64,000 nucleotides of DNA from Apoderus coryli (lineage: Eukaryota; Arthropoda; Insecta; Coleoptera; Attelabidae), in NCBI GenBank assembly GCA_911728435.2, contig OU452208.1, forward strand, positions 9,052,001-9,116,000. The letters run 5' to 3'. Below are positions 1-64,000 of the stretch, one piece after another. A program made the translations under genes and the position numbers. Numbering within the stretch: the first letter of the stretch is position 1; every line of letters starts with the position of its first letter. The notes beneath the pieces are model-generated. The model did not search any database. It saw only the letters and a list, made by a program, of their open reading frames with translations, and was not told the DNA's origin.

Positions 1-1110
1 AATCTGGCAACTGACAGCTCTATCGTAAAGTTGGACATTTTTGAGGTTATACGTACTCAGAACGTTTTGACATACGAGCGCTATTTGTGTTGTTTACAGT
101 AACTGAAAAGTTTCATCTCGGCCAAAAATGGAATTAAATCGTGAATATTTTCGTGTGATTATTTTTTACAACTTTCGACGTGAATTAACTCAGCAACAGT
201 GCATGGATGAACTTAATTCTATTTTTGGCGATGAAGCTCCATCAAGGACCAGTGGTGAATTCAATCGTGGTCGTAGTTCACTCCAAGACAAATTTCGTAA
301 AGGTCGTCCAAAAGCAGTTGTTGTTCCGAAAACCATTGATGCTGTGCGCGAACTGATATTGCAAGATCGTCATGTGACCTAGCAAGAGATTGAGACAACC
401 GTAGGCATTAGTGGGACCAGCATACATTCAATATTGCATAAAAATTTGACTGTCAAAAAAATTTGTTCGTGGATCGTGGATTTACGCGTATGAGCCCGAA
501 AGTAAACAGCAGTCGACGGTATGGGTGTTGCAAGATGAGCCAAATGCAACAAAAGTTGTTCGTGCACGAAGCACTACCAAGCAAATGGTCGCATGTTTTT
601 TCGAAAAAACTGGACATGTCCCAACCGTAGCACTAGAACAACGCAGAACAGTCAATTCTGAGTGGTACACAACCATTTGTTTGCCAGTTGTCTTCCAAGA
701 AATCAGGAAAACCAACCGCCGAAGACGAATCACTTTTCACCACGACAATGCGAGCTCTCACACAGCGGCTCAAACAACTGCATTTTTGAGCACCCAAAAT
801 ATCGATTTGTTGAGTCATCCGCCGTATAGTTCTGACTTGGCACCGAATGACTTCTTTTTATTCCCGTACGTAAAAAACAAACTGAGAGGTCAACGTTTTT
901 CGACACCTAAAGAAGCGGTTGCTGCATTCAGAATGCATGTTTTGGAGATACCTCAATCAGAGTGGCAAAAGTGCTTCGACAATTGGTTCCAACGCATGCC
1001 AAAGTGTATAGATCTTCATGGGGAATATTTTGAATAACAATAAAGTGATTTTCGATGATTAATATTTGTTTTTGTTCTCTAATCCCGAAATATAAAAGGC
1101 AACCCTCGTA
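1..1110 (+). mobile_element. Mariner (Tc1/mariner) element, 5' end outside the window
   Basis: The right end is the inverted repeat of a mariner, finishing ggcaaccctcgta at about 1110 next to a TA. The left inverted repeat is not in the window, so the element starts before base 1. It holds a broken transposase (128-1037) and a short 3' untranslated stretch with an AATAAA at about 1038. Seen in sequence; the mariner assignment rests on the transposase motifs. Confidence 0.9.
128..1037 (+). pseudogene. Mariner transposase, inactivated
   Basis: Mariner transposases cut and paste the element through a D,D34D catalytic triad. The N-terminal frame starts at ATG 128 (MELNREYFRV..) and reads to a stop at 380-382, then continues in the same frame to about 470. 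The C-terminal frame covers 525-1037 and ends with CIDLHGEYFE. It carries the second and third catalytic regions, HHDNASSHTA and HPPYSSDLAPNDFF. Around 470-495 the frame shifts, and the segment that should hold the first catalytic Asp, just before WIYAYEPES, is missing: the reading jumps from VKKICS to SWIYAYEPES. The copy therefore has a nonsense codon plus an internal deletion of roughly 60 residues and cannot make an active enzyme. Family identity is certain; the deletion size is an estimate from the family. Confidence 0.93.
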
Positions 1111-1474
1111 ATAATATGCTTCTGATATTACAAACTAACAACAAATTTTACTCACTTAGTCAGTGACATGTTCTATAGAACGTAAAATTTTTATAATATG
1201 TGTATTCGTCACTTCATTATTTTCAGATCTTAACTGATGATAAATATTTAAAAGATGACGCTGGCTTTGCACATGTAAATCTTGATGCTTAAACTCCCAA
1301 CGTGATCCGCTCGTGTCGTATACGGGCCGTGTCTGATACAGTAACTGCAAAACGTTTCATCCACTTATAGGTTTTATTAAAAATTATTATCTAATTTTAT
1401 GGATCTTCTTTCATTTATAGTTTTTCTTAGAGTGATAATCTAAGAAAAACTATTGAACAAATCATGTTTACAAT
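1111..1474. other. TE-rich gap with a 15-bp perfect hairpin
   Basis: No gene seen. It includes an inverted repeat at 1417-1431 and 1439-1453 (ATAGTTTTTCTTAGA and its exact complement) with a 7-base loop. It lies next to the Tc1 relic and may be a small insertion in that element. Confidence 0.5.
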
Positions 1475-1645
1475 ATTCTGCCACCTTTTTTAACTGCCGG
1501 CCACAAATTTTCTTGTTTAAATTCCACATTAAGTCTTCGCCATACTATACGATGTCCATCCGATTATATTTAGATTAATCTGAGAAAATAACACGTTGCC
1601 GAAAATTATTTGTTTCATTCATATATTTATTTGCAAACTCTAATC
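1475..1645 (-). pseudogene. Tc1-type transposase fragment
   Basis: Read on the minus strand, the stretch gives QRVIFSD, a stop, then SKYN in one frame, followed after a shift by DGHRIVWRRLNVEF and ENLWPAVKKGG. This matches the Tc1 transposase region around the first catalytic Asp (VIFSDESKYN..G..VWRR..). At least one stop and one frameshift are present. Only this middle part is recognisable. Confidence 0.75.
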
Positions 1646-1748
1646 TTTTTTTTCGATTAATGATTAACCCAATACTTTTTGCAGTCACTGCATCCTATTA
1701 AAACCATCACTAAGTACCAATAGATTATTCAATATTTTCTATGATATC

Positions 1749-3363
1749 TTGAGCATCTTTGAGTCCGCATTCCCATTAATACAACAAAAATCAAGATCCA
1801 ATAATACAAAAAATCCATGGATGGCTGCACTAAATAAAAAAATAGAAAATAATTTTTATGCACATAAATACTCGTACAAAGAACTGAAAAAAATATACAC
1901 CTATAAAATTAAAAAGGCCAAAAGATCATACAACAACGACCAAATCACTCAGACAATTAATGTAGGTAGGGAATGTTGGAGAATAATAATTGAAAAGCGA
2001 GTTAATGGTAAAAAAAATAAAAACACTATTCAAGAGGTTATCGGCGTTGACCAGAGCGTAGTAAAGATACCAATCGACATCGCAAATACTTTCAATGACT
2101 TCTTTGTCAGTTTTTCTAGGAAGAATACTTCATGCAGCCTGGACACACCGAATCTCGTGAAATCCACAATTAGATCTTTTTTCCTTCACCCCACGACCCC
2201 AGATGAGATCTCCAGAGTTGCCAGGAAAACTTGCAGGAAAAAATCTAGCGGTTTTGATGGTATTCCGGGTAATGTAGTTTTGGCCGTTGTTGATATCATT
2301 GCAGGGCCGTTGTCCCTGATAGTTAACAGAAGCTTTGAGGAGGGTGTTTTTCCGGAACGTTTAAAAAAATCAAAAATTATTCCCATATATAAAAATAAAG
2401 GAGATCCTAGGGATATAAATAATTACAGACCTTTGGCATTACAAAACCAGTTCAGTAAAATCTTTGAATCTTTATTCAACAATAGACTTAATGATTATCT
2501 GGAAAAACATAAACTGCTTGCTCACAGCCAAAATGGATTTAGAAGCAATCGGTCAACAGAGACAGCTCTGAGTCAGGCTTTTGGTCACTTGTTTCATGCC
2601 CTTAATAACAGGCAAATGGTGGCTGGTATTTTCTTTGATCTGAGCAAGGCTTTTGATACAATAGGTCACAAGCTTTTGCTTTCAAAATTGGAGGATGTTG
2701 GAGTGCGTGGAACAACGTCTAAATGGACAGGAAGTTATCGCATGCATCGTACCCAGCAAGTAGAGATTGCGGGCGTTCGTTCAGGTGTGGGAATTGTGAG
2801 CAATGGGATACCACAGGGCTCATGTTTATCGCCAACTTTATTTAATATATTTATTAATACCCTGCCGGACGTTTTGGGGGTTTTTGGCCTGCCCGTTCTT
2901 GTTTCAGCCGGGGATGAGAGTGGGTTGGTACGGTCGGCTAATGCCCTAGCTGGCGCGATGCACAGATGGTGCGAACACAATGGATTGGCACTCAATGCAT
3001 CAAAAACTGTCTTTCTCCCAATTTCCATATCAAATAGGAACATGGACCGAAGTTATTTAATAAGAGCCAAAGATAAATCTATTGAGCTGGTCAGTAGCAC
3101 CAAATTCTTGGGAATATATACAGACAATAAATTGACCTGGAGCACGCATATAGACGCTGTAGTAAAGAAATTTTCCAGCTACATATTCCTAATAAACAAC
3201 ATCAAAAATACCGTATCGAATGATATTCTTAAATTGATATATTTTGGTCTGATACACTCTACCTTAATGTATGGTGTTATATTTTGAGGGGGAGCAAGTG
3301 GGACAGCGAGGGTGTTCAGAACTCAAAAAAGGATCATCAGAGCGATGCAGGGAATCTCTCAAA
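1749..3363 (+). pseudogene. LINE reverse transcriptase, main part
   Basis: The open part runs 1749-3287 (512 residues). Family motifs appear in order: NNYRPLALQNQFSKIFE, LLAHSQNGFRSNRSTETAL, IFFDLSKAFDTIGHKLLL, NGIPQGSCLSPTLF. The catalytic FADD box is replaced by VSAGDESG, which should abolish polymerisation. A TGA at 3285-3287 replaces an expected Trp (YGVIF, stop, GGASGTARVF), and the frame continues past it through KRIIRAMQGIS to the insertion near 3363. A dead copy. Confidence 0.9.
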
Positions 3364-3427
3364 CTACTTCCTGTAAGTAAACTGACAATCGTTTTACCAC
3401 TTCACCAAAACAATTCTTTTAAATCTC

Positions 3428-3462
3428 GACGCGCGTTTCGCTAACAATGTTAGCATCCTCAG
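3428..3462 (-). ncRNA. Hammerhead-ribozyme-like motif (left arm)
   Basis: Mirror copy of the motif at 3489-3523, on the opposite strand of the palindrome. It has the core CTGAGGA, an extra T, stem II GCTAAC/GTTAGC, GAAAC, a short stem III loop GCGC and the GTC cleavage-site context. Confidence 0.5.
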
Positions 3463-3488
3463 GAGAGAATTAAAGTTTTAATTCTCTC

Positions 3489-3523
3489 CTGAGGATGCTA
3501 ACATTGTTAGCGAAACGCGCGTC
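3489..3523 (+). ncRNA. Hammerhead-ribozyme-like motif (right arm)
   Basis: CTGAGGA is followed by one T, a perfect 6-bp stem II (GCTAAC, loop ATT, GTTAGC), GAAAC, GCGC and GTC. Bases before and after can form stem I: CTCTC pairs with GAGA just past GTC. All conserved hammerhead elements are present except for the extra base between A9 and stem II. Activity is not known. Confidence 0.55.
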
Positions 3524-3619
3524 GAGATTTAAAAGAAGTGTTTTGGTGAAGTGGTAAAACGATTGTCAGTTTAGTGTTCTACGCCAAAGGTTCTACTCAT
3601 CAATTATACTTCCTGTAAG

Positions 3620-3955
3620 GACCATTTCAAAAAATTAAAGTTAATGACATTCCCTTCACTATACAGGTACGCACTTATAATACATATAAAAAAACAAAAT
3701 GAAATATTGCCTAAATCAGAAGATATACATAGTCACAATACTAGAAATAAAAATAACTGGGTATTACCATTCTCCAGATCAACTACTGGCCAAAAGAACC
3801 CTAACTACATAGGTGTTAAATGTTTCAATAAAATTTTAAAAATACAAAAGTTTCAAAACATTTCTATCAAAAAATTGAAACTGGAGCCGAGAACCTTTTT
3901 TATAGAGAAATGTTTTTATTCTGTAGACGAGTTTTTAAATTATACTAATGAATAG
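3620..3955 (+). pseudogene. LINE reverse transcriptase protein, C-terminal end
   Basis: This continues the LINE protein after the insertion. It reads DHFKKLKLMTFPSLYRYALI, then HSHNTRNKNNWVLPF and a Lys-rich end, stopping at 3953-3955. 'HNTRNK' is a typical LINE C-terminal motif, seen also in the LINE at 39830-40720 as HRHNTRNRS. Confidence 0.8.
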
Positions 3956-4108
3956 TTTTAAGTCCCGAATTATAGCGGGTTATGTATGAATATTATTGTT
4001 TTTGTGTTGTATGTAATATTATTGACTATCCCATAATGTGACATGTCATATTGTATATTATTATCATTCTGAGGAGCAAAGAATAAATAAAAAAAATAAA
4101 TAAAAAAT

Positions 4109-5412
4109 ATATACGAGGGAGAAATGTATCAAAAAACGCTGCATTCGATGCCCTTTTATAATGTAAAGAGGCATGGGAACGGATAGCCCCGGTCGAATCG
4201 TTAAATTTATATATTTTACATTGACTTTGGATACACTATACCTATTACGTTTGCATGCGATTTAACTGTAGGTATTCCTATGATTATGTAATTTATATTG
4301 TATCTAGGTATATAGCTACACACCTCGTAGATAAAAAAATCGGAATGTACCTACTTAGTTATATACCTAGTAAAATGTTTGTGTATAACAATCGAGCCGC
4401 CTGCACATTTAATTAATATTGTGATAAATATCTGTTATACCTAGCAATGCTATTTAATTAAAAAGAACGCTAAATGAGTTAGCATTTTAAAAACGATCGC
4501 GCAATTAAAGTAAATACTTAAATGACAGACGCATCATGAACGAAAATAACACGCAGTCCAGGCGAGAGACAAATTAAAAAGTTTTCTTAATTGCACATTC
4601 TTTTCCAGTTTGAAAAAGACAAGCATAAAAAAAGCCAGATGAAGAAGAGCGAGGGGGCCCTTTCTCCACTTTTGGTGATGTTAAAATTAGGGTGGAAAAA
4701 CGTCCGACTCCTAAATTTTAATTAGTCGTAGTCAACTGAAATAATTTGGAAAAAGAAAATAAAAAAGGAATACTGTACCTAAATATTATGAGCTCATTTA
4801 AGGTTTCCATCACGTACAAGCAAATTGGATTTTTTCCTGTTTTCTTTTTGTGTACGAATGTACGGAACGCATTTTCGTTTCTTAGGTAATTAGCGTTATG
4901 ATATAACGAGTTCCTTTTAAATTCTTTAAGTAGGTACCTTATGTCATATTTATTATTATTATTATTATTACCATAGATACAGCTACATTAATCTTTGCTA
5001 TAAATAAATAAGTACACCTAATGGAATAAGCTATGCATTTAAATTACAAATTATGCTCCCTGAGCCCTCTAAGTTTTAAATCATGAAGTAGCCTTAGTGC
5101 ATCAGAAGCATACTAGAAGTAACTACACTCAAACACAGTAGTTAAAACATTAATGCTGTTATTACCCGGTAGATGGCGGTAGGTTTTACTTTGAGAAAAT
5201 ATATTATACAATGTCTTGATCTTAGATTAGGCTTTACTTGTCTAAGGTCTTGATAGATACCACAAAACATACCCTTTTAGAATACGAACTGCAATGTTAA
5301 CAATTGGAAGTAAAAGAAGCGCCATCTATTGATGTGTCGCATACTCATAAATTAGTTTTGGCGGGAAATTTAAAATAATATTAGTGAGGAATATTTCAAA
5401 TAAATTTACATA
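4109..5412. other. No gene seen
   Basis: AT-rich DNA with a (TTA)n run at about 4947-4970 that looks like an old LINE tail. 'agatggcg' at about 5173 and 'cgccatct' at about 5321 form a short inverted pair of a type common in insect repeats. Nothing else recognised. Confidence 0.5.
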
Positions 5413-5526
5413 GTAACAATTATGGTGCAACTATTATTTGTAGTTTTTCAAAAAATTATTCAAACGAGATATTGTTCAAAATATTTTTGAAAAACTACAA
5501 AAAATGTTGCACCATTATATGTTACA
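5413..5526. repeat. Fold-back palindrome (small MITE-like)
   Basis: The left arm begins gtaacaattatggtgcaac and continues with ttgtagtttttcaaaaa. The right arm is its complement, tttttgaaaaactacaa then gttgcaccattatatgttac. About 45-bp imperfect arms meet around 5460. No coding content. Confidence 0.7.
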
Positions 5527-5679
5527 CGACAAAACATTAATGGGATCGAAAAAAAAAAACAATTATTATTATAAAACATTTATTATTAAAATAGAAACGC
5601 ACCATTAGCAATATTAGTTTACATTTTAATTTAGTCAAAAAGTAGATAGTAGGTACACAATAACAATAAAGTTTATAAT

Positions 5680-5870
5680 TTAAAAACATAAATAAAATAA
5701 CAGGCAGCTTGGACTAGTTACATTCTTGGAATATTCTTTCGATGTGCTAGGGCTAGACATGTCATCGATGACCATGGGGTAACTTATACTAGGGTCACCG
5801 ACGGATTCCTTTGATGTGGTAGGTCCAGTACTTATGTCTATGTCACAAGTAGAGGGTTCCAATTTTCTTC
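5680..5870 (-). CDS. Possible second exon of the THAP protein (uncertain)
   Basis: A Ser/Thr-rich frame (EPSTCDIDISTGPTTSKESV..) ends with a stop at 5680-5682. It lies about 90 bases downstream of the THAP exon donor, in the right order and strand. No convincing pyrimidine-rich acceptor is visible, so joining it to the THAP exon is a guess. A possible AATAAA on this strand lies near 5577. Confidence 0.3.
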
Positions 5871-5955
5871 ATTATGGACCAGGTGCCTCCTCTATAAATT
5901 CAATTATTTCATAAAAACATGTACCACTTTTAATAGAGGTGCGTGGTTTTCTTAC

Positions 5956-6322
5956 CTATATTAAGATGTAATATTGGTGTTGCATTCCATTTAAGGTCTC
6001 TTCGACACCCAAACTGTAACTCATCCGGAACAAAATGTTTCGCACACACTAGATAACTTTTAAGTAGTTTATCAAAGGGAATGTTAAATAAACGGGGGTT
6101 GTTTATATTTGCCAACCACTTTATTAGCATTTCTGGTTCTTTATTAGGGTTCGGAAATCGGAAAAAACTACCATTCTTAGTCTCACAGTTGGGAACACAA
6201 CATTTTTTTTTGCCGGCCGAACTTCTCGAACAAAAAGAGCCATAATAATTAAAATAGCACACACTGAACGCAATTTTTATGCACAATTTACAACTAAACA
6301 AACTTTTAAACAAGACTCGCAC
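5956..6322 (-). CDS. THAP-type zinc finger exon
   Basis: THAP domains are C2CH zinc fingers that bind DNA and occur in transcription regulators and in P-element-derived transposases. Here the domain reads CCVPNC, a Trp in LIKWLANIN, then CAKHF and a closing ATPILHL in place of the usual AVPTIF. These give the C-x(2-4)-C...C-x2-H pattern and the terminal Pro. The exon ends at 5956 with a canonical donor (ATAG/GTAAGA). A possible acceptor (tttttgttcgag) lies just upstream of the domain at 6225-6226, so the true exon may be 5956-6224 and not begin at the ATG 6320-6322. Whether this is a host gene or a P-element relic cannot be told from the window. Confidence 0.75.
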
Positions 6323-6489
6323 TCTTTTTTCAAACTCTTAACGCAAAAAATCATATTAAGACTTGAAATTATGCCACACCCTTTTGTGGGAAATACGACT
6401 ATAACATATGTTTTGTGGGTAATACCAACATTTTTTAAACATAAAATAGGGGGATGTATAAAAAAAATTTTTTTTGGCGGCACCTAGCG

Positions 6490-8238
6490 ATAGGAAGTCA
6501 AACTAAGCGTAGTAGAACAGACAGTTTTCTTCACTTTTCGTTTGCAGCGCCTCTCGTGACTGGTCGCATAGTTAAAAACAGTGTTCCAGTCTCTGCCATT
6601 TAAGTTAATCTTCTAAGGGGGTATGTTTTGTGGATAGATATAGATACAGCGGTGGTGTCACAGGACGTCTGCTTTTTTTTTAAATGGCGCAATGTTTCTA
6701 CAATAATTTCAAATCCTCTACCACATCTAAAAATAACTAATTACAGGCACAGCTAGTAAATTGACGGATTTTTACAAAAAAACAAAATAAGAATAGAAAA
6801 ATAAAATAATATTTTATTGCTAGAAAAATTGTTGGAATATAGGATTATAATAGTAGTTATTTAATCTATAATCATAAAAGATTAATAATTTCTGTACATT
6901 AATCTTTGTCATCATCATAACTACTCTTGTTGTGTATGCAACTCTCTAAACAAAGTAATATGTAATGCAAACTATAATGTTCTTTGATTTTTGCCTCACT
7001 ATGGCGGCCAAAACCACTGTTTCAAATATCCGATGGTGTCACTGTCACTTCACTTGCTGTAAAAGAAGTGAAAAACCATTGTCTTTATAAAGTATAAGAC
7101 TATAAAGACAATAAACAAACTAAAAACTCACAAAAAGTCCCTTTTTAGCGACCTCTAGTTTTAACAAGGATAACTGAAAATTGGTAACCGGTAACAGCGT
7201 AAATAGGTATTTACGCTGCCTATTTACGCTGCCGGTAATAAGAATAACACCTTAGTAGGTTTTATTGGTAATCGGCGAAAGCATAATGACATCATCCTCA
7301 GTCCTCTGACTTTATTATTATTTATTTTATAAAACGGGAACTGAATTTATATCCGTACCTACTTGTGAACTGAGTTACTGGCGTTAAACAGATGAAAATA
7401 ATGTTCTTTTGTAGTTTTCCTGGAAAACCATTAAACTAGCTGTGCTTTAGGAAATTTTTTAATTTATTTTGTAGATACCATTTTCTTTCTTCAGACTATA
7501 TAGTAAAATCAGCATTGACTGCAAAATTGCTAAAGCCAGATGAGATATTTTAATTTTTAAATTCCTTTTGTTTCTAATGTAATATGTGCCTAAAAGACAA
7601 CTGATTAGATAATGCCTTCCATAAAATTACTTTAAGTTGACTTTATAAAACTTGTGCCATTCACAAATCCTTTTCAAACATACCTAGTATGTAATTTGTT
7701 GCAGTGGTAATTTAGAATATATTATTATTTAGTTTTTTAAATACGCAACTCAGATCACACAGTTTAACAAATTATATGATCTCAGTGAACTAATTAATTA
7801 TGGTCCTACAGTGTCAAAATTAATCTCGCACACTCTTATATAATATAATATCTGTGTTCATATATATCTCTGTCGTAGCTGGTTTTTCTACCTAACCTCA
7901 AAAATCAAAATCCGAAAAAAAAACATCAGATCAAACTTAACCCACAATTGGATCAAGTTGCTATCAATCATGTAAACATTCTGAAGTATCTTTATCGGGT
8001 AAAATTTATTTTAATATCATTAATATAAATCTCGAACAAAGCATTATTCCTAACCAGTTAATAAGCTGTAATGCCACGGTCAACAAACTACTTCTATACA
8101 AGGTAAATAAGTAGGTATACTATTTAAGTTATAATTACGTTATGACCATCATGTAATTACCTAGCATACTTTGTATAGTAATTTCTATTAACATTTTTAG
8201 GTTTTTATATAATTTTGTTAAATTTCTCGTACTAATCA
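6490..8238. other. No gene seen; upstream region of the galactosyltransferase gene
   Basis: AT-rich DNA. A local repeat of tatttacgct/agcgtaaata units at about 7195-7232 can fold on itself. The promoter of the gene starting at 8239 should lie toward the right edge, but I see no clear core motif. Confidence 0.45.
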
Positions 8239-8326
8239 ATGAGGTCTTCAATGCGGATCACATTTTGTATAGTTGGATTCATGTTTTTGTTCCTCCTGTT
8301 TTACACTATGCCTGGCTATAAAGAAG
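8239..8326 (+). CDS. GT31 gene exon 1 (membrane anchor)
   Basis: ATG at 8239 and donor GTAAGT at 8327. The exon encodes 29 residues, nearly all signal anchor, and ends in phase 1 (G). It is too short for a plain ORF search but joins exactly to exon 2. Confidence 0.85.
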
Positions 8327-11300
8327 GTAAGTTGGTAAGAATTTTGTATGAGTTGTAAAATACACCCTATGAATTTTATGACATTATTCAATGTAGCAAG
8401 GAATTGTTAGGAGGTCAATTAATTATCTAATTCAAGCCAATATAGTTTGATATCGATTGTTCGTCAATTTGCATAATAAACGTTAAATTACACTCTGTTG
8501 AAAAATTGAATTGAATTAACTACATTAAAAATATACTCTACAATTGCTCAATGCTAGTACATTATTGTCAAATGCTATTAAATAAAATATCGCACACCCT
8601 AAGTACCTATATCAAAGGCTCAAAAAAAAAACAATACTAGGTAAGTATGAAAATAAAAAAATCATATCAAATTAATGTATTCTGCACGCAGTACTAAGTA
8701 CTTCAATGTACGTAGAGTACAGTTGGATGAGAAATATACAATATCTACAAAGAATTTTTGCTTTCAGCTGAAGTAATCGGATGGGAATCACATGTTATCC
8801 GTAACACAACACTGTACATCGATAGAAATAAAGTAACGCCAACAATGATGCCTGATAATTTCTGTGATCGACAATCGTTATTGCTTATGATAGTGTGTTC
8901 AGCGCCTGCTAATTATCAGGCTCGACTTGCCATAAGGGAGACATGGGGTAGAAAGAGGACTGTATTAGGTCATAATGTTTCCTTATATTTTTTGTTGGGT
9001 CAATCGCCTGATAGTTCCGTTCAGGTAAGATACTTATAAATATGTTATACTCGTTAAAATATTAAGAAAAGTTTCTCTTGGGTTTTCAAATAAGTATATA
9101 CACTAAAATTGATCAGATGCAATGCTTATTGGTTATGTTGCTATCATTCTTAAATAAATGACCAAGACTTCTTATAATTATTGAGAATTTCTATATCAAT
9201 CAACAGGCGGTCTACTAATTACTTCAACAAAAATGTTAGGGAATTAAGGAGTTGCGTTCAGTATTGGTAATAATTAAATTGTTTTCTTTTAACGTATTGT
9301 CCGTGTTGTGAATTTTATTACACATTATAATTAATTTAGTTTCATTGTGTTTGAATGTGTATTAAATAAATTCTAAATTTTGTCTTCGTAGGCTTTTGCG
9401 CCTGGCTTCAAATATTTTTTTCTGTTGGATATTTTGAAGCCTGGGTACCATAAGCAATTTATATAGCTTTCTTCCCCAACATAATTGTGAAAAATAAAGC
9501 GTCATTAATTAAATATAAACCTTTTTTATTGGAATTACAAAATTACATATTAGATTTCTGTATAAATATGTTTATATTACAAAACAAACAATCCACTATG
9601 TTTTTATTTTTTTTTATTAAATTGATTACATGTTTCGAGGATTTAGATCCCCATCATCAGTTCTTTACAATCCAGTGTACATATTTAAGGAATTAAAAAA
9701 ACATATACAATCAAATATTGACAAGACATTTAAAAAATTTACTGTTTTTTGAATCTTCGAAACATGTATTCAATTTAATAATATGAGAACATTGCACTGC
9801 ACTTAGAGCATGGACTACTTCTCTTCAAATATATATGTATATAAATATAGAAACATGAAATAAACTAATATAGTATACAAACTGAAAAAAAAAATCCGTG
9901 TCACAAGTGGGATTCGAACCCAACATCTCCCGATTGCCGGTCAGGTGTTCTAACCAATTGAACTACCGTGGCACATAGTTCCTTAATTTTGTACGTATAG
10001 ACCAACAGTTAACCTAGGTGTGTTAAGAAAAAATCGCAAATATCCAGAATTTATTCGATTTAAAAATATCTGAGTGTATTGTCTATCTTATGCAACTTTA
10101 TGGTGCAAAATTTTTGGTGCCTATCAGTAAAAAATCTGTAGTCGTATTAAATGATAAATAGATAATAAATATCCATTATCAGATTCATCAAACTGATGAA
10201 TCAAGGTACTTTATTTTTCTTAAAGATAAGAGATTTATTAATTACTTAATTGCATGTAACAATCTTGATAATAAAAAAAATGTTTAGACAGTAATAAGAT
10301 AAAAAGCGATAGGGGGGCAGGGATAAATAGGTAACCGTAGTTGAGGAATAAAAATAATAAATATTTAATATTGAATAAATTATGTGTAGTTATTAAATGC
10401 GTCTTTAGGTTCAGGCGACTTATTTTTGTATACTTACAATGTGTTTCAAAAATGTGTGCCAATATTTTTATAGTCAATGAAAAAAATAAATAATAAGCAC
10501 TTTATTTGCTACAGGCAAAACCCAATTACAGCAACATCAAAGTGTACTAAATAAGTGAAAAATTAAATACAGACTAATTAATACCTATAATACTGAAAAT
10601 AAAAAAATAAGTAAATAAAAACTCACTCTAAACTTAAATATGCATTCAATACAGACTGTAAAGATGTAAAGGAAATTTCACAAATATGCAATATGAGATA
10701 CTCTTTTAAAATTACTGCACATGAAATGTATTGGCGATTGTGTTAATATAGTTTAAGAGTCGCTGGGAGATCGACCTTCATGATAACCAGATGAGACATA
10801 TTTTCTATCAAATAATATTAATTAACAAACATGCCTATGATAACTTGCCTATCGAAAAGTGGTCATGGCTATTTTTAATTGAATTAATTTGAATCAATTT
10901 TTTTTTTTTCATCACCTTCACTCTTTTGATAACCGAATGAATTTCATCTCAACTAATAGTTTTTTATACACAGAATATGCCTCGATAGGCTTGCCTATTT
11001 ATTTTTTATCATGGCTGCCTGGCAAGTAGATGTGAACAGGTAAGTCAATATAGGTAACTACACCGATCTGATAACCAATTCAAATTGATATCATTAGAAA
11101 GATAATTTAATTACAAAACTAATCGCAAAAAACCGGAGCTATTAAATTGGCGCGAGAGAGAAAGTAGAGCGTCTGAGGTTCGTGTGATAGAACAGGACAC
11201 AACATAGCAGCTACACGCTACCTGGCCGTTGAATGTATTCGACTGCGCATGCTCGTTTACATGCGAGTAACAGAGACAGCATTTGTTTACAATAGACAGT

Positions 11301-14300
11301 AATTTTGAACCTTCTGACTATACTCTAATTTCAATTATAATTTTTGTATTATTTCATATTATATATACTTAAAGCTATAAGTGGCAACGAAAAAGCTGAC
11401 ATACTGGCCAAAGAAGCAACAAAAACAGGACAAATTATTATAAACTTTAAATTACCAACAACTGACATTATACCTTTAGCCAAAAAGAAATTAAAAGTAA
11501 GTTGGCAACAGTTATACTCGCAGTCACAGACTGGTCAGAAATTCAAAATTCTAGAATCATGTATTCGGACAAAACCTTGGTTTTATAATAATCAAAACAG
11601 AACGTTAATTAGGACCATATGTCGGCTTCGAAGTAGCCATGCTCTATATCCAGCATATAAATATCGAATAGGATTGCAGCAATCAGAAAATTGTGAATGT
11701 GGAGAGATTGGTAGTATGGAACATGTAATATTCGAGTGTATTGATAAACAATGTCATATTAATGTATTATATAACCGTATTGTACAGGCGGGAGTTGCGC
11801 TTCCCACAAACGTAATGCAAATGTTGAAATGCAACAAACTTTATATACACATCTATGATTTTTTTTTTTTGTAAATAGTCAAACAAAAATTTGAAAAAAA
11901 AAATGATGAACAGAAAAACAAAATAATACTAAAAAAACTATCCAACAATAATTATTATACAACAAAAAAAAAACTTGAATGCTGATTTTGATAAAATTGA
12001 AACTAACATTATCTTATTTCATATTTTAACTAGGTAAGTTGAACAATTTCTGTATAGAACTGTTTTTTTTTGTATATAAATGAAAAATGTAACAAGACCG
12101 ATCATCGGTGTGTTCATGTTAGCGATATAAGTAACTCCTAAATTGGAGAGTTGGCTTTCGCCAGTGCCATTAACAAAAAAAATATATATATATACTTAAA
12201 GCTGTGAAATAATCAAAAACAAATAATTTAATCTGTTAATAAATAAAAAAAAATAATTTAACACAATTTTTTATATTTTAAAGCTAAATTATAAAAGTTT
12301 AGTATAATGAATGAAAAGATTCGTCGGTACAGAAAAATAAAATTTAATACATTTCGAAATTTGTATGGATTGGCTTTAATTAATTATCTAGAATTATTTT
12401 TGCATTGTTTTGTTTTGTTAGACTTAGACAATAAAGTGTATTTATTTATTTATTTTTTATTGTAATCACATATTTCATGTGTTAAAATTGCAAAACGTTC
12501 TGGTCGCGGCGTTAAGTTAAAAAAAATTGCAGATAGTCCAATTTTAGACGTAATATTATATTATTCAACTGTAGATATCATACATATTATGTTTTCGCGG
12601 ATATGATAAAATTGTAAAACCTAATCTGTAATACAAATAGTATATTCTTTATTTAAGTCAGCTTTTTTTCGTTTATAACATTTCTAATTAATTAAAAGGT
12701 GCAATTACTTATGTTATTTCAGTAATTGTTCTCAAATTATGTAATACCTACGTACATATAAGCAGAATTTCTTTTATTGCAATCACCACTCGTTTGAATT
12801 ATTTATTTATTAGAATGTAAAGATGAAATAGGAACATATTTTCAGTATCACATCATTTTTTATCGACGGAAACGCTGTTTTTCTATTCCGTCTCTGTATA
12901 TGTTGTAGTTCACAGTAAACATGAAGTATTTTCACCACCTTTTATCTGCCCCTACATCGTCCTTTGTCTATGTAGTTATGCCTTCACGATACAACTTATC
13001 GTTACTTATTAAATCTTTGATTGGCACACTGTATGTGTAACGTATAACTGCACCTATCTGAAAGAAAAAGTGTTTATTGAAAGTCTTAAAGGTTCTAAAG
13101 GCACGGTCATGTATGGGAGATACCCCATAGTTTTCTAGGATATACTAAATGTAGAGTTTAATGTATTTATTTTTATTTTCAGGATGATCTGTTAATCGAG
13201 AAACATATGTATCGTGATCTAATCCAAGAAGATTTTATAGATTCCTATAATAATTTAACAATAAAATCGTTATTTATGTTAAAACTTGTTAGTGCCAAAT
13301 GTATGAATACGTCAAAGTTTTTATTAAAAATTGATGATGATATGTTTGTAAATGTGCCTACATTAGTAGAAGAATTAAGTATAATGTGTGATAAAAACGA
13401 TACGTCGAATGTGATTATGGGTAATGTAATGTGTAATGCGACACCAATCAGGGATATATCGAGTAAGTGGTAAGTGATTTTAGTTACTTTATATTGTTAT
13501 ATTTGGGCTAGGCCTCGCTTGTTGTTTTTGCATTAGCATTATCAATATTGTCATACACTGAGACTTCGACATAATTATTAAGATTTATTGTATATTTCAA
13601 TATCAATTGTTCCGTTTGTCAAGAGGCTTCAAATTAAAACGGTTCAAATCATGAGGGAATCCAATATATGGATACACCTCATCGAACTTAAACTTGGCAA
13701 ATCTACGTTGGATTTTTCCAAACTATTGACGTACTCCAATCTTGATCGTACAAAAGAATTGTAGAGTAGAACAAGAGTAGCACAAGATGTAAAATGCTTA
13801 GTGTTTAGCATAATGAAACCAAGACTCCTACAGGAAGCAGCAATATGTCCAGAAAAGCTGAGTTTACCGCGTCAAACAACACACACAAATCCCTCATTTC
13901 ATCACACACCTTAAGTTCATGCGAATCAATAGTGTACAAGAATTTAATTGAATTCGACTTACGAGGAAATGTAACCGAACAGCATTGACCTAAATTCAAG
14001 TGGAGCTTGTTCTGAGTGCACCACCGATACAAGGTGCCCAAGTCACTTTGCAAATTTAAGCGGTCAAGATCAGATGAGAGTCATCTGCAAAAAGTAATGA
14101 ATTACACTTGAGGTAATTGGAGATATCATTAACAAAAAAAAACACATAAACAAAATAGGGCCCAATACAGAACCCTGCGGAACCACGGGCGTAGCGCGGA
14201 CATTCACAGATCTAAAAGCACGATACTCAATATACTGGATATGATTCTGAAATAGGAAGTAAGAAAAATAAAATATTAAATAGCCCAAATTTCGACAATC

Positions 14301-15411
14301 AAAAGAACCCCGTGTCAAGCCTGTCAAAGGCCTTGGAAAAATCAGTATATATGACATCAACCTGGCCACGATAAAGTAAGGCTTATATTTCGACCGAGGG
14401 GTCAACCACCGAAAGGGAAAACGTCCTTGGATTCCCATATCTGATGGCATTTTTAAGTTATTCCTATGTTGTTTCGTCTAAAATGTCCAGGGATTCCCAG
14501 TGGTGGTTAACCCCTCCATTTCAACTCATATACACACACCGACAAAATTAACCGAACGGTCAAAATTTACTCTTGGGTTTAACGGGAGTGGCATAAATGC
14601 CAAAATATTTTAGAAGTATAGATTAGATTTACTACTAAACCAAATTTTCAAAATCATTGACGTTTCGTTCACTATAAACATCTAATATGCCATCCACCCT
14701 GTATAAGGTATTGAAGCAATCGTAGAATTATTCATTTTAATATTGCAGGTATGCACCAATCTACCTCTACGATCAGTTAACATATCCAAATTATGTATCT
14801 GGTACTGGCTATCTGATGTCGACCGATGTTCCCGGAAAACTGTTTGAAATAGCTCTATCTGAGCCGATATTTCATTTGGAGGATGTATTTCTCACAGGTA
14901 ATAGTTAAAACATACACTTACTTAAATTTGTATCATCAGAAATGGTGATACAGAAACATTCTATCATTATATTCTTCTGACAAACGATATCGTCAGTATA
15001 TGTCGACTCATGGCGCAGTCTCATTAAACAAAATTAGACTGAAGCTCTGCTAATTTAAATAAAAACCCTTGGATAAGTAAAGCCAGTAATTTTGTGCGCT
15101 ACGCCAGAAAATCATTATTAACATTAACTTTGTTTCAAGGTATTTGTTCGCAAAAGGCGAATATACGTTTACGTAACAATCCAAAATTCACCTATCGTAT
15201 GTTTGCACACGATTTCTGCTTATACAGAAATTTGATCACAATCCACTATCTCACTCCATTTATTATTCGTAAAACGTACAAAGAATTGCAAAATACGATT
15301 GAATTGGATAAGGAATGCGCACAGGCCAAAAATGCATTCAAAGTGCATCGATGGTTAGTTGGAAATGTTTTAATAGCGAACAAAAGGTTCAGACGGAGTA
15401 AGTGTGGTTAA
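8239..15411 (+). CDS. Beta-1,3-galactosyltransferase-like enzyme (GT31), five coding exons
   Basis: GT31 enzymes transfer a sugar from a UDP-sugar onto glycans in the Golgi lumen with a beta-1,3 linkage. Coding exons: 8239-8326, 8768-9024, 13183-13469, 14749-14897, 15140-15411. They sum to 1053 nt, i.e. 350 residues and a TAA, and all junction phases agree (1, 0, 2, 1). Residues 5-24 form a type II signal anchor (MRITFCIVGFMFLFLLFYTM). Family motifs follow: QARLAIRETWG (80-90), YFLLG, QEDFIDSYNNLTIKS (130-144), the metal-binding KIDDDMFVN (DDD at 166-168), YPNYVSGTGYLMS (223-235) and LEDVFLTG (254-261). Several N-x-S/T sites are visible. The start ATG gives the anchor at once. An AATAAA at 15542 lies 131 bases after the stop. 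The exact acceptor substrate cannot be inferred. The 4.2-kb intron 2 and 1.3-kb intron 3 hold TE debris. Confidence 0.92.
8768..9024 (+). CDS. GT31 gene exon 2
   Basis: Acceptor tttcag at 8762-8767 and donor GTAAGA at 9025. It encodes the stem region and the LAIRETWG motif, with YFLLGQ near its end. Confidence 0.92.
9391..9780. repeat. Repeat block in intron 2: imperfect hairpin and inverted motif ends
   Basis: 'gcctggcttcaaatat' (from 9399) and 'atattttgaagcctggg' (to about 9446) form an imperfect hairpin. A second inverted pair is at 9615-9638 and 9756-9780 (attaaattgattacatgtttcga and its near complement). The left copy contains the hammerhead-like motif on the minus strand. Confidence 0.55.
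9629..9660 (-). ncRNA. Hammerhead-like motif
   Basis: On the minus strand: CTGATGA, T, stem GGGGAT/ATCCTC (loop CTAA, one G-T wobble), GAAAC, AT, GTA. AGTGGA follows about 40 bases downstream. Stem I is not obvious, so this is probably a decayed copy. Confidence 0.42.
9900..9972 (-). tRNA. tRNA-like sequence (pseudo-tRNA or SINE head)
   Basis: It is 73 nt and folds as a cloverleaf on the minus strand: acceptor GCCACGG against TTGTGAC with one mismatch and two wobbles, D stem GTTC/GAAC, anticodon stem CCTGA/TCGGG, T arm GGGTTCGAATCCC. The anticodon position would read GGC, but base 33 is C, not the invariant U. A run of ten T follows the 3' end, as at a Pol III terminator. The missing U33 and weak acceptor argue for a pseudogene or tRNA-derived repeat over a working tRNA. 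Similar pieces lie at 38981-39045 and 49239-49302. Confidence 0.6.
9981..11360. other. Intron 2 interior, nothing recognised
   Basis: AT-rich DNA with no credible coding sequence or clear repeat boundary. Confidence 0.4.
11361..12200 (+). mobile_element. 5'-truncated LINE with 15-bp target duplication
   Basis: TATATACTTAAAGCT occurs at about 11362-11376 and again at about 12188-12202, on either side of the element. Inside are the end of an RNase H domain and a C-terminal zinc knuckle, then a 3' untranslated region with a GGCTTTCGCC hairpin and an A-rich tail. The presence of RNase H suggests an I-like or related LINE clade. Confidence 0.85.
11377..11874 (+). pseudogene. LINE RNase H end plus zinc knuckle
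   Basis: The frame opens in SGNEKADILAKEAT, the last motif of LINE RNase H domains. It continues with KIRTK/TICRLRSSHALYP-type sequence and the CCHC knuckle CECGEIGSMEHVIFEC, then ends at TAA 11872-11874. The frame itself is intact, but the 5' truncation removes reverse transcriptase and the RNase H start. Confidence 0.85.
12420..12462 (+). repeat. LINE 3' end (tttat repeats)
   Basis: gacaataaagtg followed by tttatttatttat is a common LINE terminus. The upstream part is not recognisable. Confidence 0.4.
13183..13469 (+). CDS. GT31 gene exon 3 (DDD motif)
   Basis: Acceptor ttttcag before 13183 and donor GTAAGT at 13470. It encodes EDFIDSYNNLTIKS and the metal-binding KIDDDMFVN. It ends in phase 2 within a Trp codon. 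Confidence 0.93.
13600..14460 (-). pseudogene. LINE reverse transcriptase relic in intron 3
   Basis: The minus strand reads VNVRATPVVPQGSVLGPILF (RT motif), then DLGTLYRWCTQNKLHLNLGQ..TIDSHELKVCDEMRDL..LFD, then IQRRFAKFKFDEVYPYIGFP and LNRFNLKPLDKRNN. Several frame changes separate the pieces. It belongs to the same LINE family as the relic at 57660-58560, which shares CCSVTFxRK and YxIDS..KxCD. Confidence 0.85.
14749..14897 (+). CDS. GT31 gene exon 4
   Basis: Acceptor tattgcag and donor GTAATA at 14898. It encodes YPNYVSGTGYLMS and LEDVFLTG. It does not appear as a long single frame and was found by phase matching. Confidence 0.92.
15140..15411 (+). CDS. GT31 gene exon 5 and stop
   Basis: Acceptor tgtttcaag at 15131-15139. 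It encodes GICSQKANIRLRNNPKFTYR and CLYRNLITIHYLTP, the usual GT31 C-terminal block, and ends at TAA 15409-15411. Confidence 0.92.
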
Positions 15412-15541
15412 GCTTAAGATATATTTTTTGTACAAGAGAATTTGTGTGATATTATAGAATTTTGTACGCTGGTTTTTATATAGTGTAGATAAGGGTAAAG
15501 AGATGTGTTGGCGAGTAAAATATTGAGGAATCAAATTTGCA

Positions 15542-15547
15542 AATAAA
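15542..15547 (+). terminator. Poly(A) signal of the GT31 gene
   Basis: AATAAA 131 bases after the stop codon, the first such hexamer downstream. Confidence 0.6.
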
Positions 15548-16143
15548 ACTGGGATTTGTGATATTTTTTAGTTACAATGTTTACAATATATCCATAAGTA
15601 GAGAAGGGCAAATATGCACAAAAATATGAAATACATATGCCTGTACTTTATTCAAAATATGCAAAAAAATTGTAAAATATGCTAAAAGGGATATTAAAAA
15701 TGTTTGGATTTAGATCTAAATCATTTTCATCAAAATTTCCCATTAAAGTCTCTGCCCACTATACCGTGTCGTACTATGATCGTACTATAAACGTATCAGG
15801 CAGAAAAAAGCACTGCAACTCTGCTAACGCCCACTAGACGGATCAGCACCGTTCCGTGCCCGTTCTAACGCGTTTGATGACCGGATCCTACACGGTCCAT
15901 AAGTTCACGTTGTGCGGTGGTAGCGACAACTATTTTTGTTATTACTGCGTCGGAAAGACCAGCTTCTACATAGAACTTTTGTTTAGAACAGGTTTTGGCA
16001 AAACATACTTATATTTACTTTATAAATACACGATGGCTATTAGCAAATTGTCTGTAAGGGAATTAGCAATGATTGCCATAATTTTAGACGAGGAGGAAAA
16101 GGGAAGCCGAAAAAATGCTATCAGACGTTACTGGATTCATGAT

Positions 16144-17280
16144 TATTTAATAATAGCCTTTATTGCTCAACAGATTTCTCCCTTAACAGAGCAAAATTAT
16201 AATACAATAGGTAATTCCACAAAAAAAAACAAAATATTATACATAACACAATAAGCAATCCATTAAAAGTAAAACATGATTGATCTAAACTAATTAAACA
16301 ATTAACAAGAACAAAAAGATAAACTACGACGCACGAACAGTCAGAGCAGCCCTCCTAAGTGCTTCCCTTGAACAATTAAAAATGTCCCAGTCAGCGCAAA
16401 TCAAATTAAAATTATTACACATGACATATACGGGCGATTTTGTATAGAGATTAGTACAAGGGCGCTGAGAGTAGAAAGTTAAAGGATTGCGGGCGCCAAG
16501 TCTGGGCACGTTAAAATTTATTTGAGCCAGGAGTTCAGAACAGTCGATTCTATTATGTAAAAGATCATACAAAAATTTTAGAGAAAAAAACACTCTTCTA
16601 AACTCCAAACTCTTGAAATTGAACTTGTTCAGCAACAACGTATATTCAATCCCTCTGTCAGGATAAATACCGTCTGCCTTAAATGAAAGGTATTTCAAAA
16701 ACTTTCTTTGGACACTCTCAACATTCCGCACATGAATCCGATAGATCGGGTACCAAATCAAGGAGCAATATTCGAGCTTCGAACGCACAAAAGAGTTATA
16801 CAAAACTTTCAACGCATCAATGCTATGAAAACTCCTACAGCTTCTCACGATAAAACCGTAGGATCTCACAGCTTCACCAGTCCTAGCAGCCACATGAGGC
16901 ACAAATGATAGACTAGAGTCGAAAAGCACGCCCAGGTCAGCAGCAGTCAGACACCTAGCTAGTGCGGTCCCACCAACCGTGTAGCGAAAACTTATAATAT
17001 TCTTCCTTCTAGTGAATGTCATACATTTGCATTTATTCTCGTTGAGCGATAGATTATTAACGTTACACCAATGTTCCACAGCTCTCAGATCGTCCTGCAA
17101 CCGAAGACAGTCTACATGAGAAGTAATAGGGGCGAACAACTTAAGATCGTCGGCAAAAAAAAGCCGTTTTACACACAGACAATCATCTAGATCATTTATA
17201 AAAATAGAAAAAAGCAGTGGACCCAAATTGCATCCCTGCGGAACGCCTGAGGAAGCCCAATACCTCTCTGACGTATATAT
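16144..17280 (-). mobile_element. 5'-truncated LINE nested in Harbinger
   Basis: A LINE cut in the middle of reverse transcriptase. Its 3' end (AATAAA near 16160, then TATTATTAAATAAT) faces left. No clear target duplication is seen. Confidence 0.8.
16324..17280 (-). pseudogene. LINE reverse transcriptase, C-terminal half
   Basis: The frame is uninterrupted from TSERYWASSGVPQGCNLGPLL to the stop at 16324-16326. It contains FINDL, the catalytic LFFADDLKLF, WCNVNNLSLNENKCK, the LGVLFDSSLSF block and KLEYCSLIWYP. The intact FADD and open frame suggest a fairly recent insertion, but the N-terminal half is missing. Confidence 0.9.
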
Positions 17281-17654
17281 ATAAGAAAGCGAAAAACTGA
17301 GGGAGAATTTTGGACGTTATATACCTAGTGGATGACGAAGAAAAATTTCGCTTTCGCGTTGAGAAATTAAAGAACTAAAACAATACGTCAACTCGTTTCA
17401 AACGGTGAGTATGTGCGACTACAACGCGAATGTACACCGGTTTGGTAACGTCGCATGTCATGCACGGAACATGCAAAATATTCTCGTCGAGAATTCGTTG
17501 TCTGTCCGCTCATAGAACGCTACGGTGTCGGTAGGTGACGGAACGGTCTAGTGGACGTTGTCTCATTATTACCTATATAAAGAATACTTTTTTGCATGTG
17601 CCGAAACGGTTACGGTCATAGTACGGCCCGGTGTAGTGGGCAGATACCTTAAAT

Positions 17655-18560
17655 TGTTCGCTACATAAGACATCAATTGGTAACCGTTATTTCTTGCCAA
17701 AACTTTTAAAAAATATCTTCTCCAATTTTACCCTGGACATTCCTGAAAGCTGACTGAGAGTCTCTTACCAATTGCGTGCTTTCTGTTAATGGTAAATTAC
17801 ATGCCTCTAATTCAATCAGGAGATTTAGACACAAAACCGTAGTGGCATTTTATAAACGAAAGCTGCTGCTTAATTTGCTTATTTTCACAGATTTCTTTTG
17901 CATCTAAAAGTGATTGACAAGAATCATTTGATAAATCTTTATAAGTGTTTCTTTAAAATACTGCACTCGAGTAGGTGCTCTAAGAAATACTTTTTTTACA
18001 CTGGAAATTAAAACATTAGCAAGGGGATTTTTTTTTTCTAATCTCTTCAGCAACCCTGTTTAGGCCATGTGCTAAAGATGTTACATGTATTAGTTGTTGG
18101 TAAAACATTTTTATATTTTTGACCCGCCTTTACCATCTTTTATTAGGGTGGGTTTTCATCGCTATTTAGGTACCTGCTTTGGTTTTAAATTAAAAAATTA
18201 TGTAAAGAATTAGGAACTTCTAATATACTTCATTATATGGACTATATGCAGCTTTTTACAAAAATATGCAGAAAAATGTCCTTCTTTATCCATAAGCCTT
18301 CTTTTGACTTAATTGACAATAATCAAAATCATTTTGAGGCTCGTCAGTTTCAAATTGACAATAAACGACACCAAATTGAAAGAATAACAAATTTTCTTGA
18401 AAAATCATACTTTGCATATCCAGTGCAGCAGGAATAAGTCTTCAATAAATTTTGGGCAATTAGCAATAGTTATCGTGCTAATATTGCCACGAATGATGTT
18501 GGTTAATCTCTACATACGATATTGTGTTTGAGCCAGATGATCCCGATCAGCTTAATTGTT
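17655..18560 (-). pseudogene. hAT-like transposase relic
   Basis: The minus strand gives, with stops and shifts, [49 protein letters not shown] and LIELEACNLPLTES. This pattern (..H.tc.AHalNrvaEe.r..fp.vN.LIss.Kk.FlkAp.Rv..f) is typical of an insect hAT-like transposase family. Heavily decayed. Confidence 0.7.
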
Positions 18561-19607
18561 ATTTATCACTTCAGCCATATCTTCTTTTACTCCTGCCTTT
18601 ACAGGCCATGTTAAATGGGATTGAACATAAGGCTATAAGAATTTAGTCATAAAAGTGTATGATGTAGTTCGTCGCCAAAATCTCTATCAATATTGTCACT
18701 CCGTGGAACATTATCAATGTCTAACGCAACTCTGATTTGGGACAAATTCGTTCGCTTGTGCAACGATTCCCTTTTTTCGTCAGCGTTTTTATTTTGGGAT
18801 ATTTATTAATATTTTTGCATAACATTTCGTAATTTGTGGTATCTAAAACGGCAGCATTTTGTTAAATCATTTTTGTTTGTAAACATAGCTTCCTTGATCT
18901 CTAGTTTCTCCGCACGCCACTTATAATGATCCCATTAAAAAAATTAAAAATGAAAAATAGGTAATTTTTGGTGGCAGCATCTGTCAAGTTTTACAGTTTG
19001 TAATTCTAAATTACGCATTTGTGATTAGTGGAAATTAAGACGAGAGAAATAGTCGAATATAGTTTATAATACAAACTGATATTATTTTGTGGTTCTGCCT
19101 CGTAAAGTTTCCGCTTTCAAAACTGGACCACCCGGTATATACCAGAACTTTTACGGTTCTTTTTGTATTTCGATGGGTTCTTAATTTTTTACTCGCCATG
19201 GCATACAGCATACATGTTCAAGACAAATATTTTTACTTTAATTATAAAGTTAACAAATTTGAAATTTGTGTCATTTTTTGGGTATATCCGGCAATATTTG
19301 GATAATCATCTTTGTAGGTTTCGGTGCAGTTTTAAAAGAGATCGGACGTCAAACTTTACTAAAGATTGGCTTTGAAGAAGATGTTGCTAATAAATATCTT
19401 GGCAGGATGTGTCTAAACTATTACATCAATTAATTTTGTGACAATTATTGATGAACCAAATATTTATTTTATTTTATGCACTTGGGGGATTACATTAGTA
19501 GTTTTAATCCCTAATTTCAGGGACTAAAATGACACTTACATTATATTAAAATATATATTATGTTCTTCAGTAGTCATAGCAACATATCAGAATACACATT
19601 GGTCCCT
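18561..19607. other. No gene seen
   Basis: AT-rich sequence. Short open frames overlap each other without recognisable motifs. Confidence 0.4.
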
Positions 19608-20286
19608 AGTGAGTTTTTTAACGTGGAACATAGGACCATCCATTAATACTAAAACACTCTACTAATTTTGATTTATTGTTGGTTTGTTTGTCACCTTTGA
19701 CATTTGCAAGTTTTTTAAAATGGAACATAGACAGTTTTCCATTGCTGCTGACACAAATCACATAAGTGTAATAGGCTTCTTTGCCTATCTGAAGAACGCA
19801 CAAAACGAACGAAACACCTCAAGTTACACGAAAAGAAGACGAAACTGTGACCGGAAAGGTGAGCTCCGCTCAATACATCACGCGTCTGATTTGACACCGT
19901 GAGAAGGTCATAAGACCAGGACCCAAAGTTACTTTAGACGTACACATCAATTTTGTGCTTAAAAAAATTTGAGTAACAAGTTTTTCAGCTCGCGACATCA
20001 ATTGGATTGACTCGCAGAGACTGCATTGGCCAGGGGCCGCGCGCATTACAGCGTTAAAGCTTTTTGTGTACAATTTCTGGGTGTAACTTGAAGTGTTTCG
20101 TTATTTTTGTGAACTCTTCAGATAGGCAAAGAAGCCTATTACACTTATGTGATTCAGGAGATAGTAAGTGAAACAGAGTCTGTTCTAAAACTAATTTGCA
20201 ATTGTTGGACCAAGCTTAGATCAAAATTAGTAAGGTGGTTTATTATTAATGCATGTTCCTATGTTCCGCGTTGAAAAACTATCACT
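19608..20286. mobile_element. Non-autonomous element with ~215-bp terminal inverted repeats
   Basis: Left arm 19608-19829 and right arm 20081-20286 are imperfect complements: AACGTGGAACATAGGA pairs with AACGCGGAACATAGGA, and CACATAAGTGTAATAGGCTT is exact in both. The ~250-bp centre is unrelated and GC-richer. No transposase is seen. Ends read AGTGAG and AGTGAT. Confidence 0.8.
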
Positions 20287-22135
20287 GTATACTATTAATG
20301 CCACCCTCAACAATGCGTGATTAGGAAATATTTCGTCTAATGGCATTTGTATTTGTATATCAGACAAAAATGATTTATCGAAATATTGTTGAATAAATAA
20401 TAAGGAAACTAAAAATATTTGTCTTAAATGTAGCGTCGTATTTTAACAAATAGAGATAAATTTTCAGAAATAAACAGGGTACTGTTGTTCTATAGGAAAA
20501 TAAGATATGAAAAAGTTGATTTTATACGAAGAATGGTTGTGGTTTGTTATGTAAGTACGTTAGAATGGTTGTTTGGGTTGTTAATATGTAAAGAAATATA
20601 TTTTTGGGAGTGAAATATTTGTTATTGTTCATGAGATATGTTCAACTTGTATGTAAATTTTTATTTACACTTTACATGACAAAGGAATCTCGCTTATTAA
20701 TTAAACGCTTAAAATATTTAGATGTGAACAAATTTGTTAAATAAAGTGTTGTTGATTTATCAAAACATACCTTTTGTACTTGATTTTTCTTGCGGTTGTT
20801 TTATGAACTTGAAATTATTTTCAATTAACTTCCCTTGCTCGAAATTTATGGACTCCGTATTACTCTAACCGGTCGACCTTAGTGGGACAATCGGTATTGT
20901 CAACTATTCAGAAAAATTCACAACGGTTGTAGAATAATAAATAGACAACACAAAGAGTAACTTTAAATAATGTTAATGAATTTGTTCAAACAGTTGTACT
21001 TAAAATACTACCCCAAAAAATGTAAATATTATTTATTGGATTTTGCATTTTCTTATGTAATTTGTTGCTTATTGTACTTAGTGTAATTGTTAGAAAATTA
21101 ATAATTTTGATATAACCGTAAAATAGTACCAAACATTTGGTTAATGAATAGTATAGTCTTTTACTTTCAACTAATAACGCATTGTGAAGGTTAAACCTCA
21201 ACCAGGAAATCATTGACGCATATCCAATGCCACAAAGTGGCTATGCAAGGTCAAGGTATATTTCATTCTTGACATATTTGTACCTACATACCTACTCCAC
21301 AAATGTTTTTTTTCCTTTTATTATATTTACGGGCCCAAATTCCTTTTTGTAGAGGAATATATTAGCTCAATTTACTAAGAATTAGAATATGCCAAAAGTA
21401 TTTCGAATTTCTAAAATCAATTCATCGGTGAATTTTATTTAGCCAATATCGACACAATCTGATAAGCTAATAAGGATAGTAGCAGTGACGGTTTCTTCAT
21501 AGGAACACATGAGCACGTGCACCCTCATACAATTCAACAGTGCACAGCCATAGAATTAAAAAGATCAAAAGTAATAATAAAATGTTTAATTTATATTAAT
21601 TTTAATGTCAGAATTTTCTTAATAACTATTGTTACAGCTGTATTTCCTTTCTCAATATCAAATCTGGCATCACGCGCTTACACGGTCAAACTAACGTGCA
21701 TCATAGCACCGTAGTATTCGTACTTGATGGCGACAACAGTCCCACATGCGTTGATTTAGGCGGATTTTATAAAGCTTTTCTGCAATATAGCAAAATACAC
21801 TAAATATCCACCAATTCACACAAATTTGTGGAGCTTCACATAAAAAAAACTAAAATATCACCGCGAACGACTAATGCGCCACCTACGTTGAAAACTGTTA
21901 TTAAAGTGTGGCTGCACTTTTTAAAAGAACCATATATCGATGTTTCTCCTTATAACACTCCGTAGTTCATGGTCGTACATAGTGAGAATCGTAAAATATT
22001 CGACAAAACAATAAGGGTATATCAAAATTATTTATTGCATATGGGGTTTGACAATAAGCATGTAATCTTACTAACCTAACCTATAACCATAAAAATTAGT
22101 TTCCTTTCCAACAAAGGGGATTTCAGGTGATATAT
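20287..22135. other. No gene seen
   Basis: AT-rich DNA without recognisable coding sequence. The several small open frames have low-complexity or random composition. Confidence 0.4.
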
Positions 22136-22786
22136 ACAGGGTGTAAATAAGTACGATAAACTTCAGGGGGTGATTCTGCATGAGAAAATAATGACAGATT
22201 GCTATATAAACGTATGTCCGCAAATACCGAGCCACAGTGCTCTGTAATCGGTCGAGATATGCAAATGAAATTTGGTGGGTTTTAAGAGGTACTTAGAGCG
22301 CATTTTTTTACATGGAATTCAGAATTTTATGCTCAGCATTGGCATGCATACGGGTACACCACTGATATATTTCTAAATAAAAATTATTTTTGATATCCTC
22401 GTTAAATTTGTAACAAAAAAGCTCTCTTATCCTTTTTCATAGGGGGTGACACGTTGAACCTGGTTTTCACAAATAATTTTTATTTTGAAATATCTCAGTG
22501 GCGTACTATTTTTTTATTAAAAACATTTAGATCATTACCCATATGCGCGCCAAGGATGAACATTAATTGTATATCAAAAAATGTGCTATAAAAAACTCAC
22601 AAATTTTATTTGCATATCTCGACCGGTTTCAGAGCAATAAATAAATCTTTAGTTTTTAAGGAAAACTTTAACTCAGTGTGCCTCGGAAACGATGCATTTG
22701 TCGACATACGTTTATATAACTGTCACTATTTATTCTTGCAAAATCACCTCCTGAGGCTAGTCGCACTTATTTACTAACACCCTGTA
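22136..22786. mobile_element. ACAGGGTG fold-back element A
   Basis: It begins ACAGGGTGTAAATAAGT and ends with the complement, acttatttactaacaccctgt. Inner inverted pairs also match (gcatatctcgacc.. with ggtcgagatatgc; aaataaaaattatttttgat with its complement), so the whole ~650 bp is one large imperfect palindrome. Confidence 0.8.
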
Positions 22787-22795
22787 TATATACAT

Positions 22796-23291
22796 ACAGG
22801 GTGTCCCGAGATTATCTTAAAATAATTTAAAGGGACATTCTACAAGCGAAAATAAGATTGTGATATATCGAAAAATGCTTCGTTTTTATACACACAGGGT
22901 GTTATTTGTAAATTCCTGACGATGGGTTTTTAGTAATATTTCCAAAACGCGTCTCGATATCAAAATGACATTTGGCACACTTACGTATCTTTGTAGGAAA
23001 GGGAGAAGTTATTCTTTCAACCCTAAGACACATTTCCACCCTGTTTCTTGCATTATCGTAGCCGTATAATAATATTGGAGACGTTGCATAGAAATGTTCA
23101 AAGTCATTTATCTTGAACACGGCTTCTTCTAGCGTTATGAAACAAGTGAACATTTTGTATGTACAAAAGTTTCAAATTTATTATTCCTTTTAGAGAAAAT
23201 AAAAAAAGCGCACAAAAAAACAGTTGGGACAAAATTTTCGCTTGTAGAATGTCCCCTTAAATTATTTTAAGTTAATTTCGGGACACCCTGT
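22796..23291. mobile_element. ACAGGGTG fold-back element B
   Basis: Arms ACAGGGTGTCCCGAGATTAT..attctacaagcgaaaat and the complement ending ggacaccctgt. About 58-bp terminal repeats; no coding content recognised. It sits only 9 bases after element A. Confidence 0.8.
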
Positions 23292-23384
23292 ATATAGGGT
23301 GGGGTAGAATGAAAGGGTATTTTTGAAATAAAAATATCTCAGCTGTTTTGTAACTTAAAAAAAATTATTACGAAAAATTAAAAG

Positions 23385-23715
23385 TTAAATGTTGCCATTT
23401 AACAATAAAATAGTTACATTACGTTTTGAAAATAATGTCAGGCAGATGGCGTCCGTTCTCTGCAATGCACTGCTGTAGGCGTTTCTCAAAGTTCGCATCA
23501 CGCTCTCATACAAATCAATGTCAATTGCCCTCACTTGTGCTCTGATGGCTACTTTCAACTCCTCCATATTTCGAGTTTTGTTGACATAGACCTTCGCCTT
23601 TAGATATCCCATAAACAAATAATCGACAGCTGTGATATCAGGGCAACCGTCGTCTCGGGTCACAGCACATCTGCCATTGAGGCTCTGGCACCATCTTGGC
23701 AAGAAGATGGTGCCA
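23385..23715 (-). pseudogene. Mariner-like transposase C-terminal fragment
   Basis: The minus strand reads PDITAVDYLFMGYLKAKVYV then NMEELKVAIRAQVRAID and ESVMRTLRNAYSSALQ. This matches the 'SPD.TP.DFFLWGYLK..VY.....ELK..I' end of mariner-like transposases. The frame breaks at about 23700, where a 12-bp inverted duplication and foreign DNA begin. Confidence 0.8.
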
Positions 23716-23827
23716 AACATTCAAAAATGAATTTTATATATTTGAAGTTTTAAATGTTGTAAATATAAAGAAAATTGTCTGTTATGATATGTTAGAATTT
23801 GTGTTGGATAGAAAAAACTGTTTCAAC

Positions 23828-23860
23828 CTGAAGAAGTTACTAATTAGTAACGAAACGTCG
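23828..23860 (+). ncRNA. Hammerhead-like motif
   Basis: CTGAAGA, A, perfect stem GTTACT/AGTAAC (loop AATT), GAAAC, GTC. Stem I can pair AAC before CTGA with GTT after GTC. TTTAATTAAT and then AGTGGA follow downstream. Confidence 0.5.
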
Positions 23861-24081
23861 TTATCATTTCATTTAATTAATTGACGAAAATAAAAGTGGA
23901 TATTGTTTTTATTTAAAAAAGAAAAATCAACTGAAAAAATTAGGATTACGGTTCAAGAATAAACAAAGAAAAAATATGTTTAACTTTATTGTTCAATGGT
24001 AACATTTAAACTTTTTCGTGAAGTTACAAAACAGAGTTATTCTTATTTCACAAAATCATCTCATTCTGCCGCACCCTGTAT

Positions 24082-24800
24082 ATATGTGAATTGGACAAAT
24101 CAACATTTTTTTGAGATTTTTTATTTGATCATTGTGAGTGTATCGTAAAATACTCCAAAGTTAAATTACTATTAAGTAGTTGCCGTGGTAACTGATAGTG
24201 GGTTATTTCCAATGCCGATATGGTTCCCAAAATTCAAAGCTATTAAAAGTCGTGTTAAGTAAAAGACTAAACCAATTACGTTTATAGCAGAATTGGATTC
24301 TGAATAAAGTAGCCACACTAAACTTGTTGTTTTGAGATACTTTGGTTTGAAATGGAAAATGATTTTATCCTTCCACATTTTAGAATAATATTGTGTTACC
24401 AGTACAAATCTGCTTTACCCGTTCATGTAAACTGCGAATATGATTATAATATTTAAAGTAAATTTAACGACAAAGTGCTTATCGTCAGGCCCTGTATGAG
24501 CAGTATTATATATATATTTATTTGTATGTGTCATAAATTAATACTTAAATTTGTGTTTTATACCATATTTATAATGTTAGTTAGTTAGTTAAAGAGCCTA
24601 TTTTTGAAAATTGCTTTATTTAGTTACGTAAATTTTATATTTTAATGATGCTAATTAGACAATCAATTTTAATTGCAAATACAAAATGCTGTCACATGTT
24701 ATCTAAAGCCTTGTTTAGAGTGATATTTTATAAAGGCAAATATTTATTACAATGAAAAAACACACGTCGTTTCCACTAATTGATTAAAAAAACCTTGTTT
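24082..24800. other. No gene seen
   Basis: AT-rich DNA, nothing recognised. Confidence 0.4.
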
Positions 24801-24810
24801 TTAATTAAAG

Positions 24811-24843
24811 GGACTTGTTTCGGAGTCTGAACTCCATCATTAG
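24811..24843 (-). ncRNA. Hammerhead-like motif
   Basis: Minus strand: CTAATGA (core G to A), T, perfect stem GGAGT/ACTCC (loop TCAG), GAAAC, AA, GTC. Stem I AAGG/CCTT is complete. TTTAATTAA and later AGTGGA follow. Confidence 0.48.
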
Positions 24844-24859
24844 CCTTCTTAAAAAAACA

Positions 24860-27570
24860 CATTGTTATTATTAACATTTTTAATAAATTGGTGGTGTGAT
24901 TTTTCAATGTAATTGATATTACACTTACTGCATCCTGCGGATTACTTTTTTAACCAAATATTTTTTTATTGAACTTTAGTGATTAAATGTAATTCCACAG
25001 AATTATCGATTCTAAAAATAGAGTGGAAGTTTTCAAAATCAACACAATGCTGAACGTTGAAGCTTGAAACATGATCGCTACTTAACAAATACAAATTTTG
25101 GTGATAAATACTTTACTAGTTATTAAATTCTGTCCATATCGAACGTCTTTTTCAAGCTGAAAATATAAACGTACAACCTTAAGACAGAGTTAATCAATTT
25201 TTTATTTTTGTCTTAGACAAAGGATAAATGTTCTTGTAAGGTTGCAAATTAAATTGCCTACAAATAAAATCATCTGTGAAATTATCTTCCTATAGCATGT
25301 AGTCAGTAGCTATTAAGCTATGAGTTCTTGTCGCAAATAAATGACCTCGGGAGCAAGAAAAATGCAACTGGTCAAATTTGGTTAAAAAACTGTTTTCCGC
25401 CAAGATTCAGTGCAAATAAAAATTATATTGCTATTTCTGTTTCAACATCAATTCCTTTCTTCAGTTGCTGAAAAACAGGAAGACAGTAAATACTTTTCTT
25501 TTCAATAATTTAGATCATGCTAATCGATTCAGTTCATTCGAAACATTGCCTTAGACATTTTTTGTTGCTAATCAAATCATTGCCTTCATATTAGTCAATA
25601 TTATTATAGTTTACTTTTTATCATTTATTTTAATATGATAAGCCTTTTTGTCACATCCTGTGATATAATAATGAATAGCCATTAGCTATTTACATATATA
25701 TGAAAAAATACTCGGAATTTAGTTAGTCATGCATTTAGCTCAAATACATTAACACTAATCTTAGTATTAATATAAAAGACATTGAGCTGAAATAGTGTAA
25801 TATTCATTTCCAACGAAAGTTTATTCAGATCCGGTGGTAGCATGTATTTTTAACTTAAAATTGTTTTTATGTACTTTATGAGTCGCTGAGGGGGGAGCAT
25901 TGAAGCAAAATGTACCCAACAGGTTACACCCAATTACAAGACGATCTTCGATTCTATATGTTATAACCAAACATCTTAATCTACACTAAAACTATAATGA
26001 AAAACCTGCAAACTATGTTTAAATGTCACTAAATTTTCACTAAAGAAAGTATGACAGGATATTTTGTATTGATTACATTGACGATGGGCTTTTGAGAAGA
26101 CTTTCCTTTGGTCACTAAATTAAAAAACATTCCTCTTGTCCTGTTGTTGCACGTGTTAATTTTATAATATCTAGGAAACTTTGCTGAAAGTTCTTTAATC
26201 CGTTTTCGGTAACGAAAGTTCGTATAAGGACAGCCTTTTAATTGGTTACTCCCTTTTTTTTTACCATAAAACTAGTGGAGAGGGAGAATTTATGTTTCTT
26301 TTGTAATTATATTACACTGAACTTCATCATATGGATTACTTTATTTTAAAAAATATATAGTGTGTTCCATTTAAAATTAGTAGTAGGTAATTGTGAAAAT
26401 ATTTTTAAAATGTAGATTAGCATCTATTATGTCCGTATACCAAATTGACCAAAGTCTCCTTTTGAAACTGTGGATGCAATTATAAATTCAGTTGCAGTTT
26501 CATAAAATAATGAAGTCTGAGGATGATATCATAACACATTCCTCTGTTACCGGTACTTCGTGAAAATGCAGCGGGTACATACTACCTTTGAATTACCGTT
26601 GTTAAAATAAAAAAAAATCCCTTTACTTTGATTGTATTTCTAGCAACACTTCATCCATAGTTTCAGGTTTTTCTGAAAATACTCCAATATACAACACATG
26701 AATAATCTAATTCTTCAATGACACTAAAGTAATAGGGTTAGGAAAGTTTCTGCGCAAAATGCCTGCAAAAATTTATGGAAGCTCTATGCAATTACCATGT
26801 AATAGTTGATTATCTTTTTCCAGAAAATTTTTGCTGTACAAAAAAATTGACTTTCAACACTGTTACGGAAAATCATTTTAATCATTGTATGCCATACCGG
26901 ATCTGAATATTGTGTAGTTGGTAGTCATTCGAATACATATAAGAAAACATGTTATTTTTTAAGTAGAAAACAAGGTGTGATTGTATTCATACCTAAAGTG
27001 TTAAAAAGACAATTGTTTGCCTGGTCAAAGTTTTAACAATTTAAACTTGTGTTTTGTGTTAAAATACCTGATTAATTGCTGTAATAACTTGTGCCTTAAT
27101 GAAGATTCGAAGTATGTAAGTTTCATTGAAATTATTATATAACAGAGCGCGCAAAATCAAAAATATAAACGATCTTTCAGAGCAACGCAAAAATTTTGCT
27201 ACTGTCAACGCTATTGTATAAAGCCTTTTTGCTAGCCTGTTGCTAGTAGTATTTTCTGTTATGTTCACATTATCTCGATGTGTTGGTCTCTAATATGTAC
27301 CTACTAAGGCTAAAGTTCTGCGTCGGTCTGATTGAATCTTATTTTATGTAGCATGCATACAACATACATACAATGTGATCCAAATTCGTCTTAAGCTTAT
27401 TGTAATCTAAAAGTACCCTAGTAGATGCACTAAGTTCTTTGATAATTTTTATATTTAGTAACCTGCTTGGTTGTTTTGAAGAAGATGAACGTTAAACGAA
27501 AGAAATATTTAGAAAATATCAGTTAAACTCAATTTTTAGTAGTCTGTCATCTTATATTAAAGATTTATTA
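24860..27570. other. No gene seen
   Basis: 2.7 kb of AT-rich DNA with no convincing coding frame, RNA or repeat boundary on either strand. Confidence 0.4.
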
Positions 27571-27573
27571 ATG

Positions 27574-27978
27574 TGAACTTGCCAAGTTCTCTTTTATAAT
27601 GCGAGATGAAGGTCGTAATGATATAACTACTTTTTATGATAGTAGGGACATTTTGGACCAGTAAGATCAAAAATTACGAAAATATTCTTTAATTACGTTC
27701 AAGATAACGGAAGAGATACAAAATCTAGTTGTTGTAATGGATTTGAATAACGAGATTTGTGGTTATTTGTTAAGTAATGGTCAGATTAAGCGGAATTATA
27801 TAACGTAACTTGAATTTGAAAAAGGTGGAGAGCGTGTTTCTGATTCTGCGATATTTAAATTTAATAGTATATTACAATCTAAAAGGAATGATAAGAACAG
27901 GATATCAGTAGAGTTTAAAGATGTCAATACATAAAGAAGAAAATCGCTTGTCATTAGTGTTAATTTACGGGAAAAATG
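27574..27978 (+). pseudogene. Decayed reading frame of unknown nature
   Basis: One frame runs about 400 bases with only a few stops in AT-rich DNA where many more are expected. It includes CELAKFSFIMRDEGRNDITT, then a stop after RDILDQ, then KLRKYSLITFKITEEIQNL, NNEICGYLLSNGQIKR, a second stop, FEKGGERVSDSAIFKF and QSKRNDKNRISVEFKDVNT, with a third stop. The residue mix is protein-like, with charged and hydrophobic residues balanced. I do not recognise the family. It could be a host, TE or viral-derived relic. Low certainty on function, moderate that it was once coding. Confidence 0.4.
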
Positions 27979-28976
27979 CTAAAGTTATTCGCCGTAAATA
28001 ACGTAGCTCCGTTATCGTTATTAACTATGCTCCTCCTCTTTCTAAGTACCACAAAATATTTCTTATTGTCTGAATTACCTAACCTAACATACTCACACAA
28101 TTAACAGTCTATGGTTTCTAATTAAATAGAAAACGTATTTATAAATTAGAGGCAAGAGAAATATGTAAAAATATAACAAAGTGTAGGTACTTCCTAAAGT
28201 CGAATAAACAATCACATTTTGTGTTTGCACACTGCATGACTCCAATTAGACTTCATCTTAGATGTGATTTGGACCACACTGTAAATATGTACCTATGTTT
28301 TTTATTTTCATGTCAATAGTTGTAGAACAGTGTACAGAAGAACATGCCTAATGTACTTGTAGATTTGTAGGAAATGAGGTTTTCTATAAAACGTACCATA
28401 TAAGTTATAACTATTATAGTAGGTACCTCGGTATGGAAGGGCGCTACGTGCAACTTTACGTCATAAGACACATTAATGGAAGGAAATTATGGTGAATTGA
28501 GCATATCAGAAAGCCTATTAATTGTTAGAAAAGCATTTCTCACGGCTGGATGTTTCAAACATGTGCCAACGATAATAGGTGCACTATTAGTAGACGTACT
28601 GTAGTAATGTTAATTCGGTTTCGAAAAACCTCATACTCATAGAACAAATAAATAATAAGAATGTAGTTCAATTGTACTGTAATTTAATATGTATTTATAT
28701 TTTCAAGAACAAATTCTATGCCTATTAGATAAATAGTTTTATTTATTAAAAATATGTTTAGTTTCATTTATATCCAAATATTTCTTATTTTAATATTATT
28801 TTTTTTAATGCAGCTTCTTTTGTTTATACACACATCTAAGAAAATATTAGCATTATATTGTGCTCAAGGAATATTTTTGAGCAGTTTTGGCATAACTCCC
28901 TCAAGGATTTCTAGGTATCACGTGCGGTAAGACCCCTTTCAAAAATCCGATAAACTATATGTATGTCCAAAATAAA

Positions 28977-29275
28977 TCATGACACCCCAACTCCAAAGCG
29001 TTCTTGTTGTATCCTTTTAAACATTAAATGCTGATTTTCACTGGTATTGTGATGATTAAAATGCACGTACTTGAAAAAAGTATTCGTCTTACCAGATAAA
29101 AAAACTGCCAAATAAATTGTTAACATCGATTTGTTGCAAATACTACTGGCAAAAGAGTGTTCGGCGCTTGGCATCGCCAGGATACCAATGTTCCACTATA
29201 TTAAATAAAATTATAGTCTATGTTCTCCAAAAAAAAATAAAGTAGGGTCAGATAACTTTTTGACCTGACACTGTA
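28977..29275 (-). pseudogene. Tc1/mariner-like remnant with terminal repeat
   Basis: The right end (minus-strand start) reads TATACAGTGTCAGGTCAAAA, a plausible terminal repeat beside TA. Inside, the frame SFASSICNKSMLTIYLAVFL and YVHFNHHNTSENQHLMFKRI resembles the VN.HN.H.WS..NPH segment of mariner-type transposases. Weak but consistent. Confidence 0.4.
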
Positions 29276-29315
29276 TACTAATTTCGAAGGCCTGTCAATG
29301 CAACATTTGCAATTT

Positions 29316-29482
29316 AGCCCTGTATCTTAGCAACTAAAAGGGCTATGAAAATTTTGTTAACGGCATCTTTAGTTTTACGAAAAAGGAGCAGACTGTCGCG
29401 AAAACCGCAACTATCTATCTATACAAATAACGGAGATACCCCGCAAAAGTACCCAAAATGGGACACGCGGTACTTGTACATA
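29316..29482. repeat. Dispersed repeat R1, copy 1
   Basis: It shares ccctgtatct.ag.aac, tcgcgaaaaccgc, gagatacccc.gc and ggacac.cggtac with 49878-50035. A fragment also lies at about 32609-32645. Confidence 0.6.
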
Positions 29483-29499
29483 AGTATTTATTGAGATGG

Positions 29500-30700
29500 T
29501 ATTTACATTAAAATACGACTATACTTTGACAATTTCGTGTCAGTCTTCTTCATAAATATGACCAAATTCTAAATTAAGAAAATATATATATATAAATTCA
29601 ACCATCATGTACTCCTAAATTTGGTATCTTAGAAATTATTTCTACTGTACTTAACATGTTCATAGACTTACCATTTGAATGTTTCTTTTATTTTCAAGAA
29701 AACTAGTTTTATCTCTTAATTTACAAATTTTATTTAATTTTTACAATTTACAAATTAATTTACACAACCATCAAGAGAATAATATAATTTACTACTTCAT
29801 ACTTAATTGTTACTTATCCTACATATTCCTTAACAAATTTCTTATTAAATATTGATTCTTAGAAATATGGCGTCTTAATTTTTATCTTCTTATTGAGTAT
29901 TTTCATTTCTATGTGTTTAAATAATGGAGAAAATACAAGTTTGCAAGGGTTAATTTATTTTGATTAATATTATAGTAAACATTCAAAACCAATAGGAATA
30001 TCTGTAATTTTTATTTAGAGACAGATCATCATCAAGCACATATTTTAAGTTTTTGTAATTGTTTTATAGAAATGTAATTAATCGTTAAAAATTTTAAATC
30101 TACAGAAAACCCAATGAAGTTGTGGCGCGATATATCATCTAAAGTTTGTGTAAATTACAATACCGGATAAAATGTTTGTTAAAATAAAGTGATTTGTTTG
30201 GACTCTTTGACCGGCGGTAAAAATGGCGGGATTCCTATAGGGATACTAATTGGTTGTATTTTTGGGTCGTAACAGCCTTCTTTTTATAAAACTAGTAGTG
30301 GTAAGTGTGTATAAATATATCGTCTAAATTTTGTGTAAGTTACAACACTGGATAAACTGTTTGTTATTTTTTGTTTGTATTTTTTTTCTTGTTCAGTTAA
30401 AATTTCATTCAGCCAATTTGCATTGGATACATAACAAAATTAAATGTGCTTTTTAATAAACTTCTTTACTTAAAATAATCTCATTTAAATCATAAGGGGG
30501 TCCAAGCATTTTGGCGATGTGTGTATTTTTAAATAATTGACATGTGAGTTGCATTTGTTGGAGTTTTAAAGTCCCTTGTCATGCCACTGCAGTCGAAACG
30601 TATATTTTTTCATTGTTCAGCTTATATTTACTGTTTTTAATAATTTTTTAATAGAGAATTGTTTCTAAAAAGGAATTTACATCCAACACCTCAAAGTAGT
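29500..30700. other. Gap with a diverged direct repeat
   Basis: About 30130-30183 and 30316-30366 are diverged direct copies (atcatctaaagtttgtgtaa and atcgtctaaattttgtgtaa, both followed by ggataaa.tgtttgtta), offset about 185 bases. No gene seen. Confidence 0.5.
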
Positions 30701-30751
30701 TTGTGTGCCCAGATTTGAATCTGTTTGTACCTTGCAAATTTGTATAATAAA

Positions 30752-31530
30752 TTAGTTACTAAATCCTGTAATAAACGCTTGAGTCCTACTACTACTAATT
30801 GGCCTAACTTTTCTTATAACTTGTCTAACTACCGGATTTTGTGAATACACATAATCAGCATCTGAGGCACTTAATGCTGAATCATACCTCTGCCGACTAT
30901 TATAACCTAAAAAATCACCAGCTGTATTACTAAATCCAGTTGGGAATCCCCTAACTGGCAAGTTTGGTAGTGTTGGATTCAATGCGTCATTTAATGTTAC
31001 ATCAAACTCATTGTTAAGATCTAACGGATTTTGTTCGAGTACTTTTGGCTTCTGTGTTGTACGTGGTCCAGCATATTCGTTATTTTTCTGTGGTTTAATC
31101 TGACTTTGTTCAATACTAAAACCATCTGGCTGTACCTCTGGTGGTACGAATTTCGAACGCATCGGTACTTTAATGATTACGGGAGATGGTTTGAATACTT
31201 CCTCTTCCATTGCGCTTGAATCCTCGTTATTATCAATAGGTTCATCTTTATCAGCATCTAAAGCTCTAGCACCAACAGGTTTCAGTCCTCTGGTTGAAAA
31301 TGGATTACCACCACGGCTTGGTAGGAATGGTCGTTTGATTATTTTGACCATTTGTTCGTGTTTCGGCTCAATTGTTGTACTCCTTACGGGGACTGGAGTT
31401 GTGGTTTTACTCGATTGTGGGGGTTCTTTTTTGACACTCTTTTGCATTGAAGACGATGTTTCGTCTTCGTATTCCTCATCATAGTATTCTTCGCTTACTA
31501 TAGGTCGTTTGGGTTTAGCACTTGGGCGAA
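30752..31530 (-). CDS. Chitin-binding protein gene, last coding exon (9)
   Basis: Acceptor tgtttcag at 31531-31538. The exon encodes 258 residues with the acidic stretch EEYYDEEYEDETSSS, Pro/Thr-rich linkers and FVPPEVQPDGFS. The stop is TAA at 30754-30752. Confidence 0.93.
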
Positions 31531-34500
31531 CTGAAACACAGAAATTAAAAATAATAAAGTTTCATAACTTTTTGCTTAGTGCTTCTGTTACTTACTTTTA
31601 GGAACAAACTTCTGTCTGTTAGCATTTCCATATTTCGGTCTGTTCGTTGTTTTATCTCCAATCACTTCAACTTCTTCACTCTCTGGTCTCTTAACAGGCT
31701 TCTGCCGTGCAGGACTCCTACTATCTTCTTTATTCTCTTTAGGCTTGTTCTTACTTGCTACGTTTCGTTTTGGTGTAACTGGTTCATCTTCATATTCTTC
31801 ATCATCGTAATACTCAGCTTGCTCACGTTGTTCCTTAACAGGTTGAGTTGTTGTACTTGAACTCTGCTGTATTGCTGCAGTTTTATAAGAAAACTTGTCA
31901 GCAGCATTTTTCGGAACTGGTAAATTTATTCGAGGTGCAACTCTCGGTCTGTCATAGATGGAACCACTTACAGGTTTTATTATTGGTCGGTTTTCTAATG
32001 AGACTGCCGCTTCTTCATTGTTTTGTTGTTTGTACCGGTCTTTCTTTAAAGGTTGAACAGGCAAGTCATCGTCTGCTTCAGGTTCTATTTGCTGTGGCCG
32101 TTTGTTTTTCTTCCCGATTGGACGTTTTGATTCACTAGATTCGTAGTCATCAATGACAGGACGGCGTTTATCACTGGATGGTGGCCTTCTTTCTGGCTTA
32201 CGCCGAGTTCCTGAAATCAACAGGATCAGTGTAATGTTTTAAATTACTCAAAGAGATGTAAATTTTAAAAATGAGAGAAAAATTGCATTTCGTAACTTAT
32301 TCTTTAAGACAAAAATTAAATATTTATTTTAATTTAGGAATGTACCTCGAATAAAATCTTCATCCTCAAATTTATCAGCAACATCTTCATCATCTTCATA
32401 TTCCGGTTTTCTTCTATCCTTTTCACGTCTTCTACTGTCTGGCCTTCTTGAATATGGTCGTCGTCGATCTGTTTCTTTCCTACTACTGCTGGGTCGCCTT
32501 TCGTACCTAAATAATAGGATTCAAATTAATAATAAACTCTCGAGATATTTTTTAAACTCAATGAGGATTAAGTTTTCCAAAATCAAAACTAAAATCTGAT
32601 TAGTACGTCAAAGTTTCACAAAAAAAAACAGCGAAAACCGCAAGCTACAAATATTTACATTAATTGGAAAAACAAAATTCGAATGCCTGGGTGTTCCCAG
32701 TAATATCGGGTCATATAAATATAGTAGAACACGTTGACTAAGACCAAATAATCATGAATAGTCTAACTAACCTCTCATCTTCGTATTCCTCATATTCATC
32801 ATCGTCATATACCGGCCTAGGCCTGGGACGTGGCCGTTTGCGACCTCTGTTTGATCTTGGCCTCTCTTCGTAATAGTCATCATCATAGTAATCATCGTCA
32901 TAATAGTCAAATTGTGGCCTTCTTCGACGAGTTGGTCTATATGGACGTCTACCACCTGATAAAACAAGGCATGTTAAGTTTTGATTAAAAGTGGACAACC
33001 CTGTATAATACATACCTAACGGTCGTGTAGCCGGACCTGTAGGTTGTGCAACTGATGGCAGTTGGTCCGGTGATCCAGGAGCGGAAGGTTGCGGAGGTGG
33101 AGTGTAGATATTTAAATTTATTGGACGAAGAGTAGTCGTAGACTGAGCCACATATAAGGCATCATTTCTGAAAAACAAATAAAATTTTGAAGTTCCTTTG
33201 AATTAATTATAATCGGTAATAGAAAAATAGTTACAATTAGTTAAAGGTAATATTGGTATTTTTAGACGGTAAGAACATATAAAAAGAAACATGCGATCTT
33301 AGGCGGAAGACAATGCACTCTACTTTAAAAGAGCACAATTCCGTAAATGCAGCAAGTGTTCAATATGGTATCCCTGAAGCTACATAAAGAAGATATATAA
33401 AAAACAACTAAACAGTCAACCACTTCCACTTAGTGATGGAGTCAGGCCAGAGAATGACTTCTCTGCTACGGTACTCTTGGCGAGCCGTACTGCCTGTAGC
33501 CACAACAGTGCGACAACTAAATGGAAGACTCTGATCTCGCTATACGTCGCACTAGAGGATCTCCATCCCATGTCCTTGGGCGTCGTCTAGGATGCGAACC
33601 CACCATCTTACTCATGCATCCATTGACACCCCAGCAAGCAGTGCTAGAGTCTCCAATCGTCGAAGACTATGCGTTTGGGTCGGACTTCACTTTCTGTCAG
33701 GGGTCGTGTGATTGCTGATGTGTATTCCCACTAGACGTTGGATTCTTGGGACCATTAAAGATATTTTATTGTCAAGCTTGCGACAATTATTTAGTTAGCA
33801 GTCCTGGAAAACCTATTACCAACAAAGAAGTTGTTATGTAAGGGCTGCAACATTGGGAACAGCTATTTTAAAAGTCTTGTTGCCTGTGGTATTGAACCGT
33901 TTAACACCGAAGTATTTGGAGAAGCTGATTTTGCTCCTTCCACGGTAAGTGAAAGACAAATAACACCTGATGACGAATTTCCGATCAGTGATGATGAACC
34001 ACTATCCCATAAAAAGCAGCAAGAAACTATGGTTTTAGACTTTCCCAGTCCTTCAGGCTTAAATAAATTAAATATTAAGCTTAATAATAAAGAAACATCC
34101 CCAAAGATGGATACAAGTAATCAGAAAACCCTTGGTTTAACTTACATTCAAAATCTTAAAAGACAGGATGAAACACAAGATTTTTCAAGTACTGTTGCTT
34201 CGTCAATTTCTAATCGAAAATCTAATATTGACAGTCATGTCTCACTTGTTGAAATGAGACCATTTCCCAAACAATCGTTCGGTTAAATCTACGAAAAGGG
34301 TTAAACAAAGGGCTACCGTTATTAAACATGTATTTCAGGATACCAGCGAAAAACACATGGAAAAGAAAAATATAAAGGAGACTGACATTTTTTGCAGGGT
34401 GTCAGAAATCATACTACGAACCTCCATCGGAAGACTGGATACAATGTAAAACGGGCGAGAGTTGGTAGCATGAATCATGTACAGCGTACAAAAATAAAGA

Positions 34501-37500
34501 AACATTTACTTGCGATCTGGGTTTACAGTTGTCGAGTTGCCCCCATAGACTCGTCAACTTACCTCGGTACTGGGGCTAGATAGTTAAACTAATTATGTAC
34601 CTAAAATTCGTTTGTGGAATAGGCGTAAAATTATAATTCCTTCGATAAAGATATGTTATTTCGTTAAAACTTTAGTATGGTTTATTTTCTTAGGGCTGCC
34701 CTGGGTATTGCAATGTAATTTTAAAACATGTGAAGGAAAACTTACATAAATTCCTGACACTGAATTCTGTATAATATTTTTATTAAAACGCTTGTATTAA
34801 AAACGGTAGGCCGACCGAAATTCAATTTGTCTCGTAACTATTGACTTAATGAGCATAGTAAAATCCAAGTAATATATTAATTAATGAAAATTTTTACAGC
34901 ATAAAAAATTATGGAGTATACATTTTCTTTCCTACTTCGGATCAGCTCACTTTAAATTTTTTTATCTTGGTCGTTACAATTTTTAAATTATCCAAAATTC
35001 TTCGTTGTAAATTAATAACGTCTATTATGTTTTATTCCTTACCTGTGCCAGAATTTTTTCGAATTATCACAGTCAACTTCTGAGGCAAACTGGCAAATGA
35101 ACGTTTTCTGGTCGAAAGCAGTGTAATTAGCACATAAAAAGTCGTACCGTGTTCCAAAAAGGCAGTGATGATAGACCTTAAAAATAAAAAAGTTATAATA
35201 AATTAATCTAAAACATAACAATTTAACACTTTAAACTCAAAAACTCGTTTGAAGTCAGGGAAAGAATAGTTTTTTGATAAAGTTTTTTTGAATTCTTTGA
35301 AATTAATTTTTCACCATTGTAGCTAGTTTTATTTTTATTGCTGCTAGTATATAGAGGAAAGCTCGCTAGAAAAGCAGGCGGAAAATAAAAAGGTGCAATT
35401 CAAAACGAGATTACGTGTAATATGCCAGAGGGCGAGGTGGAATCACAGATGATACCTGTGGTGGAATATTAAGGGAGATAATTAATAATTAGGAAGACAC
35501 ATACACTGGGTATACATTGTAGTTTTTCTTCAATGGCGTTATTTGAAGTACCTACTAACAGGATCGCATACGGAAAATAATTTCAAGTGTACAGGATGTC
35601 TCAAAAAAAGATATGTATATCTAAGTTATGATATATACTTGGGTAAACATGTTCACTCAGTATTTACGCTTTACGATATGATAACAGCGTAACATATCGG
35701 TCCGTTATATCATTGCCATATTATTTATACTTTTATGCACGTGATATACTTAATACGAATTAATACCTATTTAATATAAAAGGTTTATTCTGGTTCAAGA
35801 GTTTATAAAATTATGTAATGTTAAACAATACACGCTTCGTTTGTTTTATATACACAAGTATCGTTTTTGTAAAAATTCAGGTATACCTATATTAAAAACC
35901 AGTTACTAAATTTTAAATAAATTCGGTTTAAAAAACTATATCGAGGTAAATGGATTTCATACCAATTTCACTGTTGTTATACATATTATACCAATACAGT
36001 ACACAATCATGTTATGTATTAAAAATAGTTGATATACAGAGCTATATAAAGTGAAAGTGATTTTTGAGAAATAAACAAAACATATACTAACAGGGTGAAT
36101 AAACAAAATGTCCTAGAACGACACTTTGTAAAGCATTCGTTGTATCAAAATTTTGCTGTATTGTATAATATTATGTACCCATTATTAATCTGTAGGTATC
36201 TTTGACGCCCGGGGCGGTAATACATTAATATTGTTGACCATTAAGATATTAATGTATAATGTAACCGACACGAAGAATATACACTTGGCAACGCAATCTT
36301 TAACTAACTGTTCGTTCTTATCGTTGTCACATTGTACCTTGAAATTTAATTGATTTTAGTTGGCTTTAGAAAACAAATAATCACCAATTATTATTATGAC
36401 AAATCTACGTTAAAATAACGTGACGTTAAGTTTCGGATTGGTATCTAGGCCGCATGCGCAGAAATTACGATAACGCTATTTGAATAGCGGGACGCGATAT
36501 TTGTTTGCGATTAGCGTGATACATACTGGATAACGCTAAATAAAAATGACTTTGATTGGCTGAAAGCAACTGAAGAATTAGCTGACAAATGTAAGTTTCA
36601 AATTTAATAAATCCAAGCACACTATTGCTATAATATAAAATTGACTTGTTGGTGAAACGGTTTCACCACTGATATTTTAGAAACAGTGGTTCATTTATAT
36701 CTGACATAATATACAGGGGTGTGCATTTTAAAAAATCGAGAAAATTAATGAAATGCCAAATATGGTAACACTGTGTGATTGTTCAAATTACAGTAACAGT
36801 TCGTTTGGCAGAAGCACAGCATTTATATATACTTTTTTCTATCCAAACAGAATCTAAAAAAACATCGAAATAACTTACGTACGCTATAGTTGAAATGTAG
36901 GCTAAATATTGAAGATAAACGAGAATAAATTCGAAACGGTGCATTTAAACCCGATACTATTACATATCGTTGATTTTGGCTTTTTATTGTTTTAAATTAT
37001 TTAAATTAAGGAAGTCGAATGCCATCATTGCAATATGTAAAAATTAAAACTTCAAGTTAACCCAACAAAAGTGTCTCAGATAAGGTAGGGGGTTCCTCTT
37101 AAACAGGCCACCCAGTACATATTATAGATTCCAAATAAATAAGACATATTACAAGAGATTTTCCTTCTATTACTCTGTAGATGTGTGAAAGATAATCTAA
37201 ATGCTGTACCTACATTCCAATGTAATTGAAAGCAAAATAAAGCGCATCATTTTTTTAGCGAACAACAGAGAAGTTCAAGCTATCTATAAATATTAAAATT
37301 AATCATATTTGCAAAAAATATGACAAGAAAACGTGTTTGTTTGACCTATAGCGAAGAGCATTTTCAGTTATTAAATTTATTATAATAAATCAAGGAACGC
37401 CAATTATATTAATTTATGCACTTATTAAATAATATTATAATGATGATACTATACTTGACCTACCCCTTTTCGTGTATTTGGTTTATTTTTACACAATAAT

Positions 37501-40500
37501 TGAGACCGTTTTCGCTCTATTTGCACAAACAAATTGTTATATTTATATTATCAAATAATTAAAATTATATTAAAATGGTGTACATATGCAACTTTTTGTT
37601 GTTATTCCCTGTATAAAATGTGTTGCCAACAATACGTTGATAAAAAGTACCAAATAGCAGTTGTCAATTTGAATCAAAGTTATTTCTCGTAAGTTGTGTG
37701 CTTCAAAAACGATTAAAATGGAAAGTGATGAAAGCATCTACTTTGTTGTCAAGTTATTCGACGCTAAGAGCAACTCTTAATGAACAAAAAAACGAAATTT
37801 CAAAATACCAAAAATTACGAGCTATCCTAAAGCAAAGATTGCGAATGAATTGTGTACATTAATCTTTGCCTAAACCGACAGTCGGACGGCTATAAAGCGA
37901 ACAAGCCAAAAAATCTATCACGGGAACAGATACAGCAGTTTTTTACTGGAGCACCAGATGACATCTATTTGATAACTAAGGTGATTTTAAAGTAAAACGT
38001 GAAAAAATTTAGTATAATTTGTTTGTTATTACTTTCAGATTGCTTTAATATATTTTTTCGCCTGCCTGCACTTAAACAGAGTTTTACCGCCCGCATATGC
38101 GGGCGGTAAATGACCAGTTAGCGCCCGCTCTTTTTATTTTTTTTTCATAGATGGCGCTACTGTTAGATTTCCAATAATAACGTTAACAGCAGTAGTTTTC
38201 ACTCACTTAACTTCATGTGCATTCCATCTAGAGGATAAGTTGACAATTAATTGAGAAAGTTTACTTAGGTAGTCGTCTGCCATTCCGCTAAACTTATTTA
38301 ATTATTTAAAATTGTCCATTGTTAATTAGTAATCACTTTTTAATTATTATTGTAGTACCGAAATATACCTAATATTCTAAAATCAAATTTCTATAGCGTA
38401 CACGCTCAGATAATAATTTGACAGTTTCTTTCTACATTTAAAATACTCAACACTGACATGTGAGCCTGTCACATAAGTTTATCTGATCTGAGTTTGTCAA
38501 AAGATAACGCCTATTATCATGTACGTCAAAAAATACTCCCATTAATTACTGTCAAAAACTGTCATAACAGTAATAATTAATTATTAAATTAAAGTTCTTT
38601 TGGTTTAATATTGTAGTATGAAGAGGCAGGCGAAAAACAGTTGTAAGCACCACTGGCGGTAAAGCCGCTGCAGCCCTTCACTGTATAGCTGCCCTCGCTC
38701 GCTTCGCTCACTCGTGCGTCTATACAGCGGCGGGCTGCAACGAATGCTTTACCGCCCTTTATACTTAATATACTATTGTCTATATTATGAGGGCTTAAAA
38801 AATGGTACGGGAATAATTTTGCCGGCCCGGATTGTGTTTGCCATACTGAAATTTTTGTCGTCCGGTAACAACTTAAAATACGGGTATAACAGGGTTTGTG
38901 GCGCCAAAACACTCCTAGAATGTCAATATTTTGTAATGTTTCCAGAAAAACAATTTTATATGGTTAACAAATACTCAGTAACGGTTAGAAATCGAACCCA
39001 CATCTCCCAATTGCTGGACGGTTACTTTGCCCAATAAGCTACTGTCATTCAGTTTATTGTTTTTGATTCACAATTAACAATTTGCCCATTTTTACACATC
39101 AAATCGGAATCTATCAGAAAGTTTGCTTAAAAATTCCATATGTGGTTGATATGTTTATGATAATTGCTAGTAATTGATCAATACAACAAAAGTGTCCATC
39201 GAATGCGCTACACTAAGTGAAGTGATATATCCATACGAGGGTCACCTTTTCAATTTTTACAAACGAACACTAGATGGTGCTTTTGACATGTGTCATCACT
39301 AAAAAAATGTAGATATGTAGATAGATAATATTTCTATAACATGAAAATGTATATTACTCGTAAAGGTTCTCATTTGATGATTTTTTACGATTTCAAAAAA
39401 GGTTAACTCCACAAGAATATATTAAATCGCTTCGTGAATTATACATCGAAAAACAATAGAGTCTTAAAAAACTATCTATTGTTTTTTTCTGTCCCATCTG
39501 GAAAAGTTTAAACAAAACCCTTGTATCGGAGGGCAAATAATCACGAAAACAAAGCACAGTCTGAACATTTTTGAATGCGACTAAGTGTGAGACACTGACT
39601 GACACTGCTATTTCTCATGAATATATCAAAATAAAACCAAAATCATAATCAATATGTATACATGGTCAGCTGAAAACTGACATTTGATAAGTCAACCATT
39701 ATGTGGTACTTATAGCTAAAAACTAAAACCAATATTTACAAATATCACAGTTCATAAACAACAAACACACATATATTGTATAATAGCATATAAACTATAA
39801 AAAACACAACGACGGAAATTTTTTTTATTCCTCTGTTTCGTCGACGATTTCTTCGTAGTGGTAAATGACCTCACTCAGATATCGCTTCAGTTTGTGTTTG
39901 AATGGTCGCGTAGTCTTTTATATCTTCAGGTAGATGATGAGAAATCCTCCCGCAATTATAATAAGGGGACTTTTTGTATTTTGTTGTCCTGTGCTGAGGA
40001 ATTACCAGCAGTGACCGATTTCTAGTGTTGTGTCGGTGATCCACGATGTCTTGCGTAAAGCGACTTTTATGTACGTAGCAATATACAGCACATTTTAAAA
40101 CATATATGGCATGCACAGTTAACAGCCGATTTTCTTTAAATATATTTTTACAGGATGTTCTGCGTTTTATACCAAATATCAGTCTGCCCCACAAACACTC
40201 TATTGATCTGCGATGCCTGACCCCAAGTTATTATGTTGTATGATATGGAATACACCATCGAATAGTATATCTGAAGTAAAGTAGATTTATCGACGAAAGG
40301 TTTCATTTTGAAGATGGCAAAGACAGCGCTATTTAATTTTCCACAAACGTGATCCAGATGACATTGCCAAGTAAGACCCGCATCCAACCATGACCTCCTC
40401 AGACAGCAGAATGTCGAGACGTTGAACAGGATTCCTAATATAAAACTGTGTGTAGGTTGTTTTGTCTGAGTTTAGAATGAGCTGATTGCGATTACACCAC

Positions 40501-43500
40501 ACCGCCATTTCGTCCTCCACAACAACCTTCGCATTCATTAATTCCCTCGTGTTATTAGTGCTCAAAAGAACCGACGTATCGTCGGCAAAGTGAATCATAG
40601 AACCACTCACCTTCAAGGCGGCGATGTACAAGATAAATATGAGGGGAGCCAACACCGATCCCTGAGGAGCCCCCACATTGATCAAATGCACATTCTAGAA
40701 ACGTCATTTACCTTGACAAGTAATTTCCTCTCAGACAAAAAAAACACGAGCCACCTGTGTATGTTGCCCCTTATTCCCATATTATATAATTTGCTTATCA
40801 AGCCATTGTTTGGTTTCCACTGTATTTTTTTTTTTTTTCATCAAAAAGCAATGCTTTATCAAAACTCGAAATTCCCTTTTTCCATTTTTTTTTTTCAATA
40901 TCAAACGTTGCTTCACACAAAATGCTATAACTCACGAATCAATAGTCAGATTGCTGTCAAATTTATACACGTATCGTTTGAAGGTTAGTACTAAATAAAA
41001 ATCATATGGAAGAAATTCTAGTATCGCCATCTACGTGTCATCCTATGGCCTTTTTGAAGCAAAAATTATGGCAAAACCTTCATTGAACCAATGATTATAT
41101 ATTATTATAAATTTAATACATTAAGACTAAGGATATAAAAAAAAGTAAACATACATACCTGACATTTGTGCGGAACACTTGCATAGAACCCATCATGTAA
41201 ACCATCACATTTGAAATCAATCTCGGTCTTAGCAGGCACCCGTTCATAGAATGGATAATCTGATAAATTGTACCCGTTCAGTTCTTTCGGCAGATTTGGA
41301 TCCCAAACATAGTCAATTTGAGGATTACCCGTTAATGTAGGTTTTGTTGAGTTAGTATCATTGTCTAGTGTACCATTAACTAGTAGTTCGTCGGAATTTG
41401 TGATTGTTACTGACTAAAACAATAAATAGAAGACAGAGATTATTTTAAGAATTACTAAATTGACTATGGTTACACAAGTTATGTTATGGACTTGCTAATG
41501 ACTTGGTTTGTCTTATCGGCTCTTACTTGCATAATAGACAGCAATTTGTAATTTATAACAGCTACAGATCACCCAACTATGCTGCGACGTCGGGGGTTCC
41601 CATTTAGGACTACTACTTTTTATTTAATCAATAACCTGCCAGGTACAGCGAAGGTTTTTAAATACTTTCTTTTAAGATAGACGGAGTATACCTGGAACGG
41701 GGTTTCAGTCAAGATCTGCTGCTGAGTAGATTTAAATTTCGATCGCTGAGTACAGGAGGACTGTGGCCTCGGTTTTGTTTTTGTTCCAAAAAGGTCTGAT
41801 AAAATTTCTAGGACGTATAGTACATCAAAAATAAGTTTAGTTTACTCTATAAAACTACTTCCGAAAATGCAACCCTAAAGAGCTATAGGCCCTAGAAGAT
41901 GACACGCTAAAATCGTTTTTTGGAAATGTCCTCGAAACTATCAAAGGGAACTTAGTGGAATTTGGCAAAGGGGCGTAGTTTTGAATGAAAAATGCAATCA
42001 ATATGTCGGAACCTTCATAGTTTATTCAGAGGCGTAACTTACGAGGGGGCTGGAATGGTTTAATGATCATATCTTTTGTGAGTTGTATTATCTAAAAAAG
42101 GTATCAAAATTTGATGATTTTGATTGAGCTTCATTTATTTTACTAAAAAAATATACTCTTGTCAAAATGTTTTAAACCTGACAATTTTCGAGTAATTTAC
42201 ATATCAATGTTGAAGTGTTTTTCAAGCTTTTTAAATTACTTGTCCAAAAAGGTTTTAGAAACTCTTAAGTACCTATGCCTTGATATGATATGATAACCTG
42301 AAATGCCTAAGTATCTTTTCCTTTAAAAAAACTCTGTAATCTTATATCCGCTCTGATTTTTGATTTTGTGTTTTGATTATTATTGTTGGTGTTTTCTGTT
42401 TTTTATGATATATAATGGTTTGTTTTTCTGTTAAATGTGATAGGGAGCTCCAAGAATAATATATTTATATTAACATGCTTTTTTTTATTATTATTTTGTA
42501 AAATATAAGTTAACTACTTATGTTTTTCTTCCTCCGGTCTAGATTTTGAAATCAGTCTTACGATGGTCTAGCCATGTTGTAGTTCTATGTTTAACATAAA
42601 ATTAAGTACGGTATTGTAATTTATTTTCTGAATTGCAAATAAACTTATTATTATTATTATTATATAAGGGTAAACAAATAAACAGGATGTCAAGTTGATA
42701 TTGTCTGATGGATTCCTGTTATTTATTATTAACCTAATTTACTTTTAAGAAATGGCAAATTATACGTATTATTCTGAACAAGTTGATATGATAATAACCT
42801 TGGGTCAGTGTCTTGGAAATTCAAACTTAGCAGTTAGAAGATATGCAGCAAAATTTCCTGCTAGAATTGTACCGAATCGAAGAGCATTCAACCTTCAATT
42901 AGTTCACGCAGATTCGCAGTAAGAACCAATACTTCCCATTCAAGTGCGTTTAGAGTTGTAAAATAATACCAACTCCACCTTTGCCACTTTTTGAAAAGTT
43001 CAACATTTACAATCAGAGGATATGCCTTTAAGGGTCGATTTTTGTGAAGTACTACTTGAACAAAAAACTAATGATCCTAACGCGCATGTGTAGTTTTATA
43101 GAGTGAAATACATTTATTTTTTGCGGTACTATACGTCCTAGAAATGATGGCAGACCTTTTTGAAAAATCTTGTATAGTATGTGCAGACACTTTGAGATAC
43201 TTCTGTAGGGTAAGAGACATTTATGTTAGGTCTAATTATAATAATAAAGGACTTTTATTGCAAATTTAATAAAACAAATATACATCTGCAACAGGGCGAG
43301 TTTCAGTTCGCAGTCTGTTCAGCTAACCCCCTAATTCTGTTGAGACTTTGTAAGTGTTATTATTGTGTTATGTATTTCAATTATATTTTTATATGAGGTG
43401 TATTATCTTTTCTTTTTGTTATCTTATGTGATTTTGTGATCATTGTAGTAACATTTTATAGATAGTAAGAATTTTTGAATCAAGTTGATTGCTCTGTAAG

Positions 43501-46500
43501 GGCGAAAACTGTTTGTTTTATTTATTTATTTAAAAAACGATTTATTCAAATAGCAAATTCAGCCATTCTTCGCTAGAATTACGGCTGCGGCATTCAACCA
43601 CACTTATTCATAAGGAATTATTGAACCTGAATTAAGTGATCTGTTTAAGATAAAGTTTTACACTTTGGGTCACCCTACACATCTAATCATCAACATTTTA
43701 AGCAATATCAATTATATGGTTTAACGCTAATTTATTTTTTGGTAATTATTTTTCATAGTGTTTTATTTGAGTGAGATCTAAATCATAATTATGTCTAATT
43801 AATTAAATATTGTTTTGTGTTACCAAAGAATTTCGTCTCGGTCTGAATATTAATACTATTTCAGTACTTTCTACCGCTGCTTGTGTTTGCCGTCAAAATA
43901 AAATCAAAATAACGAAGAGGTACGATGTGATTTGAATATCGTAGGTATGCTAATCGAAAACAAGTTTCTTTCTCAAACGTATTACCTCATGTCTGTTTTG
44001 CTAATCATAAATGTAGATTGGAAATAGACAAAAATATGTCAACTATACCGGGTGATTCGCGTTGAAATTATCGGGGAATCACAGACCTTTTATTTAGCAT
44101 TGTGTCGTTGTGAGATTAGTACGCGCCAAAAGACTTTGCACTCTGTATGATCTTTAAACATTTGAATGAAAAATAGGGCAAATCAATTTAAAATAAACGT
44201 GAATTGCTTCCAGTATCGGATATTGACGAAATTTATTAATTATTAAAAATGTAAATCTAGCTAGCTTAGATTCTAAAAGCATTCCTCAGTCATCGTTAAA
44301 AACTAAATTACCTCAACTTCATTGTTTGGTTCTGGTGCTAACGTTGTCGTGGTTGTACTAGTGGATCTTCCAAATATTAACGATGTGGCTCTAATACCAT
44401 ATACATCATGTAGACATAACAAAAGAACACCTGGAAAATTATACAAGGACCATATTATAGCGAAAATAAAAGGAAAATCAGTTTAGGTTCAAAGAATAAT
44501 ACTGGTTTAACTAATTCAGACATGTGGGGTGTGGTAAACCCCCTACCCAGGGGCGGTGTTAAAATTTAATAGTCATATATTAACAACTGTAACCAAGAAT
44601 TTATTTTTAAAAACTTTATTTTTCATAACAAAACAATTAGTGTGAAAATGGCTTATTCTGAGCAATTTTGGCAGTACATTATTGAATACTTTTCGGTCTC
44701 GAGTGCGAGAGAGATACTGAACACTTGCACTCGGTCTTTGGTCTTGTCTTTTCAGCGAGTGGTTCCGGATTTTCATCTAAAAGTTTACGTATCGAACCTC
44801 CTAACTCCCGTGTTAACCTAGGATATGCCATTCCTTGCTCTTGGTGTTCCTCAATTAATTGAAATCCCAGTTTTTTTAGAAAAATTCTGCTAGATAAGAG
44901 ACAATTATCATTGTCTTCCTTGTATACGATTTGGCCTTTAATTTGCAAGTGAAAAAAATAAAGTTAAAGGCCAACGTCTGCTCTTACGAGCTACACTATA
45001 ACTTGCCGACATCTCGTTAACCACATCACTTGGTGAAATTATAGAAGGATATGATTTATGACAGTTTTTGTCTGATTCCTCATTAATGAGAGACGATATA
45101 AGCAAAGTTACTTTGCCCTTTTTGAGATAATAAGATACAATTAATTACTTTGCCTTTTACATTTAAAAACTCCGGCGGTATATCCGGTATATTTTTTCTG
45201 ATGTATCTAAAAACTTACAGCTTTAATAAATTATTTTCTCAAGTTGCGACACGTGGAGTTAGCAAAACTCCAATTAACTTTCAGATGATGTGGCTTCAAC
45301 GAATATTACGGCTACGACCGTCTACAGCAGAGGGTTTAACTTGAAGGTACTGAGGTGCTGTAGTCTATTGATATATTTAAAATATGGCGCGTATTTTGCG
45401 GGCGCTTGGGTGTATCATACTCACATGTCGGATACCGGGCTAAGGCCAAACAATTTCGATATCGTTGCCAAATATTTAAATTTAGCAAATCCTGGAGAAT
45501 ATACAGGGCCTTGTTTTCGTCGATCCTCTGCGACAATTTTAGGGATGGAAGTCAGCAAGTGTTGCTGAAGGATACATTGAAGCAATAAAATTGAAGTAGC
45601 TAATATGATTTTTAAAACGAAAACTGAAAAATCTGTTATTAATAGATGTAGTAGGTATCTGGTGTTCAGCCGGTGATTAATAATTGTTATAATTACAATA
45701 TAAAAATAAATATTCATAAATCAATAATGAAAAAATTATTACAAACATGAATGAATGTTTTTTTAATTTGACATAAAAAAAAAATTGGGACTAAATTTGA
45801 AACCGATAGAAAATGCAAAGCCAAACAACTTTTCCAATTAATTTTTTTTTTAAATTTTGCTTTCCTTCAATAACAAAAGAAAATCCCATTTGATACAGAC
45901 TTTTTGCGGACATGGTATAGTCAGAGTTTTTACCTTATTGGTATTTATCAAATGCAATTAACTGTTGGTTAAAAACACAAGCAATTGCACGTTATATGAA
46001 TAATAAATTTGCAATATTCGTTGTATGTATAATGCAATCGCACACTGAATTGATTTGAAAATAGACTTTCATTTCTTCTATGTAGCCAATGTGGTTATTA
46101 TTTTTTTCGAATTTTCCTTTAGACATTTTTTTTGCTACAAATTCTAATTAAAATTCATTGTATAATTAGTTAGTTAGTAACAGGCGCGCAAAGTAGAGTA
46201 ATAATCTTTCTCCACGACGATTTCTGTACAGGGTGGGCAAATATATACAATTTTTCAATACGTTTAATGACAAATTCATTGCTGTCTAATTAAAATAATC
46301 CACATTTATGCAATTTCAGAAACCTTGCAGTTTAGGTATAGGAACATAATATATCATTTGAAAGCAAATTTGATTGTATTTCAGAATATTTCATAATATA
46401 CAAGGTGTACCATTTGAGAAAATTGACTTATGCCTATTTTGAGTAGTAGAGCATACTACAGTAATTTGCGACCACCCTGTAATCAAGTGTGTCAATCTCT

Positions 46501-49500
46501 CAAGATAGTTGATATTCTAAAGGTGTTATTGAACCACCTTCCAAAATTCAAGATCGTGTTTATTTAACCGAGAAAATGGCAAATATTTTCCGGAGACCTG
46601 CTTTGGACGAAAAAAATTCAAAATAAATTATTTATTCAAAAACAGTTGAAGATAGGTATAGGGAAGTGTTAAACTAAAATACTCCAAAGTTGATGGAGAA
46701 TCCAAAAATATAATAATATATAGGGTGTTCCATTTGAAATAAGAAATTTGGTATCAACTTCCGGTATAACCGGACGTCCTGCAAATATTAAAATATTATA
46801 GACTCATAGATGGGGTTGACCTGAGTAATCCCTTAAATTTTCAAAACAATGGTATGGTTACTTTTCCCAAAACTTCTAAGGTTCCATCGACCAGCAATCA
46901 CCCTGTTATATATGGAGGGCTCAGAAGTCAATCAGTGTAAATCACTAAATATAGAAAATTGGTGTTTTTCGAAACTTGTATTAAAATAAAGATTTCCGTT
47001 AAGGTACTAATAACCATTTTTATTGAGATATAACATACTCATAAACATAAATATAACACATATTAATAAAAAAGGAAAGCGTTTTTCTTTTTTTATTCAT
47101 TTAAACAGAAAAAAAATTACTTAAGCGAAATGTCCACTGAAAACTTTTTTTTATTGAGGTATAAAATACTGAAAAATTAAATAATATTACACATAAAAAT
47201 TAAACGCCTTTCTCTTTTTCATTCGTTTAAACACAAAAAAAATGGCTGATAAAGTAACAGTATAATAAAAATGAAAATCATTTTTGTTTTTTTTTTTAAA
47301 CTAACAAAACATAAAATAAAAAATCAGTCTATGAAATTATCCGAACCGGCACTGTCAAGGGTGTCCAGTTGAGCGACTTTTGAAGTTGAAGCTCGAGTTT
47401 TTGTATCTACTGGTAGATTTTTATAAAATTTGTGATAGTTTGGCGGAATATAAGGCAGCAAATCAAACATGTGTTTCTTTTTTGATCTTTGACAGGTCTG
47501 CGATTTGGGTAGGGCTTCTGGAACAATATTGCACAAATTAGGTCGTCTTCCCTGTCCTGAAGTTTTTGTGATATTAATCTCATTAAACGGCATATCATCC
47601 TGTAGAGTTTCTTTATAAAAAATAGATTCCGGCTTATTTTTTGAATACCTAAGCTATTTTATATTCAGCCAATTCACTTTTGCCCCTCCATTACTGATTT
47701 TTCTATTAATTATATTGTCTTCTAACATTTTCGTAGAGATAAATTCTTCCCGCTTCATTTTTATTACTTTAAATGGATTAGTCTTTTTAGCAGTGATAAC
47801 TAAATTGATCCAGTCTTCAGGACCATAAATGAACTCCTTTTTCTTTGCCTTTGATTCAATGACTCCAAAATCCGCATCATTTGGAAGATAGCTATGACCT
47901 GACACGAGAAATTTATGGTCAATTGAAGAAGCAGTCATTTCTGGATCTTGAACGCGTTTTAGCAGCGATAGACTCAGTTTAATATTTCGGTTTTGACCTG
48001 TACAACTATCAGAATACAAAACGATATTTTCACAATTCCTGGCATTCCTTTTCAGATGTTTTATCAGGCAGTCAGCAACTTCTTGTGAACCTCCAGACCC
48101 CTCTATTTCGTCCCACATAAACATGTACCCGTTATTGTCATTGAAACTATGAACTCCCAGGTTGTAAATGTATAAGTTCATCTTATAATAAGCTACAGAT
48201 GTGCTAAGTTTGGGAAAGGGTAAAGCTTTTTGTAGGTCGAATGTAAGAATATAAATATTCTGATATACTATCCGAGTAAGGATCTTTTTCTTCTAGTTCT
48301 GATGGTAAATCAACTGTATTTTCACTCATTATTACAGATATAAAATCATTAATAGCGTTTGAAGGTGATTAATAAAACTGCAACCACGTTTTGACACGCC
48401 GAGATGACTTACACTATCTGACTTCGGAATATTTTCTAATTTTATTCACTAGCCAAATTAAATCCTGCCATCTGTTGGCTTTACTGTGAAGCATCGACTT
48501 AGGCGGTTTGTCCACTGAAAGTTTTAACTTTAAAGAGGAACCTTTACTACCTAACTCAATTTTCACAGAAAAATGACTTACGCTGATTGGCTTCTGAGCC
48601 CTCCATATATATATATATATACACATACAACCTAAACCGTAATAGATAGGGGAAAACTAATTAAGACGTCACGTTCTACTTTTTTGCGTTTAGTTTAATG
48701 CCGCAATCGTAACACCGCTAACTTGACTAGTTACCTTTATGCAGGGTGATTTTCATTTTTTTTGTCTTTTCTTTTTTCCTTCATATCTCCGTTGCTATTA
48801 GTAGAGTTACGTGAGAATTGTTTTAATAAAAGTTGGAGACAATTTGATGCTAAATGCAGTGGCGTACTCAATTTTTTTTCGAAGTCCTATTGTTTAAAAT
48901 AACGCTAACAACTTTGTTTTCTCAAATGGGACACTCTATATATCAAAGTGTCACTAGCTTCCAAATTTTATTCTCTTTATAACTCTGTATGACAAGTGGC
49001 TATATATTTAGTCGAACTTAATAAACATGAATAAAAACCATATTTTAAACAGATTTACAAATAAAATACCTACATTTTATAATTTATCTACTGTTTTCAC
49101 TGTACTGTATATATATTTTGTTTAAAAAAATATATGACCTCCGTAACGATACAGAATTTTAATAATTATTATTATGTAATTATTTCCAATAAACTAACGT
49201 AATAAACGAACTACTTTATTCAAAAATTAGAAAAAAATGCCATAACTGGGATTTGAACCCAGAACCTTCCGCATGAGAAGCGCAAGCTCTATCAGTGATC
49301 CCAAAAATTTTCAAATTACTTTATTATATTCTAATCAGAGTTATAGGTTCCAACTACCTAACTGGTAAAATTTTAAACGCAATTTTCTCGAGAGTTATGG
49401 GGTCAAATGTCAAAAGTAACCTATCGCTATAAAGCAGATAAAAAATGCTTTAAAATGATGTAGCACTCACGGTTGTGTCCACCTCTATTACAGGGCTAAA

Positions 49501-51516
49501 GCAATTTCAACCAAAAACTAATGGGTTTATCTTAGGAGTCCCCCAAACTCATACACCAAAATTTAGTTGAATTGGTGAAAGCCTTTAGGCGCTATCGTGT
49601 AAGAATACATACAGAGAGACAGACGTCCATCTGGAAATGGTCTTAATGGTCTCAAGGAACTTCAAAATGGATATATCCGTTTTTATCTCAAATGTGTTCC
49701 ATTCCAAGACTACCAAATTGGAACCTAAACTGTGAAACGGTACAGCAAAAATTTTGTTTGAGTACGCCACAGAATTCTACTTACAATATCTATCAAAAGT
49801 GAGTTTTTCCCTTTTTTTGTCTTTTATCTATCTGTGAGAAATAATAGCATCCCAAAAGGTGAAAATTTTCATTTTCACCCTGTATCTCAGAAACAAAAGA
49901 ACCTAGATGAATTCGGTTTGTAGCATTAAAAGTTTCACAAAAAAGTGGCGCAAGATCGCGAAAACCGCTGGTCTCTATCTTTATTAACAGCTGAGATACC
50001 CTGCAGTCTCACCCAATGTAGGACACAGTGTACAACAAAGCAGGAGACAGTTATGAGCATTTTTTCAATTAAAATTATTATGAACTTCAACCAAATTCGG
50101 AATCTACTAAAACTAAATTTATAATATACCTAGATATTTATTAATAGATATTATAAAAACTGAAGATGGCCTTAGTTAGGGCCGAAACATATATTTAATT
50201 AATCAAGAAAGAAATTTTAGTGGAAAAGACAGGAATGTTACTTATTCTATAAATTTATTATTACTTTTATGGAATTAATTAGCAATAATACTAAAAACAA
50301 ACTAAAAAATGTGTTTTTTTAATTTTACAATTGAGCTTGAGCTTTTATTTTTTTTTTTCATAGAGTAGGTATCGTATATTTCTATAAATATAATAATAAA
50401 CTTAAAAAAACTGCTTGTTGTTGAAAGTCAAACATTTATTACAACAAAAATCATACATATTTGAAAATTCAGCAGTTTACTAATTTTTTCCCAGCCAAGT
50501 TTAGTGTTCTTTAAGATAAACTGTTTCTTTGACAGCAATACTCCAATCTATTAAATAAAATATCATCACTAATACGTTTTTAGTTTTTGAAAAAAAAAAC
50601 TCATTTGTGCCACTTCCGAAAATTGTATACCTTTTAAATTCTATACATCGGTGGTTCTCTAACGAATGCAATACTTTCCGCTATGTCTTTCAAAAGTTAT
50701 TAAAGTTTTTTGAACCTAATCAATATAAAGTTCCAAAGTCAACGTCCGCGATATCTTTAAATTTGTTTTTCTTTGCGACTAAATCTTTTAAGGTAAACCA
50801 CATTTTTTTATTAGCACCGGGAAAAATCCTGCTGTCGGAAATTGATTTGGATTAAATCATTAATTTCGTAGATACTCATTAATATACCATGTGTCCCAGA
50901 TAAAAGTAAATATATATGATGGACAAATATTCTTTGATTTGTTATTCATATTTGTGGTAAATTAATTGAATTATTTGTTATTTTTACTATGTTTCAATTC
51001 ATCAGTTTATACCTAGTATAACTTATAATTATATAAAAATGAAAATATTCAACAGAAAAATCGTTGTACTTTACTAAGCTTTGTTTTTGTCAGATTTCTT
51101 ATTTCTAAGGTCTTATCAAGTGCCTACTAATAATTATTATTTATACCTGGATGTTGATAATTTTCTTAATTATTTTTTTCTATTCACTGCTGTGATAAAA
51201 ATCGAATAAAGCAGCTAATTACATTACAAATGAATATCTAAATTTCAGCCTTCACCTACATTTCCAGATAACATATGTTATTTGAATTAAAAGATTTTTT
51301 CTTTTTCAATGTGTATTTCTCTTACACACATATCAATACAATTCTGTTATTTCTTTACAACACACACGCTTATTAACTAGTATGCCGTGAATTACTTTCT
51401 ATCATTTAAGGAATTATTACCTAACAGGTGTAGATTATTGTATAAAGTGGTCTAAAAAAATTACTAATTTAATTACCTGCTGAGAGTAAAACCCATAGTC
51501 CAGGCGGTCGTTTCAT
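30752..51516 (-). CDS. Secreted chitin-binding (CBM14/peritrophin-A) protein with long charged tail, nine coding exons
   Basis: Coding exons, 5' to 3' on the minus strand: 51516-51477, 44430-44312, 41413-41159, 35176-35043, 33167-33016, 32955-32772, 32506-32346, 32210-31596, 31530-30752. The total is 2439 nt, 812 residues plus stop, and every junction phase agrees. Residues 1-28 form a signal peptide (MKRPPGLWVLLSAGVLLLCL..). One chitin-binding type-2 domain has its six cysteines at 122, 137, 143, 153, 166 and 174 (FKCDG..PHKC..YHHC..DFLC..TFIC..VDC). After WHRNDALY the remaining ~630 residues are Pro-, Arg-, Asp- and Tyr-rich low complexity. A single CBM14 domain fits the 'cuticular protein analogous to peritrophin 1' class, which binds chitin in cuticle or tracheal matrix. 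The class is inferred; the domain is seen. Confidence 0.92.
31596..32210 (-). CDS. Chitin-binding protein gene, exon 8
   Basis: Acceptor gatttcag and donor GTAAGT at 31595. It is Lys/Arg/Glu-rich, with EYYDDEEYEDEPVTPKR echoing the acidic Tyr repeats of exons 6 and 9. Confidence 0.93.
32346..32506 (-). CDS. Chitin-binding protein gene, exon 7
   Basis: Acceptor attatttag and donor GTACAT at 32345. It encodes an Arg/Ser-rich segment (RRPSSSRKETDRRRP) then DDEDVADKFEDEDF. It was found by phase matching. Confidence 0.88.
32772..32955 (-). CDS. Chitin-binding protein gene, exon 6 (DYY repeats)
   Basis: Acceptor gttttatcag and donor GTTAGT at 32771. It encodes FDYYDDDYYDDDYYEERP, a basic GRKRPRPRPRP stretch and YDDDEYEEYEDE, so strongly alternating charge blocks. 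Confidence 0.9.
33016..33167 (-). CDS. Chitin-binding protein gene, exon 5
   Basis: Acceptor tttttcag and donor GTATGT at 33015. It encodes NDALYVAQSTTTLRPINLNI and a Pro-rich linker, directly after the CBM14 domain. Confidence 0.9.
33313..33411 (+). pseudogene. psq-type helix-turn-helix of a pogo-like transposase
   Basis: The frame MHSTLKEHNSVNAASVQYGI, PEAT, a stop, RRYIKNN fits the HTH_psq pattern (..l..G.sv..AA..yGIp..TL.rr). One stop replaces the expected Leu of TL. Confidence 0.75.
33780..34575 (+). pseudogene. pogo-like transposase C-terminus with PHD-like zinc finger
   Basis: CGIEPFNTEVFGEADFAPST (in the frame 33831-34286) is the 'GI.PFN..IF...DF.pS.vT' block that follows the DDE domain in pogo/Jerky-like transposases. 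After a shift, KSTKRVKQRATV follows. A finger comes next: YYEPPSEDWIQC, a stop where Trp is expected, HESCTAY, and ETFTCD. It has a frameshift near 33850 and two or more stops. Confidence 0.75.
35043..35176 (-). CDS. Chitin-binding protein gene, exon 4 (second half of CBM14)
   Basis: Acceptor tatttttaag and donor GTAAGG at 35042. It encodes VYHHCLFGTRYDFLC..TFIC..EVDC, four of the six domain cysteines, and ends in FWH plus phase-2 AG. Confidence 0.95.
35200..38040. other. Intron 3, first part: no gene seen
   Basis: AT-rich DNA. At 36650-36689 two hairpins adjoin: TGGTGAAAC/GTTTCACCA, then CCACTG/CAGTGG with an 11-12 base loop. Confidence 0.45.
38052..38765. repeat. GC-rich inverted-repeat unit in intron 3
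   Basis: A perfect 28-bp palindrome, TTTACCGCCCGCAT plus its complement, lies at about 38087-38114. A second GC-rich hairpin spans 38651-38757 (GGCGGTAAAGC..ctgtatag against ctatacag..GCTTTACCGCC) with ctcgctcgcttcgctc in the loop. TTTTTCGCCTGCCT at about 38052-38065 recurs inverted near 38622-38636. Together they may bound one ~600-bp element. The GC content is far above the surroundings. Confidence 0.6.
38981..39045 (-). tRNA. Degenerate tRNA-like sequence
   Basis: The minus strand shares CAATTGGGAGATG and GGGTTCGAT with the tRNA-like sequence at 9900-9972. The D arm is recognisable (TAGCTTATTGGGCAA) and the acceptor stem is lost. A pseudo-tRNA or SINE head. Confidence 0.45.
39830..40720 (-). 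pseudogene. LINE reverse transcriptase, C-terminal half
   Basis: The minus strand reads INVGAPQGSVLAPLIFILYI, the catalytic IHFADDTSVLLS, WCNRNQLILNSDKT, then after frame changes DAGLTWQCHLDHVCGKLNSA, TWGQASQI and HRHNTRNRSLLVIPQHRTTK. It has at least two frameshifts and a 5' truncation. The FADD box is kept. Confidence 0.88.
41159..41413 (-). CDS. Chitin-binding protein gene, exon 3 (first half of CBM14)
   Basis: Acceptor tgttttag and donor GTATGT at 41158. 85 codons, phase 0 to 0. It encodes DYVWDPNLPKELNGYNLSDY, then FKCDGLHDGFYASVPHKCQ, the first two cysteines of the domain. No ORF call covers it in full. Confidence 0.92.
41787..43165. mobile_element. Inverted-repeat element with a short HTH gene
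   Basis: Left arm 41787-41858 and right arm 43090-43163 are imperfect complements (aaaaaggtctg, tttctaggacgtatagtac and ctctataaaactac match). Inside are the HTH ORF at 42752-42925 and, on the same strand, a LINE 3' end with a (TTA)n tail at 42649-42664. Confidence 0.65.
42752..42928 (+). CDS. Small TE protein with DUF4817-like helix-turn-helix
   Basis: The 58-residue frame MANYTYYSEQVDMIITLGQC, GNSNLAVRRYAAKFPAR, PNRRAF ends in TAA. The pattern 'Y.NEEYADM...YG...GN...A...Y..R.P.R..P..R.F' is the N-terminal HTH found in mariner-like transposons of insects. The catalytic part is absent, so it is probably a relic. Confidence 0.65.
43240..43532 (+). repeat. LINE 3' end with (TTTA)n tail
   Basis: A T-rich untranslated region ends in tttatttatttattta. 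No coding motif survives. Confidence 0.45.
44312..44430 (-). CDS. Chitin-binding protein gene, exon 2
   Basis: Acceptor aattttccag and donor GTAATT at 44311. It encodes the rest of the signal peptide (VLLLCLHDVYGIRA) and a Thr-rich start of the mature protein (STSTTTTTLAPEP). Phases fit exons 1 and 3 exactly. Confidence 0.88.
44573..45110 (-). pseudogene. piggyBac-type transposase C-terminal relic
   Basis: The minus strand reads DVVNEMSASYSVARKSRRWP, matching piggyBac 'GVD..D.....YSV.RKT.RWPL'. Frame changes follow, then IVYKEDNDN..FLKKLGFQLIEEHQEQ and YPRLTREL, the piggyBac helix block, and a broken Cys-rich end (SRTRDRKVF). Several frameshifts. Confidence 0.75.
45400..45600 (+). pseudogene. 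Tyrosine-recombinase (Crypton-like) fragment, copy 1
   Basis: The frame NNFDIVAKYLNLANPGEYTG, PCFRRSSATIL is followed, after a deletion and shift, by GWKSASVAEGYIEAIKLK and a stop. This matches the R-H-x-x-R..Y end of eukaryotic tyrosine recombinases (GHCFRRTSATLL..LKRHGGWKS..VAEGYI). The catalytic His is Pro here, and the segment before GWKS is missing. Confidence 0.7.
46228..46907. repeat. ACAGGGTG-type repeat fragments
   Basis: Copies of the terminal motif lie at 46228 (acagggtgggc), about 46401 (acaaggtgtaccatttgaga), about 46468 (ccaccctgt) and about 46722 (tagggtgttccatttga). The last pairs with ctcaaatgggacactcta at about 48912-48930, on the far side of the DUF7869 element. Confidence 0.45.
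46908..48612 (-). mobile_element. DUF7869-like DNA transposon with terminal inverted repeats
   Basis: Left end tatatggagggctcagaagt then caatcagtgtaa; right end, complemented, tatatggagggctcagaagc then caatcagcgtaagtca. About 40-bp repeats lie in a TATATA context. It carries one decayed minus-strand gene. Confidence 0.75.
47324..48330 (-). pseudogene. DUF7869-type transposon protein, decayed
   Basis: The N-terminal piece starts at ATG near 48330 (MSENTVDLPSELEEKDPYSD). The core frame (48181-47654) reads NLYIYNLGVHSFNDNNGYMF, IVLYSDSCTGQNRNIKLS and SGHSYLPNDADFGVIESK, the Asp..His..Asp..Glu blocks of this RNase H-like domain, common in insect TE proteins. A TAG replaces an expected Trp at about 47658, after which KNKPESIFYKETLQDDMPF and a Lys/Pro-rich end run to 47324. 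It lacks the region between N-terminus and core. DUF assignment is from memory of the motif pattern. Confidence 0.65.
49239..49302 (-). tRNA. tRNA-like fragment (3' half)
   Basis: The minus strand has a clean T arm (CTGGGTTCAAATCCCAG), an anticodon-region loop CTCATGC and a trailing T run. The 5' acceptor and part of the D arm are missing. A pseudogene or SINE head; distinct in sequence from the two other tRNA-like copies. Confidence 0.45.
49878..50035. repeat. Dispersed repeat R1, copy 2
   Basis: Homologous to 29316-29482, with tcgcgaaaaccgc and gagataccctgc in the same order and spacing. Confidence 0.6.
50160..50192 (+). ncRNA. Hammerhead-like motif
   Basis: CTGAAGA, T, stem GGCC/GGCC (loop about 8), GAAAC, ATATA. 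A stem I of AAA/TTT is possible. TTTAATTAAT and AGTGGA follow within 45 bases. Confidence 0.42.
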
Positions 51517-51520
51517 ATTT
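51477..51520 (-). CDS. Chitin-binding protein gene, first coding exon
   Basis: Acceptor ttttttttcag at 51521-51531, ATG at 51516-51514, donor GTAATT at 51476. Thirteen codons (MKRPPGLWVLLSA) plus one base. Because the exon has its own acceptor, a 5' non-coding exon must lie further right; I cannot place it. Confidence 0.85.
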
Positions 51521-52460
51521 CTGAAAAAAAAGTGAACAAAATTAATAAATTATGGGTATGGTTATTTGATACAGAGTGTATGTAAATATATTGAAATTTT
51601 TAAAAATAGGACCAGGTATATATGGCCTCAGTAAATATCCCCTCAAATGAGAAACATGTAACGTGATCAAATAATTACGGCTTGCGTACTGTCAAGAAGT
51701 GAACGAAGAAACTTCGAATATTTGCTGGATCCTAGATGAGAGTAATGTTTATGTTTTCAAACTAAATAAATAGTGTAGTGTAAAACCAAAATTTTTACAA
51801 CTAATTTTATCGAATTCATGCGTGAGTTTTCCATCTTCCCTGCAGATTGATATCAAGAGGTATATCTAATGGGTTTTTGTCTGATAATATTAAAATGTGA
51901 ATGTATGATTAATTTTGTAATAGGTATTTCATTATGAATTCAATTTGTCGATTTTATTTTACTTTTATTTAGATCATTTACTTATAATTGTCATAATTAG
52001 CAACGAAACATGGGTTGTAGATCTATTGTGTCTTGAAGTAGACACTATAGATAAAGATTTGATTAATACAATAGTATATTGTATTCCTAGGCCATGGTTT
52101 ACACATTATTTTTCTGCCGGCACCGTACAATTGTAGGTAATACAAAAAAAAAAAGAAAATAAAAACATTAAACGTACTAAATAATAATAATAGAATTTAT
52201 TGCCCAACAGAACAATACCTTTACAGAGCAATAAAATATATACATGCATAAAAAAATACAAAACTCTAATAATTACTAGAAATTACAAATTTCAAACAAA
52301 AAACAACTCAGTACTAAATAACGATAACAGAACAAATAGCCAACCGCTTTCTTGTAATGTTACTAATGATTTAACAAACTTCGCAAGAAAAAAATCCTCA
52401 CAATTCAAAGGCAGCCTGAGTATTATTATTAACTTATAAACTATAACTGATTAAACAAAC

Positions 52461-53010
52461 TTAATCTGTATTATTTGTTATATTTATGTTAAAAATAGAA
52501 TTAGTAAAAGTGATTCCCTGTTTAGATAAATTAGACAGTTGTAGCCGCACTGTAATCTTACTTGTTAAAGCTGATGATGAATTTTTGCTCGAGAGTACAG
52601 CTGATAAACCGCCAGTAATTACTGAGCTTTTCATGATGTCAGCTTCAGTACTGGTTTCAGGTTCATCATGTGCTTCTAATAAATGGTATGTTGTGGTCGA
52701 AGCAGGCAAACCGTTCGAGAGTGTTTTGATGTAAGTTGATGATTGCAATCCAAAATTTTTTTAGCTACTCTAATTTTGTTATTTATTGAGTCTTAAACGT
52801 AACCTTCTGCTATGGTAGCTGATTTCCATCCACTTTGCCTTTTCAGTGACAATATATATCAGCTCCTGAATCGGCAAGAAGTGTGGCAGATGTCCTTCTG
52901 AACGCATGTCCAGTATATTCCGATAAATACGTCAAAATCACTGCAGCAAATTCATCGAAACTTCGTTCGCTTTCTCGTGAATTTCAGGCGGGGTACAATA
53001 CTCAAATTTC
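52461..53010 (-). pseudogene. Tyrosine-recombinase (Crypton-like) relic, copy 2
   Basis: The minus strand reads EYTGHAFRRTSATLLADSGA (catalytic HxxR kept), then after a frameshift LKRQSGWKSATIAEGYV (catalytic Tyr kept), a TAA stop, DSINNKIRVAKKIL, and after another shift the Ser/Thr-rich tail SSTYIKTLSNGLPAS ending at 52461. Related to the relic at 45400-45600 but better preserved. The N-terminal domain is not found. Confidence 0.75.
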
Positions 53011-53734
53011 CTCGTCACTACAATCAATCAGATATTCCATGATTATTGTATAAATGATGAATCAAATTCAAATTGAATATTTTACGACGCCCTCAATTTT
53101 TGACAACCACCATAATTGTTAATAGCTTTTATCATTTTTCTTGCTTAGCCATTTTTGAGTGTTTTGTAGCACTAGCCTTAGAAATGCACACTTTCTCGTC
53201 CCTATGGAAGCAGTAAAAATCAATGTTCTCATAGTGTCGGCAGAAAAAAAAAAAGTTACTCTCATTCATATCTATGAATGTCGTTCGTAAGCGAAAATAG
53301 CTGATTGGATATGTACCTATATAATAGGTGGGTCAATTAATTGATAGTTTACATCTAGCCAATGTATGCAATTAATAATAATGAATAATAAATCATGAAA
53401 TTGTTATTAAAAAATATTTTTTTTTTTACTTTCTAACTATATTAAAACAAGGGTTCGGTATAATTATTATTATTTATGCAAAGAAAAAAAAATTATCAAG
53501 GTTATTCTACTCTCAAGAGTATACAGGATGTTGCCACAGTTAAAATAATAGACAGTTACTTCACCTCGTGTCGGCACGTTTGATGTTCATTGTCTACAAA
53601 GCAATTCGCTTATAGTTATAGTATAGTATCTGATAGTATATATAGTAGCGGTCCAGAAATGTGGCTGGGAATGCGACGAGTCGATGCCGTTTTCAGCGTC
53701 TAGTGAACCTTCTTGTCTATAGTTAATATTCGAT

Positions 53735-54895
53735 GATGTTGCTATTATATTCGACTGACAACGCTCTCGGCTTAGTTGTCAAATATTCAAATTTAAAATC
53801 GCAAATTTGCCATATCTCAAAAACACCTTTAAATATTCGTGACCGATATGCGTTCTTTAAAAGTCATAATTTGACATAAAAAATAATATTTATAAAAATT
53901 AACCAGTGGCATTCTATCGGGGCTCGTAATAATAATAATAATCTTCGTTATTGATTGAAATACATGTGATACAATATTAAAAAGAAATAAAAATAAACAA
54001 TAGTACGAAGTAATAGTATAAACAAAAAAATGGTACCTATGTCTTCGATCAAAGGGCGCAATTATAATGCTATTTTTACTTAACCTAAAAGAGGATAATA
54101 ATAATAATATAAACACAATAATAATTTCAATTCCTATGATGCATTTGGATCTGCAAGCAATTTTTTTTTCACGCTAAACATAAAGTTAGTGGACCTAACA
54201 ACATTACAGCATTTTAAGTGAAGGATCTCTGAAATATAGCAGCCGGAATATGAAATAATTCGTCATATCTCAATCTACGTTGTGTCATTTCTAATGTCTA
54301 ATTTTTCAATAAGATACTCTGGACTTTTTGTGGATATTAATCTACGAGTATATACAAAACATAGCATAGAATATTTATACATATTTTCAGCATTTATTTA
54401 TTCCAGGTCTGAATATTTTTGTGATATATGGTAAAATTTTCTGATACCATAAACGAACCTGCAAGATGTATTTAATATTTTTTGCAACTTCTTTTTGTAT
54501 ACGAAATCCAGACAGGGATAGTAAACTATTAGGCCGTATGTTAGTATTGGAGCAATTATACTTTTATAGAGTTTTTTCCTAACTTTAAAATTTAAGATAT
54601 GTTTGTTCGCAAATAATGTTTTGAAGCAGACAAATGCATTTCTGTATCAAATAAAATGCCTAAATTTGTCGAAGAAGTAGAAAAAGGAATTAGAATGTCA
54701 TTTAGCTCTATCTGTAAATACCTAATTCTTAAGGTCTTTGGTGAACACACCTTGATACAACTAGTGACACTAACAAAAAAATTTCTGGCAAATTTGGGAT
54801 TTTAAATTTGAACCTTTGACAACTGAGCCCTTTAAGGGTATCTCAAAATGCATGAACTAGCGAGAGTTTTTTGGGGTCGAATATAGCAACACCCT
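53735..54895. mobile_element. Fold-back element carrying a LINE insertion
   Basis: Left arm 53735-53811 and right arm 54786-54895 are complements (gttgctat.atattcgac, ttgtcaaa..ttcaaatttaaaatc and gcaaatttgcc). The right end keeps accctgtata; the left terminus has lost it. Confidence 0.65.
53925..54780 (-). pseudogene. LINE C-terminal relic with (ATT)n tail
   Basis: The minus strand gives, with shifts, LFANKHILNFK..KLYKSIIAPILTYGL and LQKILNTSCRFVYG, typical of the region after the LINE reverse transcriptase. The tail is at 53929-53942. The 3' untranslated sequence matches the LINE end at 59130-59300 (tttttacttaacct.aaag). Confidence 0.65.
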
Positions 54896-55402
54896 GTATA
54901 TTTAAAAAATCAACCTTATAATAAATTATTGTCGATTGATAAATTTCTAAAGTATATCGACCCAATGTTATTAACAATAATTTATCTATTAAATAATGCA
55001 AATTTATTAATTAAAATGAAATTTAATGAAGATATATTGATAAAGTAGATTAATAGCCTTGGTTTGCAGTACTATATAATTGGTCACAATAAAATAGTGT
55101 ATTTATGTAAATAATAATTTAAAAATATAGAATTCCCGTCTTGAAAAATGTATTCCTTAAACAAACCTGTTCAAGATTTTTTTTTTTTTGCCTTTGGAAG
55201 AACATAAATTTGTTTACGTCCGTGATTCCGTTTGAAGGAAAATAGATTTCTTCAAATTAAAACAAAAGTTAAAAAACACGAAATATAAGTATCTAAGTTA
55301 CACGAAGAATATACAGTTTTATTTTTAAAACAATTACCAATATGTTCTTATTAAAAAAATAACTATAAGAAAAATTAGATGTTATGTATTTGTGAAATTC
55401 CA

Positions 55403-55441
55403 CTGATGATATTAGCTTTGAGCTCACGAGACATGTCTGAT
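55403..55441 (+). ncRNA. Degenerate hammerhead-like motif
   Basis: CTGATGA, T, ATTAGC/GCTCAC (a weakened stem), GAGAC, AT, GTC. TTTAATTATT follows. Probably a decayed copy. Confidence 0.3.
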
Positions 55442-55719
55442 ACTACGAAAATTTAATTATTAAAGATAAATTTTGCCTCATATATTTTTTATCTATCCTT
55501 AAGAAAATGTGAAAGCTCCCATTCTTTGTTTTTACCAAAAACATAAAGACCTCAATATAATGATTTGTAGTAACGCATTTTAAAGTTTAATAGTATATTA
55601 TGCAACGATCATTTAATTGCTATAAGAATTTCAACATGAGCGTAGCGAGCAATAATCAAAAATATCGAAAATTATTTATTGAACATGATATTTAATTTAA
55701 AATTAACAAATGTCAAAGT

Positions 55720-56150
55720 AAATAATAATAACTTTATTCATAAACAGCGATTTTACAATAACCAGTAGCATAAATATTATGAAACAATATAAAGAGTTTA
55801 GGAAATGTCAACTTAAAAATACTATAATTCCAAATGTGATCGTTCAATTTATATGGTTCCAATTTTACTAACATGCTTACTATTTCTCGTCTATAAACCT
55901 TCAGATTTGGTATTGGTTTAATAATTATGTTAGGTAATTTGTTGAAAAGTCTAAGGCTGACATAATGCATTTTTCTTTCTTCAAATAAACACAACCTGTG
56001 TGTAAGTAAATTGTAGTGAATATTATTTATATATTAAATAAAAGTGGCCCTAATATGCTGCCCTGTGGTACCCCCATTTTTACATTCTTATAATCTGAAT
56101 ATTTTTTCAAATATATCAGGTCCACATGATAGAAAGTCGCCTAAGTCCTG
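55720..56150 (-). pseudogene. Internally deleted LINE
   Basis: NVKMGVPQGSILGPLLF (reverse transcriptase motif) is joined within a few codons to a C-terminal frame, HYVSLRLFNKLPNIIIK. The tail (AATAATAA on the plus strand) is at 55719-55730. The catalytic FADD part is deleted. Confidence 0.75.
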
Positions 56151-56159
56151 TAATCCTAT

Positions 56160-56720
56160 TAGTCACAATCACAACCTAAATAATAGCGAATCTCATTAAA
56201 GAACGGGAAGTGAATATCTGACACGTCAATTAAAGGTAAAGTCGAAGGACAAATATTTTTTCTACGACTGTCTTTAAATGCCTTTATTATATGTTCAATC
56301 ATGATTTGAAAATGTAGTACATTGTAATGCTGTTTTTCATTTACCCGTGCGTAATAATATTTCCCACTAGTTGCTAGGCTAAAATTTCCTGGTAATGACA
56401 AAAGTAGCAGCGGGCATGAAAAATCACCATAGCAACGCCGAAAATACAAACACCAAATTGACAGTTTTGGTATTTATAATTAATAATGATTATTATTAAG
56501 TATTTCGCTAATTTCAAAACTCAGTGATAGTGAATATAGTTTAACACCACCTAGTCAATTTAATCCCATTCTAATTTATCGTATTTAGGCTTATACAGTA
56601 ACTCGCCTGCGGCTCATGCTGCAAACGATCATACTCGTAGGAAATATATGTCATTTCACGTTCGTTGTAGAATATACTATTGTGTTTAGATTGATACAAT
56701 ATTAATGTCTGAAAATGCAT
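56160..56720. other. No gene seen
   Basis: An open frame on the minus strand (56159-56449) has no recognisable motif and may be chance. Confidence 0.35.
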
Positions 56721-56721
56721 C

Positions 56722-56753
56722 GGCCGAGTTTCAAGCCTGAACTTCCTCCTCAG
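56722..56753 (-). ncRNA. Hammerhead-like motif, divergent
   Basis: Minus strand: CTGAGGA, G, a short AAG/CTT stem, GAAAC, TCGGCC. Same core spacing as the other copies, but no stem III or GTC. Confidence 0.3.
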
Positions 56754-56999
56754 AATTTAAAGAAATACATAAATAATGAGGCAGAGATCTCAAACATGTC
56801 TTGAACAAAAAAGCGAACCTCATAACGTGTATTACGAAATTAATTTTTGACCTCTATAAATTCCTTCTGTTAAATGGTAGTACAGGATGGACAATGCTGG
56901 TTGTAAAAATGCTGTTTCTATATATTACTTATACGAGGGAACTAGGTAACTATATAAATTTTAAGCCTTGACAACACTGTTGTTGTAAAATCACTATTT

Positions 57000-57650
57000 G
57001 TGTATAAATTTGTTTAAAGTCATTTGCTATTCAGTTGGCTATTAACGTCTTTGTAGGTGTATATTATGTTTTTCTATTTGGCTAGTTAAATTATTTCATC
57101 GTTATTGCACTTCCTATATATAAAACAAATAGATGTTTATTAAAATATCAGTTACATAATAACATATTTCACTATTTAAATTAAGTAACATGGTAATGAA
57201 ATATTAGTGGTTATTACATAGCATTACTCTATTAAAATGCATGGCTACTAATAATTCTTCTATTTCCTATAAAGAAATTTCTAATTTATTTCCTGTGAAT
57301 ATATTACAGTAGTTTTAATCATAATGTACATACAATATGCATATACTTGACAAAATTATATTTGAATTGTATAACTTTTGTCTCAGATGTGATTGGTCCA
57401 ATCTGGAACTGGAATTTGTAGTCCCCTTGTGCATCCTACGCGATCCAACCTTTCTCCCCTACAGAGGTGAATCGCACATTCTAATTGGATGTAGATGTAC
57501 AGTCAATATGACCACCATAAGCCGATAACTTCTGGTAATTACTATATAGATATCATTTTATAGTAGCTTGGTTCGAATAGCTCTGAAGCTTGGCCAGAGA
57601 GCTTCAGGGCTTTAGAAGTTATTCACAGTTGTTGTCAAATACCATCTTGA
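57000..57650. other. Gap with one strong hairpin
   Basis: AGCTCTGAAGCT (57579-57590) and AGCTTCAGGGCT (57600-57611) form a 12-bp stem with a 9-base loop. No gene recognised. Confidence 0.45.
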
Positions 57651-57659
57651 TTTTATTCA

Positions 57660-58560
57660 CTGATTACAACAAACTTTGACTGTCTTCAATTGCAGAATAA
57701 TTGAATCTCCTGCTTGACTGGGCACTCAAAACAAGCTTGATTTTAATTTGGATAAGTGTTGTTCTGTAACTTTTACTCGTAAAATAATCCAATAAAATTT
57801 GTGTATAGCATTGACTCTGTTCCGCCTAAAATGTGCGATGTGGTTAAGGATCTGGGGGTGCTCTTTGACGCTAAACTTAGTGTTCTTCCTATAAAAGTCT
57901 GGGTTTTGTTATGCGAAATACAAAGCATTTTCTGTCACCTAAAACTCTTATTTTACTGTATAATTCCTTTGTTTGATCGAAATTGCAATAACGTTGTGTG
58001 GAGGCCTGGTTATGCGTTGCACTCGAATATCTTAGAGAGGATTCAGCGAAGATTTTTTTAACATTTGTGGTTTAAGTGTGACGGAGTGTATCCAATCATG
58101 AACTTCTTGGCCGTTTTAATTTGGTACCTCTTGATAAGCATAGGGAATATGCCTCACTCGTGTTACTATTCAAGATCGTGAATGGCATCATTGACCCTCC
58201 TGACAATGATACCTTTTCATACTCCAAATACGAGAAAGCGTAATTATGGTTCTAGCTTTTACTTATCAACCGCACGTACCAACTTGTTGCTCTTTTCGCC
58301 ATTGTTTGAGATGTGTTCTGTTTGTGACTCGATGAGTAACGATATTGATGTGTATTTTAATACTATTTCTTATATTAAAAAGTGTTTTTTTAGATAAATA
58401 GTATTATTTGTTATTTAAACCATTCTTATTTTGATTTTGTTTATTTTTTTCTCATTGTAATGTTTGTATCATTTATAATTTTGAAACGTTATGTATTTAT
58501 GTTACTTTTATTGTTTTGTAATGTACCTGCCCTGTAATTGGATTTGATTCTATCCGCGGG
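57660..58560 (+). pseudogene. LINE reverse transcriptase C-terminal relic
   Basis: Frames give NKLDFNLDKCCSVTFTRK, YSIDSVPPKMCDVVKDLGVL, FDAKLSVL, ILERIQRRFF and HELLGRFNLVPLDKHREYAS, with many shifts. It ends in gtaatccaaataaataaata. Same family as 13600-14460. Confidence 0.8.
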
Positions 58561-59127
58561 TATAGATGTAATCCAAATAAATAAATAGATCATAAAAAAT
58601 CAACCACGAAACGTTCCAATAGATCTTATAGCTTAATATATACAATGAAAAGAATTTTACACGTAGGTGAGATATTGTTTTATTATAAATAACTAATATT
58701 AAAAAACGGAATATAAAAACATAATTATTCAACACAGGTGTTGAGCTTGCAAAGAGTAAACTCCTACTCCTATGTACTTACATCTGTAAATATTTTCATG
58801 CATGGTATTTTATATCTATACGTGTAATGAGATATAGTCACGTGCTAAAGCAGGCTTTGTAAATAAAGAGCTGGTTTAAAAAAAGTTGAAACTACCAGGA
58901 CCGGACTTTATCTGACTAAAGAGTAAAATAATAAAAAGATATTTGCAATATATATATATGACAATATTATTTATGACTCTATTTTTTATAATAAATCATT
59001 CTCTAGATCAATTTTAAACCCATAAAACTGCTTCATGTCAATAGATCTGAATTAAAAACAATCACTACTCGCCGAAGAACAATTTGCTTCTGATTCTGCG
59101 GGACGAAATCACAAACCAAAACAATAA

Positions 59128-59845
59128 TAATAATAATATTCTTTATTGATTGAGTAGTGTGTACAAACTTTAGATGATACATAAAAGGAAAGATCTTCTG
59201 CACTGAGATTTAAAATATCTCAATGAACTTGTCCTCAATCAAAAGGCGAAGTTCAGCTATGAAGCTACTTTTTACTTAACCTGAAAGCACTATATTCAAT
59301 AATTGATTGCAAAATTATCATCCTGAAATGAACAAATGTACTATACAAATATAAGTACAAATATTAAGAATATGTATGTTTTTGCTGACGATGACATAAC
59401 AGAAAAGAAAAACAAAAACTACTTTCAAATAATCTATCGCGGCTAGGTGATTCAAATTTATACATGCTGACGCAGATCATCGGATAAATCTATCAAATTT
59501 TTCCTTTTCCGTCTTAAACAGGACACCCCAGAAATTACAAATAATACAGTTTCAGTAACAAACTGAAACGAGAGTCCCGCAACAACTCGCTCAGCCAACC
59601 TCATAAGCATTTAAAATTATACAATCAAACTGATGTAGGCTTATAGGTTGTTGTTTGTCTAATAGGGAAATCTTCAATCTTTTTTTAAACAAATTAACTC
59701 TGTCCGGGCCGATGCTCCTCAGATTGGGATCGGTCTGGTTATACATACATCATTACGGCATTGTATGTGAAACTCCTTTGGAACAAGGCAGAGCGGTGGC
59801 GCGGCACTGAAAGAAGTTCCTCGTTTCTTAACGATCTCTGACGTA
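59128..59845 (-). pseudogene. LINE 3' relic
   Basis: The minus strand reads SVPRHRSALFQRSFTYNAVM then LRSIGPDRVNLFKKRLKISL, the last coding block of a LINE. A 3' untranslated region and a (TTA)n tail follow at about 59128-59145. Confidence 0.7.
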
Positions 59846-60225
59846 GATCACGGCCCGATCAAATACTGTGAAACGTTATTTTTGATCAATCTTTTAACGG
59901 ACGTTAAATAGAAGCAAGCTATTGGACATTGACGTGGCAATTCTTCATATCACTCAAATGAAGGTGTTTTGATTATTGCAAGAATCTGGAAATGTTGCTT
60001 AAATTTTGAACAAGAATCGGGAAGTTATCATTAGAAAAAGTCATTAATACCAAGAATATTATGTATACTAATCACAGAAACTTGTATTGCCAAATTAATA
60101 ATATATTAAGTATAATACCTATGTAGGTATATTATTTTCAGAATATAACGATGTCGACCACTCAATAATAAGTGATATTATGTTTTGAAATAAATGTAAA
60201 TTTCTTAAAAAATATTGTATCTATA

Positions 60226-60735
60226 TACAAGGTGTTTGAAAAAGACGCGACAATATTTAAGGAGGTGATTCCTCAGTTCCCATAAACATACGTCCGGAAA
60301 TGCATTGTTTCCAAGGTACAAGGTGTACAAAGTTTTTGGTTAATAACGCCAGTCAATGATGAGAAGATTGGATTCATGGATCCGAGCTAAAGGTGGTCAA
60401 TTTCTACAATTTTTTGTATTTGGTGTAAATGTTAATTTTATTTATTTATTTGTGTCTTTCTTCGAAATTTTAATGTTATTTTTAGTTGAATTATTCGCAA
60501 ATATTGTTGTCTTCTAAACAAAGCAATATATGAAAAAAATACAAGAGATAAACAATTTGTAGTTTTAGTTGCTTTATCTCAAGACAATTTCTAAATTAAA
60601 TTACAGTCAGTGGCGTACATTTTTTTGCCAATAATTTTTATTAAGTTGCCCTCCTAACGCCACTAGACTTAATAATTTCGATCTAGTTTAGCAGCTTGGA
60701 AACAATGCATCTACCGCGATCGATTTGTCTGATAA
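60226..60735. repeat. ACAAGGTG-type fold-back element, decayed
   Basis: It starts acaaggtgtttgaaaaag. ATGCATTGTTTCCAAG at 60300-60315 recurs inverted at 60695-60710. Element A at 22136-22786 carries a similar gaaacgatgcat inner motif, so the two may be related. Confidence 0.5.
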
Positions 60736-60889
60736 TAATCAAATATATTTCACTAATCGATTAAAGCCAATTTAATTATGATAAGAATTAAAATTATTGC
60801 TTGTGAAACTATTTGTCTAAAAGGATAAAGTTTGTGTATCCTTGTAGTCTTTAATAGATCTTTCTGATCCTCCACTCCACTAGTAGAAG

Positions 60890-61890
60890 TAAGGTATGTT
60901 CGTGATATAGGTAAGTTCGTGATAGAATTATGAAAATTTCTCAGCAAGCTACCTTTTGCTTTAGATGGATGACATCTCGGATAGTAGTTAGTGTATGTTC
61001 CTACTAGATGATGCAACCTGTCACGTTTCTATATCACGAATATTCCAGGCATTAGAAAACTTTGTTTACATGTGGTGCTTATTACGTTGTGATTTTTGGC
61101 GGGTTTTGCAACTGGGAAGCGATCTACAGAACTAACAGGAATAATTGAAAGCTGAGATAATGAAATTTACATTAATCTATATTATTTTAGATGAGCAATC
61201 TTACTGTACACAATAATTAACAAATTTTGACTTAATTTTACCGTAATTGCTTATTCCGTGGAGCTTGTTTGTTACAATATTTTTCATGCGTTGAAGACAT
61301 TAAAAATAAACAAGGGTTATTCAATGTTAAATATCTTTTTTTGTGTGCAGTAAAATTATTCCATATTTTTAGATAATGTTATGTTTATAATAGACTACAA
61401 TCCTAAACTAAAGGTAAAGTTATTGCACATTAGATTGTAAGAAAAAAAATGGAGTACAGTGGATACAATGTTACTACTGTTTGGTACGATATCACCTAAA
61501 ATGTCAAGCATCTGACGAAGAAATTGTTTCAATGTGCAACCGATGGACTGGAAATACCAGTAGTGACTCAGAATAAGATGTTATGCATTAATGATACAAT
61601 GTAACCGTTCATAAAATCTTACCTACCAATTTTCAGCATTTTGTAGTATCACGAATAAACCTACCCCATATCACGAAATTACATATCCTAGTCACGAAAT
61701 TACCTTTCCTTGACTAGGACAGTCATTTGAAAGTTTATTTAAGCAATTTTCTAAGTTTCCTCATAAAAAAATACGTAAATCTCAATAATAACTATCGGGT
61801 GTTAGTCCCTCACAATTGTAGCAACAACGCATGCTATTTCCATTACTCTCCAACGAAAAAACGAAAATCATCACGAATATACCTTACTTT
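60890..61890 (+). mobile_element. DNA-element relic with repeated ATCACGAA boxes and zinc-finger tail
   Basis: TTCGTGAT or ATCACGAA occurs at about 60909, 60924, 61033, 61652, 61673 and 61871, with a TCACGAA variant near 61692. The outer pair is part of a 16-bp inverted match (aaggtatgttcgtgat against atcacgaatatacctt). A coding tail at 61451-61579 lies inside. Confidence 0.55.
61451..61579 (+). pseudogene. Zinc-finger tail of a transposon protein
   Basis: The frame GVQWIQCYYCLVRYHLKCQA then SDEEIVSMCNRW ends at a TAA. The WIQC..C..W/YH..C pattern is the second half of the PHD-like finger seen at the end of several insect transposases; compare DWIQC at 34430-34450. Confidence 0.55.
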
Positions 61891-61899
61891 ACCCTATAT

Positions 61900-64000
61900 C
61901 TCTGTATACGCTTTGATTGCAGCTTATACAAATGACGTATTTCAAAGACAAACGGTATCCGATTCAAGTTGAAACCGCGGTTCACCTAGGTGCACTTGGA
62001 TGGTCGTCAGCGCTACCGCCACGACTTATACGTTAAAGAAACATTTGAGAAGCCTTGATGTTAAAGTATTTTTATCGCCTTGAAGCCTCTCTGTATAATA
62101 TTTTGGCTAACCACAGGTAGCAACACAATGACACCGCATAACGACTTCCTCGTTCACAACTTTTTGCAAGCAACATTTTCTGATAAGTGGATTGTTAAGC
62201 CAACGTATTTTTGAGGCCACCTTGTTCATCTGTTTTAACTGTCTTAGATCTTGAGATACTATTAGTTCAAATTTTCTCTAGACAAATTCTTCGGTAATTA
62301 AGCCTTTGTTTATCAATTTTGATCATGATTAAATACATATCATTGTCATAGTTGTCATATTTGGGGTGTTTGACGTTTAATTAAATTTAATAGTTAGTAA
62401 TTAGTAGTTAATTAGAGAGATCTGAGCTATCGAAACATGTCCGACAATTCATGTAACAAATTATGTTAACAATTATTTTATTGCGATACTATACTTAAGT
62501 CATATAATGGATTATTTCTTCAGTATAAAAATTTTATGTTTCCCTCCAACCCATAATAAATGAAACTTCGTGTCGAGAACGTTAAATCGAAAAAATATTA
62601 AGAATACAAACAAGCCCACGTTCTCTCTCTTCCTCGGAAAACTCATGGAATGTGCAATCTTTTATATTTCAAGGACATTCATTACATAACCAATTAACAG
62701 CTTTGACATTTTCATAACAATGTATGATGACTTACCTGTAGGGGTACTATCTTATCAAAACACGCAACAATTCTATTTTATTATTTTAAATTCATTCATA
62801 GATATTATTATCACATCATTATTAATAATTATTAGACCACTAAAATTTAAATTTGCATTTAATCAGTATACACAAGAGTTCTTTAGTTACCTACTTGTCA
62901 CAAAAACAAAGTCAAGTATATTATTCTTGTTATATTATTATAACAGTTAGATACCTATATCTGTACTTGTAGATACGATATTAATTTGGTGTCGCCGGAG
63001 CACCTTGATGGATAGTGGTGACTGTCTTTGAATAACAGAATTCGAAAGTAAAAGTCATATGCATCGTACCTGTATAGGCTCTATATTTATATACACAAGA
63101 ATTTATATTGTTATGTAGGTACAATAATTTTATCAATTATCAGTTTTGTTTATTATATTTCATTACCTGTCTCTAGGCAATGAATATATACGACAGCAGT
63201 TAAAACTAGTTCGGCCATGCACTTCAGTAGAAATATCTTTCAGGCTACAGAGAAATGCTCAGACTAAGAATATTCAGCAGAAGAGTTGAGTAGATAAGTT
63301 ACAAGAACATTTTTTCTGGAGCCTTAAGCTCCAGTTGTACATGCGTTAGAAGAAATCATAGCACACGGCAAACAACCTTTCAGGCGTACCAATTCATTTT
63401 TCTATGGACTACATACATCTTTTCGTTGATTTCATTTTTCATCCAAATGGAATTAATGCTCTTTTTAATGGGCGGAAATTTGTAAAGCATAATATGTTGC
63501 ATGTTCAACCATTTGGCAGTTTTCTGTGTCTATTATTCTTGATGCTAACACATCTGGGTTTAGACAAGTAATTTGGGAACGTGGTATAGAAGTCTATTGT
63601 TTGTACATTGGAACAAAAATGGCTTTAGATGTTTAAACAAAATTTGGACGTGTTCAATATAGACTGGAGGGGTCACTTTTTGACGTATATTTGACAGTTC
63701 TAACTTTTAAAATGGCCGTCAAGCGCCATTTAGCAATGAAATTTTCAATGTGAAGAGGGGTCGAATGATACCTCATTTTGAGGATTTTATGCTGATTACG
63801 AGGCCCAAGTTTCAAATCCCTGTAACTTTTCCAAATAAAATGGCGTCTGAAAGTAATATTTTTTATCAAAAAGTCCTCGTTTGAAGTGGAAATAAAATGG
63901 CACTTAATTATGACGTCTGCTTAATCTTCTGATGGTTCGAGGATAAAGGTGACGCCTCGCAGGATAACGTTCAGCATAAATTCGGGCCACAATTGTAGCT
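61900..64000. other. No gene seen
   Basis: AT-rich to the window end. A 7-bp hairpin CTGGAGC/GCTCCAG is at 63316-63334. A motif with partial hammerhead-like resemblance (CTGAGC..GAAACATGTC) is at about 62420. Nothing else recognised. Confidence 0.4.

Follow-up and report, generated by a model that had tools for sequence, protein, structure and literature searches.

Candidate minimal hammerhead ribozymes with an added core nucleotide in Penelope-like sequences of Apoderus coryli

The window analysed here, a stretch of 64,000 nucleotides from contig OU452208.1 of Apoderus coryli, contains dispersed copies of a hammerhead-like RNA motif, two of them within a palindromic insertion bounded by a target-site duplication (Table 1). 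The arms of this insertion (3378-3474 and 3477-3573) are 99% complementary, and 3378-3474 and 3474-3576 match positions 3701-3803 of a Penelope-like locus of the same genome, L513, at 99-100%. Forty near-full-length copies of the palindrome were scored in the genome, the window's own counted. The reverse transcriptase ORF just upstream belongs to another retrotransposon, for which Pfam reports RVT_1 and no GIY-YIG.

Table 1. Features of the window, with the evidence for each; +1 cores carry one nucleotide (in brackets) between A9 and stem II
Feature	Position	Strand	Evidence
Reverse transcriptase ORF, another retrotransposon	1668..3284	+	Pfam RVT_1 E=4.1e-24
13-bp target-site duplication TACTTCCTGTAAG, left copy	3365..3377		direct repeat with 3607-3619
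229-bp head-to-head palindromic insertion, two copies of non-coding Penelope-like part	3378..3606		match to L513
Predicted hammerhead, +1 (U) core, stem III ACGCGCGT	3419..3470	-	model E=1.1e-6
Predicted hammerhead, +1 (U) core, stem III ACGCGCGT, stem I TCTC/GAGA	3481..3532	+	model E=1.1e-6
Tail extension, one arm only	3574..3606	+	sequence beyond palindrome
13-bp target-site duplication TACTTCCTGTAAG, right copy	3607..3619		direct repeat with 3365..3377
Predicted hammerhead, +1 (U) core, stem III ACATGT, stem I not clear	9616..9668	-	model E=5.3e-7
Stretch resembling sequence near GIY-YIG ORFs of Penelope-like elements, containing the next feature	23723..23976	+	blastn
Predicted hammerhead, +1 (A) core, stem III ACGT, stem I AAC/GTT	23820..23872	+	model E=7.5e-7
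Predicted hammerhead, +1 (U) core, altered core CTAATGA, stem III ACAAGT	24801..24851	-	model E=6.5e-4
Predicted hammerhead, +1 (U) core, stem III altered (ACATAT)	50152..50204	+	model E=1.2e-7
Possible decayed copy, GAGAC core, broken stem II	55395..55448	+	model E=0.034, marginal

The initial annotation had listed eight hammerhead-like copies, named here by their lower coordinates (3428, 3489, 9629, 23828, 24811, 50160, 55403 and 56722), and direct reading of the letters finds all eight stretches as it gave them. A covariance model (R1) built from 40 motifs of contig C1 of the same genome, with no window motif included, matches six of the eight (E 1.2e-7 to 6.5e-4), and the genome data agree with hammerhead identity. 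We retain these six as solid and 55403 as marginal; the eighth, 56722..56753(-), has no match to the model at E<=5 and is not supported. It has an exact core in the +2 register and forms a short 4-bp stem when folded alone. The exact core CTGANGA, followed by 1 nt, a stem II of at least 5 bp and GAAAC, occurs five times in the window against 0.004 expected (1,500 simulated windows of equal dinucleotide content; a first test used 40 windows), and these five represent four independent places, because a single palindrome supplies both 3428(-) and 3489(+), one on each arm. The core of the sixth solid copy carries one change. Within the window, no exact core was found in the 0 register and one in the +2 register.

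Cuts are predicted between 3428 and 3427 for the minus-strand hammerhead of the palindrome, after 3523 for its plus-strand counterpart and after 23859 for copy 23828. By reading, a clear stem I is present only in 3428, 3489, 23828 and 24811. Stem II of 50160 is GGCCTT/AGGGCC, with one G-U pair. The sequence AGTGGA accompanies 9629 (at 9597, minus strand), 24811 (at 24777, minus strand) and 50160 (at 50219). The AC...GT signature that had been taken as a tiny stem III is present, but it is best read as intermolecular, being self-complementary in four window copies: 3428 and 3489 (ACGCGCGT), 9629 (ACATGT) and 23828 (ACGT). The palindrome has been lost in 24811 and 50160. Single-sequence folding covered seven copies, 3428 being omitted because its sequence is the same as that of 3489; the five good copies formed the +1-register stem II and 55403 did not. 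The folding energies of the seven were unremarkable (z -1.9 to +2.0) and not informative.

The core pattern matches at 29,728 places across the genome and its reversed form at 2,080, an excess of about 27,600. Among 63 non-redundant motifs of the C1 sample with a stem II of at least 4, 47 have the +1 core, 15 the standard core and one a +2 core; N7 takes all four bases, the other core bases being fixed by the search pattern itself. The covariation proposed for stem II is borne out in motifs not selected on its pairing, where pairs 2-5 in the +1 register are formed in 280 of 364 cells versus 143.6 after shuffling (z 15.2), with z of 5.0 and 3.8 for registers 0 and +2; a second set, selected on pairing, is inflated. 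Stem I is also paired in its predicted register, with positions 1-5 paired in 15, 16, 10, 15 and 7 of 17 motifs and five slid registers giving 2 to 9 of 17. The proposed GTH cleavage site holds as a sequence signature, base 17 being C in 17, T in 14, A in 12 and G in only one of 44. A palindromic stem III occurs in 44 of the 47 +1 motifs and in 17/25 of an unselected distinct set, while a palindrome follows a flanking AC in 33/604 controls. The motif thus has the CUGANGA...GAAA core with free N7, the covarying stems I and II and the NUH site of type I hammerheads, and the stem III of the dimer type, too short for one RNA yet self-complementary. Stem II does not directly follow A9: one extra nucleotide intervenes in 47/63 motifs, as it does in all six solid copies of the window.

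The Rfam hammerhead models, to which the initial annotation had pointed, gave no match in the whole window at gathering score or at E<=10, where the genome-derived model finds six copies. On 98 nt, Hammerhead_1 (RF00163) reaches 18.3 bits (E=0.025), below its gathering score of 34, with an alignment of 3485-3527 that spans the same stem I, core and stem III. Sixteen viral loci with hammerhead candidates, standard cores among them, also have no gathering-level match; Rfam silence therefore says little, and we did not use it as evidence. As both the window and the viral loci examined hold motifs that Rfam missed at its gathering scores, hammerhead counts made in that way may be too low.

The added base, 9a, is T in 35, A in 11 and G in one of the 47 +1 motifs, and A in 8, T in 8 and G in one of the ACGT class. 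In viral loci chosen by pattern, the +1 core accounts for 131 of 275 complete three-stem hammerheads, with U in 128, and six scrambled-core controls on viral contigs gave 0 or 1. A first viral scan, for the core with AGTGGA, returned mostly chance matches yet exposed these +U hammerheads; two narrower custom patterns had no matches there. The departure from the usual core is real, but since it is the main sampled core type and recurs in viral contigs, it is not a local oddity. The added base falls at the A9/G10.1 step, one of the main metal sites of hammerheads. Natural examples that have the base and others that lack it, close viral pairs such as L266/L260 included, therefore offer a ready means of testing how variable this site can be. 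A role for the extra U in an AUG start codon is not favoured: three copies read by eye hit a stop within about twelve codons, and A being as frequent as T at 9a in the ACGT class also counts against it.

The motif might instead be a structural signal of Penelope-like element (PLE) RNA, for protein binding or the start of reverse transcription, that is hammerhead-like and no longer cuts, the extra base marking lost catalysis. That base does sit inside the core; inserted copies hold both sides of the predicted cut, which indicates that their template was uncut RNA; and in the excerpted text of PMC11167929, mutating the Anolis hammerhead leaves insertion in vitro normal. A binding site, however, would not need the free N7, the H17 (43/44) and the palindromic stem III (44/47) that have been kept, and the same added U is found in three-stem hammerheads of viral contigs. 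We regard such a non-cutting signal as unlikely and consider that the +1 hammerhead form probably cuts RNA.

The carrier is clearest at L513, where a 774-aa frame carries both RVT_1 and GIY-YIG, the only locus at which both were demonstrated, and a hammerhead matching both window arms begins 133 nt past the last codon. Another locus, L449, holds coding remains of a Penelope-like element. An exact-core hammerhead lies within about 1.5 kb in 8 of 20 GIY-YIG loci, all eight being +1, and none was found in the other 12. The stretch around copy 23828 matches, in blastn pieces of 66-87% identity, L493, L497, L498, L501, L503, L504, L510 and L512; pieces from L497, L498, L501, L503, L504 and L512 cover the whole hammerhead, and its stem-loop II, GTTACTAATTAGTAAC, is also found in five GIY-YIG loci. 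The palindrome and 23828 thus match Penelope-like loci directly, as had been suspected, and the idea that the copies lie at unrelated places is wrong for at least these, which are parts of transposon families. At the level of sequence, the Penelope-like link is demonstrated for two families, and at least three window copies, in two insertions, lie in transposon families.

Copies 9629, 24811 and 50160 appear to belong to the ACATGT/GTGGA families. The downstream GTGGA occurs in 17/19 motifs of the ACATGT class versus 0/17 of the ACGT class (18/40 overall; control 0/40) and is kept only as a marker of the former. In the 20 GIY-YIG loci, no hammerhead of these families was found as an in-line neighbour of a Penelope-like ORF; in three of the loci (L500, L501 and L504) GIY-YIG does have ACATGT-type motifs at a distance of up to 1.5 kb, but these adjoin other hammerheads or are on the other strand. 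We infer Penelope-like membership for these three window copies.

Retrozymes, which are small, non-autonomous elements with circular RNA and type I hammerheads, co-occur with PLEs in animal genomes according to an excerpt of PMC7761336 and could be the source of the copies in place of PLE ends. Among standard-core families, L442 does have a tandem pair of 263 bp and L419 a 333-bp spacing, tandem spacing being seen in these two standard-core loci only. The direct matches of the palindrome and of 23828 to PLE loci make a retrozyme origin very improbable, as does the orientation of same-family hammerhead neighbours, which are head to head in 18/20 cases (19/22 with near-end-of-stretch matches) and tandem in only two. 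The motif is very probably a minimal type I hammerhead carried by Penelope-like retrotransposons, as judged from its conserved pattern and its neighbours.

Head-to-head arrangement is widespread. The palindromic junction is present at 140 places in the genome, and neighbouring GIY-YIG matches are head to head in 19/19 cases. Of fifty junctions, 33 are different from one another, and the 5' end is sharp, suggesting repeated twin insertions. Direct repeats of at least 10 bp occur in 10/18 head-to-head pairs, versus 4.9% of mismatched pairs, and are lacking in 8/18. The tail is on one arm only in the three cases read, which indicates that the two ends began at different sites. Twin priming on two templates is not the only conceivable origin of the palindromes: snap-back or self-primed copying could produce them, and so could the multiplication of palindromes already formed. 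Antisense-template self-priming has been put forward for rotifer PLEs whose junctions are palindromic (PMC3846280, in the part available); here fillers are 0-2 nt in 31/50 junctions with microhomologies in 4, and one junction recurs at 10/50 places and a second at 6; units may thus have been copied to some extent. The 33 different junctions nevertheless misfit multiplication of a single unit, as the one-armed tails misfit ends begun at one site, and we see these alternative origins as possible, if rather doubtful.

With twin priming as the preferred reading, both target strands would be primed, each from its own start site, as the junctions, duplications and one-armed tails suggest; this could account for the frequent head-to-head copies within one family. 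Reverse transcription would begin shortly downstream of the hammerhead, in line with the Anolis element and the shared 3' ends, so that even strongly 5'-truncated insertions would keep the hammerhead, and such an internal start may explain the many thousands of genome copies. The catalytic core is intact apart from a single inserted nucleotide, in most cases U and in some A, that separates A9 from the first stem II pair. As stem III is too short within one RNA, two RNAs or two tandem units would pair through its self-complementarity into a double hammerhead, each core cutting its partner's site; pairing and cutting are read here from the sequence signature.

Minimal type I hammerheads (Cervera & de la Pena 2014; Lunse, Weinberg & Breaker 2017), as summarised in the excerpt of PMC7761336, lack helix III nucleotides, are dispersed by the thousands in animal genomes, occur in PLE pseudo-LTRs and are thought to cut as dimers. 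Compared through this citing text, the motifs described here share the minimal design and the PLE location, whereas most sampled copies carry the extra nucleotide between A9 and stem II. In the excerpted text of PMC11167929, the Anolis PLE hammerhead PAc lies at the pLTR-ORF junction; reverse transcription has an internal start 111-118 bp within the ORF, each of the two target strands is cut and then extended, and the targets are AT-rich. Hammerhead mutants left in vitro insertion unchanged, and cutting needed the protein. We list as shared the hammerhead at the pLTR-ORF junction, the internal start, the use of both strands and the AT-rich targets. The Anolis ORF begins at stem II, whereas in the few copies read by eye here, the frame opened by the A9-U-G ATG is interrupted by stops. 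PLEs of Adineta vaga, in the part of PMC3846280 available, have inverted pLTRs and a 31-bp tail on one arm; head-to-head pLTRs, one-armed tails, target-site duplications and palindromic junctions are common to both, whereas here the unit is a bare 229 bp with hammerheads on both strands and a junction at 140 places. A literature search found no report of an extra base separating A9 from stem II, apart from a general remark in the excerpt of PMC10085705, and we make no claim that it is absent from print.

According to the excerpt of PMC7761336, it is not known what hammerheads do in PLEs. We tentatively hypothesize, while regarding the combination as somewhat unlikely, that the added-base core is a distinct natural class common to animal PLEs and viral genomes and that the self-complementary stem III loads the 5' ends of two RNAs into a single insertion complex, with cutting a switch on the dimerised RNA and not its main task. 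Such loading would account for the dimer-type design as well as for the strong head-to-head arrangement, and the palindromic insertions, with their sharp 5' end and varied junctions, make this hypothesis testable.

All eight hammerhead-like motifs reported in the initial annotation are present in the window with the sequences it gave. A covariance model built from 40 motifs of C1, another contig of the same genome, recovered six of them (E 1.2e-7 to 6.5e-4), leaving a seventh at E=0.034 and the eighth unmatched. The best window match not already listed has E=0.11; weak matches at 22908-22964(+), 50975-51013(-) and 46954-46990(+) (E 0.11 to 0.16) could be further decayed hammerheads or chance. 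The exact core, defined as CTGANGA, one base, a stem II no shorter than 5 bp and GAAAC, is found five times versus 0.004 expected per window from 1,500 simulated windows with the window's dinucleotide content (an earlier simulation used 40 simulated windows and permitted one mismatch). Two of the five, at 3428(-) and 3489(+), are the arms of one palindrome. With registers numbered by the extra bases between A9 and stem II (standard core, 0), the copy at 56722 is the sole exact core of the window in the +2 register, and the window has none in the 0 register. AGTGG can be read 30 to 39 nt past GAAAC at five window places.

The window corresponds to positions 9052001-9116000 of contig C17 in a 428-Mb genome, whose mariner-type transposase and reverse transcriptase ORFs mark it as that of an animal, perhaps an insect. 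Across this genome, CTGANGA followed by 7 to 26 bases and CGAAAC has 14,729 + 14,999 matches, and the reversed pattern has 1,088 + 992. Pairing was analysed in a sample from one genome and the start of one contig, chosen on the exact core: the flanking sequence of 91 among the first 100 places listed, all on the + strand within the initial 2.43 Mb of C1. Counting both strands, these stretches contain 113 core matches, or 110 once those too close to an end are dropped. With no selection on pairing, 280 of 364 stem II cells are paired at pairs 2 to 5 in the +1 register (shuffled mean 143.6, z 15.2); z is 6.2 with similar stem-loops removed, which leaves 21 usable motifs. The 0 and +2 registers give z of 5.0 and 3.8, and signal in the former is expected because the genome also has standard-core families, such as CTGATGAGTCGTGGATCGACGAAAC. 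In the alignment of 40 C1 motifs, 89.5% of stem II cells are paired, a count inflated because these motifs were selected for a stem II of at least 4.

Sixty-three non-redundant C1 motifs form a stem II of 4 or more: the standard core accounts for 15, two extra bases for 1, and one extra base for 47 (T 35, A 11, G 1). Directly after GAA, 44 of the 47 have a self-complementary AC..GT (ACATGT 22, ACGT 19, ACGCGCGT 3), and the next base is C in 17, T in 14, A in 12 and G in 1; a longer palindrome is found in 9 of the 15 standard-core motifs. As a control, AC elsewhere in the C1 flanks opens such a palindrome in 33 of 604 cases. The palindrome is also present in 17 of 25 distinct stem-loops of the set without selection, and palindrome-bearing members of the unselected set pair stem I positions 1 to 5 in 15, 16, 10, 15 and 7 of 17 motifs (2 to 9 of 17 in five slid registers). 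We regard the hammerhead sequence signature and the dimer-type stem III as established; two RNAs would pair via stem III, each able to cut the other. In the C1 sample GTGGA occurs between +20 and +80 in 17 of 19 motifs of the ACATGT class versus 0 of 17 of the ACGT class, and is therefore a marker of one branch of families.

The extra base also occurs in hammerheads of viral contigs. In 400 loci chosen by pattern among the matches listed, there are 275 distinct complete hammerheads (stems II, III and I each at least 4 bp); of these, 144 have the standard core, 131 carry a single added base after A9 (T 128, G 3) and none carries two or three. Six scrambled-core controls gave 0 or 1 hammerheads each. 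A fairer ratio comes from 53 hammerheads outside all search patterns, 43 standard and 10 with the extra base (9 T). Moreover, 25 pairwise comparisons above 0.88 similarity link hammerheads with and without it, in which other bases may differ too (e.g. L266/L260, and units of the single contig L219). The added U is thus a variant that recurs in nature. Other core insertions, after A6, after position 13 and after position 2, are described by Perreault et al. (PMC3088659). The viral contigs hold many complete type I hammerheads (e.g. in L191, L222, L214, L260 and L162), and none in the loci tested reached the Rfam gathering score. A Pistol ribozyme (L059:2025-2092(+), 59.7 bits) shares its viral-contig locus with a standard-core hammerhead.

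A Penelope-like element (PLE) carrier is established for two families. On contig C5, locus L513 has an open frame of 774 aa that encodes both domains typical of PLEs, RVT_1 and GIY-YIG; its hammerhead begins 133 nt past the last codon, and the surroundings match the two window palindrome arms, one at 99% over 97 nt and the other at 100% over 103 nt. Copy 23828 lies within 23723-23976, which is 66-87% similar to eight GIY-YIG loci, and its whole stem-loop II is common to five (L497, L501, L503, L504 and L512). An exact-core hammerhead was found within ~1.5 kb in 8 of 20 GIY-YIG loci, all eight with one extra base, and in none of the other 12; the covariance model adds weaker or altered ones. 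In L494, L497, L498, L501, L503, L506 and L512 a hammerhead is on the ORF strand, ~460 to 535 nt beyond the GIY-YIG match by our own arithmetic, which assumes that each locus spans the match and 1,500 bases on either side, oriented as in the contig. PLE coding remains also precede the hammerhead, and are in line with it, at C1 loci L413, L417, L449 and L470; they are short in L417 (23 residues, E 4e-4) and in L470 (26 residues, E 0.001). The ACATGT-type motifs in GIY-YIG loci L500, L501 and L504 are on the opposite strand or beside another hammerhead, and we therefore only infer a PLE origin for window copies 9629, 24811 and 50160.

Head-to-head insertions are likewise established. The window palindrome (3378-3606) is flanked on either side by TACTTCCTGTAAG, its C1 relatives L421 and L441 have their own duplications of 13 and 15 bp, and all three carry an extra tail of ~31-33 nt on one arm only. 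GIY-YIG neighbours less than 8 kb apart are in - + order, i.e. head to head, in 19 of 19 pairs (150 scored of 1,260 candidates). Same-family hammerheads that neighbour each other in C1 loci show this order in 18 of 20 cases (one + +, one + -), or in 19 of 22 when matches near stretch ends are included, which add one - -. A 227-bp palindrome query gave 40 scored near-full-length copies at 97-100%, the window's own included (of 1,407 candidates). The palindromic junction, in a pattern that requires 11 nt or more from each arm and leaves shorter arms unseen, occurs at 140 places in the genome and at 0 in the reversed control. The 50 places listed show 33 different junctions, one of them recurring at 10 places and another at 6; the arm end falls 14-16 nt upstream of CTGA in 79 of 100 cases, and fillers are 0-2 nt in 31 of 50. 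To us this suggests numerous independent insertions, each from an RNA whose 5' end is fixed a short way upstream of the hammerhead, and perhaps some copying of units. Rotifer PLEs are known to have head-to-head pseudo-LTRs, one-armed tails and palindromic junctions, and self-priming was proposed for them (PMC3846280). In Anolis, a PLE protein both cuts the two strands and extends them, with copying that begins 111-118 bp into the ORF (PMC11167929).

The standard-core family of type CTGATGAGTCGTGGATCGACGAAAC (C1 loci L442, L419, L460, L461 and L472), whose stem III is often ACGGCCGT, looks retrozyme-like; it is in tandem in L442 (263 bp) and L419 (333 bp), and head-to-head pairs also occur. Members of another, CTGACGAGCTCATAACAAGAGCGAAAC (C1 loci L452, L453, L467 and L486), share up to ~400 bp of sequence, and some have the palindromic stem III ACGAATTCGT. 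The window also contains reverse transcriptase ORFs, a tRNA-like gene ~230 bp from the 9629 hammerhead that may be a tRNA-derived repeat, and two inverted repeats that are perhaps small DNA transposons.

Other features of the window
Feature	Position	Strand	Detail
Mariner-type transposase remnant	450-1034	+	DDE_3, Transposase_1
tRNA-like gene	9898-9972	-	anticodon GGC, Ala (ARAGORN); 48.9 bits (Rfam)
Inverted repeat	19756-19829/20081-20154		74 nt; 92-94% complementary (range of the two repeats)
Inverted repeat	22791-22853/23234-23296		63 nt; 92-94% complementary (range of the two repeats)

Inserted copies hold both sides of the predicted cut, and the inserted templates were therefore uncut. This agrees with the Anolis PLE, in which mutating the hammerhead left insertion in vitro normal and cutting required the protein (PMC11167929). 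Uncut templates leave as a putative role the control of tandem or paired transcripts or, in the boldest reading, the pairing of two templates for twin insertion.
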